Part shown: piece by piece, positions 1 to 64,000 of the stretch
Layout of the letters: each line of letters begins with the position of its first letter
Numbering within the stretch: position 1 is the stretch's first letter
Origin: Oscillospiraceae bacterium
GTDB lineage: Bacteria > Bacillota > Clostridia > Monoglobales > Monoglobaceae
Reading direction: 5' to 3'
NCBI GenBank assembly: GCA_015068655.1
Contig: SVKC01000002.1
Location: 1-64,000 of the forward strand
DNA: 64,000 bases
Made by a program: the position numbers and the translations under genes
The notes under the pieces: model-generated
Database searches by the model: none
What the model was told of the DNA's origin: nothing
The model's input: only the letters and a program-made list of their open reading frames with translations

Positions 1-330
1 TCCGTCAATTTCAAATTTACTGTTTCGGATATTCTGAGTCCGGTATAACAAATTAGCGTAGCAATAGCGTGATCACGAACACCGTTCCCAACGAGCACAC
101 GTTGTCTGAACTCATCCACATCTTTTCCGTTGCCGTGCTCGGACTTGCGAACTGAGTCTGGACAGAAAGGTAGTCGTGCTTGTCCACCACACGGACCTGC
201 TCAGGATCAACAGAAGAAAGGAATGAATTGTAGATTACCAAAGCAGCAATTTTGACATTGATGGATTCATATTTCAAATTACGAATATTCTTCAGGTAAG
301 AAATAAACTCCAGAATATTCTGACGGTATT
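1..330 (-). pseudogene. Tyrosine recombinase/integrase fragment (runs off the left edge), apparently frameshifted
   Basis: Reverse strand reads LEFISYLKNIRNLKYESINVKIAALVIYNSFLSSV...QTQFASPSTATEK (ORF 53-277). It continues in another frame as KDVDEFRQRVLVGNGVRDHAIATLICYTGLRISETVNLKLTD, the classic integrase 'YTGLRISE' core. One missing base in the A-run at ~123-126 explains the break. An in-frame stop lies just upstream of the N-terminal part. Confidence 0.75.
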
Positions 331-393
331 GTCAAAGTAGTATATAAACGCATGCCCCTTTTGATGTCTTTATCATTAATCACTCTAAAAAAA

Positions 394-1370
394 TTACCCA
401 AAGTATATATAATCCTCATATGCTCTTTTGTAAGGATACAACTCGTTTCCCGTCTTGGTATAGTTATTCATATCTATAAGGCACTGAGCAATGGTAATTT
501 CCTCCTCGCTGAGCCGAGCCTCTTTAAAAGGGAACTCAAACAAAGTCTTATCCTCAAAAGTAATTTTGTCAATATAAAATCCATCCAGCAATCCGGACAT
601 AACAGTTTTTATATCACCGCTAACAGCCTTGTTCTCCCGATTCAAATATCGAACCTGATTGTTTTCAATTTCACCCTTTGTCCTCGTATCAAAATGCGTT
701 CTTTTCTGATTGGAGAAAAATACTGTTCAATATTATAATCATAAATTGCCGTTGCATTTTTGAATTGATAAACCTTGTTTTGCTGATGCGTAATCTCTTC
801 GGTCTTTTCTGCAAATTCACCTATTCTACCGTGAGTTCTAACCATTTTATCGTCTAAAATATGAGAACTAATCAGGTTAGGCTTTTCATAATCGTCAAGT
901 AAAAACCGAAGCAGGCTCATGGCGTGATAATCATGAGCAACAGAAAGCTGAATATGATTAACATTTCCTATTACCCCTGTATCAATGATTTTTTTTAATG
1001 CCTGATAGGTTCCCTTTAAATGAAATTGCTCGGCAACCTGAATTTTCTCATAGCAATGCCCTTGCTTTGGCTTTTTAATCACGGGTGTTTCGCTTAAAAC
1101 ATAATATCCCATATCTGCAAGCTCAACAGATAAATCCGAAATATCCTCTTTGTTGATGCAATTAACAATAAAGTCAAAAGGTTTCTGCAAGCTTTCTTCA
1201 AGGGAACTTAATACCTTGACATTGAATTTCTCCGTAATGTATCGCCTGCGTTCCGCATTTCTCACACAGATTGCACTAATATGAAACCTTTCAGGCATTG
1301 CTTTTGCAATTCTCAAATAGAACTCTGTACGCCATCCGCCACCGATAATAACAAAATTTATCATTTTCAA
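394..1370 (-). pseudogene. Gfo/Idh/MocA family oxidoreductase, split by a single-base frameshift near 680
   Basis: ORF 642-1370 (Rossmann N-term FVIIGGGWRTEFYLRIA) and ORF 394-645 join as ILIRG(T)KGEIENNQVRYLNRENKAVSGD if one base is restored near 680. Confidence 0.75.
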
Positions 1371-1630
1371 AACTCCTCAACATAAAACTCGTAGTCGGTT
1401 TCGTTTTTCAGGAAATTTATTGTATATGTCAATCCCTCTGTCTTTCCGACACAAACAAACTCTCCAATATTTCTTTCTCTTATATATACACTATAACAAT
1501 CACATCCGGCATCAAGCCAGTCGAATGTTATACTATCGCTTGTCGGTGCAATTCTGCACACATATATACCATCATTTCTTCCGAGATATGGTCTGTATGG
1601 AGCATAACTCCAGTTTTTATGTGTTTTCAT
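1367..1630 (-). CDS. Short fibronectin-III-like N-terminal domain protein, probably a truncated remnant
   Basis: 87 aa WSYAPYRPYLGRNDGIYVCRIAPTSDSITFDWLDAGCDCYSVYIRER...YEFYVEEF. Resembles the N-terminal domain of longer exo-glycosidase/sialidase-like proteins, but stops at the domain boundary and overlaps the next gene. Confidence 0.5.
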   Translation of the reverse strand: MKTHKNWSYAPYRPYLGRNDGIYVCRIAPTSDSITFDWLDAGCDCYSVYIRERNIGEFVCVGKTEGLTYTINFLKNETDYEFYVEEF

Positions 1631-1641
1631 GCTACTCTCTC

Positions 1642-2553
1642 CTATAATCCCAAGTGTTTTTTTAGAGTATTATTTAAATGATACATCTGCTTTACTATCA
1701 TCTTCTGATACTCTGTAAGGTTTTTATGGTCTGCTGACCTTGAATATATATCCATTGGAATACCTTCCAGATTAAGATAATACTTTGCCGTACATGGATA
1801 TGCAGGACTTTCCGTAAAAGCTGACATGCTTAAAATATCCGATATTGTTTCAGATTGCTCATTTTCAAAGTTTTCAAACAACCATACCAGTAACCTTGGA
1901 TGAAAATTTGCCATAATTCCAGAATAACCGCTTGCTCCATACTTCAAAGAATGAACTAATGTCTGTTCATTCGCATTGAATAACGCACAATCGCTTCCAT
2001 TTAGAAATTCAAGTCTTTTCTTTAACAAATCGGGACAACAACATGTGTCTTTGATAAACCGAAACCTCTTTGTTGAAATCATCCATTCAAGAATTTCATC
2101 AGTAAGCAGTCTTTTATAAGGTTTTGGACATTCATAAATACCAAGCGGAATATCTTTGTCAATGTTTTCTAAAAGCTTTTCACCGTTCTCTATAAATGTC
2201 TTATCGCCGTCATTATGTAAATCAAGCCTATTTGAAACTAAAACGAAGGCATCAATTCCTGTTTGTGATATTTGATTAATCTCTTCTGCCTGCTCTTCAA
2301 GCGAATCGGCACAATGACCCGATGCTACAACATCTAACTTCCCTTCTGATGCATCCACTACTGCTTTTGCAAGCCTGACTCTTTCCTTTAAACTTAAAAA
2401 ATGCATTTCACTTGACTGACAAACGGCAAACACGCCCTGACAACCCTCTCTTATATACCACTGTGTCAGCTTTTCAACTGATGCATAATCTATTTTACCA
2501 TTTTTATATGGCGTTATCATTGTTGGATAAATTCCCTTTTTAATTGTTTTCAA
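1642..2553 (-). CDS. Dihydrodipicolinate synthase/N-acetylneuraminate lyase (DapA) family protein
   Basis: 303 aa; N-term KKGIYPTMITPYKNGKIDYASVEKLTQWYIREGCQGVFAVCQSSEMHFLSLKER is typical of DapA/NanA TIM barrels. Confidence 0.85.
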   Translation of the reverse strand: MKTIKKGIYPTMITPYKNGKIDYASVEKLTQWYIREGCQGVFAVCQSSEMHFLSLKERVRLAKAVVDASEGKLDVVASGHCADSLEEQAEEINQISQTGIDAFVLVSNRLDLHNDGDKTFIENGEKLLENIDKDIPLGIYECPKPYKRLLTDEILEWMISTKRFRFIKDTCCCPDLLKKRLEFLNGSDCALFNANEQTLVHSLKYGASGYSGIMANFHPRLLVWLFENFENEQSETISDILSMSAFTESPAYPCTAKYYLNLEGIPMDIYSRSADHKNLTEYQKMIVKQMYHLNNTLKKHLGL

Positions 2554-2756
2554 TTTTTGTATCTCCTTTCTTTTTTTGATGCAACCTTTATATTACTCAA
2601 AAATTACTTAATACTTCTTATTAACATTATATTAAAAAACCTTCTTTTCAACAAGACATCTATAGGACATCTTCTTGTCATTTTCGGACATCTGCATAAT
2701 ATTCTCATTGACTTTTAGAAAGTTTTATATTAAGATGAAAACAAGGTGGTGAGACA

Positions 2757-3644
2757 ATGTTTTCAAAATACAACGAAGCACAGTTGTCTGTTGCTTCAAA
2801 AAGACTAAATAGTTCTTTTCCATATATTAAAAACTCACTTTTTGAAATTGAAACATTCTGGCTTCGATTTGCTTTTGGTAAAAACACAACTTGGAATTTC
2901 AGAGAACATCATCATTCTTTTTACGAATTGCATATAGTCACCTCCGGAAAAGCCACCTACCTCATAAACTCAAAAACAATTACTTTAACAAAAAATACTT
3001 TTCTTTTTATTCCTCCAAACATATCACACCAAGTTGTAAGCGTTTCCGACGATTACACCAAATTCGCATTTTCGTTCGAAATACATAACAATGACGAACT
3101 TTGCAAATTGTTAAAAAGCGAAATTGGAACACATTTTTTCGATACCACTCCACAAATTGTTCTTACTCTTGCAGAAAATATTTTAGATAATATTTTGCAC
3201 GAAAACTTCGGTTATCACACCATAATTGAAAATAATCTGACAAATTTGTTATTATCACTAATGCAACCGATGCTTAAATTATATAACTTCATTGACCATG
3301 CAGAAAAATCCTCAGACTCTCACCTTGCAATGCGAGTAAAAATGGCACTTTCATATATCGACGATAACATTGCAGATGCAACTGCCGTAAATATAGCAAA
3401 CCATTTGCACATAAGCACAAAGCAGTTGTCGCGAACACTAAAAACCGCTTTATCGATGACAACGCAGGAAGTAATTGTTCACAGACGAATTAAAAAAGCT
3501 AAAAAATTAATGCAAAATCTTGATATTCCGCTATCCGAAATAGCAGCAATGGCGGGGTTTAATTCTCAACAACATTTCAGCAAAACATTTAAAAGGACAG
3601 AAGGCACTACTGCCACATACTACAGACAACAAATTTTTGAATAA
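2757..3644 (+). CDS. AraC family transcriptional regulator with cupin-like sensor domain
   Basis: 295 aa; N-term HHHSFYELHIVTSGKATYLIN cupin; C-term double HTH (SEIAAMAGFNSQQHFSKTFKRTEGTTATYYRQ). Confidence 0.9.
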   Translation: MFSKYNEAQLSVASKRLNSSFPYIKNSLFEIETFWLRFAFGKNTTWNFREHHHSFYELHIVTSGKATYLINSKTITLTKNTFLFIPPNISHQVVSVSDDYTKFAFSFEIHNNDELCKLLKSEIGTHFFDTTPQIVLTLAENILDNILHENFGYHTIIENNLTNLLLSLMQPMLKLYNFIDHAEKSSDSHLAMRVKMALSYIDDNIADATAVNIANHLHISTKQLSRTLKTALSMTTQEVIVHRRIKKAKKLMQNLDIPLSEIAAMAGFNSQQHFSKTFKRTEGTTATYYRQQIFE

Positions 3645-3671
3645 TAATCTTTAATCAGAAAGGAATTTATT

Positions 3672-5261
3672 ATGGAAATATCAACAAAAATAATCAACGC
3701 AGAAACCTCTTTAGGAATTGAACTTGGTTCCACAAGAATTAAAGCAGTTTTAACCGACAATTTGGGTAAAGTTCTCGCCACAGGATGTTATGAATGGGAA
3801 AATCAGTTAATTGATGGTGTATGGACTTACAGTTTGGATGAAGTACATAAAGGTTTACATTCATGCTATAAGGATTTAGCCAAAAATGTTAAAGATAAAT
3901 GTGGCGTTACACTTTCTAAGATAGGCACAATAGGAATAAGTGCAATGATGCACGGATATTTGGTTTTTGATAAAAATAATAAGCTGCTTACACCTTTCAG
4001 AACTTGGCGTAATACAATGACAAAGCAGGCTGTGGATATACTTAGTAAACTATTCAGATTTAATATTCCGCAAAGGTGGAGTATTGCTCATCTTTATCAG
4101 TCGATTTTAAACAAAGAAGAGCATGTTAAAGACATCGCATATATGACGACTTTATCAGGTTATGTTCACTGGCTTTTAACAGGAGAAAAGGTTCTGGGAA
4201 TTAATGACGCATCTGGTATGTTCCCCATCGATAAAGATAGTAACTTCCATAAGGACATGATGAAACAATTTGATAATTTGATTGAAAAAGAAAACTATTC
4301 CTGGAAGCTTTCCGAAATATTGCCAAAAGTTTTAAAGGCAGGATGCTGTGCAGGAACTCTTACAGAAAAAGGCGCCGTTCTTTTAGACGAAACAGGGGTG
4401 CTTCAACCAGGAATTCCTCTTTGTCCTCCTGAAGGTGACGCAGGAACAGGTATGGTTGCAACAAACAGCATTGCAAAAAAAACCGGAAATGTTTCAGCAG
4501 GAACATCAATTTTTGCAATGATTGTAATGGAAAAAGAATTAAAAGGACTGTACCCCGAAATTGATATGGTTACAACACCCGACGGCAGCCCTGTTGCAAT
4601 GGTGCACTGTAATAATTGTACATCTGATTTGAATTCCTGGGTAAATCTTTTTGATGAAGTTTTCAATGCATTCGAAATAAACATAGATAAGGGAAAGTTA
4701 TATACTACACTATATAAAAAAGCTCTTGACGGAGACAAATCATGCACAGGACTTATGGCATACAACTACCTTTCAGGTGAACATATAACAGGAGTTTCTG
4801 AAGGCAGACCATTATTTGTAAGAACACCGGACACCAAAATGACATTGGCCAATTTTATGAGAACTCATATTTATGCAACACTTGGATCATTAAGAATAGG
4901 CCTTGACATTTTAACAGAAAACGAAAATGTTAAAATTGATAAAATTATGGGACACGGCGGATTTTTCAAAACTCCTGAAGTTGGTCAAAAAATTCTTGCA
5001 GCAGCTTTGAATACCGATGTCTCCGTTATGGAAACGGCAGGAGAAGGCGGTGCCTGGGGAATTTCTTTACTTGCTTCGTTTATGAAATGGAAGGATGAAA
5101 AAGAAACATTACCTGAATTTCTAAATAACAAAATATTTGTAGAGGAAAATGCAGTTACAGTTTCGCCTGACAAAGAAGATGTAACTGGTTTTAATGAGTT
5201 TATGAAAGAATATAAATCCTGTCTTGCAATAGAAAAATGCGCGATAGAAAACTTAAAATAA
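3672..5261 (+). CDS. FGGY-family carbohydrate kinase
   Basis: 529 aa; [17 protein letters not shown]-term phosphate-binding motif; [36 protein letters not shown]. Confidence 0.9.
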
Positions 5262-5321
5262 TAGGCAGTGTGAGAAATTTTCTGTAAATTCAATTTTTTA
5301 TGATAAAATATTCACTTTTAT

Positions 5322-5354
5322 GGGCAGGAACAGCCGTATTTCGGCTTTCCTGCC
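5322..5354. terminator. Stem-loop downstream of the FGGY kinase
   Basis: GGCAGGAaCAGCCG-tattt-CGGCTtTCCTGCC stem-loop. Confidence 0.5.
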
Positions 5355-5368
5355 TTAACTGTAATATA

Positions 5369-5461
5369 GGACGGATTTTACGCCATGTCAAGAGCGGTCT
5401 CGAAAGAGACCGTGAATTTCACCCTTGACATGTCTGTGATTTTATGCTATCAGAACCGTCC
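5369..5461. other. Nested stem-loop element (candidate structured RNA)
   Basis: Outer GGACGG (5369-5374)/CCGTCC (5456-5461); middle CATGTCAAG (5384-5392)/CTTGACATG (5424-5432); inner CGGTCTC-GAAA-GAGACCG (5395-5412) with a GNRA loop. Confidence 0.5.
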
Positions 5462-5634
5462 GTCATACATTACTTTTTTAATTTTGTCAACAAACAGTAA
5501 TTATTATGAAAAGGAAGGTAATTTTTAAGTGAGAATACAACACTTACCCATCATTTAACGGAGTTGATTAAAACTGCATATTCTCTCAGGGCGCACACCC
5601 TTATTTTTCTTCGCTTTATTTTAATCTTTTTCTA

Positions 5635-6543
5635 TTATATCACAACTTTTTGGCGGTATAGTTTTGTTATTTTATAGTTATTTAAAATTTGTTCCGCAAC
5701 CCAGCGGTTAGTTTGCGGAGTATAATGCACAGCATCCTCGATAAAAATCCCGTTTCCCCTGATTCCCGAAGTATAATGGGGGGCATCACAAACATCAAAA
5801 ACTGATATATTTTCGTTTTCTGAGCTTAACTGTTCAAAAACACCATTGATGTAATGCAGCTTTTCAAGGGACTCACCCGAAGGGTCAAGGTCAAGACACC
5901 GGTCATAGCTCACCATTTTGTGCAAAACTATCGGCACTTTTTTACCCAAGGCATCACAAAAGCCGTCAAAAAGTGCGTAATAAGTTTTTTTCAGAGAGTT
6001 GTTCAGCAGCTCAGCAGAAGCTGTTGTGTCGTTTTCTCCCCCACGCCAATGAACGCCCATAATTTCAGGCGTTTTTCCCTGTTCGTTCAGGCTTTTGCCA
6101 ATAAGCGAAAGAATATGAACCGTAAATGGATATAGGGAAATATCAACCGTGCCAAGGACTCCGGGAATGAGCTTTTTTTCATAAGTGGGATTCCACATAT
6201 ACCCGTCTGTGATTCCCTGAGCACCAATTGCAATTTGTACAATATATAAATCGGGAAGATTGTTTTTGTTTCCCGAATCAATCTCCTTCTGCCACAAATC
6301 CGCAAGATAATTGGCAAGAGAGTAAGTGTGATCCTGCTCCTCGGCAAGATTCATTCCGCCGCTTGTGTATCCGCTCCAGCGCAAATTACTTATATCAAAG
6401 GATTGGTTATGTTTTCTGTCTAAACCAAAAACATTTTTTAATGGTTTGCAGAATTTATCCTTGTTTTCCATTGGTATTCCATGCCCCACGGCATTGGATT
6501 GTCCAAGAAGAATGAAAACAGCAGCTTTATCCTGATTATTCAC
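5635..6543 (-). CDS. SGNH/sialate O-acetylesterase-like carbohydrate esterase
   Basis: 302 aa; AVFILLGQSNAVGHGIP (GQSN block I motif); C-term DAVHYTPQTNRWVAEQI. Confidence 0.8.
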   Translation of the reverse strand: MNNQDKAAVFILLGQSNAVGHGIPMENKDKFCKPLKNVFGLDRKHNQSFDISNLRWSGYTSGGMNLAEEQDHTYSLANYLADLWQKEIDSGNKNNLPDLYIVQIAIGAQGITDGYMWNPTYEKKLIPGVLGTVDISLYPFTVHILSLIGKSLNEQGKTPEIMGVHWRGGENDTTASAELLNNSLKKTYYALFDGFCDALGKKVPIVLHKMVSYDRCLDLDPSGESLEKLHYINGVFEQLSSENENISVFDVCDAPHYTSGIRGNGIFIEDAVHYTPQTNRWVAEQILNNYKITKLYRQKVVI

Positions 6544-7141
6544 AGCTTTTACCCCATATATTCTTTTCTATATTTTTTACCACATAATCGGCAATCAATT
6601 GAGAACCCTTTTCATTAAAGTGTACCCAGTCCGAATGTAAATCTTCACCAAAGTCCTTTGTCAGCCCATACAGGTCATTTACCTCCACATTCAGCCGATT
6701 CATTAATTCTTTTGCAGCCTCATTATACTTTTCAATATCAGCATTATACCTGAAGAAATCAGGGTCAGCCCATTCTTCAATAACCGCTGTTGAGGTAGCA
6801 AAAACGATCCTTGCATTGGGAAAAAGCTGAACGATTCTGCCATAAACACGTTCAAGCATATTCACATAAACATCACAAGGTGTAAGAGGCTCATCCTTAT
6901 TTATCCGCAAAACATCCCAAAGCCCGTTATTCCAGTGAACAAGGTCAATCCTCTCACCATCAATATTCTTCGCCCATTCATGCAAATACCTCAGGGTATA
7001 CTGTGCCATACGGCAATTTTCATCGGGAGCATACACATTTGCTCTGCCGTTTAAGGCTTCCTTTACATAACCCCCGTACCCCGGGCTGTTTGGCGGTGCG
7101 CCAAACCGTATGGAATCACCAATCAAAAATATGTTTTTCAT
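6536..7141 (-). CDS. SGNH/GDSL-type hydrolase
   Basis: MKNIFLIGDSIRFG block I and DWVHFNEKGSQLIADYV block V. The start is probably at 7141 rather than the track's 7198. Confidence 0.85.
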   Translation of the reverse strand: MKNIFLIGDSIRFGAPPNSPGYGGYVKEALNGRANVYAPDENCRMAQYTLRYLHEWAKNIDGERIDLVHWNNGLWDVLRINKDEPLTPCDVYVNMLERVYGRIVQLFPNARIVFATSTAVIEEWADPDFFRYNADIEKYNEAAKELMNRLNVEVNDLYGLTKDFGEDLHSDWVHFNEKGSQLIADYVVKNIEKNIWGKSCE

Positions 7142-7160
7142 ACTGAACTCCATTTCCTTG

Positions 7161-8180
7161 TTACAAATACATTCTGCCGCCTGTTTTGGCAGCTTCAACT
7201 TCCTTCAACACCAGCTTCACCGACTCACAAGCTGATTCCGGCGATATGTTTTCCAAACCTTCCCCGTCAATTATACACTTCAAAAACGCACGTATTTCCC
7301 GCATATGCGAAGGTTCTGCATCAAGAACAGGCGAAAAGCTGTCCTCGTCCTGATATACCGTCATTGTGCCGTCCTTAATAACCACCGTTGCTTTTTCAAA
7401 ATTAACCATACACCGTTTTTCAAAGGGAAAGCTCTGGGGCATTGCCCAGTCCGCTCCCGAAACAACCAATAAATTGTCATAAAAATAATGAGTAAAAACC
7501 GATTCAAGACCTGCCTTACGCTCGGTAACAGCAGATTCCAGAGCCTTCGGCAGTCCAAAAAACCAGTTAATCAAATCCACATCGTGAATATGCATATCAA
7601 GAGCACATCCGCCGCTTTGCTTCGGGTCCAGAATCCAGTTGTTCCACGTCCAGCAGGGCAGTTGAGAATATCTGAAAAATTCAGCTCTGAAGGGTTCTCC
7701 GAATGTCTTTTTGTCAACATACTCCTTCAGTTTCTCGTATGCAGACTCAAAACGTGCACTGTGTCCAATCATCAGATATTTTCCGCTTGACATTGCCGCT
7801 CTGCTCATATTTTCACAGCTTTCTGCCGACAACGCCATTGGTTTTTCCGAAAACACATGAACCCCCTTTTTCAATGCATACACCGCCACCTCTTCATGCA
7901 AAAAGGTCGGCAGCGTAGAAAGAACAAAATCCAATGGTTCATTATTGAGCATTTCCCTGTAATCCTGATAAAACTTGCACTCCGAAAAATCAACAGAGGA
8001 TAAATCGACCTCGCCAATATTCAGATTCATGCTATTCTTTACGGTCGCTTCATCTGCTCCGCAAATTGCATGCAAATGAATATCTCCGCGTTCCTTTTCA
8101 AGCTCAAGCAGGTTCATCAAATGCTTTTTACCCAAGCCTCCAAAGCCAATAATTGCATATTTATACATCTCATCACCCAT
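7161..8180 (-). CDS. Gfo/Idh/MocA family oxidoreductase
   Basis: 339 aa; YAIIGFGGLGKKHL Rossmann, HVFSEKPMAL catalytic EKP motif. Confidence 0.92.
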   Translation of the reverse strand: MGDEMYKYAIIGFGGLGKKHLMNLLELEKERGDIHLHAICGADEATVKNSMNLNIGEVDLSSVDFSECKFYQDYREMLNNEPLDFVLSTLPTFLHEEVAVYALKKGVHVFSEKPMALSAESCENMSRAAMSSGKYLMIGHSARFESAYEKLKEYVDKKTFGEPFRAEFFRYSQLPCWTWNNWILDPKQSGGCALDMHIHDVDLINWFFGLPKALESAVTERKAGLESVFTHYFYDNLLVVSGADWAMPQSFPFEKRCMVNFEKATVVIKDGTMTVYQDEDSFSPVLDAEPSHMREIRAFLKCIIDGEGLENISPESACESVKLVLKEVEAAKTGGRMYL

Positions 8181-8192
8181 TTAAAAACTTCT

Positions 8193-9053
8193 TTACAATG
8201 AAAACAATTCTTCTTTCAGCTCATCAGTCAACGCCGCACCGTATCCGCAAAGTTGAAATGCCTCTGCGTAACGAATTTTTGAACCCTTTTCCTCACCGTA
8301 CTGTTTTTTTAGTTCAGCCCTGAACCTTGATGCTGTTTTTGCAAAACGAACAGCATAACCCCATCCGTCATGCATGAGCTTTGCACTCAGAATTTCTTCA
8401 TCGGTGTAATCATCAAAATTTTTTGTGCCCTTCAGCCATTGCACGCGTTCATTCTCGTCTGTGGGGGCAGTAACACCGTATGTATATGGCAGCCATTCAT
8501 AAAGCTGCGAATCGTTCATATGTGCCATTTGAAGCTTGGTATCAACTTCATCATCCATATCCACAACAATATCTGCACGAAAATCAGGTTCCTGAATATT
8601 ATCCTCATTATACATAATAACAGGCATAAATCGCATTGCAGGAACATCGGGACACTCATGGGGCACCGTCAAAAGATATGAAGCGTCCATAACAAGCTGA
8701 CCCGATGCACGGTGGTCGGCATGATAATCGCTGGGACGGTGAGCAATAATCAAATCAGGCGAAAACTCTCTGATATAACGAATAAGTCTCTTTCGAGTTT
8801 TTAAATCAGCCACCAGATTGCAGTCGTCATAGTCCCATACATCATATGTTATTCCCAAAAACTTTGCGACCGACTGCGATTCCTTTGCCCGCTTTGCCAC
8901 AGTTTCTTCAAATGTCATGATATGATGTCCGCCACAGCCGTTACACATACTCAAAAAACGCACCTCGTGTCCCTTTTTCGCACACTTGTGAGCCAAGCCA
9001 CCGCATCTGAATTCGCTGTCGTCCTGATGCGCACCAATCATTAATACCTTCAT
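8193..9053 (-). CDS. PIG-L family deacetylase
   Basis: 286 aa; MKVLMIGAHQDDSEFRCGG (variant of AHPDDE), HRPSDYHADHRASGQLV metal-binding motif. Confidence 0.9.
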   Translation of the reverse strand: MKVLMIGAHQDDSEFRCGGLAHKCAKKGHEVRFLSMCNGCGGHHIMTFEETVAKRAKESQSVAKFLGITYDVWDYDDCNLVADLKTRKRLIRYIREFSPDLIIAHRPSDYHADHRASGQLVMDASYLLTVPHECPDVPAMRFMPVIMYNEDNIQEPDFRADIVVDMDDEVDTKLQMAHMNDSQLYEWLPYTYGVTAPTDENERVQWLKGTKNFDDYTDEEILSAKLMHDGWGYAVRFAKTASRFRAELKKQYGEEKGSKIRYAEAFQLCGYGAALTDELKEELFSL

Positions 9054-9080
9054 ATTTATCCGTCCTTCCCGTTTTTCTTT

Positions 9081-9911
9081 TTAATATCCCGCTTGTAAAA
9101 ACGCAATTGATTCATCAAGCACTTCAATGCCAACCTGATTATACGTGCTGATTTCAATGCTTAATCGTCCATCAAAACCATCCTTGACAATCGTTGTCAA
9201 TAATTCTTTCAAAGGAAGAAATCCCTTGCCGAGAGCACATCCCTCAAGACAGGCAACACCGTTTTTCTTAATGGTTCCATTTTCATCCTTAACCCAGTCC
9301 TTGAAATGAAAATGTCTGATTCTGTCACGCAGAGTATTATACATTTCCCAAACATCCTCATCAACCACATAGGAGTTGGCTGTATCAAGAACAAAATCCA
9401 AACCCGGCACATTATCCAGAATATATTTAATATCTTCCGTCCTTGAATCAACTCTTTCCAAAGAGCTTCTGTTTTCAAATGACAATCCAACGCCAATCTT
9501 CTTTGCATAGTCAACAAGAAGACCATAGCCTTCAATCGTCAAGTCACGCAGTTCATTAAACTCCTGCTGATTTTTTGCAGGCTCAGTCATTGGTGAAAGC
9601 ATCATATCACCAATTCCATATTTGGACATCTGTTCCATGTATTCTTTTAAAATACAAATATTCTTTTCTCTTTCTTCCTTGTCACGGGCAGCAAAATTAT
9701 TGCCTATAATCAGGCTTCCGGGCTTCATACCACTCAACTCATAATATTTCATATATTCATCCAGTGGATACAAGTCAAAAAACGAACCGATAATATCGGA
9801 ATATTCCATACCCTTCTCCCTGTAATATTTAAATCCCTCAACAGGATTTTCAAACAGATTTTCCCGTGCCTGCATCAATATATTGTGTGAAAAACTTGAA
9901 ATGTGTAACAT
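9081..9911 (-). CDS. Sugar phosphate isomerase/epimerase-like TIM-barrel protein
   Basis: 276 aa; LSFENRSSLE..., FVLDTANSYV, IRHFHFKDWV, LSIEIS typical of the xylose isomerase-like TIM barrel (AP_endonuc_2) superfamily. Confidence 0.85.
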   Translation of the reverse strand: MLHISSFSHNILMQARENLFENPVEGFKYYREKGMEYSDIIGSFFDLYPLDEYMKYYELSGMKPGSLIIGNNFAARDKEEREKNICILKEYMEQMSKYGIGDMMLSPMTEPAKNQQEFNELRDLTIEGYGLLVDYAKKIGVGLSFENRSSLERVDSRTEDIKYILDNVPGLDFVLDTANSYVVDEDVWEMYNTLRDRIRHFHFKDWVKDENGTIKKNGVACLEGCALGKGFLPLKELLTTIVKDGFDGRLSIEISTYNQVGIEVLDESIAFLQAGY

Positions 9912-9923
9912 GAAATAACCTCC

Positions 9924-10751
9924 TTATTCTATTTCAACTGTAAATCCATCGTATGCAACCAAAAAGCCGTGCTTCCCAACCTGATTTTCCAGCTTATGCT
10001 GAATAGGTCCTCCGTTATGTGAAAAATGATTTATAACCTTAATAGTTTTATCATTAACCGCACCGATTTCCTTCAGTTTTTTAACCAGCCTAAGATTATT
10101 TTCAATTCCCATATGCACATCATTGTCAGAAGTGGGAATATTAACGCAAGTGCAATCAAGAGTGACAAAATCAAAGAAGATTTTGTTATTCTCAATATAT
10201 TCAAAAACTTCGTCAAAAAAATATCCCGTATCGTGTGCATAAAGAATTGTCTTGTCATCTTCTCTGATTATATAAATCAATCCCCCGCCATTTGCGGGAT
10301 TGTGCCTTGCCGTCAATGGTGTCACCCTGTAATTTCCAACATTCACTTCTTCAAAGGGCTTCAATTGATGCACAGAAACCTCTGTGCAATCATCAAGAAA
10401 TCCTTCAAGCTCTTGATATACTTTTTCACCGCAAAACACATCAAGCATGGGTACACGCATATTGTGAGCATAAGGAACGCCTCGATGCTGAAGCTCCTCA
10501 GGATAAAAATGGTCGCCGTGGTTGTGGGTTATGAGCAGATTTGCGATTTTGTCACCCTCAATTCCGTTACACAGAAAATGGCTGTATGTATCAGCAGGCA
10601 AATCAATAAGCAAATCATCATTTATCAGCGTCTGCGATCTTGTTCTTATGTTTTTACCACCAAGATGCCTTGCCTCAGAACAATACTCGCAATTACAAAA
10701 CACACCGGGACATCCCTCTGCCGCTGCAGTACCTAAAAACTTTATTTTCAT
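9924..10751 (-). CDS. Metallo-beta-lactamase fold hydrolase, PhnP-like
   Basis: 275 aa; FLGTAAAEGCPGVFCNCEYCSEARHLGGKNIRTRSQTLIN (Cys cluster as in PhnP-type proteins), LLITHNHGDHFYPEEL (HxHxDH), YAHDTGYF. Confidence 0.85.
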   Translation of the reverse strand: MKIKFLGTAAAEGCPGVFCNCEYCSEARHLGGKNIRTRSQTLINDDLLIDLPADTYSHFLCNGIEGDKIANLLITHNHGDHFYPEELQHRGVPYAHNMRVPMLDVFCGEKVYQELEGFLDDCTEVSVHQLKPFEEVNVGNYRVTPLTARHNPANGGGLIYIIREDDKTILYAHDTGYFFDEVFEYIENNKIFFDFVTLDCTCVNIPTSDNDVHMGIENNLRLVKKLKEIGAVNDKTIKVINHFSHNGGPIQHKLENQVGKHGFLVAYDGFTVEIE

Positions 10752-10771
10752 GGGTTTCCTCCCTGAACCAT

Positions 10772-11590
10772 TTACAGTTCATTCCAAATATCTGCAATAA
10801 ACTTAATTGCTTCTTTATTGTCTTTTATTCTCTGTTCTTTATCTGCAATTTCACGTTCAAGAGTAAAGGGGCCGTCATAGCCAACAGCCTTGAGCTTTTT
10901 CAGTAAAATCGGGAAATTAACGCTGCCCTCACCGACCTTTGTCTGCTTGCCGTTTTTTCTTCCGCAAACAGGGGGCACAGCATCCTTGATGTGAACACCT
11001 CGCACATACTTTCCGAATACATCCATTGCATCAACAGGATTGCCTTTTCCGTAACCGATGAGATTAGCAGGGTCAAGGTTCACTCCCATGTTGCCTGTAT
11101 TCACATCCTCAAATGTTCTCAGCAAGGTCATTGGTGTTTCCTGACCTGTTTCAAACAGAAAATGCTGATTGTTTGCCGCACAGTGATTGCCAATCATTCT
11201 GAGATACGGAATCAGACTGTTGTATTCTGCGCTGAGAGGATTTTCGGGTATAAAACCAACATGAGTAATAATATCCTCAACACCAAGCTTTTTTGCAAAA
11301 TCTGAGCCTAACATCATTGATTTTACTCTTTCAGCACGGGTGGAAACGGGCACCAGTCCCAAAGTTTCATAACCGTCATAAGAATTCCAGACAGCCCAGC
11401 CGGGCCAGAAGCACCAAAGTGCCGAAATTTCAAGATTATACTTATCACAAAGCCTTTTTGCCAGCTCCACCTGTTCATCTGTCAAGTTTTCAGGTGTGCA
11501 ATATACCCTCAATTGAATTGTGGAAACCCCGGTTTCGTGAGCTTCAGCAAATTCTTCCTCCAAAAAACCTATAATTGAACCGAATTTCAT
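10772..11590 (-). CDS. Sugar phosphate isomerase/epimerase-like TIM-barrel protein
   Basis: 272 aa; FLFETGQETPMTLL, MGVNLDPANLIGYG, VRGVHIKDA, GPFTLEREI. Confidence 0.88.
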   Translation of the reverse strand: MKFGSIIGFLEEEFAEAHETGVSTIQLRVYCTPENLTDEQVELAKRLCDKYNLEISALWCFWPGWAVWNSYDGYETLGLVPVSTRAERVKSMMLGSDFAKKLGVEDIITHVGFIPENPLSAEYNSLIPYLRMIGNHCAANNQHFLFETGQETPMTLLRTFEDVNTGNMGVNLDPANLIGYGKGNPVDAMDVFGKYVRGVHIKDAVPPVCGRKNGKQTKVGEGSVNFPILLKKLKAVGYDGPFTLEREIADKEQRIKDNKEAIKFIADIWNEL

Positions 11591-11607
11591 AGCTAAAAAC
11601 CTCTTTT

Positions 11608-12612
11608 CTAAAGCTTTACCTTTTCATTTGTCTCAACTGATTTCATTTCAGCAAAAACCATCTCAATTGATTGCATTGTGCTTTCAGCCGGCACAATGAG
11701 ATTGGGCTTGTTTTCAATAATGCATTCAATAAAATGCTTCATTTCAGCATCATAGCCCGAATAGGTTGCATCGCACTCTATTTCTGTCATTTCGCCGTCC
11801 TCGGGATAAACAACAACACCTTTATCGCCTGTTACAAGAACAGCTTTTTCAAATTGTGCAAACAAGGTTGGTTTGAAGCCATAGCAATTGGGCATACTCC
11901 AGTCACCGGTAACACGAATGATTGCATCATTATCATAGAAGAAACGGCTTGTTATGCAATCAAATCCTGCAATTTTGTGTATGGCTTCCGACTGTACCGA
12001 ATTGGGACGTCCAAGCATATAATTGAGAAAATCCACATCATGAACATGGAGGTCCAACGCCGCACCACCACTTTTTTCAAAGTCCATATACCAGTTTTCC
12101 CAACCCCAAACAGGCGGAAAACCATAGCGGTTTAATTCCAATCTCAAAAGCTTTCCATACTTGCCGCTGTCACAAGCCTCTTTAAGAATTTTATATCTCA
12201 AATTAAATCTGACACACTGACCAATCGCCAGTTGCTTTCCGTTACGTTCTGCTGCCGCAATCATTTCCTGACATTCAGCTACTGTTCTCGCCATTGGCTT
12301 TTCACAAAAAACATGAGCACCCTTATCAAGAGCCATAATTGAATATTTTGCATGAAGATATGTGGGCAATGCAACAACCACAAGATCAAATTTTTCATCG
12401 TTTAGCATTTTCTCGGCATCTGTATACAGCTTATACGAGGAAACATCAAACTCTTTCCCCTTGCCCTGATTGGTGTCTGTTGCTTTTGTAAACTTTTCTT
12501 CGTTTACATCGCATATGGCAACAAGCTCAACATTTTCATTATTAATCAAATTGGAAAAATGAATTTGTCCCAATCCACCAAAACCTATAATTCCGCATTT
12601 TAATTTTGACAT
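11608..12612 (-). CDS. Gfo/Idh/MocA family oxidoreductase
   Basis: 334 aa; CGIIGFGGLGQIHF, HVFCEKPMAR. Confidence 0.93.
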   Translation of the reverse strand: MSKLKCGIIGFGGLGQIHFSNLINNENVELVAICDVNEEKFTKATDTNQGKGKEFDVSSYKLYTDAEKMLNDEKFDLVVVALPTYLHAKYSIMALDKGAHVFCEKPMARTVAECQEMIAAAERNGKQLAIGQCVRFNLRYKILKEACDSGKYGKLLRLELNRYGFPPVWGWENWYMDFEKSGGAALDLHVHDVDFLNYMLGRPNSVQSEAIHKIAGFDCITSRFFYDNDAIIRVTGDWSMPNCYGFKPTLFAQFEKAVLVTGDKGVVVYPEDGEMTEIECDATYSGYDAEMKHFIECIIENKPNLIVPAESTMQSIEMVFAEMKSVETNEKVKL

Positions 12613-12632
12613 AATATCTCTCCGTCCTTTTT

Positions 12633-14858
12633 TTAAATTAATATTTCACAAATATTATCTTTACCTCGCATATCTTCAGCAATTGAAAAACAAGCTGTTT
12701 TTTTCACGTCATCATAAGCAAAATCAATCGTTTCGCCGTCAACGGTCACTTTTTTCGGTTTTTGAATTTGATATAAAATCACGTCAAATCCCTTTTCCTT
12801 GGGTAAATCAATATTTTCGCCATTTGGAACAACTCGTTTTTTCACCTGAACAGTCAAACCTTTTTCCGAAAGGTCTGAAACCGAAATCTCTGTCTTGCCG
12901 TAAGCTCCGTTCATATAATCATAAGTAACTCCGTCATCCTCAATCAGCTCAAAGCGTGCGGCCTCTCCGGGGAAAATATGGATTGTATATTTATCCTTAC
13001 TTTCCTCATCCAGATAAGCCTTCGGAGCCTGTGTGACAATAACCGAACCCTCTTTGGCAAACAAAGCACCGCCTTTTCCTTGGGGAATCTTATAATCCAG
13101 AGTTCTTCCGCCTTCAACAACATCGCCCGTGAACCAGTCATACCACCGTCCATCAGGAAGGGTCAGGTGCATATCAAAAGCCCCCACAAGCAGGCTGTCA
13201 CCAAGCATATACATATTCAGCACATCGTCAAACTCAGGCACATCTTCATAAACAAGGGACAAGGGTCTTGCAACAGCAAGTCCTGTTTTTGACGCATAAT
13301 GCGCCATAGAATAAAGGTACGGGAACAAAGAGGAACGAAGCTCAGAGTATTCCCGAATCATTGTTTCCTTTTCCTTGCCCAAAAACCACGGATGCTGCCA
13401 GTTTCGCCACGCATTGATTTGTGACCATGGCATCAGAAAACCAAAATGTATTCCCTCAGGATATGTAATATCCAAATCGCACGAGGCATTTGAATGACCG
13501 CAAAAAGCCATATTCATAACATAAGGAACAGTGTCCGTACCGCCGCCTGTGTCACCCGCCCAGGTTGCGGCATACTGCTGTGTTCCTGCATAAAGGCTTG
13601 GCGTATATATAAGCGCACGCTGACCCGTATGCTCCGTATATCCCTGCTGCATTTGTTTTGCATAGATAACAGGATATAAATTGTGAATTTCGTCATCATG
13701 ATATTTCCCTGCCCACAATCTGTCGGGATGGGTCATAACCTGAAGTGCTCCGTCAAGCTTGAAGCCTGCCGCACCCTGTTCAACAAACTTTTTAAGATGT
13801 TCAAACCACGGCTCGGACGGAACAGTTACCTTGTCCATTATCACTGCATTTCCGGCAAAATGGTCATCAACAATTTCTGCCCCCGCCATTGAACGGGTTT
13901 CTTCCTTTGTCTCAGCCTTTTGCCCCTCCTCGTACCAGAACAAGTCATAATCACAGCAAAGCCACAAGGATAATTTAAAACCCAACTGCCTCAGGTTAAA
14001 GAAAAAGGACCAGTCACCATTATAGTTTTCGGGCTTCCAGTATGGCAGATAAAACTTTTCAGGGTTCCACCTTTTGTTTACACTGTAATCATAATGGGTC
14101 TCCATCCAGCTGGGTTCAAGTCCCATAATGTCACAGGGGATTTCTCTGTCCCTGAAGGAAAGACAGTTCTGCAGAAGGTCTCTTGCCCCCTCCTCCTCGT
14201 TGCACACAAAGGTGAGCCCGTATGCATAACGGGGAAGCATTATGGGTTTTCCCGAAATATCCGTATAAAGATTTATGATTTCCTTCATGGAATCCCCAAG
14301 GAATATGTAAAAATCAACATTTCCCTTTTCGGCATTTATCATAACCTCATGGGGATTTGTCTTTCCCAAATCATAGGTATGTTTGTATGTGCAGTTGACC
14401 AGAATCCCCCAGCCCTCTGCACTCACAAGGAAGGGAATGGGGCCGTAGGTAACAACATTTTCAACCCACATGGTCGCTGTTCTGCCACGCTTCATAATGT
14501 GTTTTCTGGTTTCATCACCAAGCCCGAATAATCTCTCTGTTTTTGTAATGGGAATTGAAAGTGAGAACCCTTCCCGGTTCAGGGAAACGCCAACCTCCAA
14601 TTGACGCTTTGAGCCCTTGAATCTGAGACTTCCCTCTTTTTCTTCAATTTCCAGCGTATATCCTGAATCAGAAATTACAGTATTTTCCTTTGATTCATCA
14701 ACAGTATAAAGGCTCGTTTCATCCGTGCCCTTCAAAACACCGTATTTATTCAACAGAGACACTCCATAATCATTTGTTTTCGATGCACAAACGTGAAACA
14801 CTCCGTTTTCAGGCATGGAGACCTTCATAAAACCGTCTGAAAAGCTCTGCTCGTACAA
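12633..14858 (-). CDS. Glycoside hydrolase family 31-like protein
   Basis: 741 aa; RLFGLGDETRKHIMKRGR..., PRYAYGLTFVCNEEEG, GAAGFKLDGAL (probable nucleophile Asp), TWAGDTGGG (probable acid/base Asp). Confidence 0.88.
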   Translation of the reverse strand: MYEQSFSDGFMKVSMPENGVFHVCASKTNDYGVSLLNKYGVLKGTDETSLYTVDESKENTVISDSGYTLEIEEKEGSLRFKGSKRQLEVGVSLNREGFSLSIPITKTERLFGLGDETRKHIMKRGRTATMWVENVVTYGPIPFLVSAEGWGILVNCTYKHTYDLGKTNPHEVMINAEKGNVDFYIFLGDSMKEIINLYTDISGKPIMLPRYAYGLTFVCNEEEGARDLLQNCLSFRDREIPCDIMGLEPSWMETHYDYSVNKRWNPEKFYLPYWKPENYNGDWSFFFNLRQLGFKLSLWLCCDYDLFWYEEGQKAETKEETRSMAGAEIVDDHFAGNAVIMDKVTVPSEPWFEHLKKFVEQGAAGFKLDGALQVMTHPDRLWAGKYHDDEIHNLYPVIYAKQMQQGYTEHTGQRALIYTPSLYAGTQQYAATWAGDTGGGTDTVPYVMNMAFCGHSNASCDLDITYPEGIHFGFLMPWSQINAWRNWQHPWFLGKEKETMIREYSELRSSLFPYLYSMAHYASKTGLAVARPLSLVYEDVPEFDDVLNMYMLGDSLLVGAFDMHLTLPDGRWYDWFTGDVVEGGRTLDYKIPQGKGGALFAKEGSVIVTQAPKAYLDEESKDKYTIHIFPGEAARFELIEDDGVTYDYMNGAYGKTEISVSDLSEKGLTVQVKKRVVPNGENIDLPKEKGFDVILYQIQKPKKVTVDGETIDFAYDDVKKTACFSIAEDMRGKDNICEILI

Positions 14859-14885
14859 CGGTATCCCTCCTCTTTTTTTACATAA

Positions 14886-16610
14886 TTAGTTAACAAGTAT
14901 AAGATGAAGCATTTTTGCACACTGCGCCCTTGAAAGCAAGTCTTTTGGTGCAAAGCATCCGTCACCCACGCCGTTGATAATGCCTTTTGCATACATATAA
15001 TCAACAGCCGTCTTTGCATAATCGCTGATTGATGCATAATCTACAAAATTTGCTGTTGTTGATGCACTCTCAGGGTTAATTGCACGGTAAAGGATTGTTG
15101 CTGCATCCTGTCTGCTGATTGGTGCATCAGGGTTAAAGCTGCCCTTTTCATCACCTTTAATCAATCCGTGTGCTGCAGCTATGCTCACAACCTCCGCATA
15201 CCATGCATCGGATGAAACATCATCAAAATACTTTTTATTATTTGCTTCGTCCTTTAAATCAAGTCCAAAAACAAGCATTTTCACCAGCTCCGCACGGGTA
15301 ACGTGGTCGTTTGGTGCAAAGGTCGTTGAGTTTCTGCCCGAAACAACTCCCTTTGAATACAAATAGAAAATTGCACTTTCAGCCCATGGAACGTCTTCAA
15401 TATCAGTAAACATCATCGCCGAGGAAGGCGTGCCCGAGGTATCAGCACCAATATATACCGGCGTGTTGCTTCCACCGCGACCTCCACCGCCACCGCCCGA
15501 GGATGAACCGCCCTTATCCGACGAGCTTAATGCATCCTCAATGGCATCATTAACCGCATCCTCAAACAGCTTAATACTGCTGTATGATTCACCTGCAACA
15601 TCAGCGCAAACAGCGTTCTGCTTTGTTGTGCCAAGCTTGTTCCACGCACTGTAATCAACTCTTGTCAAAAGCTTTGGGAACTCATTCAGAACATTTCGAA
15701 CAGCATACTGATTTGAATCCTCAATTGTCTGAAGAATTGCCTGATGTTTCATCAAAATGCTCAGCTCCCTCATACTGCTTGCCGAATCCATGCTGTCCCT
15801 TCTTGCAAGATAAGCGCCTGTGCTCAGAATACCCTCAAAATACGAGGTCATTTCAGCTTCATCAGCCTCAGTATCCTCATCATCCGCAGTCAGACCGTAT
15901 TGCTCCTTGTTCGTATCAAACCATTCTTTCAGTTCCGAAGCCGAATCAAGTTCAAAAAAGTCAGCCAGTACCATAGCTTCCTTATATTGCTCATTGAATT
16001 CTTTGATTGCCTTTTGAATCAGCTCACATTTTTCGGGAGTGTTGTAATCCTCAGGCAATGCATAACGCCTTGTCATAAGATTGCGCACAGCAATTTCTTC
16101 ACTTGAATCAGACAAATCATCAAATTCATCAATGTCAATTCCAAGTGCGTCCTCATATGTATGAATATGCTCAACAAAGGCCGTATCATCCTCTGCCGCC
16201 AAAGCCTCTTCCAGCTTTTCCATTGCTTCAAGGCGATTATCAGCACCAAAGAAATCATAGGTTGTTGAAGTACACCACTCCACATAAGCGGCAGAAACAG
16301 TAATATTCAGCGTTCCGCCCGTTGTTGATGCATTCAGTCCTACAGGAGAGAATTCAAAGGGAACACCCTCCGCTGTGCTTCCAACTGCAAAGGTCTCAGA
16401 AGCGCCAATAATCTCTCCGTCCTTCTCAATGCACAGGGTCATGGGAATTCTGTCACGCTGACTCTTTATAACCCCGCTCACAACAATTGAATTATCCTCC
16501 GCACTGAATTCAACAGGGTTCAGGACAAGGTTCTCCGATGCAAAACCGCAAATTGAGGTAACATTCAGAATAACCAACAAGCTTACAATAATAGAAATAA
16601 ATCTTTTCAA
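14886..16610 (-). CDS. Secreted SLH-domain protein (three C-terminal S-layer homology motifs)
   Basis: 574 aa; signal peptide MKRFISIIVSLLVILNVTSICGFA; Gly/Ser-rich linker; SLH repeats (FTDIEDVPWAESAIFYLYSKGVVSGRNSTTFAPNDHVTRAELVKML...). Confidence 0.9.
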   Translation of the reverse strand: MKRFISIIVSLLVILNVTSICGFASENLVLNPVEFSAEDNSIVVSGVIKSQRDRIPMTLCIEKDGEIIGASETFAVGSTAEGVPFEFSPVGLNASTTGGTLNITVSAAYVEWCTSTTYDFFGADNRLEAMEKLEEALAAEDDTAFVEHIHTYEDALGIDIDEFDDLSDSSEEIAVRNLMTRRYALPEDYNTPEKCELIQKAIKEFNEQYKEAMVLADFFELDSASELKEWFDTNKEQYGLTADDEDTEADEAEMTSYFEGILSTGAYLARRDSMDSASSMRELSILMKHQAILQTIEDSNQYAVRNVLNEFPKLLTRVDYSAWNKLGTTKQNAVCADVAGESYSSIKLFEDAVNDAIEDALSSSDKGGSSSGGGGGGRGGSNTPVYIGADTSGTPSSAMMFTDIEDVPWAESAIFYLYSKGVVSGRNSTTFAPNDHVTRAELVKMLVFGLDLKDEANNKKYFDDVSSDAWYAEVVSIAAAHGLIKGDEKGSFNPDAPISRQDAATILYRAINPESASTTANFVDYASISDYAKTAVDYMYAKGIINGVGDGCFAPKDLLSRAQCAKMLHLILVN

Positions 16611-16625
16611 AACTACCCCTCCCCC

Positions 16626-19600
16626 TTATTCTGATTTCTCGTCACGGAAAATAAATACCTGTCTGAAGGCTCTGTTTGTCAGATAACAAACAACCTTATC
16701 ATCAGGGAAAATACCATCAGCAGCCACCTGTTGAGTGTAATGATAGTTGCCCTTGTCATCCTTTGAGCAAACCACTGCACTTGCCTGAAGTCTGTTTGTT
16801 CTTACCGAATCATTTCCGCATTTTATGCGCATAAAGCCGTCTTCAATAACCTCAACTGTACCATGTGTGATGCCTCCCATATCTCCTATTTCATAAAAAA
16901 ATGCCTCATCATGGAGCATTGCGCCAAAGCCTGCAGCATTTGTTGCCGCACCGTCAGGCAAATATACAAGCTTAACATCCGTAACCCTTGATTTTGTCAG
17001 AACAGGCTGTATAATATCCCCTTGCTTCAGGGAGTCAATCAAAGCCTTCAGATTACCTGTATCCTTTTCGGGCACAATTTCGTACTGTATTGTGCTTGTG
17101 GGTGTAACACCACAAAGGACTCTGCTCACCACACCGTCGTCATTTATTGATGATATAATCTCCTCAAAAACAATTGGTTCAACTGCCGTACCGATGCCCT
17201 TGCTGTAGCCCGGTGCCAGAAGCAAATCTGCAACAATGGAATCACGCTTGAAGGTATATGGTGTGCCGAAAACAGTTTCGTCAACACCATCAACACCTGC
17301 AATAAAGCCATAGTTGTCTTCATTGTTATCTGCCGTCAGGGCAAGGGTTTTGATGCTGCTTCTGTACGGATGAATGTATTCCCAGTCCGTATTAATAAGA
17401 ATACTGCCGAATGTCCACCAGCTTTGACCTTCATCAAGCTTTGTCAGAACGTCGTCCTCGGTTTCCCGACCGGTCAGCTCGGTGTCAATCATACAAAGAC
17501 GATTCTGGGAGTCAACCTCATACAAAACGGGAGTTTTCACAGGTACATTTGCAATGCCCACAAATTCGCCCTTTCCGTTATAGAACTCAAGGGGCTTTTT
17601 GATGCTTACACCGTCTGCTTTAATCACATCCGAGCATTGAAAAACCTCCATATTGTTATTCTCGGTCAGAATTCTTACTTTCACATCATCCGAAAATGCT
17701 TCGCCATCAACCGCCGCAGCCATAAACAAGCCAATCTTACTGCTTCTTGCAGATGCAATCTTATATGTAACAATACGGTTATATGCATTCAGATAGAAAT
17801 CTGCCTGCAGACCAACGTAAATATCTTCGTCACATTCCTCTGCACATTTATATTCCATGCCGTCAATAACAATAATGTCACCTTTGAGCATTTCAACGGT
17901 TCCGCTGACAATTCTCCGGTCAGCAATAACACGTGTCAGCGGTTCTTCGGTTTTGTTTGCACTTCGGTAAACCGTCAGAACATCGCCAATGGTCAAAACG
18001 GTAATCTTTGTCTGACTTCCGTTTTTGAACAGAAACACTCTGCCATCTTCGGTATCAAGAACAAAACCTGTTTCCTCATCAAGAATTTTGCCTGCACCCA
18101 ATTTTGAAATAACCATTGTTTGCGGATGGTCAATCCACACGCAGTCAAAAACTCTGTTGTTGTCATTATCAATAAGAGTGATTGTTCCAACAAAATCCGA
18201 TGCATCAACAAGAGAATTCAAGGGGCAGTCTAAAGCGATTCCGTTGTAAATAATTGCAGTTGTTGCATCAAGTCTGCATTCATATTCCTTTTCATCATCA
18301 AAATACACAATCTGCCGCTCCGAAATTTCCTCAAACTCAATTTTGTCATTTGTTTTAATCTCTTTTATAGTTGCCTTTTTGTTGGGATAAATTGCAGCAA
18401 GAACTTTTTCCTCATTCACCTCATAATAGAAGTATTCACACTCAACACCAAGCAAATCCGATGCCCTTGTGTCGCCCGCATCAAATTCAAAGCCATTGAT
18501 TGTAACGGTGTCCTTTTCCTCAATGGGAACATATAAGTCAGTGTAATAGTTGGCAGATACAACACCTTCGCCATAGAAGAAATCGGAATTGTTTTCAATG
18601 TAATTTTCCTGCGACATATAAACGATTCCCTCCTCGGTAACCATTGAGGGAACCAGGGTCTCCGCAAGGAACAAGTTGTAAAGAACCCTTGCACTTTCGC
18701 TCCTGTTCAGGCTCATTTCCGAGCTGTCAATTCCTTTGAATATTCCAAGTCTGTTTGCAATCTGCCACACCGTTGCGCCGCCGGGCAGGGTGCGGTATCC
18801 AAGAGCATTCACACAAACCGACGCCACCTCCTGCAGGGTAATAAAATCCTTTGCACGGAAGTTTCCGTCAGAATCGCCCTTTAATATTCCCAAAGAATAT
18901 AACCCCTCCAGAAGTGCCGATGCTTCATCGCCTTTTTCAACATCCAGGAAAGGTGCTATACCCGTTGCGGAATAACGTTCTGCCTCAATGATTTTGCCCA
19001 GCATTGCGGCAAACTCAATTCGTGTCACGGGTCGCATGGGTAAAAAATTTGTGCTGTCTGTCGGGAACAGACCCATCTGGGTCATCAGATTAATTTCCAT
19101 ACAATTGCTGTCATCGGAAATATCATTGAAGCTGTTCAGTCCCGACAAGGACGCAAAGCCTCTTTCCACAGCATTGGGGTCCTTGGTTTCAAGAACAATT
19201 TCCTGATAGGTGTGTATTCCCTTTTTGTTTGCAAGGCTCAAAACAACATCCCCCGAAATGGGTTCTTCAAGGGGAATGTACGCTGTCAGAACCGTATACC
19301 AGTCAAGGGGCGACATTGTTTTTGCATCAACTGTGCCCAGAAGCTTGCCGCTGCTGTTGTCAAGATGAAGCTCAAAGGAGCCTGCCTCCACAGTACCTGT
19401 TCTGAACTTCACCTGAATCATATCAGCCTGAAGACTGCCAAGGCTCACCTTATAATTAATCGTTGCACTGCCCGTTGCCTGAGCAGCACCGGTATCGGTA
19501 TACACCGCAAATCCTGCAGATTTACTGATGCAATCCGATGCCCTGACACGAATTTCATCACCGGCTTCAGCATTCACCGTGGGACATATGCTAAAAAGCA

Positions 19601-19637
19601 TTGCTGTTATAAGTAATAAAGTCAGAATTTTTTTCAT
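16626..19637 (-). CDS. Secreted SLH-domain surface protein with N-terminal CBM6/35-like region
   Basis: 1003 aa; signal peptide; IRVRASDCISKSAGFAVYTDTG... beta-sandwich-like N-term; SLH-like motifs (FLPMRPVTRIEFAAMLGKII, GDSDGNFRAKDFITLQEVASVCVNALGY). Confidence 0.8.
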   Translation of the reverse strand: MKKILTLLLITAMLFSICPTVNAEAGDEIRVRASDCISKSAGFAVYTDTGAAQATGSATINYKVSLGSLQADMIQVKFRTGTVEAGSFELHLDNSSGKLLGTVDAKTMSPLDWYTVLTAYIPLEEPISGDVVLSLANKKGIHTYQEIVLETKDPNAVERGFASLSGLNSFNDISDDSNCMEINLMTQMGLFPTDSTNFLPMRPVTRIEFAAMLGKIIEAERYSATGIAPFLDVEKGDEASALLEGLYSLGILKGDSDGNFRAKDFITLQEVASVCVNALGYRTLPGGATVWQIANRLGIFKGIDSSEMSLNRSESARVLYNLFLAETLVPSMVTEEGIVYMSQENYIENNSDFFYGEGVVSANYYTDLYVPIEEKDTVTINGFEFDAGDTRASDLLGVECEYFYYEVNEEKVLAAIYPNKKATIKEIKTNDKIEFEEISERQIVYFDDEKEYECRLDATTAIIYNGIALDCPLNSLVDASDFVGTITLIDNDNNRVFDCVWIDHPQTMVISKLGAGKILDEETGFVLDTEDGRVFLFKNGSQTKITVLTIGDVLTVYRSANKTEEPLTRVIADRRIVSGTVEMLKGDIIVIDGMEYKCAEECDEDIYVGLQADFYLNAYNRIVTYKIASARSSKIGLFMAAAVDGEAFSDDVKVRILTENNNMEVFQCSDVIKADGVSIKKPLEFYNGKGEFVGIANVPVKTPVLYEVDSQNRLCMIDTELTGRETEDDVLTKLDEGQSWWTFGSILINTDWEYIHPYRSSIKTLALTADNNEDNYGFIAGVDGVDETVFGTPYTFKRDSIVADLLLAPGYSKGIGTAVEPIVFEEIISSINDDGVVSRVLCGVTPTSTIQYEIVPEKDTGNLKALIDSLKQGDIIQPVLTKSRVTDVKLVYLPDGAATNAAGFGAMLHDEAFFYEIGDMGGITHGTVEVIEDGFMRIKCGNDSVRTNRLQASAVVCSKDDKGNYHYTQQVAADGIFPDDKVVCYLTNRAFRQVFIFRDEKSE

Positions 19638-19689
19638 ATTTCTCCGGCTTTCCTTTCTCCGTTTTCATTTTCTGTGAAACGGGTTGTGG

Positions 19690-20295
19690 TTATTTTTTGA
19701 TGTATACATTAATCCTTTGCTGTTCATCAATAATCAATCTGCATACATCCGTAATTTTTGTTTCTCCACCAATGTCAATCTGTTTTTCAAATAAGATTTC
19801 TTCTGTTTCAAGGTCACTGTTCAAAGCAGAATAAGCCAGCGTAAGAGTCTTCGCGTCCTTTGCCGAATTAACAAGTGTAACCTTCACCTCACACTCACCC
19901 GACCTGGGCTGTCTGTAGGTAAGAACACCGTTTTGCACATATGCAACACTCAGAATTGAAGCATCATAAAGCTCAGGTATATATTCTGCTGAAACCAACA
20001 CATCCCCCGAAAAATCGGCAGCAACGCCGTCAACGGTTTTCAAGCCGCTTGTTGTCACAAAGCACGGCTCGCTGAGAATTGCGTGACGCGAGTCAAGACC
20101 GCACCTCAGAATATTTTCAAGAGGAAGATATGTGACCTCTTTTATTTCCGACGGCTCTGCCGAGCCGTCAGAAATAATTGAAATATTGTTTTTGTTTATG
20201 CTCGTTGCGTCAAGCAACGAATTTATCGGAATGTCAATTTTCCTTATCCGATTATCAAAACCCTGCTGTGGGGAGTACCTCCGGAACTCCCGCAA
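19690..20295 (-). pseudogene. 201-aa ORF without signal peptide, probable C-terminal remnant of a surface protein
   Basis: Overlaps the 3' end of the upstream gene. N-terminal third runs through a series of short palindromes (20145-20291), followed by coherent beta-rich sequence (LRCGLDSRHAILSEPC...INVYIKK). Confidence 0.45.
20145..20291. repeat. Cluster of four short palindromes
   Basis: TTTCcGACGGCTC-tgcc-GAGCCGTCaGAAA (20145-20174); TCGTTGC-gtcaa-GCAACGA (20202-20220); ATCGGA...TCCGAT (~20225-20252); GGGAGT-acctccgga-ACTCCC (20271-20291). Confidence 0.65.
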
Positions 20296-22360
20296 GAGGT
20301 ATCAGAGATGTCATGCCGTCCCAGAGGAAGAGTTTTGCGTTTGCACCTGTTTCCAGTACGAGATTTGTCAATGAAAGTGCAACATCCTCAGCAACACCGT
20401 TTGCATCTGTTGTTCCGTCTGCTACATCAACACCAACAAGTCTGTCACCGTTGTAAACCGCAAGAACAACCGCATATGCCTGATTTGCCTTTTCGGTCTT
20501 CACGTCAACAGTTGCCGAAAGGTCTGTCATATTTGCCGAAAGAGCATCAATAGGCTGACCTCCGCTGACAAACACAGCATTTTCAAGGGCATTTTCCTGT
20601 TCAAGAGACGGGATATAAACCTTCAGGTCAGCAATGTCAACCTTAACATCCACCTGTGAATTACCTGTCATATAGTAATTCCAGAAGAATTCAGCCTTTG
20701 ATGGTGTAAATGTTTTGTCAATGGTCTGTGAACCATCTCCCGTATACGACATCACCAAATTATTTGTAACCATATCATACAAATCAACTGACCAATTATC
20801 CTCCGTGGTTGCTCTATTCCATATAACTTTAATACTGGAGAATTCATCATCACCTACACTCAGAATACTTCCGCCATTTGTATTATCTTTAAATATACCA
20901 CCTGTCCAAAGACCTTCGTCACTTCCATTAATACCTGTCAATGTATGTTTAGTTGAACCATCAGCGCCAATCAAACCATTGTACATTTTGAATCTTCTTC
21001 CTATATGCTGACGAATTTTCATTTCCATAACAAGAGTTCCCTTTTCCACATCATCAAAATCAGCTCGTACAAGTGCTGCATTATCGCTGAGGGGAATGCC
21101 GATTTCAAGGTAGTTACCCTTGCTTGCATCGTTTTCGTCCATCTGCTTAACTGCATAGTATTTTGTCGCCAAGTCGTCCATCCAATCGCCTGTTGTGAAA
21201 ATTAAATCCTCGCTGAGTGCTTCCATTTCGGCAGCTGTATATGCCCGGTCAAGCTCAAAGCCTGTTGAAAAGTCTTCGTCAACAAGAACGATGTCCCCAA
21301 CTCTTTCAACAACAAATGTGCAGTTTGCACCAAAAACCGGCATACCGTCGGATGATTTTTTTGCACCGTTAACAGAAATAGTATATGTTCCGCTTGTGAG
21401 TCTTGCATCTGTTGTCACCTTGATAACACCGTTTTCATAAGAAGGTGTTGCCGCAACAGCTTCCCCGGCGCTGTTTGTTACAGTAACAGTTTCAGAAGTA
21501 ACTGTTGCCGCATCAAGAGCTTCTGATGTTGTGAAGGAAATGCTTTTCTTTCCCGGGTCATATGCACCATTTGCTGTGAGAGAAATTGTTGCAGGAATAT
21601 AAGCCTTCAAGCTTGCAATATCAACCGAAACCTCTGAATCTGCCGCAACCTGCCAGTTGTTATAGAACATAATAGCCGAAGGTATAAAACTTGAATCCAA
21701 AGTGTTCTCACCACCTGTTGTGTATGAAAGCAACAGTTGGTTTGTAACCATATCATACATATCAACAGACCAGTTGCTTGCGGCATTTGCTCTGCTCCAT
21801 ACTGTCTTTACACTGCAGAAATCGTCTTCACCGGGTGTGAGCTGTTTTTGCCAGCTTGGGAAAATACCGTAAGACCAAACAACTGCATCCGAACTGTTCA
21901 CACCGTACAATGTGTATTTCACTGACTGGTCAGCACCGACTACGCCGTTATACAGCTTTGTTCTTCTGCCTACCTGAGGACGCATTTTCATTTCAACAAC
22001 AAATGCGCCTGTTGTTATATCAGCAAAATCACCCATAACAATAGCATGGCTATCATCCTTTTGAGATGAAATTTCAAGGTAATTTCCCTTGCTTGCATCA
22101 TTTGCATCAATCTGTTTTACTTTGAAATATGCATTTGTCTTGTCAGGCCAATGATTTGCAGGAACGCCTGTTGCAAAGTTCAAATCCTCGCTGAGTGCTT
22201 CCATTTCGGCAGCTGTATATGCCTTGTCAAGCTCAAAGCCAGTTGAAAAATCTTCATCAATAAGAATTATATCTTCGTTTGCAGCCGATACCGAAACAAC
22301 ACCCGTGAGCATTGCCAAAATCATTGATAAAACCAAAGTAATTGAACATATTTTTTTCAT
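20255..22360 (-). CDS. Secreted surface protein with two copies of a ~230-aa module and an Ig-like insert
   Basis: 701 aa; signal peptide; modules start DIILIDEDFSTGFELDKAYTAAEMEALSEDL and DIVLVDEDFSTGFELDRAYTAAEMEALSEDL, separated by a Big_5/SwmB-like domain. Confidence 0.8.
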   Translation of the reverse strand: MKKICSITLVLSMILAMLTGVVSVSAANEDIILIDEDFSTGFELDKAYTAAEMEALSEDLNFATGVPANHWPDKTNAYFKVKQIDANDASKGNYLEISSQKDDSHAIVMGDFADITTGAFVVEMKMRPQVGRRTKLYNGVVGADQSVKYTLYGVNSSDAVVWSYGIFPSWQKQLTPGEDDFCSVKTVWSRANAASNWSVDMYDMVTNQLLLSYTTGGENTLDSSFIPSAIMFYNNWQVAADSEVSVDIASLKAYIPATISLTANGAYDPGKKSISFTTSEALDAATVTSETVTVTNSAGEAVAATPSYENGVIKVTTDARLTSGTYTISVNGAKKSSDGMPVFGANCTFVVERVGDIVLVDEDFSTGFELDRAYTAAEMEALSEDLIFTTGDWMDDLATKYYAVKQMDENDASKGNYLEIGIPLSDNAALVRADFDDVEKGTLVMEMKIRQHIGRRFKMYNGLIGADGSTKHTLTGINGSDEGLWTGGIFKDNTNGGSILSVGDDEFSSIKVIWNRATTEDNWSVDLYDMVTNNLVMSYTGDGSQTIDKTFTPSKAEFFWNYYMTGNSQVDVKVDIADLKVYIPSLEQENALENAVFVSGGQPIDALSANMTDLSATVDVKTEKANQAYAVVLAVYNGDRLVGVDVADGTTDANGVAEDVALSLTNLVLETGANAKLFLWDGMTSLIPLAGVPEVLPTAGF
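20606..21296 (-). repeat. Module copy C (DEDFSxGFELD module)
   Basis: Direct reading of the protein; >30-nt near-identical DNA at the module start (ctcgctgagtgcttccatttcggcagctgtatatgc). Confidence 0.8.
21580..22274 (-). repeat. Module copy B
   Basis: Same module, N-terminal in the 701-aa protein. Confidence 0.8.
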
Positions 22361-22389
22361 TTTTAAATCCTCCTGAATTTATAAAAATT

Positions 22390-25014
22390 TTATTTTGCAA
22401 CCGGCAAATAACCTGTTGTCATTTTTTCCCAGATTAAGCACTTCAATTCATTTGCAGATGCTTTTGTAAGCTCTTCCTGTGTAATTGTATCGTCTATCTG
22501 AGCATTGGAAGAATTTATTGTTTTTGTAGTAATTTTATTAATTTTGCCGTCAGCCCTATATGAAATGAGAATCAGCAAAATTTCTTTATTGTCCCTTTGT
22601 AGGTTTGAAAGTGTCACGTCATAAGCTGCCTTATATGTCCCCTCATCAGGCAGGGTTGTGATAACCCCATTGCTGTTATCCAGATATGAAAGTGTCTCGG
22701 CAGTAACCAAAAGCGGTGCATCCGCCGTAGAAAATTCATATTCCGAAATTTCGGCATTTTCAAAGCGAATCACATAGTCCGCTCCAAAATCAAGATAGCT
22801 GTTAAAGTCAAGCTGAAGTCGTCTTTCGTCGGGGAAATATTCCGCCTTTGTTGAAATCACAACATCTTCATTGTTTTTGTCAACAACAAACGCTTTCAGA
22901 TTTTCTGCCTCTATATCCCCATTAAGCAGAAGATTAACCGTCTCAGTTGTGGGCAAAATGCCTTCGCAATCACTTGACAAAACCTTTGAAAACCGTGAGA
23001 TTTTCACCGACAACTCCGAAACACTTATTGATTCTGTCAGCTCCGATTCCTTCAAAGTATAAACCGAAACAAGTGAGAATTTCTTCACATCCAAAAGTTT
23101 GTCAGCTCCGATTTCAGCAGTATACACATCGCTCTCGTTGAGCTTGTCAACAACTCTGAAATCCCACGCATCTTGCGATGTACTGCGGCTCACGGTAATT
23201 TTCAGCGACATAAACTCATTTTCGTCAACAGACGGATTCCCTGCAATAACACCGCCAACCTTTGATTTATCCGAAGAATAGTCAAGCTTTGTGCCACCTG
23301 CTGTTGCCACAACAGTCATGGCGTTTTTGTTTGCAGAATCGTTAACACCAAACATATTGGTGAACATGTTGCCGCCAGAGCGCTTCATTCTCACATCAAG
23401 CTCAAATGTTCCAACCGTCAACGGATCGTCCAGTTCAACCGAAAGACCGGGGCCGGAATTAACTGCTGTGGGTCTCATTGTAATAAACTTGTCACCATCT
23501 ATCTCTTCAACAGTATAAATTCCTTCATTTTTATACACAAGCCCTGCCACTTTTCCGTTCAGACCTACTCCTGTGTATTCTTCGCCTGTCTCATATTCAT
23601 CCGAAGAATAATCCTCAAACAAATCTATGGTTTCAACTGCTGTAAATGTATATATACCTTCACTTTCAAGGAATTCGCCGTCTTCCTTGGACGCAACTCC
23701 CGTTCCGATTGTAAGCACATAATCACCGGGAGTCAGCGTTCCGAATGAAATTGTAACCGTCTTTCCGTCAACCGTTGTTTCCGAAAATCCCGCAACTGGT
23801 CTGCCGTCTGCCTTGGTAAAGGTTATTGCCGAAGCTGTGTCCGGGTCAATTTCCTGCGAGAAAACAATCTGAATACTTGGAATTGTGTTTGGAATTTCGC
23901 CTTCATCGGGGGTCACGCTTGCAATTTTCAGGGGCATAACCGTCTTTTCGCCTGCGAAGGTTGCTGTTTTGTTCACAGCAAAGCCCCGGGCTGTTCTGAT
24001 TCCCGAAAAATCAACGGTATAGTCACCGTTGACGGGCAAGCCGTAAGGGAAGCTCAAAACAAGTTCCATGGATGCAGCATTCCACGAGGGATTCACCGCA
24101 ACATCCTGATCCGAAGGCCCTGTAACCTTGACGCTTCCTGCAATGAGGCTATCCTCGTCAATATCCTCCGAAACAGTATATGAAATCACCTTTTCCATGC
24201 TGTCATAGGGAGCACTTTCCAAAAGTGTAACCTCCGCAGGAATATATGCCTTCAAGTCCGCAATATCAACCGAAACCTTTGTGTTTACCGCAAGCTCCCA
24301 GTTGTTAAAGAAGAAAACAGCCGAGGGGGTAAATCCTGCATCGATGGTCTGAGGTCCGCTGCCCGCATAAGAAAGCAACAGCGAATCTTTAACCATATCA
24401 TACATATCAACAGACCAGTTATCCGTTGTCTGTGCTCTGCTCCAGACCGTCTTTACACTGCAAAAGCCATCCTCATCAGGTGTAAGCTGCCTGCTCCACT
24501 GGGGGAAAATACCCGTAGACCAAACCACAGCATCCGAACTGTTGACACCATACAATGTGTTTTTCGTTGTGCCGTCAGCACCCATTATACTGTTGTAGTA
24601 TTTTTCTCTTCTGCCCGCCGAGGGACGAATTTTCATTTCAACAACCAATGTCCCTGTTTCTATATCGTCAAAATCCGCAAAAACAAGTGCATGGCTGTCG
24701 TTTTTGGGAGATGAAATTTCAAGGTAGTTACCCTTGCTTGCATCACCGGCGTCCTTTTGCTTCACTGTGTAATAAGCATTTGTTTTATCGGGAAACCAGC
24801 CGGAAGGGAAGCCTGTTGCAAAGTTCAAATCCTCGCTGAGTGCTTCCATTTCGGCAGCTGTATATGCCCGGTCAAGCTCAAAGCCTGCGGAAAAATCCTC
24901 ATCAACCAGAATTATATCTCCTTCAACCGTTGAGGCACTGACCACGGTGGGCAGGCAGCAAGTGCCTGCCAGAACCGTGAATACCGTCAAAAAAGCAATC
25001 AATCTTTTTTTCAT
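22390..25014 (-). CDS. Secreted surface protein with one DEDFSxGFELD module, Ig-like domains and a second LamG-like region
   Basis: 874 aa; signal peptide; module DIILVDEDFSAGFELDRAYTAAEMEALSEDL; KIASVTPDEGEIPNTIPSIQIVFSQEIDPDTAS (Big_5-like). Confidence 0.8.
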   Translation of the reverse strand: MKKRLIAFLTVFTVLAGTCCLPTVVSASTVEGDIILVDEDFSAGFELDRAYTAAEMEALSEDLNFATGFPSGWFPDKTNAYYTVKQKDAGDASKGNYLEISSPKNDSHALVFADFDDIETGTLVVEMKIRPSAGRREKYYNSIMGADGTTKNTLYGVNSSDAVVWSTGIFPQWSRQLTPDEDGFCSVKTVWSRAQTTDNWSVDMYDMVKDSLLLSYAGSGPQTIDAGFTPSAVFFFNNWELAVNTKVSVDIADLKAYIPAEVTLLESAPYDSMEKVISYTVSEDIDEDSLIAGSVKVTGPSDQDVAVNPSWNAASMELVLSFPYGLPVNGDYTVDFSGIRTARGFAVNKTATFAGEKTVMPLKIASVTPDEGEIPNTIPSIQIVFSQEIDPDTASAITFTKADGRPVAGFSETTVDGKTVTISFGTLTPGDYVLTIGTGVASKEDGEFLESEGIYTFTAVETIDLFEDYSSDEYETGEEYTGVGLNGKVAGLVYKNEGIYTVEEIDGDKFITMRPTAVNSGPGLSVELDDPLTVGTFELDVRMKRSGGNMFTNMFGVNDSANKNAMTVVATAGGTKLDYSSDKSKVGGVIAGNPSVDENEFMSLKITVSRSTSQDAWDFRVVDKLNESDVYTAEIGADKLLDVKKFSLVSVYTLKESELTESISVSELSVKISRFSKVLSSDCEGILPTTETVNLLLNGDIEAENLKAFVVDKNNEDVVISTKAEYFPDERRLQLDFNSYLDFGADYVIRFENAEISEYEFSTADAPLLVTAETLSYLDNSNGVITTLPDEGTYKAAYDVTLSNLQRDNKEILLILISYRADGKINKITTKTINSSNAQIDDTITQEELTKASANELKCLIWEKMTTGYLPVAK
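24229..24921 (-). repeat. Module copy A
   Basis: Third copy of the module, N-terminal in the 874-aa protein. Confidence 0.8.
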
Positions 25015-28000
25015 TCTGCCGTACCTCCCTGTGTGCTGTCATTAAAGAACTTAAAGTAAAGGAAATTAGAACACTTGGTAGAACTACAGAAGTCAAAGTA
25101 GAATGTGTGTGTTCCTTTTTCCAGAGTTCTACTGAGGGGTACTGTCTTATAGGTTGTTAGCCAACCGTCGCCTTCAAGCACCGTATCCAAAATAGGCTCG
25201 GAATTCATGGAATCAACATAAATTTTCAGGCGCTGACCCGAATATTCATAGCCTGTTTCAAATGACATTTCAATTGCATTTGCATCCTCTGTGATAACTC
25301 TGTCCTTGAATATTGCTCTGTTATCCCATGTATAGCACATACCGTTCCAGCCGCCGCTCTTTATCATGGGGAGTGTGTAATTGATGAATTTACCCAATTC
25401 CTGCTGACCGGGTGTTTTCATAACCGCTTCATCCCATGTACCGCCGTAGATAACAGTATTATCTGATGCATTCTTGTATTCTTCGGTGGTTTCTGCTATA
25501 CTCAGACTGAAAATATCGGTAGTCTTGTCGGCAAGCTCAAGCTCAATATCATAGCTTCCATCTGCCATAGGCGGCAAAATGATGTAGCCCTCGCCCAAGG
25601 TATCAATATAGAATATTTTGTCATACACAACGGTGGTTTCGTTTTCATATGAATCTGCTGTACCACTGACCTTTGCCTTTACTGTAAAGTTCTTGTCTGT
25701 GGCATTCAGCGGACGGTCAAAGTAGAAGGTCAGGCGGTTGTAGCAATCGCCCTTGATTGCCACGTCCTCAAAGACATACTTGTGGCTTTCCGCTGTTTCA
25801 TCCACCCTTTCAGGATAGCTCAGAGTTGTCAAGCCCTTTGAAATAACATTGTAGTTATCCATAAACCGTTCACGCCCGTCATGGTCGCTTCCTGCATAGA
25901 AAGGTTTGGTGCCGGGATAGTCACCTGCCGAAAGTCCTTCAATTCCTTGTGGGAAATAGGTCAGGTCGCTGTTGGCATAAGTTCTTGCCTCGGTGTGAGG
26001 ACGGTTAACAAAAATACCTGTCTTGATTGGAGCATTGGGGTCCTGATAAAATACAATATTATTGTAGGTTTCTCTGCCGGCAATACGTCCGTCATGGTAA
26101 ATACCAAATGTCATATGCTGAGATTCCGGGTCGGAATGAACCAGATTATAAACAATATTGTGATGCATTGTTGTTCTGATTGCATCTGTTCCCTGATATG
26201 CACCGTATTCATAGGTGATACCCGTATCTCTTGTCATCAGAGAGCCGTTATAGAATCTGTTGTAGGCAATCTCAGACGGGAACATGGGGTTGATTGAATC
26301 ACCGTATGCATCGCCGCCGCCAGTTTGCATAACAGCACGGCCTGCGTTATAGCTTGTGTTCTTAACAACCGTATGTCCGCCTCCGTTGGTTTCCATATTA
26401 TCCTTTTTGAGACAAATACCGCTTATATAAGTACCGGTATACGAAGTGTTTGAAACGGTGTTGTTTTCAAAGTAATGATAACGTCCTGTTGCATAAATAC
26501 CTGCCGCCGCACTGTAATCAATTGTTGCATTCACAATGGCATTGTTCTCGCCGCCAACAAAGAATCCAACCTCACCCTTGTGAGGAGCGTTTGGCTCACC
26601 TCTTGAAACGTTGGCTTCAATCAAGCCTTCCATCTGGTCGATATACTTTGTGTAATGGCTGATAAAGCGATGAGAACCGCCATTGAGCACGTTGCCTTCA
26701 GTGTCGCCATACATTGTAAGACCGCCGCCGATTGTGTTTATATCCTTCAATACGATATACTGTCTTTCACGCAAATCAACAACAAGCTGACGCTGCTTGA
26801 TTTCAAAGTCCTTTGTCAAATCAGCACCAACGGGCGGATAAAGATACAAAATACCGTCCTCCATGTGCCATTCACCCGGAATATCAATGGTGTTGATATG
26901 ATTTGTTATGTAGCCAAAGTCATTGGGCTTTACGTTTGCGTAGTATTTACCCCACATAAGCCCCTGCTCGGCAAAGGTACTTCCCACCACAAGACCAAGA
27001 CCGTATGAACGCTGACCTTCATGGTCTGCCACCACAAGCTGTCCTTTTGAAGAACCAACAATATCACCACTGGACACAGACCAGCCGTAGCCCTTGAGGG
27101 TAACAAAGGTTCCGCCCTTCCAGTAATCTTCTTCCTCCTGATTCAAATCAATATCACTTGTTGCAATATTTCCATTTTCTTCCTTAATTGAAATGTCGCC
27201 CTTTGTTGGCATATATAACTCAGGCACATCCTCGGGCCAGTCATAAATTGCAGGAGCCGTGCTTGTGTCGGTGTTTGGATGTCTGCCTTCTTCAAGACCG
27301 CTTCCGTTATAGAAAAGCTGGTTTCTGCCCGAACCCAAATCTGTTGGGATTGATGCACAGTAAATGTTGTCCTTATAGGGAACAAATTTACTTACAGACT
27401 CAAGTGCCGAAATCACAACCTTCTCGCCCTCTGCCGCACGGAAGACAATTGGTGCGGTCTTTGTACCGCTGTTCTGGGGTCGGAAAGTTTCACGGTATGT
27501 CCCTTCATGGATAATAACCGTGTCACCAGCCTTTGCAACTGCCGAAGCCTTTTCCAATGTTGCAAAGGGATAAGCTTCTGTTCCCGAATTGCTGTCGCTT
27601 GCTGTGGCTGACTTTGCAACGTGATAGGTTTTTCCCGTTGTCAAAGGTGCATAAGCCTGCAATTCGGTTTTGAGCTTTCCAAAAATGCTGTCATTCTCAA
27701 CAACATTCTTTGTGCAAATTCTGTCACCGATTACCACAACGCCGTCACGGTATTCCACATGAAATCCAAAGCTCTCCGCAACCCTGCGGATGGGAACCCA
27801 GGTAATGCCGTCACGGTAAAAAACATTCAGATCCAACTCCTCTTTATTGCCTTTTGCGTCAACAGCATAGCCTTTTCCGCCAATCAGGGCAAGCTCGTTG
27901 TTTACGTCCCTCAGCAATATGTACGACTTATCCGCATAGTCCTCACAATAGAGCTTGAGAGCAACAGCCAGTGACTGAAGGGGAACATAAAGTGAACCCT

Positions 28001-28595
28001 CAATGTTCTGGGGAATTGCATTCAGCGTGTCTATATCAAGTCGCTGTATGCCAAGTCTGTTTTTGAGAACGGTTGAATTTTCCGCAAAAGCAACCGTTGT
28101 AAGTAGCGCTGTTTCATACTCGTCCATCTCGGGAATTTTCTTGAAATACTCCGCAGGCATCTCCTTGATTTTTTGGAACAGAATGCCTGTTATTGTAATC
28201 GCCTTATCAGCCGAGAATGTTATGTGCTTGCTTCCGTAAGCCTCTGAAACCGCAACATTGCACGTTTTCGTTTCGGGTGCTATGTTGCAGGTATAAGTAT
28301 AGTCTTCGGTAGAAATCGTAAGATTAACAGCTTCCTCAACGCCCTCATAGCTCAGAACCATATTTTCGCTTTCAAAGGGCATCAGATGGTCAAAGCAAAT
28401 GCTTCCTCCTGCCGAAAAAACCAGCTTGTTTCCGTCCCGGGTAACACCGCTTTGCGAAACCACTCTTGTACGGTCAAGCTCATATTCCGTAGGTCCCGGG
28501 GTGTAATAATCTGCAGCCTGCACCGTTACGGCACACAAAAGACAGAGGCTGAGAATCAATGCAATGATGTTTTTGAATTTATATTTTCTCAACAT
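25011..28595 (-). CDS. Secreted right-handed beta-helix (pectate-lyase-like) protein with N-terminal copper-amine-oxidase-type stalk domain
   Basis: 1194 aa; signal peptide; LYVPLQSLAVALKLYCEDY...DGITWVPIRRVAESFGFHVEYRDGVVVIG; YHVAKSATASDSNSGTEAYPFATLEKASAVAKAGDTVIIHEGTYRETF. Confidence 0.85.
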   Translation of the reverse strand: MLRKYKFKNIIALILSLCLLCAVTVQAADYYTPGPTEYELDRTRVVSQSGVTRDGNKLVFSAGGSICFDHLMPFESENMVLSYEGVEEAVNLTISTEDYTYTCNIAPETKTCNVAVSEAYGSKHITFSADKAITITGILFQKIKEMPAEYFKKIPEMDEYETALLTTVAFAENSTVLKNRLGIQRLDIDTLNAIPQNIEGSLYVPLQSLAVALKLYCEDYADKSYILLRDVNNELALIGGKGYAVDAKGNKEELDLNVFYRDGITWVPIRRVAESFGFHVEYRDGVVVIGDRICTKNVVENDSIFGKLKTELQAYAPLTTGKTYHVAKSATASDSNSGTEAYPFATLEKASAVAKAGDTVIIHEGTYRETFRPQNSGTKTAPIVFRAAEGEKVVISALESVSKFVPYKDNIYCASIPTDLGSGRNQLFYNGSGLEEGRHPNTDTSTAPAIYDWPEDVPELYMPTKGDISIKEENGNIATSDIDLNQEEEDYWKGGTFVTLKGYGWSVSSGDIVGSSKGQLVVADHEGQRSYGLGLVVGSTFAEQGLMWGKYYANVKPNDFGYITNHINTIDIPGEWHMEDGILYLYPPVGADLTKDFEIKQRQLVVDLRERQYIVLKDINTIGGGLTMYGDTEGNVLNGGSHRFISHYTKYIDQMEGLIEANVSRGEPNAPHKGEVGFFVGGENNAIVNATIDYSAAAGIYATGRYHYFENNTVSNTSYTGTYISGICLKKDNMETNGGGHTVVKNTSYNAGRAVMQTGGGDAYGDSINPMFPSEIAYNRFYNGSLMTRDTGITYEYGAYQGTDAIRTTMHHNIVYNLVHSDPESQHMTFGIYHDGRIAGRETYNNIVFYQDPNAPIKTGIFVNRPHTEARTYANSDLTYFPQGIEGLSAGDYPGTKPFYAGSDHDGRERFMDNYNVISKGLTTLSYPERVDETAESHKYVFEDVAIKGDCYNRLTFYFDRPLNATDKNFTVKAKVSGTADSYENETTVVYDKIFYIDTLGEGYIILPPMADGSYDIELELADKTTDIFSLSIAETTEEYKNASDNTVIYGGTWDEAVMKTPGQQELGKFINYTLPMIKSGGWNGMCYTWDNRAIFKDRVITEDANAIEMSFETGYEYSGQRLKIYVDSMNSEPILDTVLEGDGWLTTYKTVPLSRTLEKGTHTFYFDFCSSTKCSNFLYFKFFNDSTQGGTAE

Positions 28596-28632
28596 TTTTT
28601 CCTCCTTTCAAAACTTTAAAATACAAATGTTA

Positions 28633-30549
28633 TTATTTCTCTTTCCAGTTTCTTATATCGTCCATGTAATCTGCATTAATTTCGTTAAACACCTTGTTAA
28701 ATTCATCAAGGCAGGCGTCATCATAGCCATTGCGTTCTTCAATTGCCACAAACTCTTTATATGCCTTTTCAAATGCATCTTCGGTTTTTGATGCAAGAAC
28801 TGCCTTCAATGCATCCTCAATAACCTGTCTTGCATCCCACATCTTCTTTACACCCGGAACCTGACCTGTGTAGTTGTAAACCACCCACGACTGAGCTGCA
28901 CGGGGATAATCTGCTTTGGGTATTACCTTTGAGATTTTGAATTCATTCACGTAGTTTGATGCAACACGTTCTTTTTCTTTGTTTGCATACATAAGCTGCG
29001 GATGGAACTTGTTGAAATATGAAGTTGAACCGCCAATCATGGTTGTAATAACAGGGAATGACTTATAGCCGTAATCATACATAACCTGGTCGTCACCATT
29101 ATAAAGCATTGCCGATTCAAATTTCTTGTCTGTATATTCAAAAGTTCCGTCATCATTCACCTTATACAAGCCACTCTTTTCGGGACCCCACATAGCAAAC
29201 TTCATACCTGCATCGGTATAGAAGAAGTCAAGGAAACGAAGAATCTGTTCAACCTGCGTTTCATTCAGCATATCCTTGAAGAATATCACATTATAGTCAG
29301 CAAGCAGACGGTTTGCATTTACGTTGAGGAAACGGCTGTGGTCAACGGGAATATCAATGAAAACCTTTCTGTATGAATAGTTCTTGCCGCCTGCAGCCAG
29401 AACCTCATCCGACGGAGGTGCTGTCAGACCGTAAAGAATTGCATATTCGCCGTTATTCTTTTTCTGGTCAAATGCCGCCTTGGTATCAATAAAGGCTTCT
29501 TCCGATGCAAGACCCTCACGGTACAGCTCGTTGAAGAACTTAACCAAGTCTTTGAACCAGTCTTCCTTTGCAGGATTAACCAGCTTCTGCTTTTGCACGT
29601 CATAATATCCGAAATATGTAACCGCATCACCATAGCCTGTGCCTGCCAATGCATCCATCTCGGCAAGCAAGCTCCAGTTGTCAGTTCCCTCTGAAATATA
29701 GAAGGGCCAGACAGTTCTGCCGTTTTCGGTGATATTCAACGCCTTTATATCCTGAAGCAGCTTTTTGAATTCATCCATACTTGTAATCGTGTAATCAAGA
29801 ATCTGCTCCTTGGTAAAACTGCCCTTTTGCATATAAATGTCCTTCAGCTCCTGAGCTGTGTGAGCCTCGGGGCGGATGGTCTTTAAAATGTCATCACGAA
29901 CCCAGACCCAGTTTCTGCTTTCACCCATGGGCGTAACATTTTTATATCTTTCAGGAGTATATTCGGGGTCAAGATACTGGGATGAATGCTTGCTCAGTCC
30001 CGTCCATGAATACATCTTTCCGTTATGGAACAAACGTCTGTTAAACTCCCTCTTTATATCATCATGGGAATTAACATATGACATATAATTTGGCATATAC
30101 TTGGGAACCATTTCTGTCAAATCATAAATCTTGTCTTCCTCAAAGAGCATTGTTGCAATGTTTCCTTCAACACCAATGCCGATATGAGGCCAGCTCTTTG
30201 TTGAAACCATTTTTGCAATCCTTGCATCACAGCTTTCACCACCGTTGTCAAAGGATGTTTTTTCGCTGAAGCTGATGCCCGTTGCTCTGGTCAGCTCACC
30301 CTGAAACTTATCGTTTGTTTTTGTTCTGCCGATGGCAACATTATTTGTTCCTGCGCCGTACCACACAGACAGGTCAAGCTGTTCACCCGTCCAGTCAGGC
30401 AAATCATCAATGATGTCTATCCCGTCCATTTCATTGATGGCATAGGGAAGGGGTTCGGATTCATTCTTACCCTTTCCCGAACATCCTGCAAGAATACCCG
30501 CCATAAGTACCGCCGCCAAAGCCAGAGAGACAATTCTTAATTTCTTCAT
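28633..30549 (-). CDS. ABC transporter extracellular solute-binding lipoprotein (LplA/YtcQ type)
   Basis: 638 aa; lipobox LAGCSGKGKNE; size and sequence typical of carbohydrate-binding proteins paired with LplB/LplC. Confidence 0.9.
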   Translation of the reverse strand: MKKLRIVSLALAAVLMAGILAGCSGKGKNESEPLPYAINEMDGIDIIDDLPDWTGEQLDLSVWYGAGTNNVAIGRTKTNDKFQGELTRATGISFSEKTSFDNGGESCDARIAKMVSTKSWPHIGIGVEGNIATMLFEEDKIYDLTEMVPKYMPNYMSYVNSHDDIKREFNRRLFHNGKMYSWTGLSKHSSQYLDPEYTPERYKNVTPMGESRNWVWVRDDILKTIRPEAHTAQELKDIYMQKGSFTKEQILDYTITSMDEFKKLLQDIKALNITENGRTVWPFYISEGTDNWSLLAEMDALAGTGYGDAVTYFGYYDVQKQKLVNPAKEDWFKDLVKFFNELYREGLASEEAFIDTKAAFDQKKNNGEYAILYGLTAPPSDEVLAAGGKNYSYRKVFIDIPVDHSRFLNVNANRLLADYNVIFFKDMLNETQVEQILRFLDFFYTDAGMKFAMWGPEKSGLYKVNDDGTFEYTDKKFESAMLYNGDDQVMYDYGYKSFPVITTMIGGSTSYFNKFHPQLMYANKEKERVASNYVNEFKISKVIPKADYPRAAQSWVVYNYTGQVPGVKKMWDARQVIEDALKAVLASKTEDAFEKAYKEFVAIEERNGYDDACLDEFNKVFNEINADYMDDIRNWKEK

Positions 30550-30583
30550 TTTTTCTTCCTCCTTATATTTAAACTTTTAATTT

Positions 30584-31516
30584 TTAACCTTTTACCGAGC
30601 CAAGAGTAACACCCTTAACAAAATATTTCTGCAGGAATGGATATGTCAGAATTATAGGAATTGTAACCACAATAACCTGAGCCGCTTGCATAGATTCCGT
30701 TGTGACCTTCATTTGCGACGCAAGCTGCTGTACGTCTTCACCTTGCTTGAGTGCCTCCTGCATAAGTGCCGTAATTCTTTCAGACTCCTTCAATGTCTGC
30801 ATCAGCTTATACTGAAGGGTATGCAAGTCGGGATTTTGAATGTAATAAAGGGTTGATGTCCATTCGTTCCACGATGCAACCGCCGTCCAAAGGATAATTG
30901 TTGCCAAAATGGGCTTGCAAAGGGGCATAACAATTTTTGAAAATGTAATCCATTCGTTTGCACCGTCAATATTTGCCGCTTCTACAATGCTGTCTGATAT
31001 ATTGGAGCTCATATATGAACGGATGATAATAACGTTATAAAAATTCCACATAGCAGGGAAAACATACACCCAAAAGCTGTTCAGAAGCCCGATATTTGAA
31101 TACAGAATATAATTGGGAATAAGACCACCGGCAATGTATGTGGGAATCAGGAAGAAAAGGTTGACACCTTTCAATCCCCACAGATCTTTTCTTGACAGAC
31201 CGTATCCCGCCATAAACTGAACCATAACACTGCCCACAACAAAAAGTACCACCTTTGCAACCGTCACAAAAAATGCTCGATACATACTACTGTCAGCCAA
31301 AAGTACTCTATAATTTTCCCAGGTAAAAACTCTTGGGAAAAACGTAATACCGCCTCGCATACTGTCAATTCCATCATTAAGTGATTTCGCCAAAACGTTT
31401 AAGTAAGGCAGCAATGTAATCAAAATTACGAAAAGCATAACAAATGTATTAAAAACTTTAAATACAGCGTAAGCTTTGCCTTCATTTTTTAACTTGTTTA
31501 TAAACATAATTCTCAC
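30584..31516 (-). CDS. Carbohydrate ABC transporter permease (LplC/YtcP type)
   Basis: 310 aa; EAANIDGANEWITFSKIVMPLCKPILATIILW EAA motif. Confidence 0.93.
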   Translation of the reverse strand: MRIMFINKLKNEGKAYAVFKVFNTFVMLFVILITLLPYLNVLAKSLNDGIDSMRGGITFFPRVFTWENYRVLLADSSMYRAFFVTVAKVVLFVVGSVMVQFMAGYGLSRKDLWGLKGVNLFFLIPTYIAGGLIPNYILYSNIGLLNSFWVYVFPAMWNFYNVIIIRSYMSSNISDSIVEAANIDGANEWITFSKIVMPLCKPILATIILWTAVASWNEWTSTLYYIQNPDLHTLQYKLMQTLKESERITALMQEALKQGEDVQQLASQMKVTTESMQAAQVIVVTIPIILTYPFLQKYFVKGVTLGSVKG

Positions 31517-31521
31517 CCCTT

Positions 31522-32490
31522 TTATATCAGCGAAGTATCATTCAACTTCTTTGAGAGGTAGTTTGCACCCAGAATAAGCAAAACGCTGAGTGTTCCGCTC
31601 ACAAAGCTAAATGCCGTTGCCACAGAATAATTGCCCTGTGTGATACCTTGCTTGTAGATAATAGTAGAAATAACCTCAAAATCAATAAACACATTCTGCA
31701 ATCCGAAAATCAAATCAAAATTCGAAGTAAACAGTTGTCCGATTTGCAATACGAATAGCATAATTATAGTTGTCCTCAGACTTGGCAGCGTAATGTGCCA
31801 GCATTGCCTCATTTTCCCTGCACCATCAATAATCGCAGCTTCATACAGAGAAGGGTCTATTCCCGAAATACCCGAAAGATAAATAATGGTATTCCATCCA
31901 ACACTTTGCCATATGGTCAATATTACAATATTGGGAACAAAAAAGCTTTGCTGTCCAAGGAACAAAATACGTTCTGTGCCTTCTCCCAGCAAGGAAATTC
32001 TCAAGTCATTAACAATACCCGAGCTACTGAAAAGTGTTGTCGCAATGCCCACAACAGCAATTGTAGAAATAAAATGGGGCAAATAACTGAAGGTTTGTGT
32101 AAGCCGTTTTAGTGGTCTGCAGCTTACCTCATTCAAAAGCAATGCAAAAACAATCGGTAACGGGAATATCAAAAACAAGCTGATACCGCTGAGCAAAAGC
32201 GTATTTGTTATGGCTTTTAAAAACTCAGGAATCATAAAAATCGATTTGATATTTTCCAAACCGACAAATGTACTTCCAAAAATTCCTCTGAACGGATTAT
32301 AGTCAACAAACGCCATATAAAGCCCCGGCAATGGTATGTAACCGAACACAATTGTGAGAATCAGTCCGGGAAGCAAAAACATATACTTTCCTTTGTTCTT
32401 CTTTATGCACTTGAAAGCATAGCCGCTTGAAATTGCCCTTAATCCTGTTTGTCCACGTTGTTTTTCATCAAATTTTTTTTCAGTCTTCAC
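31522..32490 (-). CDS. Carbohydrate ABC transporter permease (LplB type)
   Basis: 322 aa; EAAIIDGAGKMRQCWHITLPSLRTTIIMLFVLQIG EAA motif. Confidence 0.93.
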   Translation of the reverse strand: MKTEKKFDEKQRGQTGLRAISSGYAFKCIKKNKGKYMFLLPGLILTIVFGYIPLPGLYMAFVDYNPFRGIFGSTFVGLENIKSIFMIPEFLKAITNTLLLSGISLFLIFPLPIVFALLLNEVSCRPLKRLTQTFSYLPHFISTIAVVGIATTLFSSSGIVNDLRISLLGEGTERILFLGQQSFFVPNIVILTIWQSVGWNTIIYLSGISGIDPSLYEAAIIDGAGKMRQCWHITLPSLRTTIIMLFVLQIGQLFTSNFDLIFGLQNVFIDFEVISTIIYKQGITQGNYSVATAFSFVSGTLSVLLILGANYLSKKLNDTSLI

Positions 32491-32565
32491 AAAACTACCT
32501 CCTCTATATACCCTTTAATATAGCAAAATGCAAAAATTTAGTCTATGATATTTATTGTGAAAAAG

Positions 32566-32602
32566 TTGACCGTTTTTGTTTTATCCAAACAAAAACGGTC
32601 AA
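32566..32602 (-). terminator. Rho-independent terminator/attenuator between the two-component system and the ABC operon
   Basis: TTGACCGTTTTTGTTT-tatcc-AAACAAAAACGGTCAA, 16-bp perfect stem, followed on the minus strand by CTTTTTCAC. Confidence 0.85.
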
Positions 32603-32605
32603 TCC

Positions 32606-34327
32606 TTACTTCTGTTCAATTTCTATTGGTATTTTTATTGTCACTCTGGTAAAATGCTGTTCTTCGGATTCCACTTCAAAAAAGTATTCTTCATTATACC
32701 AATGCTTCAGTCGAGCTATGGTGTTATATAAACCAACGCCAAATTTTCTTTCATCTGTTTTCAGCATAGACATAATTTCTGTTACAACACTATCCGGCAT
32801 CCCCTCGCCGCTGTCAAACACTTCAATGGCAAGCATATCATTTTCTCTTTTTATTTTAATTCGCAAAAGGCATTCCGTTCTCTTGTTCAACCTCTTTGAC
32901 AAACCGTGAATAATTGCATTTTCCACAACAGGCTGCAACAAAAAGTTCGGCACTATATAGTCTTTCACATCATCATCAACGAGAAAAAAGGTATTAAGCC
33001 TATTGTTGTATCTTGTACTCATAATTGCAATATAGTTTTCGATAAAATCTATTTCTTCACTGACCTTGACATAATTTGTTTTTCCTGACAGCAAATATCG
33101 GTACATTTTTGTCAGCCTCGAAATAGCCTCACTTATTTCCGATTGTCCGTTTGTCATAGCAAGAATCTTGATATTCGAAAGTGTGTTATAAAGAAAATGC
33201 GGTTTTATCTGATACCTCAGTGCATCCACCTCAGCCCGTCGCTTTTGTTCCTCCTGAACCTTGAGAGCCTCAACAGACTTGCTAATTTCACTACGCATTT
33301 TGTTATAGTGGCTTACCAACATTTCAATTTCTTTTCCCCCACTTATGGTAAATTCATCCTCCGTCAGATTCCTGTCCATATGATGCATCAATTCCTGCAT
33401 CGGTTTTATAAACCGTTTTCTCATCAACGAATATACCCACAAAATCAGGACAACGAAAATCAAAACAAGAATAAGCATTGCCAAAATTATTCCGTATCCA
33501 TCTTTATAAAATTCCCACGTTTTGTAAATTGTCAAGAATTTAAACGAACTGCCCGGCACCTGATAATGAGCTGTAATATATCTGTCACTGTATTTTTGGA
33601 AATCAAAAATGCCGGTTTCTGTTTCATAGAGCAAAACAAGCATATCAAAGGTTATTGCTGAGCCCTCTTTGAACTCCTCATGGTTATTCACCGCAAGAAC
33701 CTTTCCTTCATTCATAATCAGAGTCAGGTTATTGTTGTTCTCCATCCCCTTCATTATATTATCAATAGCTTCTTTCCTCACAAAAAAGAACAAAGTAGTG
33801 TAAGCAGCATCACTTTCTGAAATATTTGCTCTCACAATATAATAATTTGTATAACGGTAAACATAATCCTTGTCATCGCCGTTATACCATCTTAATCTGC
33901 TTATTGCATCGGGGTTATGACCGTATTGCATTTTCAATTGAATTGTATCAACATGAATTCTGTCAGGGTTATATGTATATTCCCGCCCATCAGATGTAAA
34001 CAAAAAACACGCTCCAATGCTGTTGTCATACAAAACCTTTGCGAGCATTGTTTCCACTTTTGTAACCTCATTTTTTTCAGAGCCTGAAAAACAGTCCTTG
34101 TTGCTTTCAATGTCATCCACCATATTTTCGATGCGCGCAACCAAGGCTTCCATCTTTTCGCTGGCATTCTGCATCTGAAGCAATGCGGTTTTTTCAATCT
34201 GCTGAAATACGGTCTTCGACACCACAGTGCAGGAGTATGTTCCCAGAATAATTATCCCAAGTATACAAATGACAACAACACAAACAAATAACCGTTGCAG
34301 GGTTCCGGCAAAAAGATGCTTATTCAT
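32606..34327 (-). CDS. Sensor histidine kinase (YesM-like, His_kinase family)
   Basis: 573 aa; two TMs; ALRYQIKPHFLYNTLSNIKILA; GVGLYNTIARLKHWY. Confidence 0.92.
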   Translation of the reverse strand: MNKHLFAGTLQRLFVCVVVICILGIIILGTYSCTVVSKTVFQQIEKTALLQMQNASEKMEALVARIENMVDDIESNKDCFSGSEKNEVTKVETMLAKVLYDNSIGACFLFTSDGREYTYNPDRIHVDTIQLKMQYGHNPDAISRLRWYNGDDKDYVYRYTNYYIVRANISESDAAYTTLFFFVRKEAIDNIMKGMENNNNLTLIMNEGKVLAVNNHEEFKEGSAITFDMLVLLYETETGIFDFQKYSDRYITAHYQVPGSSFKFLTIYKTWEFYKDGYGIILAMLILVLIFVVLILWVYSLMRKRFIKPMQELMHHMDRNLTEDEFTISGGKEIEMLVSHYNKMRSEISKSVEALKVQEEQKRRAEVDALRYQIKPHFLYNTLSNIKILAMTNGQSEISEAISRLTKMYRYLLSGKTNYVKVSEEIDFIENYIAIMSTRYNNRLNTFFLVDDDVKDYIVPNFLLQPVVENAIIHGLSKRLNKRTECLLRIKIKRENDMLAIEVFDSGEGMPDSVVTEIMSMLKTDERKFGVGLYNTIARLKHWYNEEYFFEVESEEQHFTRVTIKIPIEIEQK

Positions 34328-35843
34328 CAGTTCTCATCCTTTCTATCTTGCTGGGAGAGCATCCATATTGCTCACAGAACAGCCGACTGAAATGCTCATA
34401 ATTGCGATAACCGACTGCTGTGGCAATTTCGCTGTATTTCAGACTGCTGGTCTTGATAAGCTGCATCGCTTTTTCAAGACGAACCGAATTCAGATATTTT
34501 TTAAAGGTCACACCTTTTAACTTTCTGAACATTCTTGAAAAATATCCATATTCATACTGAAAATTCTTTGCAATCATTTCCAGGGTCAGTTCTTCGGCAT
34601 AATGCTGCTGAACATATTCATCCAACTGTTCCGCAAGCCGCTTATCAGGGAACAACAAACTACCGGATATGGTCCGGACATATTTTTTCAGGAGCTCTAT
34701 TGCCACTTCATAATTGTAACACTCCATAATTTCTCCGAACGACAAACCTTCATCAAGAACAATATCAGAGGATTTTGCATAATCCGTAACCAACAAATAG
34801 ATATGTCTGTAAAAAAACAAAACTGTTTCGATTACATCATTCTCCGGATATACATCCTTCATTGCATCAAGCTTTTTAATTATGGTATTAAATTCCTTTT
34901 TCTGAAAACAGTTTTCAATATCCGAAAACTCTTTTTTGTAATCAAAAGAGTCCTGAAATCTCTCGGCAATTTTAAATGTAATAATTTCCGACTCCGAACA
35001 GAAAAATCTGTATTTCCTTAAATTATAAATTTCTTTGTATCTGCTTCTAAGGTTTCTCAAAAGGGTATAGGTGTTATCAAGATATACATATATCCGAAGT
35101 CCGAATTTTTGTTCCAATACAGTCTTTGTCTTGTACAAAATTTGCTTAATTGCAACTATATCACTGACAGAAAACAGCATAATAATTTTATCCGGTTCGT
35201 TAAAAAAGTACTCAATATGTTTAAATTCTGAAAACGCCTGATCAAGATAATTCGATATAGAATTTTTCAAAAAATCCTTATCCATATTCCACTCATCTTT
35301 AACAATTCGCTCAAGATTCAATATATCAATCAACGCAAACAACAATTTGCATTCAAGAAAGTTTTCGGATATATTCTTTTCCTCCGCAACCTGTATTTCT
35401 CCCCAAAATATTTCTTTCAGGTTCTTCTCCTTTTGAATATTTTCGTCACGCTGCAGCTGTTGCTTTGAGAATTCCTGTTCAACGAAAGTGGAGATTACTT
35501 TCCGATAGTGTTCTGTTTCGAACTCCGTCTTTGGGATATAATCACAAATTCCTATTCTGAACGCCTTTCGCACAAGCTCAAAGTCCTGATAATTGCTGAT
35601 AACAATAAAATGCGTATCCTTATTGAAACGCAACAGTTCGGACATAAATTCAATGCCGTTCATTCCGGGCATAACAATATCCGTCACCACAAGATCAACT
35701 TTATTGTGCCGAAGATTTTCCAGTGCATCTTCCGCACAACAAAAAGAACCGCATATTTCCAATCCAAGCTCCTTGTAGTCAATGCAGCCTTCAAGAAATT
35801 CACGCATAAATAGTTCATCTTCAACAATAGCCAGCTTTAGCAT
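34320..35843 (-). CDS. Response regulator with AraC-type DNA-binding domain (YesN-like)
   Basis: 507 aa; receiver LKLAIVEDELFMREFLE...LVVTDIVMPGMNGIEFM; C-term AraC HTH. Overlaps the kinase by 8 bp. Confidence 0.93.
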   Translation of the reverse strand: MLKLAIVEDELFMREFLEGCIDYKELGLEICGSFCCAEDALENLRHNKVDLVVTDIVMPGMNGIEFMSELLRFNKDTHFIVISNYQDFELVRKAFRIGICDYIPKTEFETEHYRKVISTFVEQEFSKQQLQRDENIQKEKNLKEIFWGEIQVAEEKNISENFLECKLLFALIDILNLERIVKDEWNMDKDFLKNSISNYLDQAFSEFKHIEYFFNEPDKIIMLFSVSDIVAIKQILYKTKTVLEQKFGLRIYVYLDNTYTLLRNLRSRYKEIYNLRKYRFFCSESEIITFKIAERFQDSFDYKKEFSDIENCFQKKEFNTIIKKLDAMKDVYPENDVIETVLFFYRHIYLLVTDYAKSSDIVLDEGLSFGEIMECYNYEVAIELLKKYVRTISGSLLFPDKRLAEQLDEYVQQHYAEELTLEMIAKNFQYEYGYFSRMFRKLKGVTFKKYLNSVRLEKAMQLIKTSSLKYSEIATAVGYRNYEHFSRLFCEQYGCSPSKIERMRTDE

Positions 35844-36026
35844 GTTACAAACCTCCTATATTTTATATATTAACATAAAAGCAGTCTAAATAAATATGAT
35901 ATATTTCGTCGTTAATTTGATATAATTTGTTTTCTTCATTAAAATTAGTTTTATACCATCCATAGTTAAAAAAAACAATTGAATTTGTTTTTTTGTTGTG
36001 TTATACTCTCCCTTGAGGTGAGTTTC

Positions 36027-36911
36027 ATGGATTTTTCCAATCAGCTATTCGCATATGATAATTTGTTTTCCGATGAACAACTGGATATACCTGCTGCAAA
36101 AATCTTTCAGGTATCCGAGCTTTCAATTGTCAGCGGAGGAGAAATTGTCACACACACACAGCAATGCGATGAAATAACCTTTGTTGTTTCCGGAAGCGGA
36201 ACGGTTTTTTCGGAAAACAAGGCAGACCACCTGTGTACCTCTCAGGTTCATTATATCAAAAAAGGCTGTATTCATCAAATACTTGCCGACAAGAATGAAA
36301 ACCTGCGTTTCATTTGTATCGGTTTTACGGTAAACGAGAACCATAATATTTTCAGGATGTATAATAGCACGTTTGAGAACAAAAGATACTGTACCGTTCC
36401 TGACAACAGAAGCATCAAAACCCTTTCCGAGCTTTTAATCCGCGAGTTTTATGCATGGGACGAGCACAGCATTGATTCGGTCAACCGATATATGGAACAA
36501 ATCATCGTGGCACTTTGCCGTATTCTCAGCGGTCAGTCAGGAAGCCCTCAGGGCGAATTATATGAGAAAAACAGTTCTAACCTTATTGTGTACAGAACCT
36601 TGCGTTATATTGACCGTGAATATATTCACCTGAAATCCGTTCAGGAAATTATCAGTGCCTTATCTTACAGCGACAGCTACCTGTCTCACTTGTTCAAGGA
36701 AAAGGTGGGAATTTCACTAAAAAGCTATCTGATGCAAAAAAAGATTGCACATGCAATTGAGCTTTTGAAAACAAGTCGTTTGAGCATAGAAGAAATCGCC
36801 ACCTATCTAAACTTCTCTTCCGCCCACTCTTTCCGCCGTGCATTCAAGCTTCATACAGGTCAGGTTCCGTCACAGATACAGAACCAAAAAGCAGAAAATG
36901 TACCCTATTAA
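36027..36911 (+). CDS. AraC family transcriptional regulator
   Basis: Cupin-like N-term and HTH (SIEEIATYLNFSSAHSFRRAFKLHTGQVPSQ). Start chosen at the ATG behind GAGGTGAG. Confidence 0.9.
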   Translation: MDFSNQLFAYDNLFSDEQLDIPAAKIFQVSELSIVSGGEIVTHTQQCDEITFVVSGSGTVFSENKADHLCTSQVHYIKKGCIHQILADKNENLRFICIGFTVNENHNIFRMYNSTFENKRYCTVPDNRSIKTLSELLIREFYAWDEHSIDSVNRYMEQIIVALCRILSGQSGSPQGELYEKNSSNLIVYRTLRYIDREYIHLKSVQEIISALSYSDSYLSHLFKEKVGISLKSYLMQKKIAHAIELLKTSRLSIEEIATYLNFSSAHSFRRAFKLHTGQVPSQIQNQKAENVPY

Positions 36912-36942
36912 TACAGATTTTCATATTGTCATCCAATTTCTT

Positions 36943-36980
36943 GCGTGATATATTTTCTTTAGAAAGTGTATCACGCTTTT
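36943..36980 (+). terminator. Stem-loop between AraC gene and Gfo/Idh operon
   Basis: GCGTGATA (36943-36950) pairs with TATCACGC (36969-36976), followed by TTTTATTAT. Confidence 0.7.
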
Positions 36981-37002
36981 ATTATGTAAGGAGGATTATA
37001 AA

Positions 37003-38052
37003 ATGAAAATAGGTATTATCGGATGCGGTACAATCGCAAACAACGCACACATTCCATCTTATATGAACAACGCAAAAGCAGAAATCAAGTATTTCTGTGA
37101 TATTATCCCCGAGCGGGCAAAAGCGGCTGTTGAAAAGTATAATTGCGGAATTGCGGTAACTGACTACAAAGAGGTTTTAAGCGACCCTGAAATTGAAGCT
37201 GTTTCAATTTGTACCCCCAACAAAGCACACTCAGAAATCGCTATCGAAGCGCTCAATGCCGGCAAAAATGTCTTGTGTGAAAAACCTGCAGCCAGAATTT
37301 ATTCCGAAGCATTAAAGATGCAGGAAGCACAGCACAAAACAGGAAAAGTTCTCAACATCGGTGTAGTTAACAGATTCAACGCCGGAGTAAACAAGCTCAA
37401 GGAATTAATTGACCAGGGTGAGCTTGGCGAAATTTATCAGGTATATGTAAGCTTCAGAAGCCACCGCTCTATCCCCGGTCTTGGCGGTGCATTCACCACC
37501 AAGGAAATCGCAGGCGGCGGTGTTATGATTGACTGGGGCGTTCATTTCTTTGATATTGTTATGTATGCCTGCGGTGACCCCAAGCCCATTTCTGCATCAG
37601 CTGAAACCTTTTCAAAACTGGGTTCTCCCATCAATGACTATGTATTCACCGATATGTGGGCAGGTCCTCCCGTACAGGACGGTATTTATGACGTTGAAGA
37701 AGGCGTAACCGGTATGGTTCGCACCGAAGGTCCCGTTATCACATTCAACGGAGCATGGGCACAAAACATCGGTGAAGACGAAATGTTCATTGACTTTATG
37801 GGAACAAAGGGCGGAATCCGACTCCAATATGGTGCAGACTTCACTCTCTATTCCACCAAAAACGGTATGCTGTCCAAAACTACATACAAAATGAATATGC
37901 CCAATATGTTCCAGAACGAAATCGACAGCTTTATCAACTGCATAGAAAACAACGAAAAACTTGCATCTCATATTGACACCAATATTATCACTGCAAAAAT
38001 GATGGATGCAATCTACCGCTCGGCAGAAACACACAAGGAGGTTATTTTATGA
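37003..38052 (+). CDS. Gfo/Idh/MocA family oxidoreductase
   Basis: 349 aa; IGIIGCGTIANNAHIPSY, NVLCEKPAAR; GGAGG upstream. Confidence 0.93.
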   Translation: MKIGIIGCGTIANNAHIPSYMNNAKAEIKYFCDIIPERAKAAVEKYNCGIAVTDYKEVLSDPEIEAVSICTPNKAHSEIAIEALNAGKNVLCEKPAARIYSEALKMQEAQHKTGKVLNIGVVNRFNAGVNKLKELIDQGELGEIYQVYVSFRSHRSIPGLGGAFTTKEIAGGGVMIDWGVHFFDIVMYACGDPKPISASAETFSKLGSPINDYVFTDMWAGPPVQDGIYDVEEGVTGMVRTEGPVITFNGAWAQNIGEDEMFIDFMGTKGGIRLQYGADFTLYSTKNGMLSKTTYKMNMPNMFQNEIDSFINCIENNEKLASHIDTNIITAKMMDAIYRSAETHKEVIL

Positions 38053-38885
38053 AAAAAATAGGATTTATTGACTATTACCTCGACGAATGGCACGCAAACA
38101 ACTATCCTGACTTCATCAAAAAACTTTCGGATGGCAGATATGAAGTTTGCTACGCTTACGGAAAAATTGACAGTCCTATTGGCGGTATGACAAACGAGGA
38201 ATGGTCAAAGAAACATAACATTCCGTTGCTGGACAGCATTGAAGAGGTAATTGAAAAAAGCGATTTACTCATCGTCCTTTCTCCCGACAACCCCGAAATG
38301 CATGAGGAGCTGACCGACCTCCCCTTGAAATCAGGAAAACTGGTTTATGTTGACAAAACCTTTGCTCCTGACAAGGAAACTGCCATCCGCATTTTCAAAA
38401 ATGCTGAAGAACACAACACACCCTGCTTTTCAAGCTCGGCACTTCGCTTTGTTACCGAACTGAAGGATGTTGACAAATCAAAGATTTTCAAAATTTACAG
38501 CGAAGGTCCCGGCACCTACGAAATGTATTCAATCCACCAGATTGAGCCTATCGTTATGCTTATGGACTGCCCTGCAAAAAGAGTTATGGGCTTGGGAGAC
38601 CCTGAACATCCTTCCTTAATCATCGAATTTGAGGACGGACGTTTTGTTCAGATGCATCAGGGCTTTGAAACACCCTTCAAGATTTCATTAACAAACGAGG
38701 ATGACAACATCATAACCGATTATCCCATCAAGTCAGACTATTTCAATCTGTTCTTGAGTGCATTGGTTGAATTCTTTGACACAGGAATTGCCCCTGTGAA
38801 TCACCAGCAGACAATAGAAGTTATAGCAATCAGAGAAGCAGGCTTGAAAGCACTTAATCAACCCTTCACCTGGTTCGACGTTTAA
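38049..38885 (+). CDS. Gfo/Idh-related protein without the EKP motif
   Basis: 278 aa; Rossmann-like N-term, KLVYVDKTFAPDKETAIRIFKNAEEHNTPCFSSSALRF. 4-bp overlap with the upstream gene. Confidence 0.75.
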   Translation: MKKIGFIDYYLDEWHANNYPDFIKKLSDGRYEVCYAYGKIDSPIGGMTNEEWSKKHNIPLLDSIEEVIEKSDLLIVLSPDNPEMHEELTDLPLKSGKLVYVDKTFAPDKETAIRIFKNAEEHNTPCFSSSALRFVTELKDVDKSKIFKIYSEGPGTYEMYSIHQIEPIVMLMDCPAKRVMGLGDPEHPSLIIEFEDGRFVQMHQGFETPFKISLTNEDDNIITDYPIKSDYFNLFLSALVEFFDTGIAPVNHQQTIEVIAIREAGLKALNQPFTWFDV

Positions 38886-38899
38886 AAGAGGTTTACGAT

Positions 38900-39925
38900 A
38901 TGAACAAAATATACCGAATTGCACTTATAGGTTGCGGCAGTATGGGTGCCGCACATCTTGATGACATATGTCAGATGTCCCACATAGAGCTTTCCTGCGT
39001 GTGTGACATCAACCCTGAACGGGCACAGTCTTTTGCCCGTCAATATCACGCTTCATCATATGAAACAAATTGGCGGAAGGTTGTTGCATCAGACAATGTT
39101 GATATCGTCATTATCTGCACATACCCCTCCACTCATCTGGAAATATTAGAGGAATGTATTCGCCACGGAAAACACGTTTTATGCGAAAAGCCCATTACAC
39201 AAGATATTGAAAGCGGAGAAAAGTTTTTTGAGCTCGTTCGCTCAAATCCACAGATAAAAGTCCTTGTGGGATACATTCTCAGGCACAACAAAACCTACCA
39301 GAAAGTTGCAGAAATGATACAGTCAGGTGCAATCGGATTTCCCATTGTTATGAGAATGACCCAGAATCATCATACAATGGATTGGCAAAAGTATTTTAAT
39401 TTGATTTGCGAAACATCACCTATTGTTGATTGCGGAGTTCACTATCTGGACGTTATGCGTTGGTGCACAGGGGCTGAAATCCTGGAGGTTAACGGAATAG
39501 GGCTAAAAACCGAGGCAGATATTCCCGACGGAAAGTATAACTACGGATTGATGACTGTCCGTATGTCCGACGGTTCTATGGGATACTACGAAGCCGGTTG
39601 GGGAAATACCGTTGCTGCCGAAAACTTGAAGGAATTCATAGGTCCAAAAGGCAGAATCAGAATAACCCTCCAGATGTCACGGGCAATCAATCAGGAGGAA
39701 GGCGATTTGATTGAGTACTATACATATCCTGAAGAAAAGTATGAAACCATAAACCTTCTGTGCAAACGCAAACCCACCGGCGATCAACTGAATGCCCTGA
39801 TTTCAATGATTGAAGGAAAGGACGACGTAAAACCAACAATGGAAGATGTTCAAAAAAGCTTTCTCTGGGCAAACAAAGCTGACGAAATAATCAAAAAGAA
39901 CTTGCCCAATAAAAATCCAAAATAA
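38900..39925 (+). CDS. Gfo/Idh/MocA family oxidoreductase
   Basis: 341 aa; IALIGCGSMGAAHLDD, HVLCEKPITQ. Confidence 0.93.
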   Translation: MNKIYRIALIGCGSMGAAHLDDICQMSHIELSCVCDINPERAQSFARQYHASSYETNWRKVVASDNVDIVIICTYPSTHLEILEECIRHGKHVLCEKPITQDIESGEKFFELVRSNPQIKVLVGYILRHNKTYQKVAEMIQSGAIGFPIVMRMTQNHHTMDWQKYFNLICETSPIVDCGVHYLDVMRWCTGAEILEVNGIGLKTEADIPDGKYNYGLMTVRMSDGSMGYYEAGWGNTVAAENLKEFIGPKGRIRITLQMSRAINQEEGDLIEYYTYPEEKYETINLLCKRKPTGDQLNALISMIEGKDDVKPTMEDVQKSFLWANKADEIIKKNLPNKNPK

Positions 39926-39951
39926 ATCATTCAAAGAAAGGATATGATAAA

Positions 39952-40794
39952 ATGTATAATTTTCCAATAGGAGCACTGCTTGATTCCTTCAGAACCGATA
40001 CAAAGAGTGCAATCAAAAAGGCCGCTGAAATCGGTGTTCAGGGACTTCAGATGTATTCAACCACAGGCGAAAACTCACCCGAGAACCTTACCGGAGAAAA
40101 AAGACGTGAGCTTTTGGACTTTGTAAAGTCACACGGTTTGGTTTTTTCAGCAATTTGCGGAGACCTTAATATGGGCTTTGGCAACAGAGAGCTAAATCCC
40201 GAGCTCATTGAAAAATCAAAAAGAATTCTGGATTTGGCAAAGGATTTGGAAACCGACGTGGTAACAACACACATCGGCGTTGTTCCGGCAGACAAAAACC
40301 ACGAACGCTACAAAATTATGCAGGAAGCCTGCTTTGAGCTTTCACGCTATGCCGACTCTATCGGTTCACATTTTGCAATTGAAACAGGTCCCGAAACATC
40401 CGCTGTACTGAAGGAATTTCTGGACTCTCTGGGCTCAACAGGTGTTGCCGTAAACCTTGACCCTGCAAACCTTGTTATGGTTACAAATGACGACCCTGTT
40501 CAGGCTGTATATAACCTGAAGGACTACATCGTGCATACCCATGCCAAGGACGGAAGTCACTTCGGCAAAAACAATCCCGAAGAAATTTACCGGGTTGTAC
40601 CTTGTGACAACATCATAAGAAACTTCAAGGAAATGCCTCTTGGCGAAGGTCAGGTACCCTTCAATGAATACTTGGCGGCTCTTGAGGATATTGGTTATCG
40701 CGGATTCCTGACAATCGAAAGAGAAGTGGGCGACAGCCCCGAAAAGGATATTGCAGCCGCTGCTCAATACCTCAAAGGAATCATCGGCAAATAA
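39952..40794 (+). CDS. Sugar phosphate isomerase/epimerase-like TIM-barrel protein
   Basis: 280 aa; VAVNLDPANLVMV, IVHTHAKDGSHF, FLTIEREVG. Confidence 0.9.
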   Translation: MYNFPIGALLDSFRTDTKSAIKKAAEIGVQGLQMYSTTGENSPENLTGEKRRELLDFVKSHGLVFSAICGDLNMGFGNRELNPELIEKSKRILDLAKDLETDVVTTHIGVVPADKNHERYKIMQEACFELSRYADSIGSHFAIETGPETSAVLKEFLDSLGSTGVAVNLDPANLVMVTNDDPVQAVYNLKDYIVHTHAKDGSHFGKNNPEEIYRVVPCDNIIRNFKEMPLGEGQVPFNEYLAALEDIGYRGFLTIEREVGDSPEKDIAAAAQYLKGIIGK

Positions 40795-40806
40795 CGTCTG
40801 CTGATA

Positions 40807-40838
40807 AAATGGGCTGTTGCACATGCAACAGCCCATTT
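40807..40838. terminator. Bidirectional terminator between convergent genes
   Basis: AAATGGGCTGTTGC-acat-GCAACAGCCCATTT, 14-bp perfect stem. Confidence 0.9.
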
Positions 40839-40844
40839 CATTAG

Positions 40845-41810
40845 TTAATTCATTACCACAACACCCTTGATATATCCCTTTGGTTTATTCTCAAGGATTT
40901 CAAAAGCTTCATTAATCTCTTCAAGCTTAAATCTGTGAGTTATAATTTCTTCGTTTCTGAAAACATTGTTATTAATAAGAGCCACGGCACGTGTCATGTC
41001 GTTGAGCGGACTGTCAGAATGGGTAGGATGTGCACATTTCACGTCAATTCCCCGATAAAAGATGGTCCTGAAGTCAAACTCTTTGCATATATCCTCATAA
41101 CTGCTCATAACAACAAGTCTGCCTTGGAGCTTCAAGTAATCAGCACTACTGCTCAAAAGGCTTTCAAGGCCTGTACCTTCAATAAGGAAGTCCGCCATCC
41201 GTCCGTTTGTAATTTCCTTAACTCTCTCCACCGCATTTTCTGTTTTTGAATTTACTGTGTGTGTCGCACCAAACTTCTTTGCAAGTTCAAGTTTTTTGTC
41301 ATCTATATCTATTGCAATAAGTCCCGCCAAAAGGTTGCCGCAAAGCGCCTGAACACACCAAAGCCCCATAGCTCCACACCCCAAAACAACACCATAATCT
41401 CCAATTCTTGGAGTTGCTGCAGAAATAACCGTCGAAATGCACTTCAAGGGCTCTCCCATAGAATTTTCAAATATTGCATCTGCACTGAGCTTATAACACT
41501 CATTTTCATTTACCGCAACATATTCTGCAAATCCCTCGAACGTATCACCGGGCAAAACAGTCACCTTGTCACCCACCTTGTAATTTGTCACACCTTCTCC
41601 AAGTTCAACAACCGTCCCTGCCCATTCATGACCTATAACCTGAGGATAGTTAGTATAATAATCTCCCGTACCCTTCCAGAAATTCAGTTCCCAATTGCAC
41701 AATCCGCAAACCTCAACCTTCACAAGTACCTGTCCTTTTTGGGGAACAATATTCTCCTCAACTATTTCAAATTTTCGTTCTTTGACCAAATAAGCCCTTT
41801 TTCCTATCAT
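40845..41810 (-). CDS. Zinc-dependent medium-chain alcohol/sorbitol dehydrogenase family
   Basis: KVEVCGLCNWELNFWKGTGDYYTNYPQVIGHEWAGTVVELG, VVLGCGAMGLWCVQ. Start placed at the ATG spaced 7 nt from GGAGG. Confidence 0.9.
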   Translation of the reverse strand: MIGKRAYLVKERKFEIVEENIVPQKGQVLVKVEVCGLCNWELNFWKGTGDYYTNYPQVIGHEWAGTVVELGEGVTNYKVGDKVTVLPGDTFEGFAEYVAVNENECYKLSADAIFENSMGEPLKCISTVISAATPRIGDYGVVLGCGAMGLWCVQALCGNLLAGLIAIDIDDKKLELAKKFGATHTVNSKTENAVERVKEITNGRMADFLIEGTGLESLLSSSADYLKLQGRLVVMSSYEDICKEFDFRTIFYRGIDVKCAHPTHSDSPLNDMTRAVALINNNVFRNEEIITHRFKLEEINEAFEILENKPKGYIKGVVVMN

Positions 41811-41826
41811 TTTCATTCCTCCGTAA

Positions 41827-44334
41827 TTAATCAATCTCGTAACGATACTCACCGCACTTCAGCTCCACAGGTTTGCCGTCTGTAATCAGTTTGGCTGTTG
41901 TATTAAAAGGCACTTTTACATCAAGACAAATCTTTTTGTCAACTCTGTTCCAGCAAACACCGATTTCGCCGTATTCCGAATCAAGGCTCACGTCAACATA
42001 TGACAAGTTCTCCGCAAAACAGGGTTTTAACGTAAATGTTTTATAACCTCCGTCAGGCTTAATTCCCGCAAGCCCGTATATATACCAGGCGCCAATTGAG
42101 CTAAAGGCATTATGACTTCTTGCACCTGTGCCCTCCCATGTTTCCCAAAGGGTTGTTGCCCCATTTTTCAGCATATACCCGATTGACGGATATTCCGTCG
42201 CCATAAGCATATTAAGTGCCACATCATTTCTGTCCGCTCCGTCCAGAACCTTGAACAAAAGCTCCGTTCCAACCATACCGCTGTTAAAGGTATAACCTCG
42301 GTTTTTGATTCTTGCAATCAGACCGTTTAACACAGTCTTTGCTTTATCTCCTGTTACAGCATCAGCAAACAGTAAATATGCATCGGCTTCCTGTTCATCA
42401 AACACACCGTTGCTGTGCACATATTTATCCGCAAGAGCCCCAAGGCTTTCTTTCATCTCAATATCAAGCCACGGCTGAACCTCAATGCTCAATTTCGCAC
42501 ACATTTTTATAAACAGCTTTATGCAATAAACATAATATACAGTGTTCACCAGTTCAGGCGGAATCTTTATTGCCTCAGGCTTTGGGTCACTCCATTGATA
42601 TTCACTTGGCATAACCCAATCGCCCAAGCTCCAGCTTCCTTCCACGTGTCGGCTGATCAGACCATCTTCGTCTTTATGTTCTTTCAGATACAAAATCCAT
42701 CTTTCAATATGGGAAACACTTTCTTTGAGGAAATCCTTATCCCCATACTGCAGATAAAAATGCCACGGCACGGTTACAACCGCACTTCCCCAGGCATGAC
42801 CGCCGCAACCTCCCGAAAAAGGTGCCGTATAGGGCACAAATCCCGTCTCCGTGCTTTGGGAATCATTTATATCTGCAATCCATTTCCGATACGCCTGATA
42901 AGCATCAAAGTTATACATTGCGGCATTAGCCGAAAGCTGTCCGTCGCCCGTATAAGGCAGACGTTCTCTGTGAGGGCAGTCCAGAGGTGTGCAACCATGC
43001 ATATTGGAAAGAGCCGTATTCTGATACATTTTGTAAATTGCATTTATGTTGTCATCCGAGCATTTGAAGCGTGCCCGTTTGGGCATATCCGTACACACAA
43101 ACAGGGAGTCAACACCCAAAATTTCAACATTTTCCGTATACCTGATATAAATATATCTGTAAGTATGCCAAACGAATCGGGGAGTATAGGTCTGCACTTC
43201 AGAATCATCGAGAATATACACATCCTTTTGAATCTGGTTTATGTCATCCTCAACATATCCCACAGTTGATGTGTAGTCCAACTTCTCGCCATCAAAATCT
43301 TCGGCATAAAAAATCTCAACTCTTTCGCCCCTCAGCCCTTTAAGCCGAAGTTTGACGAATCCGCTCACCACTTCGCCTACGTCATAAATATCCGCTTTGA
43401 TACGTTTCACCTTTACAGATTCAATAACCCGTTCCCCCGGACATAGCTGTGAAATCAGCTTTGCCTTTGGTGCAGACACAGCAGCCGCATAATTACTGCA
43501 CTCATATCCGCTCTCAAAAAAATCAGGGTTTTCTTTGGTTGCATCATATATTTCACCTGAGAAAAAGTTGTTGTGAACAATGGGGCTCTCGCAATATTGC
43601 CATGTTTCATCAGTTTCAATCAGAACATTGCCTGCGCTAAGCCGCAAAAATGCCTTCAACTGATTGCCGTAATCAAAATCACCCCGAATTGTTGCCCTTG
43701 CCTTTTCCCGGTACCAACCGTTTCCAAGCCACAAAACTATGGTGTTCCGTCCCTGTGTAAGATACCTTGAAACCTCATACGACAAGTAATATACACTTTT
43801 TCTTGTTGAGCCATCATACGCATTATGAATATTTCGGTATGTAACCTCATCATAATCTGACCGAACAGGTTGCATTATGTCATCCGAAACCTTTTTGCCA
43901 TTAATATACAATTCAAAAAAGCCAAGACCACAAACATTTGCCACAGCATATTCGGGAACAGCATCCAGCTTAAACTCTTTTCTCAGCAGGGGCGAAGAAA
44001 TGGCTGAATCTGCTGTTATCCATTTTAAATCCGCCTCATCAATAAGTCCTGTGATAAACCAGCCAGCTTCACCTTCAAGCTCCCCTTGATTTGTATAAAT
44101 CTTTACCTTCCAGTAATACTTTCTGTTGCTTTCAAGCTTGGAGCAATCACAGCAAACCCGTACACTTTGGTCGCTCTCTACCTTGCCGCTGTGCCAGGAA
44201 TATTCTTCGCCATATATCCATATTTCATATGCCCTTTGCATCAATCCATGGCACTCTGTTACCTTCCATGTGAATGTAGGCACAATAACCCCCACAGGAT
44301 TAACAGCATCGCAGCACTTGATGTATATTTTCAT
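41827..44334 (-). CDS. Glycoside hydrolase family 78 (alpha-L-rhamnosidase-like)
   Basis: 835 aa; LRKEFKLDAVPEYAVANVCGLGFFELYINGKKV, GCTPLDCPHRERLPYTGDGQLSANAAMYNFD. Confidence 0.9.
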   Translation of the reverse strand: MKIYIKCCDAVNPVGVIVPTFTWKVTECHGLMQRAYEIWIYGEEYSWHSGKVESDQSVRVCCDCSKLESNRKYYWKVKIYTNQGELEGEAGWFITGLIDEADLKWITADSAISSPLLRKEFKLDAVPEYAVANVCGLGFFELYINGKKVSDDIMQPVRSDYDEVTYRNIHNAYDGSTRKSVYYLSYEVSRYLTQGRNTIVLWLGNGWYREKARATIRGDFDYGNQLKAFLRLSAGNVLIETDETWQYCESPIVHNNFFSGEIYDATKENPDFFESGYECSNYAAAVSAPKAKLISQLCPGERVIESVKVKRIKADIYDVGEVVSGFVKLRLKGLRGERVEIFYAEDFDGEKLDYTSTVGYVEDDINQIQKDVYILDDSEVQTYTPRFVWHTYRYIYIRYTENVEILGVDSLFVCTDMPKRARFKCSDDNINAIYKMYQNTALSNMHGCTPLDCPHRERLPYTGDGQLSANAAMYNFDAYQAYRKWIADINDSQSTETGFVPYTAPFSGGCGGHAWGSAVVTVPWHFYLQYGDKDFLKESVSHIERWILYLKEHKDEDGLISRHVEGSWSLGDWVMPSEYQWSDPKPEAIKIPPELVNTVYYVYCIKLFIKMCAKLSIEVQPWLDIEMKESLGALADKYVHSNGVFDEQEADAYLLFADAVTGDKAKTVLNGLIARIKNRGYTFNSGMVGTELLFKVLDGADRNDVALNMLMATEYPSIGYMLKNGATTLWETWEGTGARSHNAFSSIGAWYIYGLAGIKPDGGYKTFTLKPCFAENLSYVDVSLDSEYGEIGVCWNRVDKKICLDVKVPFNTTAKLITDGKPVELKCGEYRYEID

Positions 44335-44337
44335 AGC

Positions 44338-44883
44338 TTAACCCTTGCTTCTGTCAAAAATCTCGGCATCAGCCAAAGGACCTGTGGAAATCTTTCTGGG
44401 TTCTTCGCACCATACCTCATCGTTCATCATCATATTCTCTGCATCCCTGATTAAATCAAGTGAACCGTCATGGAAGCCTCCGTCATAATCGGTATTGAGA
44501 AATGTTTCAAGAATGTCAATTGCTTCCCATTCACCGATTGTTCTTCCGCCAAGGCAGAGGATATTTGCATCATTGTGTCTGCGTGTCATTCTTGCAAGAT
44601 ATGTACTGTTCACAAGAGCCGCTCTCACACCCTTGAACTTGTTTGCCGCCATGCTTATTCCGATTCCCGTGCCGCAAATCAGCAATCCGCAGCGAGCCTC
44701 ACCGCTTGCCACAGCCTTTGCAACCTTTGCCGCAAAGAAGGGATAACGTGTTGATTCAATATCAGGATTATCCTCCGAACCGCAATCCACATATTCAATT
44801 CCTTTACCCTCGAGATATTCAATACATTTACTTTTGAGATAATACCCTGCTGTATCATTTCCAATATAAATTTTCTTTGTCAT
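44338..44883 (-). CDS. RpiB/LacA/LacB family sugar-phosphate isomerase
   Basis: 181 aa; IYIGNDTAGYYLKSKCIEYLE, GLLICGTGIGISMAANKFKGVRAALVNSTYLARMTRRHNDANILCLGGRTIG. Confidence 0.93.
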   Translation of the reverse strand: MTKKIYIGNDTAGYYLKSKCIEYLEGKGIEYVDCGSEDNPDIESTRYPFFAAKVAKAVASGEARCGLLICGTGIGISMAANKFKGVRAALVNSTYLARMTRRHNDANILCLGGRTIGEWEAIDILETFLNTDYDGGFHDGSLDLIRDAENMMMNDEVWCEEPRKISTGPLADAEIFDRSKG

Positions 44884-44896
44884 AATTTTCTTCCTC

Positions 44897-45529
44897 CTAT
44901 ACTGTATAAACTATATTCTCACCCGTAAGACCCACATAAGCACCATTTTTGGCTTCATCCGAATCAGGATGGGCAAGAAGCCACTTGTTGCTACCAAGGC
45001 ACATTTTTGCTTCAGCACTATCCATATTTTCAATATGCGGTTTTTCCAGATTTGTGCCCTTTGGCAGAACACAAACCATCCGGAATGCACTCTCGGGTTT
45101 CAATCCACAGGGTGCATAATGAAGGGTGGTTCCGTAAAGCTCAACCCCAACCCCTGCAGGAACATGAAAAGCTTCCGTTTTGGATGTATCATATTTTCCC
45201 TTCTCTATGTCTGACTGCAGTCCAAGAATGAGAACAAGGTCATCCTTTGCAATATTAAACTCACTGCTTTTGTGATATTCCAGACAATTAAGGGTATCAT
45301 TAACACCATTGCAATACCCCAACTGAATTGGCATTCCCCCAAAGCCTCTGCTGCAAAGCTCGCCAAAAACCTTACATTGCTCCAAAACGCTTACGCATGC
45401 CACATATTCTATGCCTGCATTCGGAGTATTGCATTTTTCAAGAGCTTCAAACAGCTCGCCAAAGTCATAGCCCTCCAAAACAGCACCGTATTTTTTAAAC
45501 TCTGTATCAAATACCGATTTCACATTCAT
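44897..45529 (-). CDS. DUF4867 family protein (cupin-like)
   Basis: 210 aa; IQLGYCNGVNDTLNCLEYHKSSEFNIAKDDLVLILG...VPAGVGVELYGTTLHYAPC. Confidence 0.8.
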   Translation of the reverse strand: MNVKSVFDTEFKKYGAVLEGYDFGELFEALEKCNTPNAGIEYVACVSVLEQCKVFGELCSRGFGGMPIQLGYCNGVNDTLNCLEYHKSSEFNIAKDDLVLILGLQSDIEKGKYDTSKTEAFHVPAGVGVELYGTTLHYAPCGLKPESAFRMVCVLPKGTNLEKPHIENMDSAEAKMCLGSNKWLLAHPDSDEAKNGAYVGLTGENIVYTV

Positions 45530-45546
45530 AATGTCACCTGCTTTGC

Positions 45547-46728
45547 TTATTTAATGCTGTTGCAAACTTCCCAAATTGCATTTACGGTATTGTCAATATC
45601 CTGTTCTGTCCAGTCGCAATGAGGAAGAACATGATAAGTTCTCTCAACCAAATCAATTGTGCGCGGAAGCATATCATGGCTGTATTCCATGTTCAAATCC
45701 TTGTTTTCAGCAAGATTATAAGGATTTGTTGCATCACAGTGACTTCCGCGATGCTCCATAAGCGGTGTCCAGTTGTAATAAATGTGCTTCCCGCTGTCTG
45801 CAACAAGAATACCGTTGATTTTTCCGTTTATTGCATCTGCAAACCTGCGTGCAACTGCCTTATCCTTGAACTGAAGCGGCAAGGTTGTTCCCAAATCACC
45901 CTTGATGTCATTACTGGGCGCAAAATCAAATAAATCACAGCCGGCAAGACGTTCCATCAATGTAGCCTTAACACGACGCAAATCCTCAATTATGCCATCC
46001 ATTCTGCCAAGCTGAACACGCATAATAGCGGCAGTAATTTCATTTGTACGCATCTGCGTTCCCATAAACACGGGTTCGGTGAAATCACCCGAATAAGGAC
46101 GGAATGCCGCACCGCCGTCATGGTAAATAAGAGCTCTTTCATAAACCTTTCTGTTATTTGTGACAATACTTCCGCCTTCACCTGCTGAAAGCAGCTTCCA
46201 GTGATTAAAGCTGAACGCACCTGCATCACCGATGCTTCCCACTCTGCGACCCTTATAGGAACCGCCGTCCGCCTGACAGGCATCTTCAATCACATAAAGA
46301 TTGTGTTTCTTTGCAATCTCACAAACAGCATCCATATCACAGGGATAGCCGCAGATATGTACGGGAATAATGGCTTTTGTGTATTTTGAAATTTTCTTTT
46401 CAATGTCTTGCGGGTCAATTGTCATGGTTTCATTAATTTCCGCAAGTACAGGAATGGCACCAACTGCCAGAACGGCACTTGCACTTGCCATAAATGTATA
46501 GCCCGGAACAATAACCTCATCCCCGGGGCCTATGCCAAGGCTTGCCAGAGCAGTCATAAGTGCTCCCGTACCCGACGATACAAGTATAGAATACTCCGTT
46601 CCGATAACCTTGCTGAATTCTTTGTCAAACTTTTCAGCTTCCTTCAAAGCATTGTTAACACGAAAAAGCTCCTTGCTTTCAATTACCCGTGCAACTGCAT
46701 CAATTTCTTCCTGTCCCATTCTGAACAT
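45547..46728 (-). CDS. DegT/DnrJ/EryC1/StrS family PLP-dependent aminotransferase
   Basis: 393 aa; DEVIVPGYTFMASASAVLAVGAIPVLAEI, VIEDACQADGGSYKGRRVGSIGDAGAFSFNHWKLLSAGEGG (Schiff-base Lys). Confidence 0.93.
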   Translation of the reverse strand: MFRMGQEEIDAVARVIESKELFRVNNALKEAEKFDKEFSKVIGTEYSILVSSGTGALMTALASLGIGPGDEVIVPGYTFMASASAVLAVGAIPVLAEINETMTIDPQDIEKKISKYTKAIIPVHICGYPCDMDAVCEIAKKHNLYVIEDACQADGGSYKGRRVGSIGDAGAFSFNHWKLLSAGEGGSIVTNNRKVYERALIYHDGGAAFRPYSGDFTEPVFMGTQMRTNEITAAIMRVQLGRMDGIIEDLRRVKATLMERLAGCDLFDFAPSNDIKGDLGTTLPLQFKDKAVARRFADAINGKINGILVADSGKHIYYNWTPLMEHRGSHCDATNPYNLAENKDLNMEYSHDMLPRTIDLVERTYHVLPHCDWTEQDIDNTVNAIWEVCNSIK

Positions 46729-46828
46729 ATTTAAAATTCCTCCTCAACTTTATTGTTTTTTTTCAATATAACATATGAAATTCTCTACTTTCAAGGCTAT
46801 TTCCTATCAGGTTTTACCCAAAAATTAG

Positions 46829-46865
46829 CAAAAAAAGAAGAGACCGCTATTCTGAACGATCTCTT
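46829..46865 (-). terminator. Rho-independent terminator downstream of the AraC gene
   Basis: Minus strand AAGAGATCG...CGGTCTCTT followed by CTTTTTTTGC. Confidence 0.75.
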
Positions 46866-46881
46866 ATTTTGACATACATAC

Positions 46882-47730
46882 CTATTCCACAGGTTCAATC
46901 TCTTTGAATATACATTGTCGGTATTCTCTCGGTGACATACCCGTATACGTTTTAAAAACCCGTCCAAAGGTCTTTGCAACAGGGATTCCCACCTGCTGAC
47001 CAATCTCTCCGATTGACATATTTTTATTTGTAAGCAGCCGCATGGCTATATTAACCCTGAAAATATTCAAATACTGATGAAAGGACGAGTTCGTTATTTC
47101 CTTGAATATTCTGCAAAAAGCATTTGGGTCGTACCCCACAAGATTTGCAGCTTCCGCAAGAGAAATGGGTTCGCTGTAATTGTTTTTTACAAAATCAAAA
47201 ACCTTTTGAATTCTCATATACCGCTCAAGCTGCTTCTGACGCTGCGAGTTCTTTTGCAGCAGCATAGGAACAGAACGCATCAAAAGGGTAAACAGCTCAT
47301 TCAGATACCCACGCATTGCCCATGCCGTTGCCTCATCAGAATTCAAATATTCCTCATAAATCCGCTGCACTATCTCACGCATGGAAACAGCATAGACGCT
47401 GTTGCTGTCATGTGTAATATGAGGACATCCAAAACACTTTTTGGCAAATTCCTGAAAAAACGCACCAACAAACTGTGCACCAAATTCTATGTCAAAAATT
47501 CCGGTATCATTTTCAAGCTCAATCTGATGCATTGCAAGGCTGTCAATACACAGAATATCATTTTCTTTCAAAATATACTCCTTTTCTTCGACAATCACCC
47601 TTGCATCTCCGTGAACACAATATATGAATTCTATCTCATTGTGGCAATGTTGCGGATATGACGCTTTCACATATGAAATAAAATATGGTTCATCTCCCAA
47701 CAACAGTTTTTGATATTCCACCAAAATCAC
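46882..47730 (-). CDS. AraC family transcriptional regulator
   Basis: 282 aa; cupin N-term, AraC HTH (SLAEAANLVGYDPNAFCRIFKEITNSSFHQYLN). Confidence 0.9.
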   Translation of the reverse strand: MILVEYQKLLLGDEPYFISYVKASYPQHCHNEIEFIYCVHGDARVIVEEKEYILKENDILCIDSLAMHQIELENDTGIFDIEFGAQFVGAFFQEFAKKCFGCPHITHDSNSVYAVSMREIVQRIYEEYLNSDEATAWAMRGYLNELFTLLMRSVPMLLQKNSQRQKQLERYMRIQKVFDFVKNNYSEPISLAEAANLVGYDPNAFCRIFKEITNSSFHQYLNIFRVNIAMRLLTNKNMSIGEIGQQVGIPVAKTFGRVFKTYTGMSPREYRQCIFKEIEPVE

Positions 47731-47912
47731 CTCAACAGTCTTTTTATGAAACTCCGTATCTTCAATTTTATACTACTACAAATTTGCTCGTGTTGCAAGT
47801 TCTTTTTATTCACGCTGCTAATTTTTGGGTATTATATATCACAATATGACCTTGACACGTTTTTTTGTGAATGTTAAAATTTATTCAACAGTACATATAA
47901 GGAAGTGTTTGA

Positions 47913-49226
47913 ATGAATAACTTTAAAATTGGTTTTTCCAGACGTAAAATTACGCCCCAAGTGGGCACAAGACTATTCGGTTATCCCGGTGCAAGAGTCT
48001 CAAAAGCTTTGCACGATGATTTACTTGTTAATGTATTGGCATTCTCGTCAATTGATAAAATAGCGCTTATGATAAGCGCAGACCTTTGCACTCTGCCACA
48101 GGAAATGAATTATGAATTACGAAGACAAATTTCCGCAGAAACCGGAATTTCCCCTGACAAAATGATTCTTGCTACCATACACACCCATTCAGGGCCTGCA
48201 ACATCAGGCTCAAGTACTGCGGAAAAAGGCTGGGGAAGTGCCAATACGGAATATATCAGCGAAATTCTGTTCCCCCAAACAATAGCTGCCGCAAAAGAAG
48301 CTGTCAGCAATATGCAACCGGCACAGATGGGAATAGGCGAAGCCTCAAGCAATACCGGAATCAATCGCCGTGAGCTTACACCTGACGGAAAGGTTATTCT
48401 GGGACAAAATCCCGACGGTCCATACGATAGCAGAATGAGAATACTGTCCTTCCGCAAGCCCGAAGGCGAAACCATAGTTTCACTTTTACACTTTGGCTGT
48501 CATCCTACCGCCGCAGGACAAGCACCCGAAATCTCAAGAGACTGGCCGGGATATATGGTAGACCGACTCGAAAAAGAAACCTCAGCCCCTGCTGTATTTT
48601 TCAATGGTGCCATAGGTGACATAGGTCCCCGTCTTTCCAACGGAATGACAACGGGCGATATGGAGCTTATGAAAGAAGTAGGTTTGATTGCCGCTGAAGA
48701 TGCTGTTCGGGCTTTTGAAAGCATTACAACATATTCCGAACCGAAGCTGTTCGTAAAATCAGATACACTAGCCATGCCTTATCGAAAGCTCCCTTCAATT
48801 GAGGAAGCAAAATCTGCAATGGAAGCAATGGGCGACCCCGAAAAGCTGATTGAAGTTGAAATTCTTGAATATGAGCGATATAAAAACATTGTAGCACATT
48901 ATGAAAACAATCTACCCATCGAAACAGAATGGAAATTCGAACAAACATACATTGCCCTTGATTCAGTTGTTTTTGTTCCTTATCCTCTGGAACCCTTCTG
49001 CCGTATAACATTAAACCAGCAGGAATCAAGTCCGTTCACTCATACACTGTGTCTTTCAAACGCAAACGGAAGCATTGGCTATCTGCCCACAAAAGACCAG
49101 ATTCCATACGGTGGATACGAAATTGACAGTTTTCAGTCACATAATGTCTTTATTCTCGAAGAAAAGGCTGAACATCAGATTGTTGAAGAAAACACAAAGC
49201 TGTTAAATAAATTATTCAACGCATAA
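47913..49226 (+). CDS. Neutral/alkaline non-lysosomal ceramidase N-terminal domain-like hydrolase
   Basis: 437 aa; IGFSRRKITPQVGTRLFGYPG, MILATIHTHSGPATSG, HFGCHPTAAG, VFFNGAIGDIGPR. Confidence 0.85.
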   Translation: MNNFKIGFSRRKITPQVGTRLFGYPGARVSKALHDDLLVNVLAFSSIDKIALMISADLCTLPQEMNYELRRQISAETGISPDKMILATIHTHSGPATSGSSTAEKGWGSANTEYISEILFPQTIAAAKEAVSNMQPAQMGIGEASSNTGINRRELTPDGKVILGQNPDGPYDSRMRILSFRKPEGETIVSLLHFGCHPTAAGQAPEISRDWPGYMVDRLEKETSAPAVFFNGAIGDIGPRLSNGMTTGDMELMKEVGLIAAEDAVRAFESITTYSEPKLFVKSDTLAMPYRKLPSIEEAKSAMEAMGDPEKLIEVEILEYERYKNIVAHYENNLPIETEWKFEQTYIALDSVVFVPYPLEPFCRITLNQQESSPFTHTLCLSNANGSIGYLPTKDQIPYGGYEIDSFQSHNVFILEEKAEHQIVEENTKLLNKLFNA

Positions 49227-49504
49227 AACCAAATGCTGAAAAGGAGAAAAAAATAAATTACCTGTTTTTGGTGCTGTCAATTTTTTGCAACAGTCTGAAA
49301 AGCTTGTATGCAAAAAAAGCAATGCATACATAACCAAAAGTCACAATACTTACAATTTTTATATGTTTCTTGTTGCTTTTTGGATTGTTTTGTTGCGGGA
49401 ATCCCATCTTGGAACGGAGTTAGTGTGTGGACGTGTGCTATGTCTGTTATGTACGGCACTCTCTTAATTCTGGGACGGTTCTTACTGATTACTGTTTTTT
49501 GTTA

Positions 49505-50055
49505 AGACCCATTCCGGACACGGCGGTCCCGACCCGGGTGCTGTAGGCAATGGTGTTACCGAAGAATTCGTAAATCTGAATGTTTCGCTTGAACTCGCAC
49601 GCTTGCTTCGTGATGCCGGCTACGATGTGAGACTTTACCGCACGACGAGTGATGAAAATGTTCTTCAGGACAAAAACGCAGATTTACGCAACCGTGCCTC
49701 AACAGCAAACAATTGGGGCGCAGACTACTTCATCAGTATACACACAAACAGCTCTGTCCGTCCCGAAGCACAAGGTGTAGAAGCTTATGTCTACCGTCTC
49801 GGAGGAACATCGGAACGTCTTGCACAATCAATAGTTGATTCGGTTTCCCAAGACCTCGGTTCACAAAACCGTGGAGTTATGCGAGCAAACTTCGCCGTGC
49901 TTCGCCGCACAAATATGCCGGCAGTTCTCGTAGAGCTCGGTTATCTCACAAACTCAACCGAAGCCCTGAACCTGAATAGTCCGGCATGGCAACGTGCTGT
50001 TGCCGCCTCAATTTTCCGTGGAATTGTAGATGACATAGGGTTACCAAGACCTTAA
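49505..50055 (+). pseudogene. N-acetylmuramoyl-L-alanine amidase (Amidase_3) domain without a recognisable start
   Basis: Frame reads VKTHSGHGGPDPGAVGNGVTEEFVNLNVSLELARLLRDAGYDVRLYRT...YFISIHTNSS...AVLVELGYLTN. Zn-ligand and catalytic motifs are present, but the frame is closed by a TGA just upstream with no ATG. Confidence 0.75.
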
Positions 50056-50116
50056 AATCAAGGTTTTCTCTGCGTAACAATAAGCAAGCTGTTGCACAAA
50101 TAAGCACAAAGGAAAG

Positions 50117-50170
50117 GCGCCTCATTCTTCATCATCGGATTAAAGTATCCGGTAATACAGAATGAGACGC
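50117..50170. other. Long imperfect hairpin
   Basis: GCGcCTCATTCT (50117-50128)/AGAATGAGaCGC (50159-50170), inner CGGAT/ATCCG. Confidence 0.55.
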
Positions 50171-50218
50171 TTGTAGTATTTGTCTGGCAAGTCAAATCAA
50201 TATATATTGATTAAAATA

Positions 50219-50263
50219 GGGGTTGCTGCGTTAAGCATTTTAAATGCATAATGCAACAGCCCC
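50219..50263. terminator. Bidirectional terminator-like stem-loop
   Basis: GGGGTTGCTGC...GCAACAGCCCC between convergent genes. Confidence 0.75.
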
Positions 50264-50315
50264 GTTTTGGACTATTTCAGTAATTCCGAATATATTGGAT
50301 TTGAACCAACCTACA

Positions 50316-51200
50316 TCAAATTTCAACTGTCTGCTCGGTTTTTTCTTCGGCACGGTTGTCGCCATTTACATACATCTCCAAGGTTGTATAAACGAAGAAG
50401 TTTGTTATGAACGAGCTAAGTGCAGGAAGCATACAAGCCTCCAACAAAACAATCACAAGAATGGAAATTACATTATGGAAAAGTGAATATATAAGGTATG
50501 GAATTCCAATATTCATAGCCAAAACAACAAACAGCAACAGAACATTTTGTGGTGCCTTTATGAAGGTGAGTAAAAGTGAATTTTTGATTATATCAATGAA
50601 TGAAAGCTTGTAGCTAATCATCATCTGATATATGTACATATGCATCATTGTATACACAACCGTCACAGAAGCAACCAATATTGTCAGCAGAAACATTGAG
50701 TTTCTGTGATAAAACATAAACGCTACCGCAAGAAGATAGAAAACCACAAGGTCAATAATCCAAAGAAGAATGCTCTGTTTGAAGTTCTGTCTGAATTTTT
50801 CAAAGTAATCGCTGAAAAGCCAGCAATGTTCTTCTTTGCCGTAGTTTCTTGTGATAAACGTAAAGCCTGCCGTACAAGGACCCAGTCCCCAGAAAATCAA
50901 AAAACACATAGAAACTGCAAATCGCACAAAAAGGTCAAACACAGCAAGCATTGTAAGATCCACATCATTAGAAAAATCTGTAATACTGTTTATAATCGGC
51001 GAAGAAAAGATACCGGCAATAAACATAGTAACAAGAAAGAAAGGAATCGCTGTAATCAGGTACAGCCAATTGAGCTTGCAAAGATTCCACAGCTTTCTCG
51101 GCAATATTTCAAAAAAAGTCTTGATTCTGGGCTGATTTGGGTCGCGCTTATTGACACCCTTGCCCGGCTTTGCATAATTCTGAAAAAACATACTTATCAA
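50316..51200 (-). CDS. DUF624/YesL family membrane protein
   Basis: 294 aa; multiple TMs; FFEILPRKLWNLCKLNWLYLITAIPFFLVTMFIAG. Confidence 0.8.
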   Translation of the reverse strand: MISMFFQNYAKPGKGVNKRDPNQPRIKTFFEILPRKLWNLCKLNWLYLITAIPFFLVTMFIAGIFSSPIINSITDFSNDVDLTMLAVFDLFVRFAVSMCFLIFWGLGPCTAGFTFITRNYGKEEHCWLFSDYFEKFRQNFKQSILLWIIDLVVFYLLAVAFMFYHRNSMFLLTILVASVTVVYTMMHMYIYQMMISYKLSFIDIIKNSLLLTFIKAPQNVLLLFVVLAMNIGIPYLIYSLFHNVISILVIVLLEACMLPALSSFITNFFVYTTLEMYVNGDNRAEEKTEQTVEI

Positions 51201-51439
51201 CTCCTGTATAATGTTTTAATATTATATCATACCCAATAACAAAAAGCAAGCATTTTTGAAATGTTACAATTTATTAACAATTTTCAGAACCCATACTGTC
51301 AATTTTCGGAATAGCCTCGAACTTGTTTGGCAATGATATAAATGTTGATGAAAGAGATGTTCTAAAAAATTACTTTGTGAATATAAATTACATAAACATT
51401 GTTTAAATATCACCAAAGTTTATTAGGGAGTGAATTATC

Positions 51440-52075
51440 TTGAATACCGAAAGCTATACAGAGAATAATAAGGTCGTTATTGCCGGGACTGTTGCAAGTG
51501 AACCGGAGTTTTCCCATGAGGTTTATGAAGAGGTTTTTTATACCTTTATGTTGAATACTCCAAGGCTCAGCGAAACCCGTGATACCGTGAAGGTCACTAT
51601 ATCCGAAAAGTTTCTTATGGGAGAAGGTCTTGCGGTGGGTGATATGGTTGTAATTCAAGGACAGTTCAGGTCGTACAACAATTTCACCAATGTGGGAAAC
51701 CGTTTGATTCTTACGGTTTTTGTGAAGGATATTGAAAAAACAGAAGACGAGGAAAAAAGTCTCAATTCTATTTGTCTCAACGGCTACATATGCAAAAAGC
51801 CGGTCTATCGGACGACACCCTTCGGGCGTGAGATTGCGGACATTCTTCTTGCGGTCAACCGCTCCTACAACAAATCGGATTACATCCCCTGTATTGCCTG
51901 GGGCAGAAACGCCAAGTTTGCGGAATGTCTGAACGTTGGGGACAACGTTGTGGTGAAGGGAAGAATACAAAGCCGGGAATACCAGAAACGGCTCAGCGAC
52001 ACAGAAGTTGAAAGCAAAACTGCTTTTGAGGTTTCTGTGTCGAGAATGGAGGTTTGCGAGCGGTTTGCGGAATAA
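51440..52075 (+). CDS. Single-stranded DNA-binding protein with two OB-fold regions
   Basis: 211 aa; NKVVIAGTVASEPEFSHE... and SICLNGYICKKPVYRTTPFGREIADILLAVNRSYNKSDYIPCIAWGRNA. TTG start. Confidence 0.8.
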   Translation: MNTESYTENNKVVIAGTVASEPEFSHEVYEEVFYTFMLNTPRLSETRDTVKVTISEKFLMGEGLAVGDMVVIQGQFRSYNNFTNVGNRLILTVFVKDIEKTEDEEKSLNSICLNGYICKKPVYRTTPFGREIADILLAVNRSYNKSDYIPCIAWGRNAKFAECLNVGDNVVVKGRIQSREYQKRLSDTEVESKTAFEVSVSRMEVCERFAE

Positions 52076-52201
52076 TACCGGAATCACACAAATTTAACGA
52101 ATTTTGTGCAATATATCAAGTTTCAACCTCAAAGCATTATGTGTTTCCAAGCATAAAAAACGCAAGTTTACGATATTATACCTTTTAGTACAAAAAAGGT
52201 A

Positions 52202-52230
52202 TTGAAAATTTTTTACATTTGTTGTATAAT
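52202..52230 (+). promoter_or_regulatory. Sigma-A-type promoter upstream of Gfo/Idh
   Basis: TTGAAA-N17-TATAAT at 52202-52230, ~40 nt before the start codon at 52270. Confidence 0.75.
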
Positions 52231-52269
52231 ACTCGTAAAATCTTACGTTAGAATATGGAGGAAATCTAA

Positions 52270-53298
52270 ATGTTGAGAGTTGGTATTGTAGGATGCGGTA
52301 ATATTTTCACAATGCACGCAACAAGTGCGGATTATTTGAAGAATGCACAGATTGTCGGCGTTTGTGACATAAAAAAGGACAGAGCAGACAAAGCGGCAAA
52401 AAAGTATGGCTGTAAGGCTTATTATGATTACACCGAAATGATAAGCAAGGACAATTTGGATGTTGTACACGTTTGTGTTCCTCATTATTTGCATCCGATA
52501 ATTTCACGTTTTGCAATTGAAGCGGGCGTAAATGTACTTTGTGAAAAGCCCATGAGCATAAAATATGAAGATGCGATAGCAAATGTTGAGCTTGCAGAAA
52601 AAATGGGTGTGAAATATGGAATTATTTTTCAGTGCAGATTCAATGATTCCTCAAAGCTTGTGAAAGAAAAGCTTGAGGACGGGACACTGGGAAAAATTAT
52701 TTCTGCAAGGGTTGTACTCACCTGGTGCAAGCCTGATGAATATTACAGCCTATCCGACTGGAAAGGTACTTGGGAAAAAGAGGGCGGCGGCGTCCTGATT
52801 GACCAGGCAATTCATTCAATTGACCTTGCCAACTGGTTCATCAACGACGAGATAGAAAGCGTTCAGGCACATTTGTCAAATCGAGGTCATTCCATTATGG
52901 AGGTTGACGATACAGCAGAAGGTCTTGTGAAATACAAGGGCGGTGCTACTCTCGGTTTCTGGGCTATGAACAATTACGGTTGTGATGATCCTATCGAAAT
53001 CAGACTTTGCTGTGAAAACGGAAAGGTAACAATGGACTATGACAACGCAGAGATTGTTCTGAATGACGGACGCAAATTCACAGCAGCAACTACGGTAGAC
53101 CCCGATGTAACTTATGAAGACGGTAAGGATTACTGGGGATTCCAGCATATACGTGAAATTGCAGATTTCTATGATGCTGTGGAAAATGACCGCGAGCCAT
53201 CAATAAGCGGCAGAGAAGCATTGAAAATCCAAAAGCTGATTTGCGAAATTTATGAAAAGGGAACCAAGAATTTCGAAAGAAATTCCTGTGAAAACTAA
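52270..53298 (+). CDS. Gfo/Idh/MocA family oxidoreductase
   Basis: 342 aa; VGIVGCGNIFTMHATSADYL, NVLCEKPMSI. Confidence 0.93.
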   Translation: MLRVGIVGCGNIFTMHATSADYLKNAQIVGVCDIKKDRADKAAKKYGCKAYYDYTEMISKDNLDVVHVCVPHYLHPIISRFAIEAGVNVLCEKPMSIKYEDAIANVELAEKMGVKYGIIFQCRFNDSSKLVKEKLEDGTLGKIISARVVLTWCKPDEYYSLSDWKGTWEKEGGGVLIDQAIHSIDLANWFINDEIESVQAHLSNRGHSIMEVDDTAEGLVKYKGGATLGFWAMNNYGCDDPIEIRLCCENGKVTMDYDNAEIVLNDGRKFTAATTVDPDVTYEDGKDYWGFQHIREIADFYDAVENDREPSISGREALKIQKLICEIYEKGTKNFERNSCEN

Positions 53299-53310
53299 AA
53301 CGAATATATG

Positions 53311-53343
53311 AAAAATGACAACATCAAATAGTTGTCATTTTTT
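53311..53343 (+). terminator. Rho-independent terminator
   Basis: AAAAATGACAAC-atcaaata-GTTGTCATTTTTTG. Confidence 0.9.
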
Positions 53344-53360
53344 GTTTGATGTGGTATAAT

Positions 53361-53569
53361 GATTTCATCGAAGATGAAATCAGCGATATAAATTCCTGAC
53401 GGAATTTGCGATATACCTTGCTGTGCGATATATCCTGACGGATGCGATATGTCCCTTCGGGACGAGAAAAGGAATTTATATCATATCGCTTTGCTTGCAA
53501 AATATCGCAATCGAACTTTTGTGAGATTATATCGCACGAACGGAGTGAGTATATCGCCAAAATATTGGC
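53361..53569. repeat. Mirrored GCGATAT/ATATCGC heptamer array with interspersed hairpins
   Basis: GCGATAT at 53383, 53408, 53425, 53444, then ATATCGC at 53483, 53502, 53529, 53551. Hairpins GATTTCATCgaaGATGAAATC, ATTCCtgacGGAAT, TCCtgacGGA, TCCCttcGGGA, GCCAAaataTTGGC lie between and flanking. Confidence 0.85.
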
Positions 53570-53638
53570 ATCCAAATCGTTCATTGATTCTATAATAAAT
53601 TCACTAAAACAAGCCAAATTCATTTAAATTGTAAAAAA

Positions 53639-54673
53639 ATGGAGGAAAGCACAATGAAAGCTTTAAAAGCTATGTCCAAAATAATTCCGGGATTTGCCGT
53701 ATCTCTTGTAATAGCGGTAGTTGCACGAACGTTGGAAAACCTTTTGCCGATACATATTATAGGAGCATCTGTCATTGCTCTGTTTTTGGGAATGATAATA
53801 AACTCTTTTTGGAAACCGAAATGTTTGAATGCCGGTATCAAGTTTACTTCAAAAAAGGTCTTGAAAATTGCAATTATACTTCTGGGGGCTTCTCTCAGCG
53901 TCAGGGTAATTCTTTCTGTCGGAAAGCTATCCCTTCTGGTAATGCTTTTCACCTTGCTTACGTGTTTCGGCGGAGGATATTTCATTGGAAAAGGGCTGAA
54001 GCTGAACTGGAAGCTTTCAAACCTTATTTCCGCAGGAACAGGAATTTGCGGAGGTTCTGCCATAGCCGCTATTGCTCCTGTAATTGATGCAGAAGATTCG
54101 GATATTGCTTATGCAATGTCAGCAACCTTCTTGTTTGATATGGCAATGATTGTACTGTTTCCCATTATGGGAAAAGCTCTGGGACTCAGCGATATGGCTT
54201 ATGGTCTTTGGGCAGGGACTGCGGTGAATGACACCTCAAGCGTGGTAGCGGCAGGTTATGCTTTCAGCGAAGGCGCCGGTGATTTTGCTACAATGGTAAA
54301 GCTGACGCGAACATTGTCCATAATTCCTACGGTTCTTGTTTTCTCTTTTGTAAATTTGAGACTCAAGAGAAAAGAAAGCTCTGGCGCAGAATATACAAAA
54401 ATAAACATTTGGAAGTTGTTTCCCTGGTTTATCCTCGGCTTTTTGAGTCTTGCAGCAATCAACAGCGTTGGTATCATTCCGGCAAACATTTCGGGAATTG
54501 CCAAGGATATAAGCAAGTTTTTAATGGTTGCGGCACTTGCGGCAATCGGACTTAATACAAGCTTCAACGATATGAAAAAATCAGGCATAAGCCCTATGGT
54601 TCACGGTTTTGTTATATCTGCCCTTGTAGTAATTGTAGCTATCAGCGTTGAATGGTGTATGGGTTTGGTGTAA
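53639..54673 (+). CDS. YeiH family putative sulfate exporter
   Basis: 344 aa; LPIHIIGASVIALFLGMIINSFWKPK, SAGTGICGGSAIAAIAPVI, LWAGTAVNDTSSVVAAGYAFS. Confidence 0.92.
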   Translation: MEESTMKALKAMSKIIPGFAVSLVIAVVARTLENLLPIHIIGASVIALFLGMIINSFWKPKCLNAGIKFTSKKVLKIAIILLGASLSVRVILSVGKLSLLVMLFTLLTCFGGGYFIGKGLKLNWKLSNLISAGTGICGGSAIAAIAPVIDAEDSDIAYAMSATFLFDMAMIVLFPIMGKALGLSDMAYGLWAGTAVNDTSSVVAAGYAFSEGAGDFATMVKLTRTLSIIPTVLVFSFVNLRLKRKESSGAEYTKINIWKLFPWFILGFLSLAAINSVGIIPANISGIAKDISKFLMVAALAAIGLNTSFNDMKKSGISPMVHGFVISALVVIVAISVEWCMGLV

Positions 54674-54713
54674 TAGTTTGGTTCACATTAGATGAAAAGG
54701 AAGCGAATATAAG

Positions 54714-56078
54714 ATGGAAAAAAGAAAACAAAAAAATGATTTTTCCAAGGGTGCAGTATGGAGACTTATTGTAGCTCAGGCAGTTCCTTTGACCGTCGCT
54801 CAACTAGTTCAGCTTCTCTATAATGTAGTAGACAGAATTTACATCGGGCATATGGAGGCGGGGAACAGTCTGGCTCTCACGGGAATTGGACTTACCTTCC
54901 CCGTAATCACACTTATAATGGCTTTTACCGCACTCTTTGGTATGGGCGGAGTTCCATTGTTTTCTATGGCAAGAGGTGCGGGCGACACAAAACGAGCAGA
55001 AAAAATACTGGGAAATTCCTGTGCTTTGCTTGTGCTCAGCTCAATAATTCTTACAGCTATTTGTTATGCTTTTCGCAAACCGATTCTTTTTGCCTTTGGT
55101 GCCGGTGAAAACTCCTATATTTATGCAAAGGATTATCTAGACATATATCTTGCCGGCACAACTTTTTCAATGCTTGCTACGGGACTGAATGGTTACATAA
55201 ACGCTCAGGGCTTTCCAAAAATAGGTATGCTCTCTGTGATTTTGGGCGCAGCTCTGAATATTATTCTCGACCCGATTTTTATTTTTGGACTTGATATGGG
55301 TGTCAAAGGTGCGGCTCTTGCAACAGTCATCAGTCAGGTTGTTTCTGCAATATGGGTTCTTAGCTTTCTTTTCAGCAAACGTGCAATTGTACGACTGATG
55401 TTAAAGAGCATCTCCTTGAATCAGAATATAACAAAAGATATTCTCAGGCTTGGAACGTCAAATTTCATAATGCAGGGTACAAGCTGCCTTGTTCAGGTTG
55501 CGTGTAATTCAACCTTACAGATATATGGCGGAGACATTTATGTAGGTATTATGACCGTAGTGAACTCTGTACGTGAAATTCTTATGCTTCCCGTAAGCGG
55601 AATTATGAACGGAGCTTTGCCTGTTATCAGTTTCAACTATGGTGCAAAGCTTTATTCAAGAGTGAAATCGGGTATAAAGTTTAATGCAATCTTAGGTGCA
55701 GTATACACTATGGCAGCCTGGATTCTTGTGGTTGTTTTCCCCGGCTTCTGGTTCAATGTTTTTTCGGACGACCCGGGACTTGCTGCTATGGGATGCAATG
55801 CTCTGAAGACCTATTTTTTCGGTTTTGTCTTTATGGCACTTCAGTTTGCGGGTCAGTCAACTTTTCAGGCTCTCGGTGATGCAAAGCACGCAATTTTCTT
55901 TTCCCTTCTCAGGAAGGCAATTATTGTGGTGCCTCTCACGCTTCTTCTTCCTTCGGCAGGTTTTGGAGTAAATGGCGTTTTTCTTGCAGAGCCTATCTCA
56001 AACCTGATTGGCGGCGTTGCCTGCTTTCTCACTATGCGTCTTACAGTTTACAAAAGGCTTGGGAATGAAAATAAATAA
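54714..56078 (+). CDS. MATE family efflux transporter
   Basis: 454 aa; AVPLTVAQLVQLLYNVVDRIYIGHM..., 12-TM MATE pattern. Confidence 0.93.
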   Translation: MEKRKQKNDFSKGAVWRLIVAQAVPLTVAQLVQLLYNVVDRIYIGHMEAGNSLALTGIGLTFPVITLIMAFTALFGMGGVPLFSMARGAGDTKRAEKILGNSCALLVLSSIILTAICYAFRKPILFAFGAGENSYIYAKDYLDIYLAGTTFSMLATGLNGYINAQGFPKIGMLSVILGAALNIILDPIFIFGLDMGVKGAALATVISQVVSAIWVLSFLFSKRAIVRLMLKSISLNQNITKDILRLGTSNFIMQGTSCLVQVACNSTLQIYGGDIYVGIMTVVNSVREILMLPVSGIMNGALPVISFNYGAKLYSRVKSGIKFNAILGAVYTMAAWILVVVFPGFWFNVFSDDPGLAAMGCNALKTYFFGFVFMALQFAGQSTFQALGDAKHAIFFSLLRKAIIVVPLTLLLPSAGFGVNGVFLAEPISNLIGGVACFLTMRLTVYKRLGNENK

Positions 56079-56090
56079 ACGGGTGATATT

Positions 56091-56372
56091 ATGATATATA
56101 ATTATATTCTTGCTGGATGGAATCTGCTTGTTATGCTGTTTTTCGGACTTGACAAGCTTCTTGCGAAAACTGCATCACGAAGGATAAGTGAAAAAACTCT
56201 GCTTCTGCTCAGCTTTGCCCTTGGCGGTATGGGGGCTTTGTTTGGAATGGTTTTGTTTAACCACAAAACAAGTAAACCAAAATTCAAATACTCCGTTCCG
56301 ATAGCAGCTTTATTGACACTGATTTCAGGCGGAGCAATACTTTATTTTTTTGTATCAGGTGAGATAAAATGA
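56091..56372 (+). CDS. DUF1294 family membrane protein
   Basis: 93 aa; NLLVMLFFGLDKLLAKTASRRISEKTLLLLSFALGGMGALFGMVLFNHKTSKPKF. Confidence 0.9.
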   Translation: MIYNYILAGWNLLVMLFFGLDKLLAKTASRRISEKTLLLLSFALGGMGALFGMVLFNHKTSKPKFKYSVPIAALLTLISGGAILYFFVSGEIK

Positions 56373-57148
56373 AAATTGCATATATAGGAATAGATTTGTT
56401 TTATACAGCACTGGAAAGTCTTGTGGATTGCGGATGTGAGATTGGCGAAATTTTCACCTGCAAAACTGACAATAAAACTGAATTCAATCTGAAAATCCGT
56501 AATTTTGCAGAAACAAGAAACATTCCCTGTCAAATGACTCGCATAACATTAGAAGACATTGAACGGCTGAAAAAATCAGGCTGTGAGCTTGCTGTTTGTG
56601 CAGGTTATTATTACAAAATTCCTGTCAACACAGACTTTCCCATTGTGAACATTCACCCCAGCCTTCTTCCTGTGGGACGCGGCTCTTGGCCTATGCCTCA
56701 AACAATTCTCAAAGGACTGAAAAAAAGCGGTGTTTCGGTTCACAAAATTGCAGAAAGCTTTGATACAGGCGATATTCTTCTTCAAAAAGAATTCAACTTA
56801 GATGAAAAGGAAACCCTTGTTAGCTTTATGGAAAAAGTTTATGTATTGATTCCCCAAATGATGGATGAGCTTGTAAATAATTTTGAAGAGCTGTGGAAAA
56901 AAGCTCGTGTTCAAACTGGGGATGAATATTGGGAAGCCCCGTCTGTCTCAGATATGACGGTGAGAGAAAATATGACCGTTTGGGAGGCTGACAGAATTCT
57001 TCGTGCCTTTTTGGGATATGAATGTTATTACGAAGGACAGGAACGCTTTGAAATCATAGGCGGTCGTGCCTTTGAAGGCACAGCGAGAGGAAATGTTCTC
57101 CCTCTTTCTGACGGATATATAACATACGAAAAAATCAGCCTAATCTGA
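56369..57148 (+). CDS. Formyltransferase family protein (methionyl-tRNA formyltransferase-like)
   Basis: 259 aa; VNIHPSLLPVGRGSWPMPQTI, SVHKIAESFDTGDILLQ. ATGA overlap with the DUF1294 gene. Confidence 0.85.
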   Translation: MKIAYIGIDLFYTALESLVDCGCEIGEIFTCKTDNKTEFNLKIRNFAETRNIPCQMTRITLEDIERLKKSGCELAVCAGYYYKIPVNTDFPIVNIHPSLLPVGRGSWPMPQTILKGLKKSGVSVHKIAESFDTGDILLQKEFNLDEKETLVSFMEKVYVLIPQMMDELVNNFEELWKKARVQTGDEYWEAPSVSDMTVRENMTVWEADRILRAFLGYECYYEGQERFEIIGGRAFEGTARGNVLPLSDGYITYEKISLI

Positions 57149-57170
57149 TAAATCAGGTTAGGCTGATTTT
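57131..57170. terminator. Bidirectional terminator overlapping the formyltransferase stop codon
   Basis: AAAATCAGCCTAATCTGA-taaa-TCAGGTTAGGCTGATTTT. Confidence 0.85.
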
Positions 57171-57174
57171 GATT

Positions 57175-57849
57175 TTACAGCATTTCAATATGCTTTGCAA
57201 TATTCTGCATTTCCTCGTCTGTTGCGGAAATCACTTCGGCACATTTTTGAAGACGTGCCGCAATCCCTTCAGGGTCGGGAATATCCTTCTTGTACTTCAC
57301 GTGATGTTCAAGACTTGCCCAGAAATCCATAGCAATTGTTCGTATCTGCACCTCAACCTTGATATACTGTTTTTTGTCCGAGAAGAAAACAGGAATCTCA
57401 ATTATCATATGATAGCTTCGATAGCCGTTTGGCTTTGGATTTTTTATGTAATCCTTGACAGCAAGCAATACAATATCATCCTGCTGTGTAAGCATATTTG
57501 CTACTGTGTAAATATCTTCAATAAAAGAGCATATCACACGGACACCCGCAACATCGTTCAGGTTCTCGGAAACAGATTCAAGAGAGACATCCTTGCCGTT
57601 GCGGATAAGCTTTTCAGCAATGCTTTTTGGTTTTTTTATGCGGTATTTTATGCTTTCAATAGGGTTACGTTGCTGGCGCACCGACATTTCGTGGCTCAGA
57701 ATTTCCAGCTTTGTCGTAACCTCCTGAATGGCACATTGATAAATCATCATCAGTTCTTCAAACTGTTTTGCGTAACTTGCAAAGATTTTACCCGTGTCCT
57801 CGGGAATGTTCACCTGAGCAAGAAAAGCTTTTTTCAGTTCTTTTTCCAT
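57175..57849 (-). CDS. GTP pyrophosphokinase family protein (small alarmone synthetase-like)
   Basis: 224 aa; RelA/SpoT synthetase motifs NDVAGVRVICSFIEDIYTVANML, NGYRSYHMIIEIPVF, KVEVQIRTIAMDFWASLEHHVKYK. Confidence 0.9.
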   Translation of the reverse strand: MEKELKKAFLAQVNIPEDTGKIFASYAKQFEELMMIYQCAIQEVTTKLEILSHEMSVRQQRNPIESIKYRIKKPKSIAEKLIRNGKDVSLESVSENLNDVAGVRVICSFIEDIYTVANMLTQQDDIVLLAVKDYIKNPKPNGYRSYHMIIEIPVFFSDKKQYIKVEVQIRTIAMDFWASLEHHVKYKKDIPDPEGIAARLQKCAEVISATDEEMQNIAKHIEML

Positions 57850-57864
57850 GGTTAATTCCTTTCG

Positions 57865-59118
57865 TTAACGTATTTGTCCGTTTCCACGAATAATATATTT
57901 TGTGGTTGTCAGGGCTTTCAGCCCCATAGGTCCTCTTGCGTGAATTTTCTGTGTGCTTATTCCGATTTCTGCACCAAACCCGAATTCAAATCCGTCCGTA
58001 AAGCGTGTTGACGCATTGACATAAACCGCCGCCGCATCAACGGCTTCAAGAAACCTTTGGGAATTTTTGTAGCTTTCGGTAATAATCGCTTCCGAATGAC
58101 GGCTTCCATATTGGTTTATGTGAACAATTGCAGCTTCAAGGTCATCAACAACCTTCACTCCAATCTTCAGGTCAAGATATTCGGTTCCCCAGTCTTCTTC
58201 TGTTGCCGCTGTTGCATGTGGGAATATTTTACAAACAGCTTCATCACCGATTATCTCAACAGATTTTTCAGTCAGAGCTCCGAGAATTTCAGGCAGAAAA
58301 GTCTCTGCAACATTTTGGTGAACAAGAAGCTTTTCCTCTGCATTGCAAACAGAAGGACGTGAGGTTTTTGCGTTTATAACAATATTCTTTGCCATTTCAA
58401 GGTCAGCACTTTCATCAATGAAAACGTGACAGTTTCCTGTACCTGTTTCAATTGCAGGAACTGTTGCATTTTCTACAACGCTTCGGATAAGACCTGCACC
58501 GCCTCTGGGAATAATTACATCCAGATAGTCGTTGAGTTTCATAAGTGCCAAAGCACTGTCACGGCTTGTATTCTCCACAAGGTTAACACAGTCGGAAGGC
58601 AGACCTGCAGCCGCAAGGGACTCACGTATAATTCTCGCAATTGCCATAGCCGATTTGTGCGCCTCCTTGCCACAACGGAGTATGCAAGCGTTTCCGGACT
58701 TTATGCAAAGAGCGGCAGCATCGGCTGTTACGTTTGGGCGTGCTTCATATATAATTCCAACAACACCCAGAGGAACTCTCGTTTCACCGATATGAAGACC
58801 GTTTGGACGTTTAAATTCTCCAACAACCTCACCTATCGGGTCAGGAAGCTCTGCAATTTGTCTTATACCCTCGGACATAGCTGAAATACGAACATCATTC
58901 AGGGTAAGCCGGTCAATAAGCCCTTCAGAAATACCATTTTGCCTTGCGGCAGCTATATCCTTTTGGTTTTCTGCAATAATATATTCCGAGTTTGCAGAAA
59001 AAGCTTCTGCAATCTTATATAACGCCGTATTCTTGGCATCGGTTCCTGCCGTTGCAAGAATTGATGCTGCCAACTTTGCGGCTTTGCCTTTCAGTATAAG
59101 TTCTTCCATTTGGTTCAC
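57865..59118 (-). CDS. proA: Glutamate-5-semialdehyde dehydrogenase
   Basis: 417 aa; VPLGVVGIIYEARPNVTADAAALCIKSGNACILRCGKEA, RPSVCNAEEKLLVH. Confidence 0.96.
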   Translation of the reverse strand: MNQMEELILKGKAAKLAASILATAGTDAKNTALYKIAEAFSANSEYIIAENQKDIAAARQNGISEGLIDRLTLNDVRISAMSEGIRQIAELPDPIGEVVGEFKRPNGLHIGETRVPLGVVGIIYEARPNVTADAAALCIKSGNACILRCGKEAHKSAMAIARIIRESLAAAGLPSDCVNLVENTSRDSALALMKLNDYLDVIIPRGGAGLIRSVVENATVPAIETGTGNCHVFIDESADLEMAKNIVINAKTSRPSVCNAEEKLLVHQNVAETFLPEILGALTEKSVEIIGDEAVCKIFPHATAATEEDWGTEYLDLKIGVKVVDDLEAAIVHINQYGSRHSEAIITESYKNSQRFLEAVDAAAVYVNASTRFTDGFEFGFGAEIGISTQKIHARGPMGLKALTTTKYIIRGNGQIR

Positions 59119-59204
59119 CTCTTAGAAAATATAACATACTTTGTTTATGTTTTCAATAATTATCTTAATTTGTTTACACATACTTAATGAAAATTTAACT
59201 TTTG

Positions 59205-59936
59205 TTAAGGAAGGACAATTGTTTCTCCGCTTATTTCCAGAAGATAGTCTCCTGACTTCAAAAGCTCCACAAGCTCAAAGGTATCCGTCGGCATTTCTTT
59301 TGCGAGAAGAGCACCGCAGCCCAGATGAAATTTTTCGTGAAAGTCGGAGCCTGCGGTTTTTATTTTTGCCTTTGTTTCGTAAGCATAACGTGTGGAAAGT
59401 GCCACAGAGGAATTGTGTCCCGGATGCAGATTCAATATTTCAATGCCGTCAACAAGCTCAGGTGACACACGGGTCATACCATTGCGAAATGGATGTGCGT
59501 GAACAAGCACACTACCCGGGAGCTTCACCTCTTTTCGAAAAGCTTCAAGACCTTTGGAAAAATAATCGTAACAAACGGAAAGAATATCACGGTCTACGCC
59601 ATAAAGAAGATAATCATTTGGGTTTTCATCAAACCTGATTTCTGCTCCGACAAAAACGGTTATTCCATATTTTTCAGCTACCTTTTTTGCGTCATCCACA
59701 GCCTTCAGGTAGGAGTCAATATAAGCCTCCTTTGAGAATTCAGGAAACCGTTCAATATTGTAACGATTGAAGTGATTTGTAACAACTATCCCGTGATAGT
59801 TCCTTTGGTGATAAAGCTCAACCATATCTTCGGGAGAAACCGCACCGCACGAGCTAACCGGAGACGTGTGAGCGTGTAATTCTATTCTATATTTGTAATC
59901 TTTCCGTAGTGTGTGTTTTAATTCCGAGACTGTCAT
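59205..59936 (-). CDS. PHP-domain metal-dependent phosphoesterase/histidinol phosphatase-like
   Basis: ELHAHTSPVSSCGAVSPEDMVELYHQRNYHGIVVTNHFN. SD AAAGGAG precedes the ATG at 59936. Confidence 0.85.
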   Translation of the reverse strand: MTVSELKHTLRKDYKYRIELHAHTSPVSSCGAVSPEDMVELYHQRNYHGIVVTNHFNRYNIERFPEFSKEAYIDSYLKAVDDAKKVAEKYGITVFVGAEIRFDENPNDYLLYGVDRDILSVCYDYFSKGLEAFRKEVKLPGSVLVHAHPFRNGMTRVSPELVDGIEILNLHPGHNSSVALSTRYAYETKAKIKTAGSDFHEKFHLGCGALLAKEMPTDTFELVELLKSGDYLLEISGETIVLP

Positions 59937-60101
59937 AATGTCACTCCTTTTTGCATAAAAATATTTTATCACAGAAAAGAAAAAAAGTAAAGTCTACCTT
60001 TGAGCACCCATCTTTTTACACAAAGCTCCTACAGATTTCAGGCAGAAAAAAAGCCGCATCAAACAGCCAACGTTCGATACGACTTCTTTATACTGAAAAA
60101 T

Positions 60102-60281
60102 TTACGCCTCTTTTTTTACAACTTCTTTTCCGTTGTAATATCCGCAAGCCTTGCAAACTCTGTGAGGCATTTTGTATTCACCGCAGTTGGGACATGCAAC
60201 CATACCGGGAATAAGGAGCTTCCAGTTAGCTCTTCTCTTATCTCTTCTTGCTTTAGAAGTTTTTCTCTTTGGAACTGCCAT
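60102..60281 (-). CDS. rpmF: 50S ribosomal protein L32
   Basis: [22 protein letters not shown]...[25 protein letters not shown]. Start moved to the MAVPKRK methionine. Confidence 0.97.
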
Positions 60282-60340
60282 AGTTAAACACACCTCTTTC
60301 CGACAATAATAATTTCAACAGGTTCAAAGCCCTGCATAAT

Positions 60341-60838
60341 CTACAAAAGTTTGTCCAGAATATCAAATCTGGGATCAGCGGGTCTTGTATCACAGCAACA
60401 CTCCGATTGGTTGAGGTTTTGTCCGCAATTGGGACACAAGCCCTTGCATTCTTCGTGACACAAACGCTTTGTAGGAAGGTTGACAAAAATGTTTGCCAGA
60501 ACAATCTCGTCAATTTCAACAGCGGTACCCGAAAGAATTACAGCATCAGGGTTCTGATCGTCTCCGACCCTTGCATCTTCTTTTTTGAAGACCTCTTCAA
60601 AAGAACATTCAAAGTCCGACTGGAAAGTTTCACAGCATCTGTCGCAAGCATATTCAACTGTACAGGAAGCCTTTGCCTTCAGCTCGATACTTCCACCAAT
60701 GTTGACAAACTCACCGGAAACAGAAACAGGAGTCAGAAACTTGGCACCCTGCTCTTCGCAACCGACCGTATCAAGCTCTGTTTTGAGTGGAAGCCGTCTT
60801 CCGTCAGCATTCAGAATAGGTAACAAATCAAACTTCAT
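60341..60838 (-). CDS. DUF177/YceD family protein
   Basis: 165 aa; CDRCCETFQSDFECSFEEVF, CPNCGQNLNQSECCCDTRPADPRFDILDKLL. Upstream of rpmF as usual. Confidence 0.9.
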   Translation of the reverse strand: MKFDLLPILNADGRRLPLKTELDTVGCEEQGAKFLTPVSVSGEFVNIGGSIELKAKASCTVEYACDRCCETFQSDFECSFEEVFKKEDARVGDDQNPDAVILSGTAVEIDEIVLANIFVNLPTKRLCHEECKGLCPNCGQNLNQSECCCDTRPADPRFDILDKLL

Positions 60839-60863
60839 TTCAAATATCCTTTAAAAAGAAAAG

Positions 60864-60939
60864 TGGTGGGCACAATAGGGCTCGAACCTATGACCCTCTG
60901 CTTGTAAGGCAGATGCTCTCCCAGCTGAGCTATGCGCCC
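60864..60939 (-). tRNA. tRNA-Val (anticodon TAC), copy 1
   Basis: GGGCGCATAGCTCAGCTGGGAGAGCATCTGCCTTACAAGCAGAGGGTCATAGGTTCGAGCCCTATTGTGCCCACCA, cloverleaf with encoded CCA. Confidence 0.95.
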
Positions 60940-60977
60940 ACATAAACGCTGAACCGATGCTGTTTCTGAAAGAAATA

Positions 60978-61053
60978 TGGTGGGCACAATAGGGCTCGAA
61001 CCTATGACCCTCTGCTTGTAAGGCAGATGCTCTCCCAGCTGAGCTATGCGCCC
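60978..61053 (-). tRNA. tRNA-Val (anticodon TAC), copy 2
   Basis: 76 nt identical to copy 1. Confidence 0.95.
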
Positions 61054-61112
61054 ATACATTTTCCAGAATACTGCACAAAAACAACATATTGCTATTTTTA
61101 GTCAGCTTGATT

Positions 61113-61141
61113 ATTATACACAATTCCGTTCTGTTTGTCAA
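61113..61141 (-). promoter_or_regulatory. Consensus sigma-A promoter for the tRNA-Val pair
   Basis: TTGACA-N17-TATAAT on the minus strand, both boxes perfect. Confidence 0.85.
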
Positions 61142-61228
61142 TAGAAAATTTCAAATTTCAGCAAAAAATTTTTAGAAAAAGAAAAGACATCCCGCAGGAT
61201 GTCCGGATGTCCTTCTTCAACTCTCATT

Positions 61229-61435
61229 TTATGCCTTTGCAGCCAAAAAAGCATTTATTTTTTCAACAAGAGCATCTGCATCGGTTCCGTGAACCATACA
61301 AGCCTGTTCAATGCTTTCACCGCTTGCTGAGGGGCATCCCAGACAATGCATACCTATTTCAAGGAAAAAGGGAGCAGTTTCGGGGTCAAGACGAAGAACA
61401 TCAAGAATAATTGTATCCTTTGTAACCTTTGCCAT
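61229..61435 (-). CDS. DUF1858 domain protein
   Basis: MAKVTKDTIILDVLRLDPETAPFFLEIGMHCLGCPSASGESIEQACMVHG. Confidence 0.9.
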   Translation of the reverse strand: MAKVTKDTIILDVLRLDPETAPFFLEIGMHCLGCPSASGESIEQACMVHGTDADALVEKINAFLAAKA

Positions 61436-61532
61436 TTTGCGGCACCTCACTTTCGTATATCTTAAATATTTAACATTCTTTTTTTAGTATAACCTATTTC
61501 TTTCAAATTTTCAAGTAGTTTCGAAAATATAT

Positions 61533-62060
61533 TTATCTGTCATAAAGACTTTTTCCAAAGCAGTCGATAACCACAATAGCCGGAAAATCCGTCACTGTCA
61601 AGGCTCTTACGGCTTCCGTTCCCAAATCATCATATGCAACAACCTCTGCCTTTTCAACACATTCAGCAATCAACGCACCGGCACCGCCTATAGCGCCGAA
61701 ATAAACCGCCTTGTTCTTTTTCATCGCCTCAATCACAGCAATATCCCGTTCACCTTTTCCAATCATACCCGTAAGACCAAGCTCAATCAGCGTTGGAGCA
61801 TAAGCATCCATACGGCAGCTGGTAGTAGGACCGCATGAGCCGATAATTCTTCCCGGCTTTGCAGGTGCGGGACCTGCATAATATATAATCTGATTTCTAA
61901 TGTCAAAAGGAAGTTTTTCACCTCTTTTTACCGACTCAACCATCCGTTTGTGGGCAGCATCTCTCGCAGTATAAATTATGCCGCTGATAAGAACTTTTTC
62001 ACCGCACCTGAGTGTCTCAACCGCTTCTTTTGAAAAAGGCGTTGTAATTTTCAAACTCAT
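61533..62060 (-). CDS. Fe-S hydro-lyase, fumarate hydratase C-terminal/tartrate dehydratase beta type
   Basis: GKIIYTARDAAHKR-like motif (GIIYTARDAAHKRMVESVKRGEKLPFDIRNQIIYYAGPAPAKPGRIIGSCGPTTSCRMD). Confidence 0.93.
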   Translation of the reverse strand: MSLKITTPFSKEAVETLRCGEKVLISGIIYTARDAAHKRMVESVKRGEKLPFDIRNQIIYYAGPAPAKPGRIIGSCGPTTSCRMDAYAPTLIELGLTGMIGKGERDIAVIEAMKKNKAVYFGAIGGAGALIAECVEKAEVVAYDDLGTEAVRALTVTDFPAIVVIDCFGKSLYDR

Positions 62061-62448
62061 AGCTTCCTCCTGTTTCTTTTGCAGAAAAAACAACTTGCAA
62101 ATAACAAAACCATAAATAATTTGTTTAAAATTATAGAATAATTATTGTAAACCAAATTGCTTCTTTTACTATATTTTTGAAAGGCTCGTAAAATCAAGCT
62201 TTTCCACAGTTTTTGAGGGTATTTTGTCAATTTTTGCCTTTATATATCCCCAAACCTGTGGATAATGTGGATAACTCTGTTAATAACTTATACTATGGGC
62301 TTTGCTGTCCACAATCCGAATTATGTAAACCAAGAGCACTTCAAAAACAAGTTTACATAATTATCAAAACTTTTTTCTTGACAACGAGAATTTTTTATGT
62401 TCAACAGAAAAATTAATTACATATTTTCCCATTTTCCTCTGCAAAATA

Positions 62449-63069
62449 TTACATTCCGCTGAACTTTTCCATCTTCTTTTTCACTCTCTGCAGAGCATTG
62501 TCAATTGACTTTTGAGGCTTGTCCAGAATTGCTGAAATTTCCTGATAAGATTTTCCTTCAAGATAAAGTGCAAGAACGCTTCTTTCAAGCTTGCTCAAAA
62601 CCTCGTCCATCTTCACCGTAAGGAACTGTGCATTCTCCTTGCTGATAAAAAGGCGTTCAGGGTCGTCATCAAAAGACCCCGAGAGAATCTCTTCAAGAAT
62701 ACCCTCTGTATCTCCTTCGTACATAGGATTGCTGAGAGATACATATGTATTGAGCGGCATATGTTTTTGGCGATTTGCGGTTTTCACTGCCGTAATAATC
62801 TGACGTTTGACACAAAGCTCCGCAAAGCCCTTGAAAGAAGCCTGACGGCTTTTGTCAAAATCACGAATGGCTTTAAAAAGTCCAATCATACCTTCCTGAA
62901 TAATATCCTTTTCGTCTGCACCAACAAGAAAATACATTCTTGCCTTTGCAAGAACAAGATTTTTGTAACGAACAAGAAGACATTCCGTTGCATCACGGTC
63001 TCCCGAGCCTGAAAACTCAACCAGCTCTTCATCCGTCATTTTCTCATACTTGCCAAAAAGGTCTTCCAT
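62449..63069 (-). CDS. sigH: RNA polymerase sporulation sigma factor SigH family
   Basis: 206 aa; DEKDIIQEGMIGLFKAIRDFDKSRQASFKGFAELCVKRQIITAVKTANRQKHMPLNTYVSL. Confidence 0.9.
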   Translation of the reverse strand: MEDLFGKYEKMTDEELVEFSGSGDRDATECLLVRYKNLVLAKARMYFLVGADEKDIIQEGMIGLFKAIRDFDKSRQASFKGFAELCVKRQIITAVKTANRQKHMPLNTYVSLSNPMYEGDTEGILEEILSGSFDDDPERLFISKENAQFLTVKMDEVLSKLERSVLALYLEGKSYQEISAILDKPQKSIDNALQRVKKKMEKFSGM

Positions 63070-63093
63070 ACCGAACTTTCCCCCCTTAATGCC

Positions 63094-63122
63094 AAAAACG
63101 GGCTGTCCTTGCCGACAACCCG
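63094..63122 (-). terminator. Terminator downstream of ackA
   Basis: Minus strand CGGGTTGTC-ggcaag-GACAGCCCG-TTTTT. Confidence 0.85.
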
Positions 63123-63137
63123 AATTGAATTTTAATC

Positions 63138-64000
63138 TTATTTTACAAGTGCAAGAGTTTCCTTCGCAATCATAAGCTCTTCATTTGTGGGAACAACAAG
63201 AATCTTTACCTTTGAATCTGCTGCCGAAATATCCATCTGTGCACCGCGAATTGCTTTTTCGTTCTTTTCGGAATCAACCTTGATACCGAAAGCTTCGAGG
63301 TTGGCTGTGATAGCTTCACGCATAACAGGAGTATTTTCACCGATACCTGCTGTGAAAATAATTGCATCAACACCGCCCATTTTCACCATATATGAACCAA
63401 TGAATTTTCTTACGCTTTCAACAAACATATCAAGTGCAAGAGCAGCTCTCTCGTTGCCTTCAGCCTGAGCAGCTTCAAGGTCACGGAAGTCTGAGCTTAC
63501 GCCGGAAATACCCTGAACACCTGATTCCTTGTTGAGAAGAGCATCAACCTCTGCAATTGTCTTGCCTTCAGCCTCTGCAATAAACTTCACAATAGCAGGG
63601 TCAATATCACCGCAGCGTGTACCCATAACAACACCTGCAAGGGGTGTAAAGCCCATTGATGTGTCAACAGACTTTCCGCCGTCAACAGCTGTAATACTCG
63701 AGCCGTTGCCCATATGGCAGGTAATCATTTTCAAATCTTCGGGATTCTTTCCGAGCATTTTTGCTGCTTCCTGAGCAACATATTTGTGTGATGTACCATG
63801 GAAACCATATCTTCTGATTTTATGTTTCTCGTAAAGCTCATAGGGTACAGCATACATATAAGCTTCCTTTGACATTGTCTGATGGAAAGCTGTATCGAAT
63901 ACACCAATCTGAGGAACACCGGGCATAGCTGCTTCGCAGGCTGCAATACCGATAAGGTTGGCAGGATTGTGAAGGGGAGCAAGGGGAACACAAGCTTCAA
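63138..64000 (-). CDS. ackA: Acetate kinase, partial (5' end beyond the right edge)
   Basis: [36 protein letters not shown]...[22 protein letters not shown]...[20 protein letters not shown]. Confidence 0.96.

Follow-up and report, generated by a model that had tools for sequence, protein, structure and literature searches.

In the Gram-positive PULs (gpPULs) of Roseburia and Eubacterium rectale, an ABC importer, a regulator and degrading enzymes are found in one locus (PMC5320581). The SusC/SusD PULs of Bacteroidetes carry a locus-specific surface pair that is repeated through the genome beside enzymes. In Lactobacillus plantarum, the csc clusters, several to a genome, bring together secreted surface proteins in recurring sets; they use DUF916, WxL and LPxTG proteins and have been proposed to serve carbon acquisition (PMC1534035). 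The catabolism of 3-keto-glycosides has been described as the work of a quartet comprising an oxidase, two 'sugar phosphate isomerase' TIM proteins and a Gfo reductase (PMC10628242). Elimination and hydration occur both in the GlycDH-AtOGE-AtHYD-Gfo pathway of A. tumefaciens, where oxidation is performed by the dehydrogenase GlycDH (PMC10628242), and in the DgpA-CGD system (PMC8563793). At the level of translation, prfB undergoes a programmed +1 frameshift at the slip site CTT-TGA-C, with a Shine-Dalgarno (SD)-like element (PMC12421855, PMC3711429). The bacterial +1 frameshifts catalogued at CUU-stop are all in prfB (PRFect paper, RECODE data; PMC10885494), and release factor 2 is practically the sole bacterial case on record of such a ribosome slip.

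Here we describe a locus of an uncultured gut Clostridia species that appears to be devoted to the capture, import and oxidative breakdown of a decorated sugar. Like the gpPULs, it has an importer, with two BPD_transp_1 permeases and a solute-binding lipoprotein (SBP), and a YesM/YesN-type regulator pair directly upstream. It also encodes a GH31 enzyme and a beta-helix protein near GH120/GH141 by sequence, which may degrade polysaccharide. Beyond the gpPUL definition, it encodes an SLH-anchored pair (SLHb/SLHa) and lectin-like module proteins, and its surface and import part is a conserved cassette with swapped enzymes. It recalls the csc clusters in its recurring surface proteins, and neither DUF916 nor WxL is among the Pfam matches of the operon. 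The repeated surface pair is shared with the SusC/SusD loci, but uptake is by an ABC importer, and the Pfam matches of the 20 ORFs in the interval 5635-35843 include no TonB-dependent SusC and no SusD. With the 3-keto-glycoside systems the locus has in common oxidoreductases and two TIM proteins, DgpA being the best PDB match of GfoA. It differs from them in having two Gfo/Idh proteins where A. tumefaciens oxidises with GlycDH, and in coupling the set with GH31, with deacylases and with surface proteins of the SLH type; no candidate for a CGD beta-subunit was seen.

Results

The window analysed here is the whole stretch of 64,000 nucleotides at the start of contig SVKC01000002.1 (GCA_015068655.1). 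The 27-kb operon at 5635-32490 is a real gene set of a gut bacterium. A preliminary description had reported about 18 ORFs on one strand, and the same coordinates and strand were found: 18 ORFs run on the minus strand from 32490 to 5635, with several overlapping junctions and a largest gap of 52 bp (19637/19690). Its family assignments (permeases, beta-helix, SLH, GH31, Gfo/Idh, TIM, MBL, PIG-L, GDSL, SASA) agree with Pfam, and all the genes it listed are present; it missed the ORF at 19690-20295 (201 aa) between SLHb and mod701, together with the +1 relation of this ORF to mod701 (Table 1). Clear SD sequences precede most of the operon starts, TTG and GTG starts included. The regulator pair is separated from the operon by 115 bp containing the hairpin at 32565-32603. 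A simple terminator scan of both strands and flanks gave 23 internal matches, versus 17.3 +/- 4.3 in shuffled sequence and 15.3 +/- 3.4 in a second shuffled comparison; this slight excess is not decisive on internal termination, and the single transcript is a prediction.

Table 1. Features of the operon and its surroundings, in the order of transcription (positions in the window).
Feature	Position	Strand	Evidence or remark
YesM/YesN-type sensor kinase + AraC response regulator	32606..35843	-	Pfam; directly upstream of operon
Inverted repeat (hairpin), 16-17 bp	32565..32603	.	Between regulator pair and operon
PermB, ABC permease, LplB type	31522..32490	-	Pfam BPD_transp_1 E 9.8e-16
PermC, ABC permease, YtcP type	30584..31516	-	Pfam BPD_transp_1 E 1.9e-10
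SBP, solute-binding lipoprotein	28633..30549	-	Sequence; lipobox LAGC
Beta-helix protein, right-handed, secreted; CuAO-N and C-terminal CBM6-like domain	25011..28595	-	Pfam
mod874, secreted multi-module; DEDFS module, Big_5 domains, FN-like C-terminus	22390..25014	-	
mod701, secreted; two DEDFS modules, FN-like C-terminus	20255..22360	-	0-frame end GGG TTT TGA T
Putative +1 ribosomal frameshift site TTT-TGA	20255..20260	-	Downstream domain in +1; CTT-TGA at same place in 7 homologues
+1-frame extension (frag) of mod701, 188 codons; Big_5-like + FN-like	19690..20256	-	HMM family
SLHb; CBM6-like jelly roll, SLH triplet, ~600-aa beta-rich region	16626..19637	-	Pfam SLH; HMM family
SLHa, partner of SLHb; conserved helical domain, C-terminal SLH triplet	14886..16610	-	Pfam SLH x3 E 1.9e-38
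GH31 enzyme, cytoplasmic (signal peptide not seen)	12633..14858	-	Pfam Glyco_hydro_31 E 3.5e-30
GfoA, Gfo/Idh oxidoreductase	11608..12612	-	Best PDB DgpA (glycoside 3-oxidase), 7xr9 E 5.4e-28
TIMa, AP_endonuc_2 TIM barrel	10772..11590	-	Pfam; best PDB 3tva
MBL, metallo-beta-lactamase-fold hydrolase, PhnP-like	9924..10751	-	
TIMb, second AP_endonuc_2 TIM barrel	9081..9911	-	Pfam
PIG-L family deacetylase	8193..9053	-	Pfam E 5.1e-26; BshB1 match below cut-off
GfoB, second Gfo/Idh oxidoreductase	7161..8180	-	PDB matches include DgpA, glucuronide-3-dehydrogenase
GDSL/SGNH hydrolase	6536..7198	-	Pfam Lipase_GDSL_2 E 2.8e-13; likely start near 7141-7153
SASA-type esterase (sialate O-acetylesterase-like)	5635..6543	-	Pfam SASA E 1.9e-5, at gathering score

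No match to SBP was returned by Pfam or PDB searches, and no ATPase gene for the importer is present at the locus. The best PDB sequence match of the beta-helix protein is the GH120 beta-xylosidase 3vst (E 8.8e-17), in an alignment that covers residues 324-419, the N-terminal part of the helix only. By sequence the protein is likely a glycosidase or lyase near GH120/GH141; with GH120 3vst closest, the 'possible lyase' proposed earlier is not the best guess. The mod874 gene ends AAA TAA and has no long +1 extension. Homologues of mod701 contain a Laminin_G_3 lectin domain; lectin-like Foldseek matches of mod701 were not relied on, its AlphaFold2 model having a pLDDT of only 52.8. The AlphaFold2 model of SLHb (pLDDT 75.6) gave Foldseek matches to SLH (3pyw) and CBM6 (1gmm) and none for the fold of the ~600-aa beta-rich region; matches to DDB1 and phage fibre were discarded as long-alignment noise. 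The helical domain of SLHa is common to 30 ORF matches, two of which are one gene from overlapping loci.

Among the enzymes, GH31 also matches the NCBIfam alpha-xylosidase model, below cut-off, and MBL has homologues of 35-60% identity in gut Clostridia MAGs. Both AP_endonuc_2 proteins display an E-D-H-E metal-ligand pattern when read by eye, and PDB sequence searches with them found no entry named AtOGE or CGD. Many further activities are known in the Gfo/Idh and AP_endonuc_2 families, both of which are large. Enzymes that remove acyl or acetyl groups are present, in keeping with the initial suggestion of an acylated (decorated) glycoside.

The surface and import genes recur in other genomes. 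In a genome of the same genus (locus G028:C16) the order is near-identical (PermB 68%, PermC 72%, SBP 53%) and continues with two beta-helix proteins, two mod proteins plus frag, SLHb and SLHa. A locus from another order of the class (G218:C12) has PermB (66%), PermC (73%), SBP (46%), SLHb (31%) and SLHa (40%), and also beta-helices, mods and frag; the PermB homologue is the first gene in both. The enzymes of these loci differ (M24, creatininase, DUF4432, GH1, Gfo/Idh; GH3). The order permease-permease-SBP-beta-helix-module-SLHb-SLHa is thus nearly conserved alongside other enzymes. It follows that surface proteins and importer are inherited together, that the larger part of the enzyme set can be exchanged, and that the pathway is not bound to this surface cassette. 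The conserved synteny across Clostridia that had been proposed as a check is found for surface proteins and importer in both genomes, and not for the enzymes, which are swapped. The data do not support the whole combination as one fixed system: just the Gfo/Idh, TIM and GDSL part recurs, in a paralogous locus of the same genome (G000:C3), which has permeases, SBP, SLHb/SLHa, Gfo/Idh (46% to GfoA), two TIM barrels (43% to TIMa), a GDSL esterase and a GH141-like beta-helix enzyme.

A C-terminal-SLH partner adjoins 34 of the 41 SLHb-family genes of the window's bacterial family that are not cut by a contig end. This recurring-pair logic resembles SusC/SusD. That SLHb always has an SLHa holds mostly in this family and fails in many others, whose best-scoring copies of SLHb stand alone or beside an N-terminal-SLH protein. 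Of 391 genomes sampled from the class, 234 contain sequences similar to SLHb (E <= 1e-12), although weaker matches among them may be due mainly to the SLH domain. Two other synteny markers were rejected: the DEDFS module is too rare, being found at order level in the window only, and MBL homologues lie in unrelated neighbourhoods, save L044/L045, beside a TIM barrel.

The ORF at 19690-20295 is in the +1 frame of mod701, directly after TTT-TGA, and has neither signal peptide nor RBS. The window holds a putative prfB-type slip site, YTT-TRA with the downstream ORF in +1, and the predicted fused product is ~889 aa. An HMM family search found homologues of the extension at nine other loci from at least three families, most of them in draft metagenome assemblies; eight of the nine are in +1, seven of these at CTT-TGA and six at CTT-TGA-C. 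Within the scope of the screen, the fetched loci, this makes ten loci, spread over eight genomes with two each in G025 and the genome of the window; nine are in +1, eight of these at YTT-TGA. All ten share a break point where the same FN-like domain ends. The base after the stop is C in six of the eight YTT-TGA cases, T in the window and A in G484. The exceptions are G426, whose extension is in frame after TTA-TGA, and G218, with CAG-TAA. L120 has a clear SD-like element, GGAGGTG, at a distance of 2 nt from the slip codon; in others it is weaker or displaced, and the window has GGAGGT at 16 nt from this codon. The prfB gene of the window's own genome uses CTT-TAA-C.

In a within-family control, YTT-TGA ends were found in 7/7 extended genes and in 0/24 unextended sibling genes of the C-terminal domain. 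A cruder comparison, which related YTT-TGA to +1 openness genome-wide (Fisher p 0.0014), was set aside, as it is diluted by ordinary neighbouring genes and the within-family control is the proper one. Downstream of the break, dN/dS in a homologue pair was 0.23 in the +1 frame, versus 1.2 and 0.70 in the other frames. The window extension is ~20% identical to its homologues; a shared break and purifying selection in +1 at such divergence indicate that the arrangement is old.

Discussion

The comparison of homologues provides strong evidence for programmed +1 frameshifting of the secreted protein mod701. Slip site, direction and the occasional SD-like element are as in prfB; unlike prfB, secreted multi-domain proteins are concerned, with a predicted C-terminally extended isoform, the window copy reads TTT-TGA-T, and strong downstream hairpins are present in two homologues. 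In gut Clostridia, secreted surface proteins of glycan loci are probably produced in two forms through this type of frameshift. With TGA as the stop codon, the proportion of the long form with its extra domain would depend on the level of release factor 2. The 201-aa ORF might instead be a decaying remnant or a sequencing artefact, with an indel breaking the in-frame C-terminus of mod701. The draft status of the MAG, the lack of signal peptide and start, and the in-frame G426 copy with TGA between would agree with this; yet the shared break point, with its frame and YTT-TGA bias across eight genomes, and the selection acting in +1 make it highly improbable, and a pseudogene fragment was abandoned once homologues with the same +1 break turned up. 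Separate translation of the extension as a small protein, by reinitiation or coupling, also seems very unlikely. Operons often couple translation at overlapping stop and start codons, but neither the window copy nor most of the homologues have a start with a proper SD close to the stop, and the GTG at -68 with GGAGG in L182 is absent from its close relative L181. Moreover, for lack of a signal peptide the two Ig-like domains would not leave the cytoplasm, and coupling makes no prediction of YTT-TGA-C.

For binding, chemistry, substrate and isoform function, we infer a scheme that we favour as a whole with some reservation: a Gram-positive PUL with SLH-anchored capture, a frameshifted mod701, ABC import and a 3-keto-glycoside pathway. 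Outside the cell, the anchored SLHb/SLHa pair, the beta-helix enzyme and the two lectin-like multi-module proteins would capture and partly cut the glycan, mod701 being produced both as a short form and, through +1 frameshifting at TTT-TGA, as a long form with an extra Big_5-FN unit. The SBP/LplB/YtcP transporter would take up the oligosaccharide with an ATPase from elsewhere in the genome, and the YesMN-type pair would control the locus. Inside, GH31, SASA, GDSL and PIG-L would remove alpha-linked sugars together with acyl or acetyl substituents. One Gfo/Idh would then oxidise C3, one TIM barrel would beta-eliminate the aglycone, the second would hydrate the 3-keto-glycal and the other Gfo/Idh would re-reduce the 3-keto-sugar. 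By analogy, this oxidise/beta-eliminate/hydrate/reduce quartet is the likeliest core pathway, and the enzyme set, a combination not recognised at first, resembles the 3-keto-glycoside elimination already described (PMC10628242).

The Gfo/Idh, TIM, PIG-L and MBL proteins could alternatively belong to an inositol/aminosugar or bacillithiol-like small-molecule pathway, to which the sub-threshold BshB1 match of PIG-L, the inositol dehydrogenases among the Gfo PDB matches and the PhnP-like MBL all point. We consider this unlikely, because GfoA matches DgpA best and the paralogous locus keeps Gfo, two TIM barrels and an esterase beside a GH141-like beta-helix enzyme. Also rather doubtful is the view that we are dealing with an ordinary Gram-positive PUL assembled piecemeal, whose SLH pair is a generic wall anchor and shares no capture function. 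The gpPUL definition (PMC5320581) would apply if a glycan is degraded by GH31 or by the beta-helix protein; enzymes do vary between syntenic loci, and solitary SLHb branches exist outside such loci. However, the conservation of the surface and import order across genera and orders, and the frequency of the adjoining partner within the family, argue against mere piecemeal assembly.

To our knowledge, no SusCD-style markers exist in uncultured Clostridia, and SLHb together with SLHa offers a handle for finding glycan-use loci in these organisms. If the frameshift is real, a second conserved gene family uses the prfB-type signal, the mechanism has a use beyond the autoregulation of a release factor, and the state of the translation machinery would bear on the make-up of the surface capture complex.

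Putative +1 frameshift in the module protein

Comparison across homologues argues strongly for a conserved +1 frameshift in mod701, one of the multi-module secreted proteins of the operon. Its reading frame ends at TTT-TGA, and the ORF that follows in the +1 frame has neither a signal peptide nor an SD-preceded start. Alignments spanning the class, genome G218's family and genome G427's order served to trace homologues of this extension (frag), and a recognisable FN-like domain precedes the break in all of these homologues except the divergent L174. Within one set of fetched loci, a YTT-TGA end is present in 7/7 proteins that have a C-terminal FN-like domain and a long +1 extension, and in 0/24 (two near-duplicates included) that have the domain without the extension. 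Among 903 ORF ends screened more broadly, eight were CTT-TGA; in three of these, all of the mod701 family, the +1 frame stays open over 80 codons or more. Between loci L181 and L182, dN/dS of the extension is 0.23 in +1, against 1.2 and 0.70 for the remaining two frames; the upstream 0-frame value is not usable, since the pair was misaligned by an indel.

Near-perfect hairpins of 14-15 bp lie ~20 nt past the stop in L036 and L194, divergent homologues from different families (z of -6.7 and -5.5, respectively, for 60 nt). In L183, readthrough in place of frameshifting is possible.

Antonov et al. gave YTT_TRA_C as the prfB consensus (PMC3711429). According to the PRFect study, every CUU-stop +1 entry in RECODE is prfB, and after CUU the most slippery codons are CCC and UUU (PMC10885494). 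The prfB of the window's genome carries CTT-TAA-C rather than CTT-TGA-C; the TAA variant makes up 1.4% of prfB motifs (PMC12421855). We found no paper tying frameshifting to S-layer or SLH proteins, which is weak evidence, given the poor coverage of subscription journals.

Coordinates and sequences of junctions and neighbouring features
Feature	Position	Sequence	Frame or remark
Operon	window 32490 to 5635		minus strand
mod701 end	proposed slip site 20255..20260; following ORF 19690-20295	GCA GGG TTT TGA T	+1
L119		TCA CTT TGA C	+1
L036	hairpin ~12483-12514	AGT CTT TGA C	+1
L120		GGA GGT GGG CTT TGA C	+1
L173 (own genome)	G000:C9:41000-55249	TGT CTT TGA C	+1; module protein at contig end
L181, L182		GGT CTT TGA C	+1
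L194	hairpin ~10609-10642	CAT CTT TGA A	+1
L174 (divergent)		TTT CAG TAA T	+1
L183	L183:813-819 (G426:C1)	GGC TTA TGA A	extension in frame
prfB (L175)	G000:C24	AGG GAT TCA CTT TAA C	+1
YesM/YesN-type pair	upstream of operon		115-bp spacer with strong inverted repeat
Inverted repeat	window 32565-32603		between two-component genes and operon; terminator-like on either strand
Second cluster	window 37003-40794 (+)		three Gfo/Idh-like proteins, AP_endonuc_2 TIM barrel, AraC regulator
TIM-barrel motifs		FET.../LDPAN/HIKD/LERE; FEN.../LDTAN/HFKD/IEIS	by-eye reading

Surface and import cassette

The preliminary description of an operon of SLH proteins, importer and enzymes is borne out: all genes lie on one strand, several overlap and no intergenic gap exceeds 52 bp, and the gene-family assignments agree with Pfam. 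Its interpretation was half right. Judged by gene order, the surface/import half is a conserved cassette, while the enzymes differ among the syntenic loci. G028:C16, of the same genus, has PermB (68%), PermC (72%) and SBP (53%), followed by two each of beta-helix and module proteins, a 188-aa ORF, SLHb and SLHa. In G218:C12, of another order, PermB (66%), PermC (73%) and SBP (46%) precede beta-helices and two module proteins; frag, SLHb (31%), SLHa and then GH3 follow. G484:C8, from yet another family, carries a beta-helix protein and an 822-aa ORF, then a module protein, frag, SLHb and SLHa. Identities to the window copies do not follow kinship (SLHa, 40% in G218 vs 27% in G028), a pattern suggestive of horizontal movement. 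Locus L173 holds PermB (50%), PermC (54%), SBP (33%), TIM-like and PHP-like proteins and GH3.

The SLHb family is defined by the C-terminal ~590 residues of SLHb; a predicted model of SLHb comprises a CBM6-like jelly roll and an SLH trimer, plus a beta-rich part lacking any solved relative. Within the window's family, 43 copies were fetched, and a C-terminal-SLH gene on the same strand adjoins 34 of the 41 not cut by a contig end. The partners share a helical domain directly before the SLH repeats, even those with a long extra N-terminal region. Many top-scoring copies in other families are solitary; the pairing therefore belongs to these loci and not to the whole SLHb family. The source genome, a draft of 1.78 Mb in 70 contigs and 82% complete, gave 65 SLH matches and, among the fetched loci, seven SLHb genes. 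At L207, L212, L214 and L219, an SLHb of ~855 aa adjoins a protein of 594-662 aa whose SLH repeats lie close to the N-terminus, an arrangement resembling that on contig C29 (L076) of the window's genome.

Enzyme half

The best solved relative of the oxidoreductase GfoA is DgpA, a glycoside 3-oxidase, and both AP_endonuc_2 TIM barrels show a Glu-Asp-His-Glu pattern. A described operon acts on 3-keto-glycosides via an oxidase, two TIM proteins (an eliminase and a hydratase) and a Gfo reductase (PMC10628242). From its families, the enzyme half may combine acyl or acetyl removal with 3-keto chemistry. Contig C3 of the window's genome carries a paralogous locus with PermB, PermC, SBP, SLHb, SLHa, a GH141-like beta-helix enzyme, TIM, GDSL, Gfo/Idh (46%) and TIM (43%), and thus the core recurs; no GH31, PIG-L, MBL or SASA was seen in its examined part, where the contig ends.

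Named MBL relatives come mainly from Clostridia MAGs of ruminant and other gut or environmental origin. At L045, a set resembling the second cluster (46%, 38%, 29%, 50%) lies beside a TIM barrel and a gene homologous to the operon's MBL.

On family evidence, the oxidative glycan chemistry predicted at the core of the operon is of an already described type, and its other enzymes are exchangeable. The putative frameshift is the more novel result.
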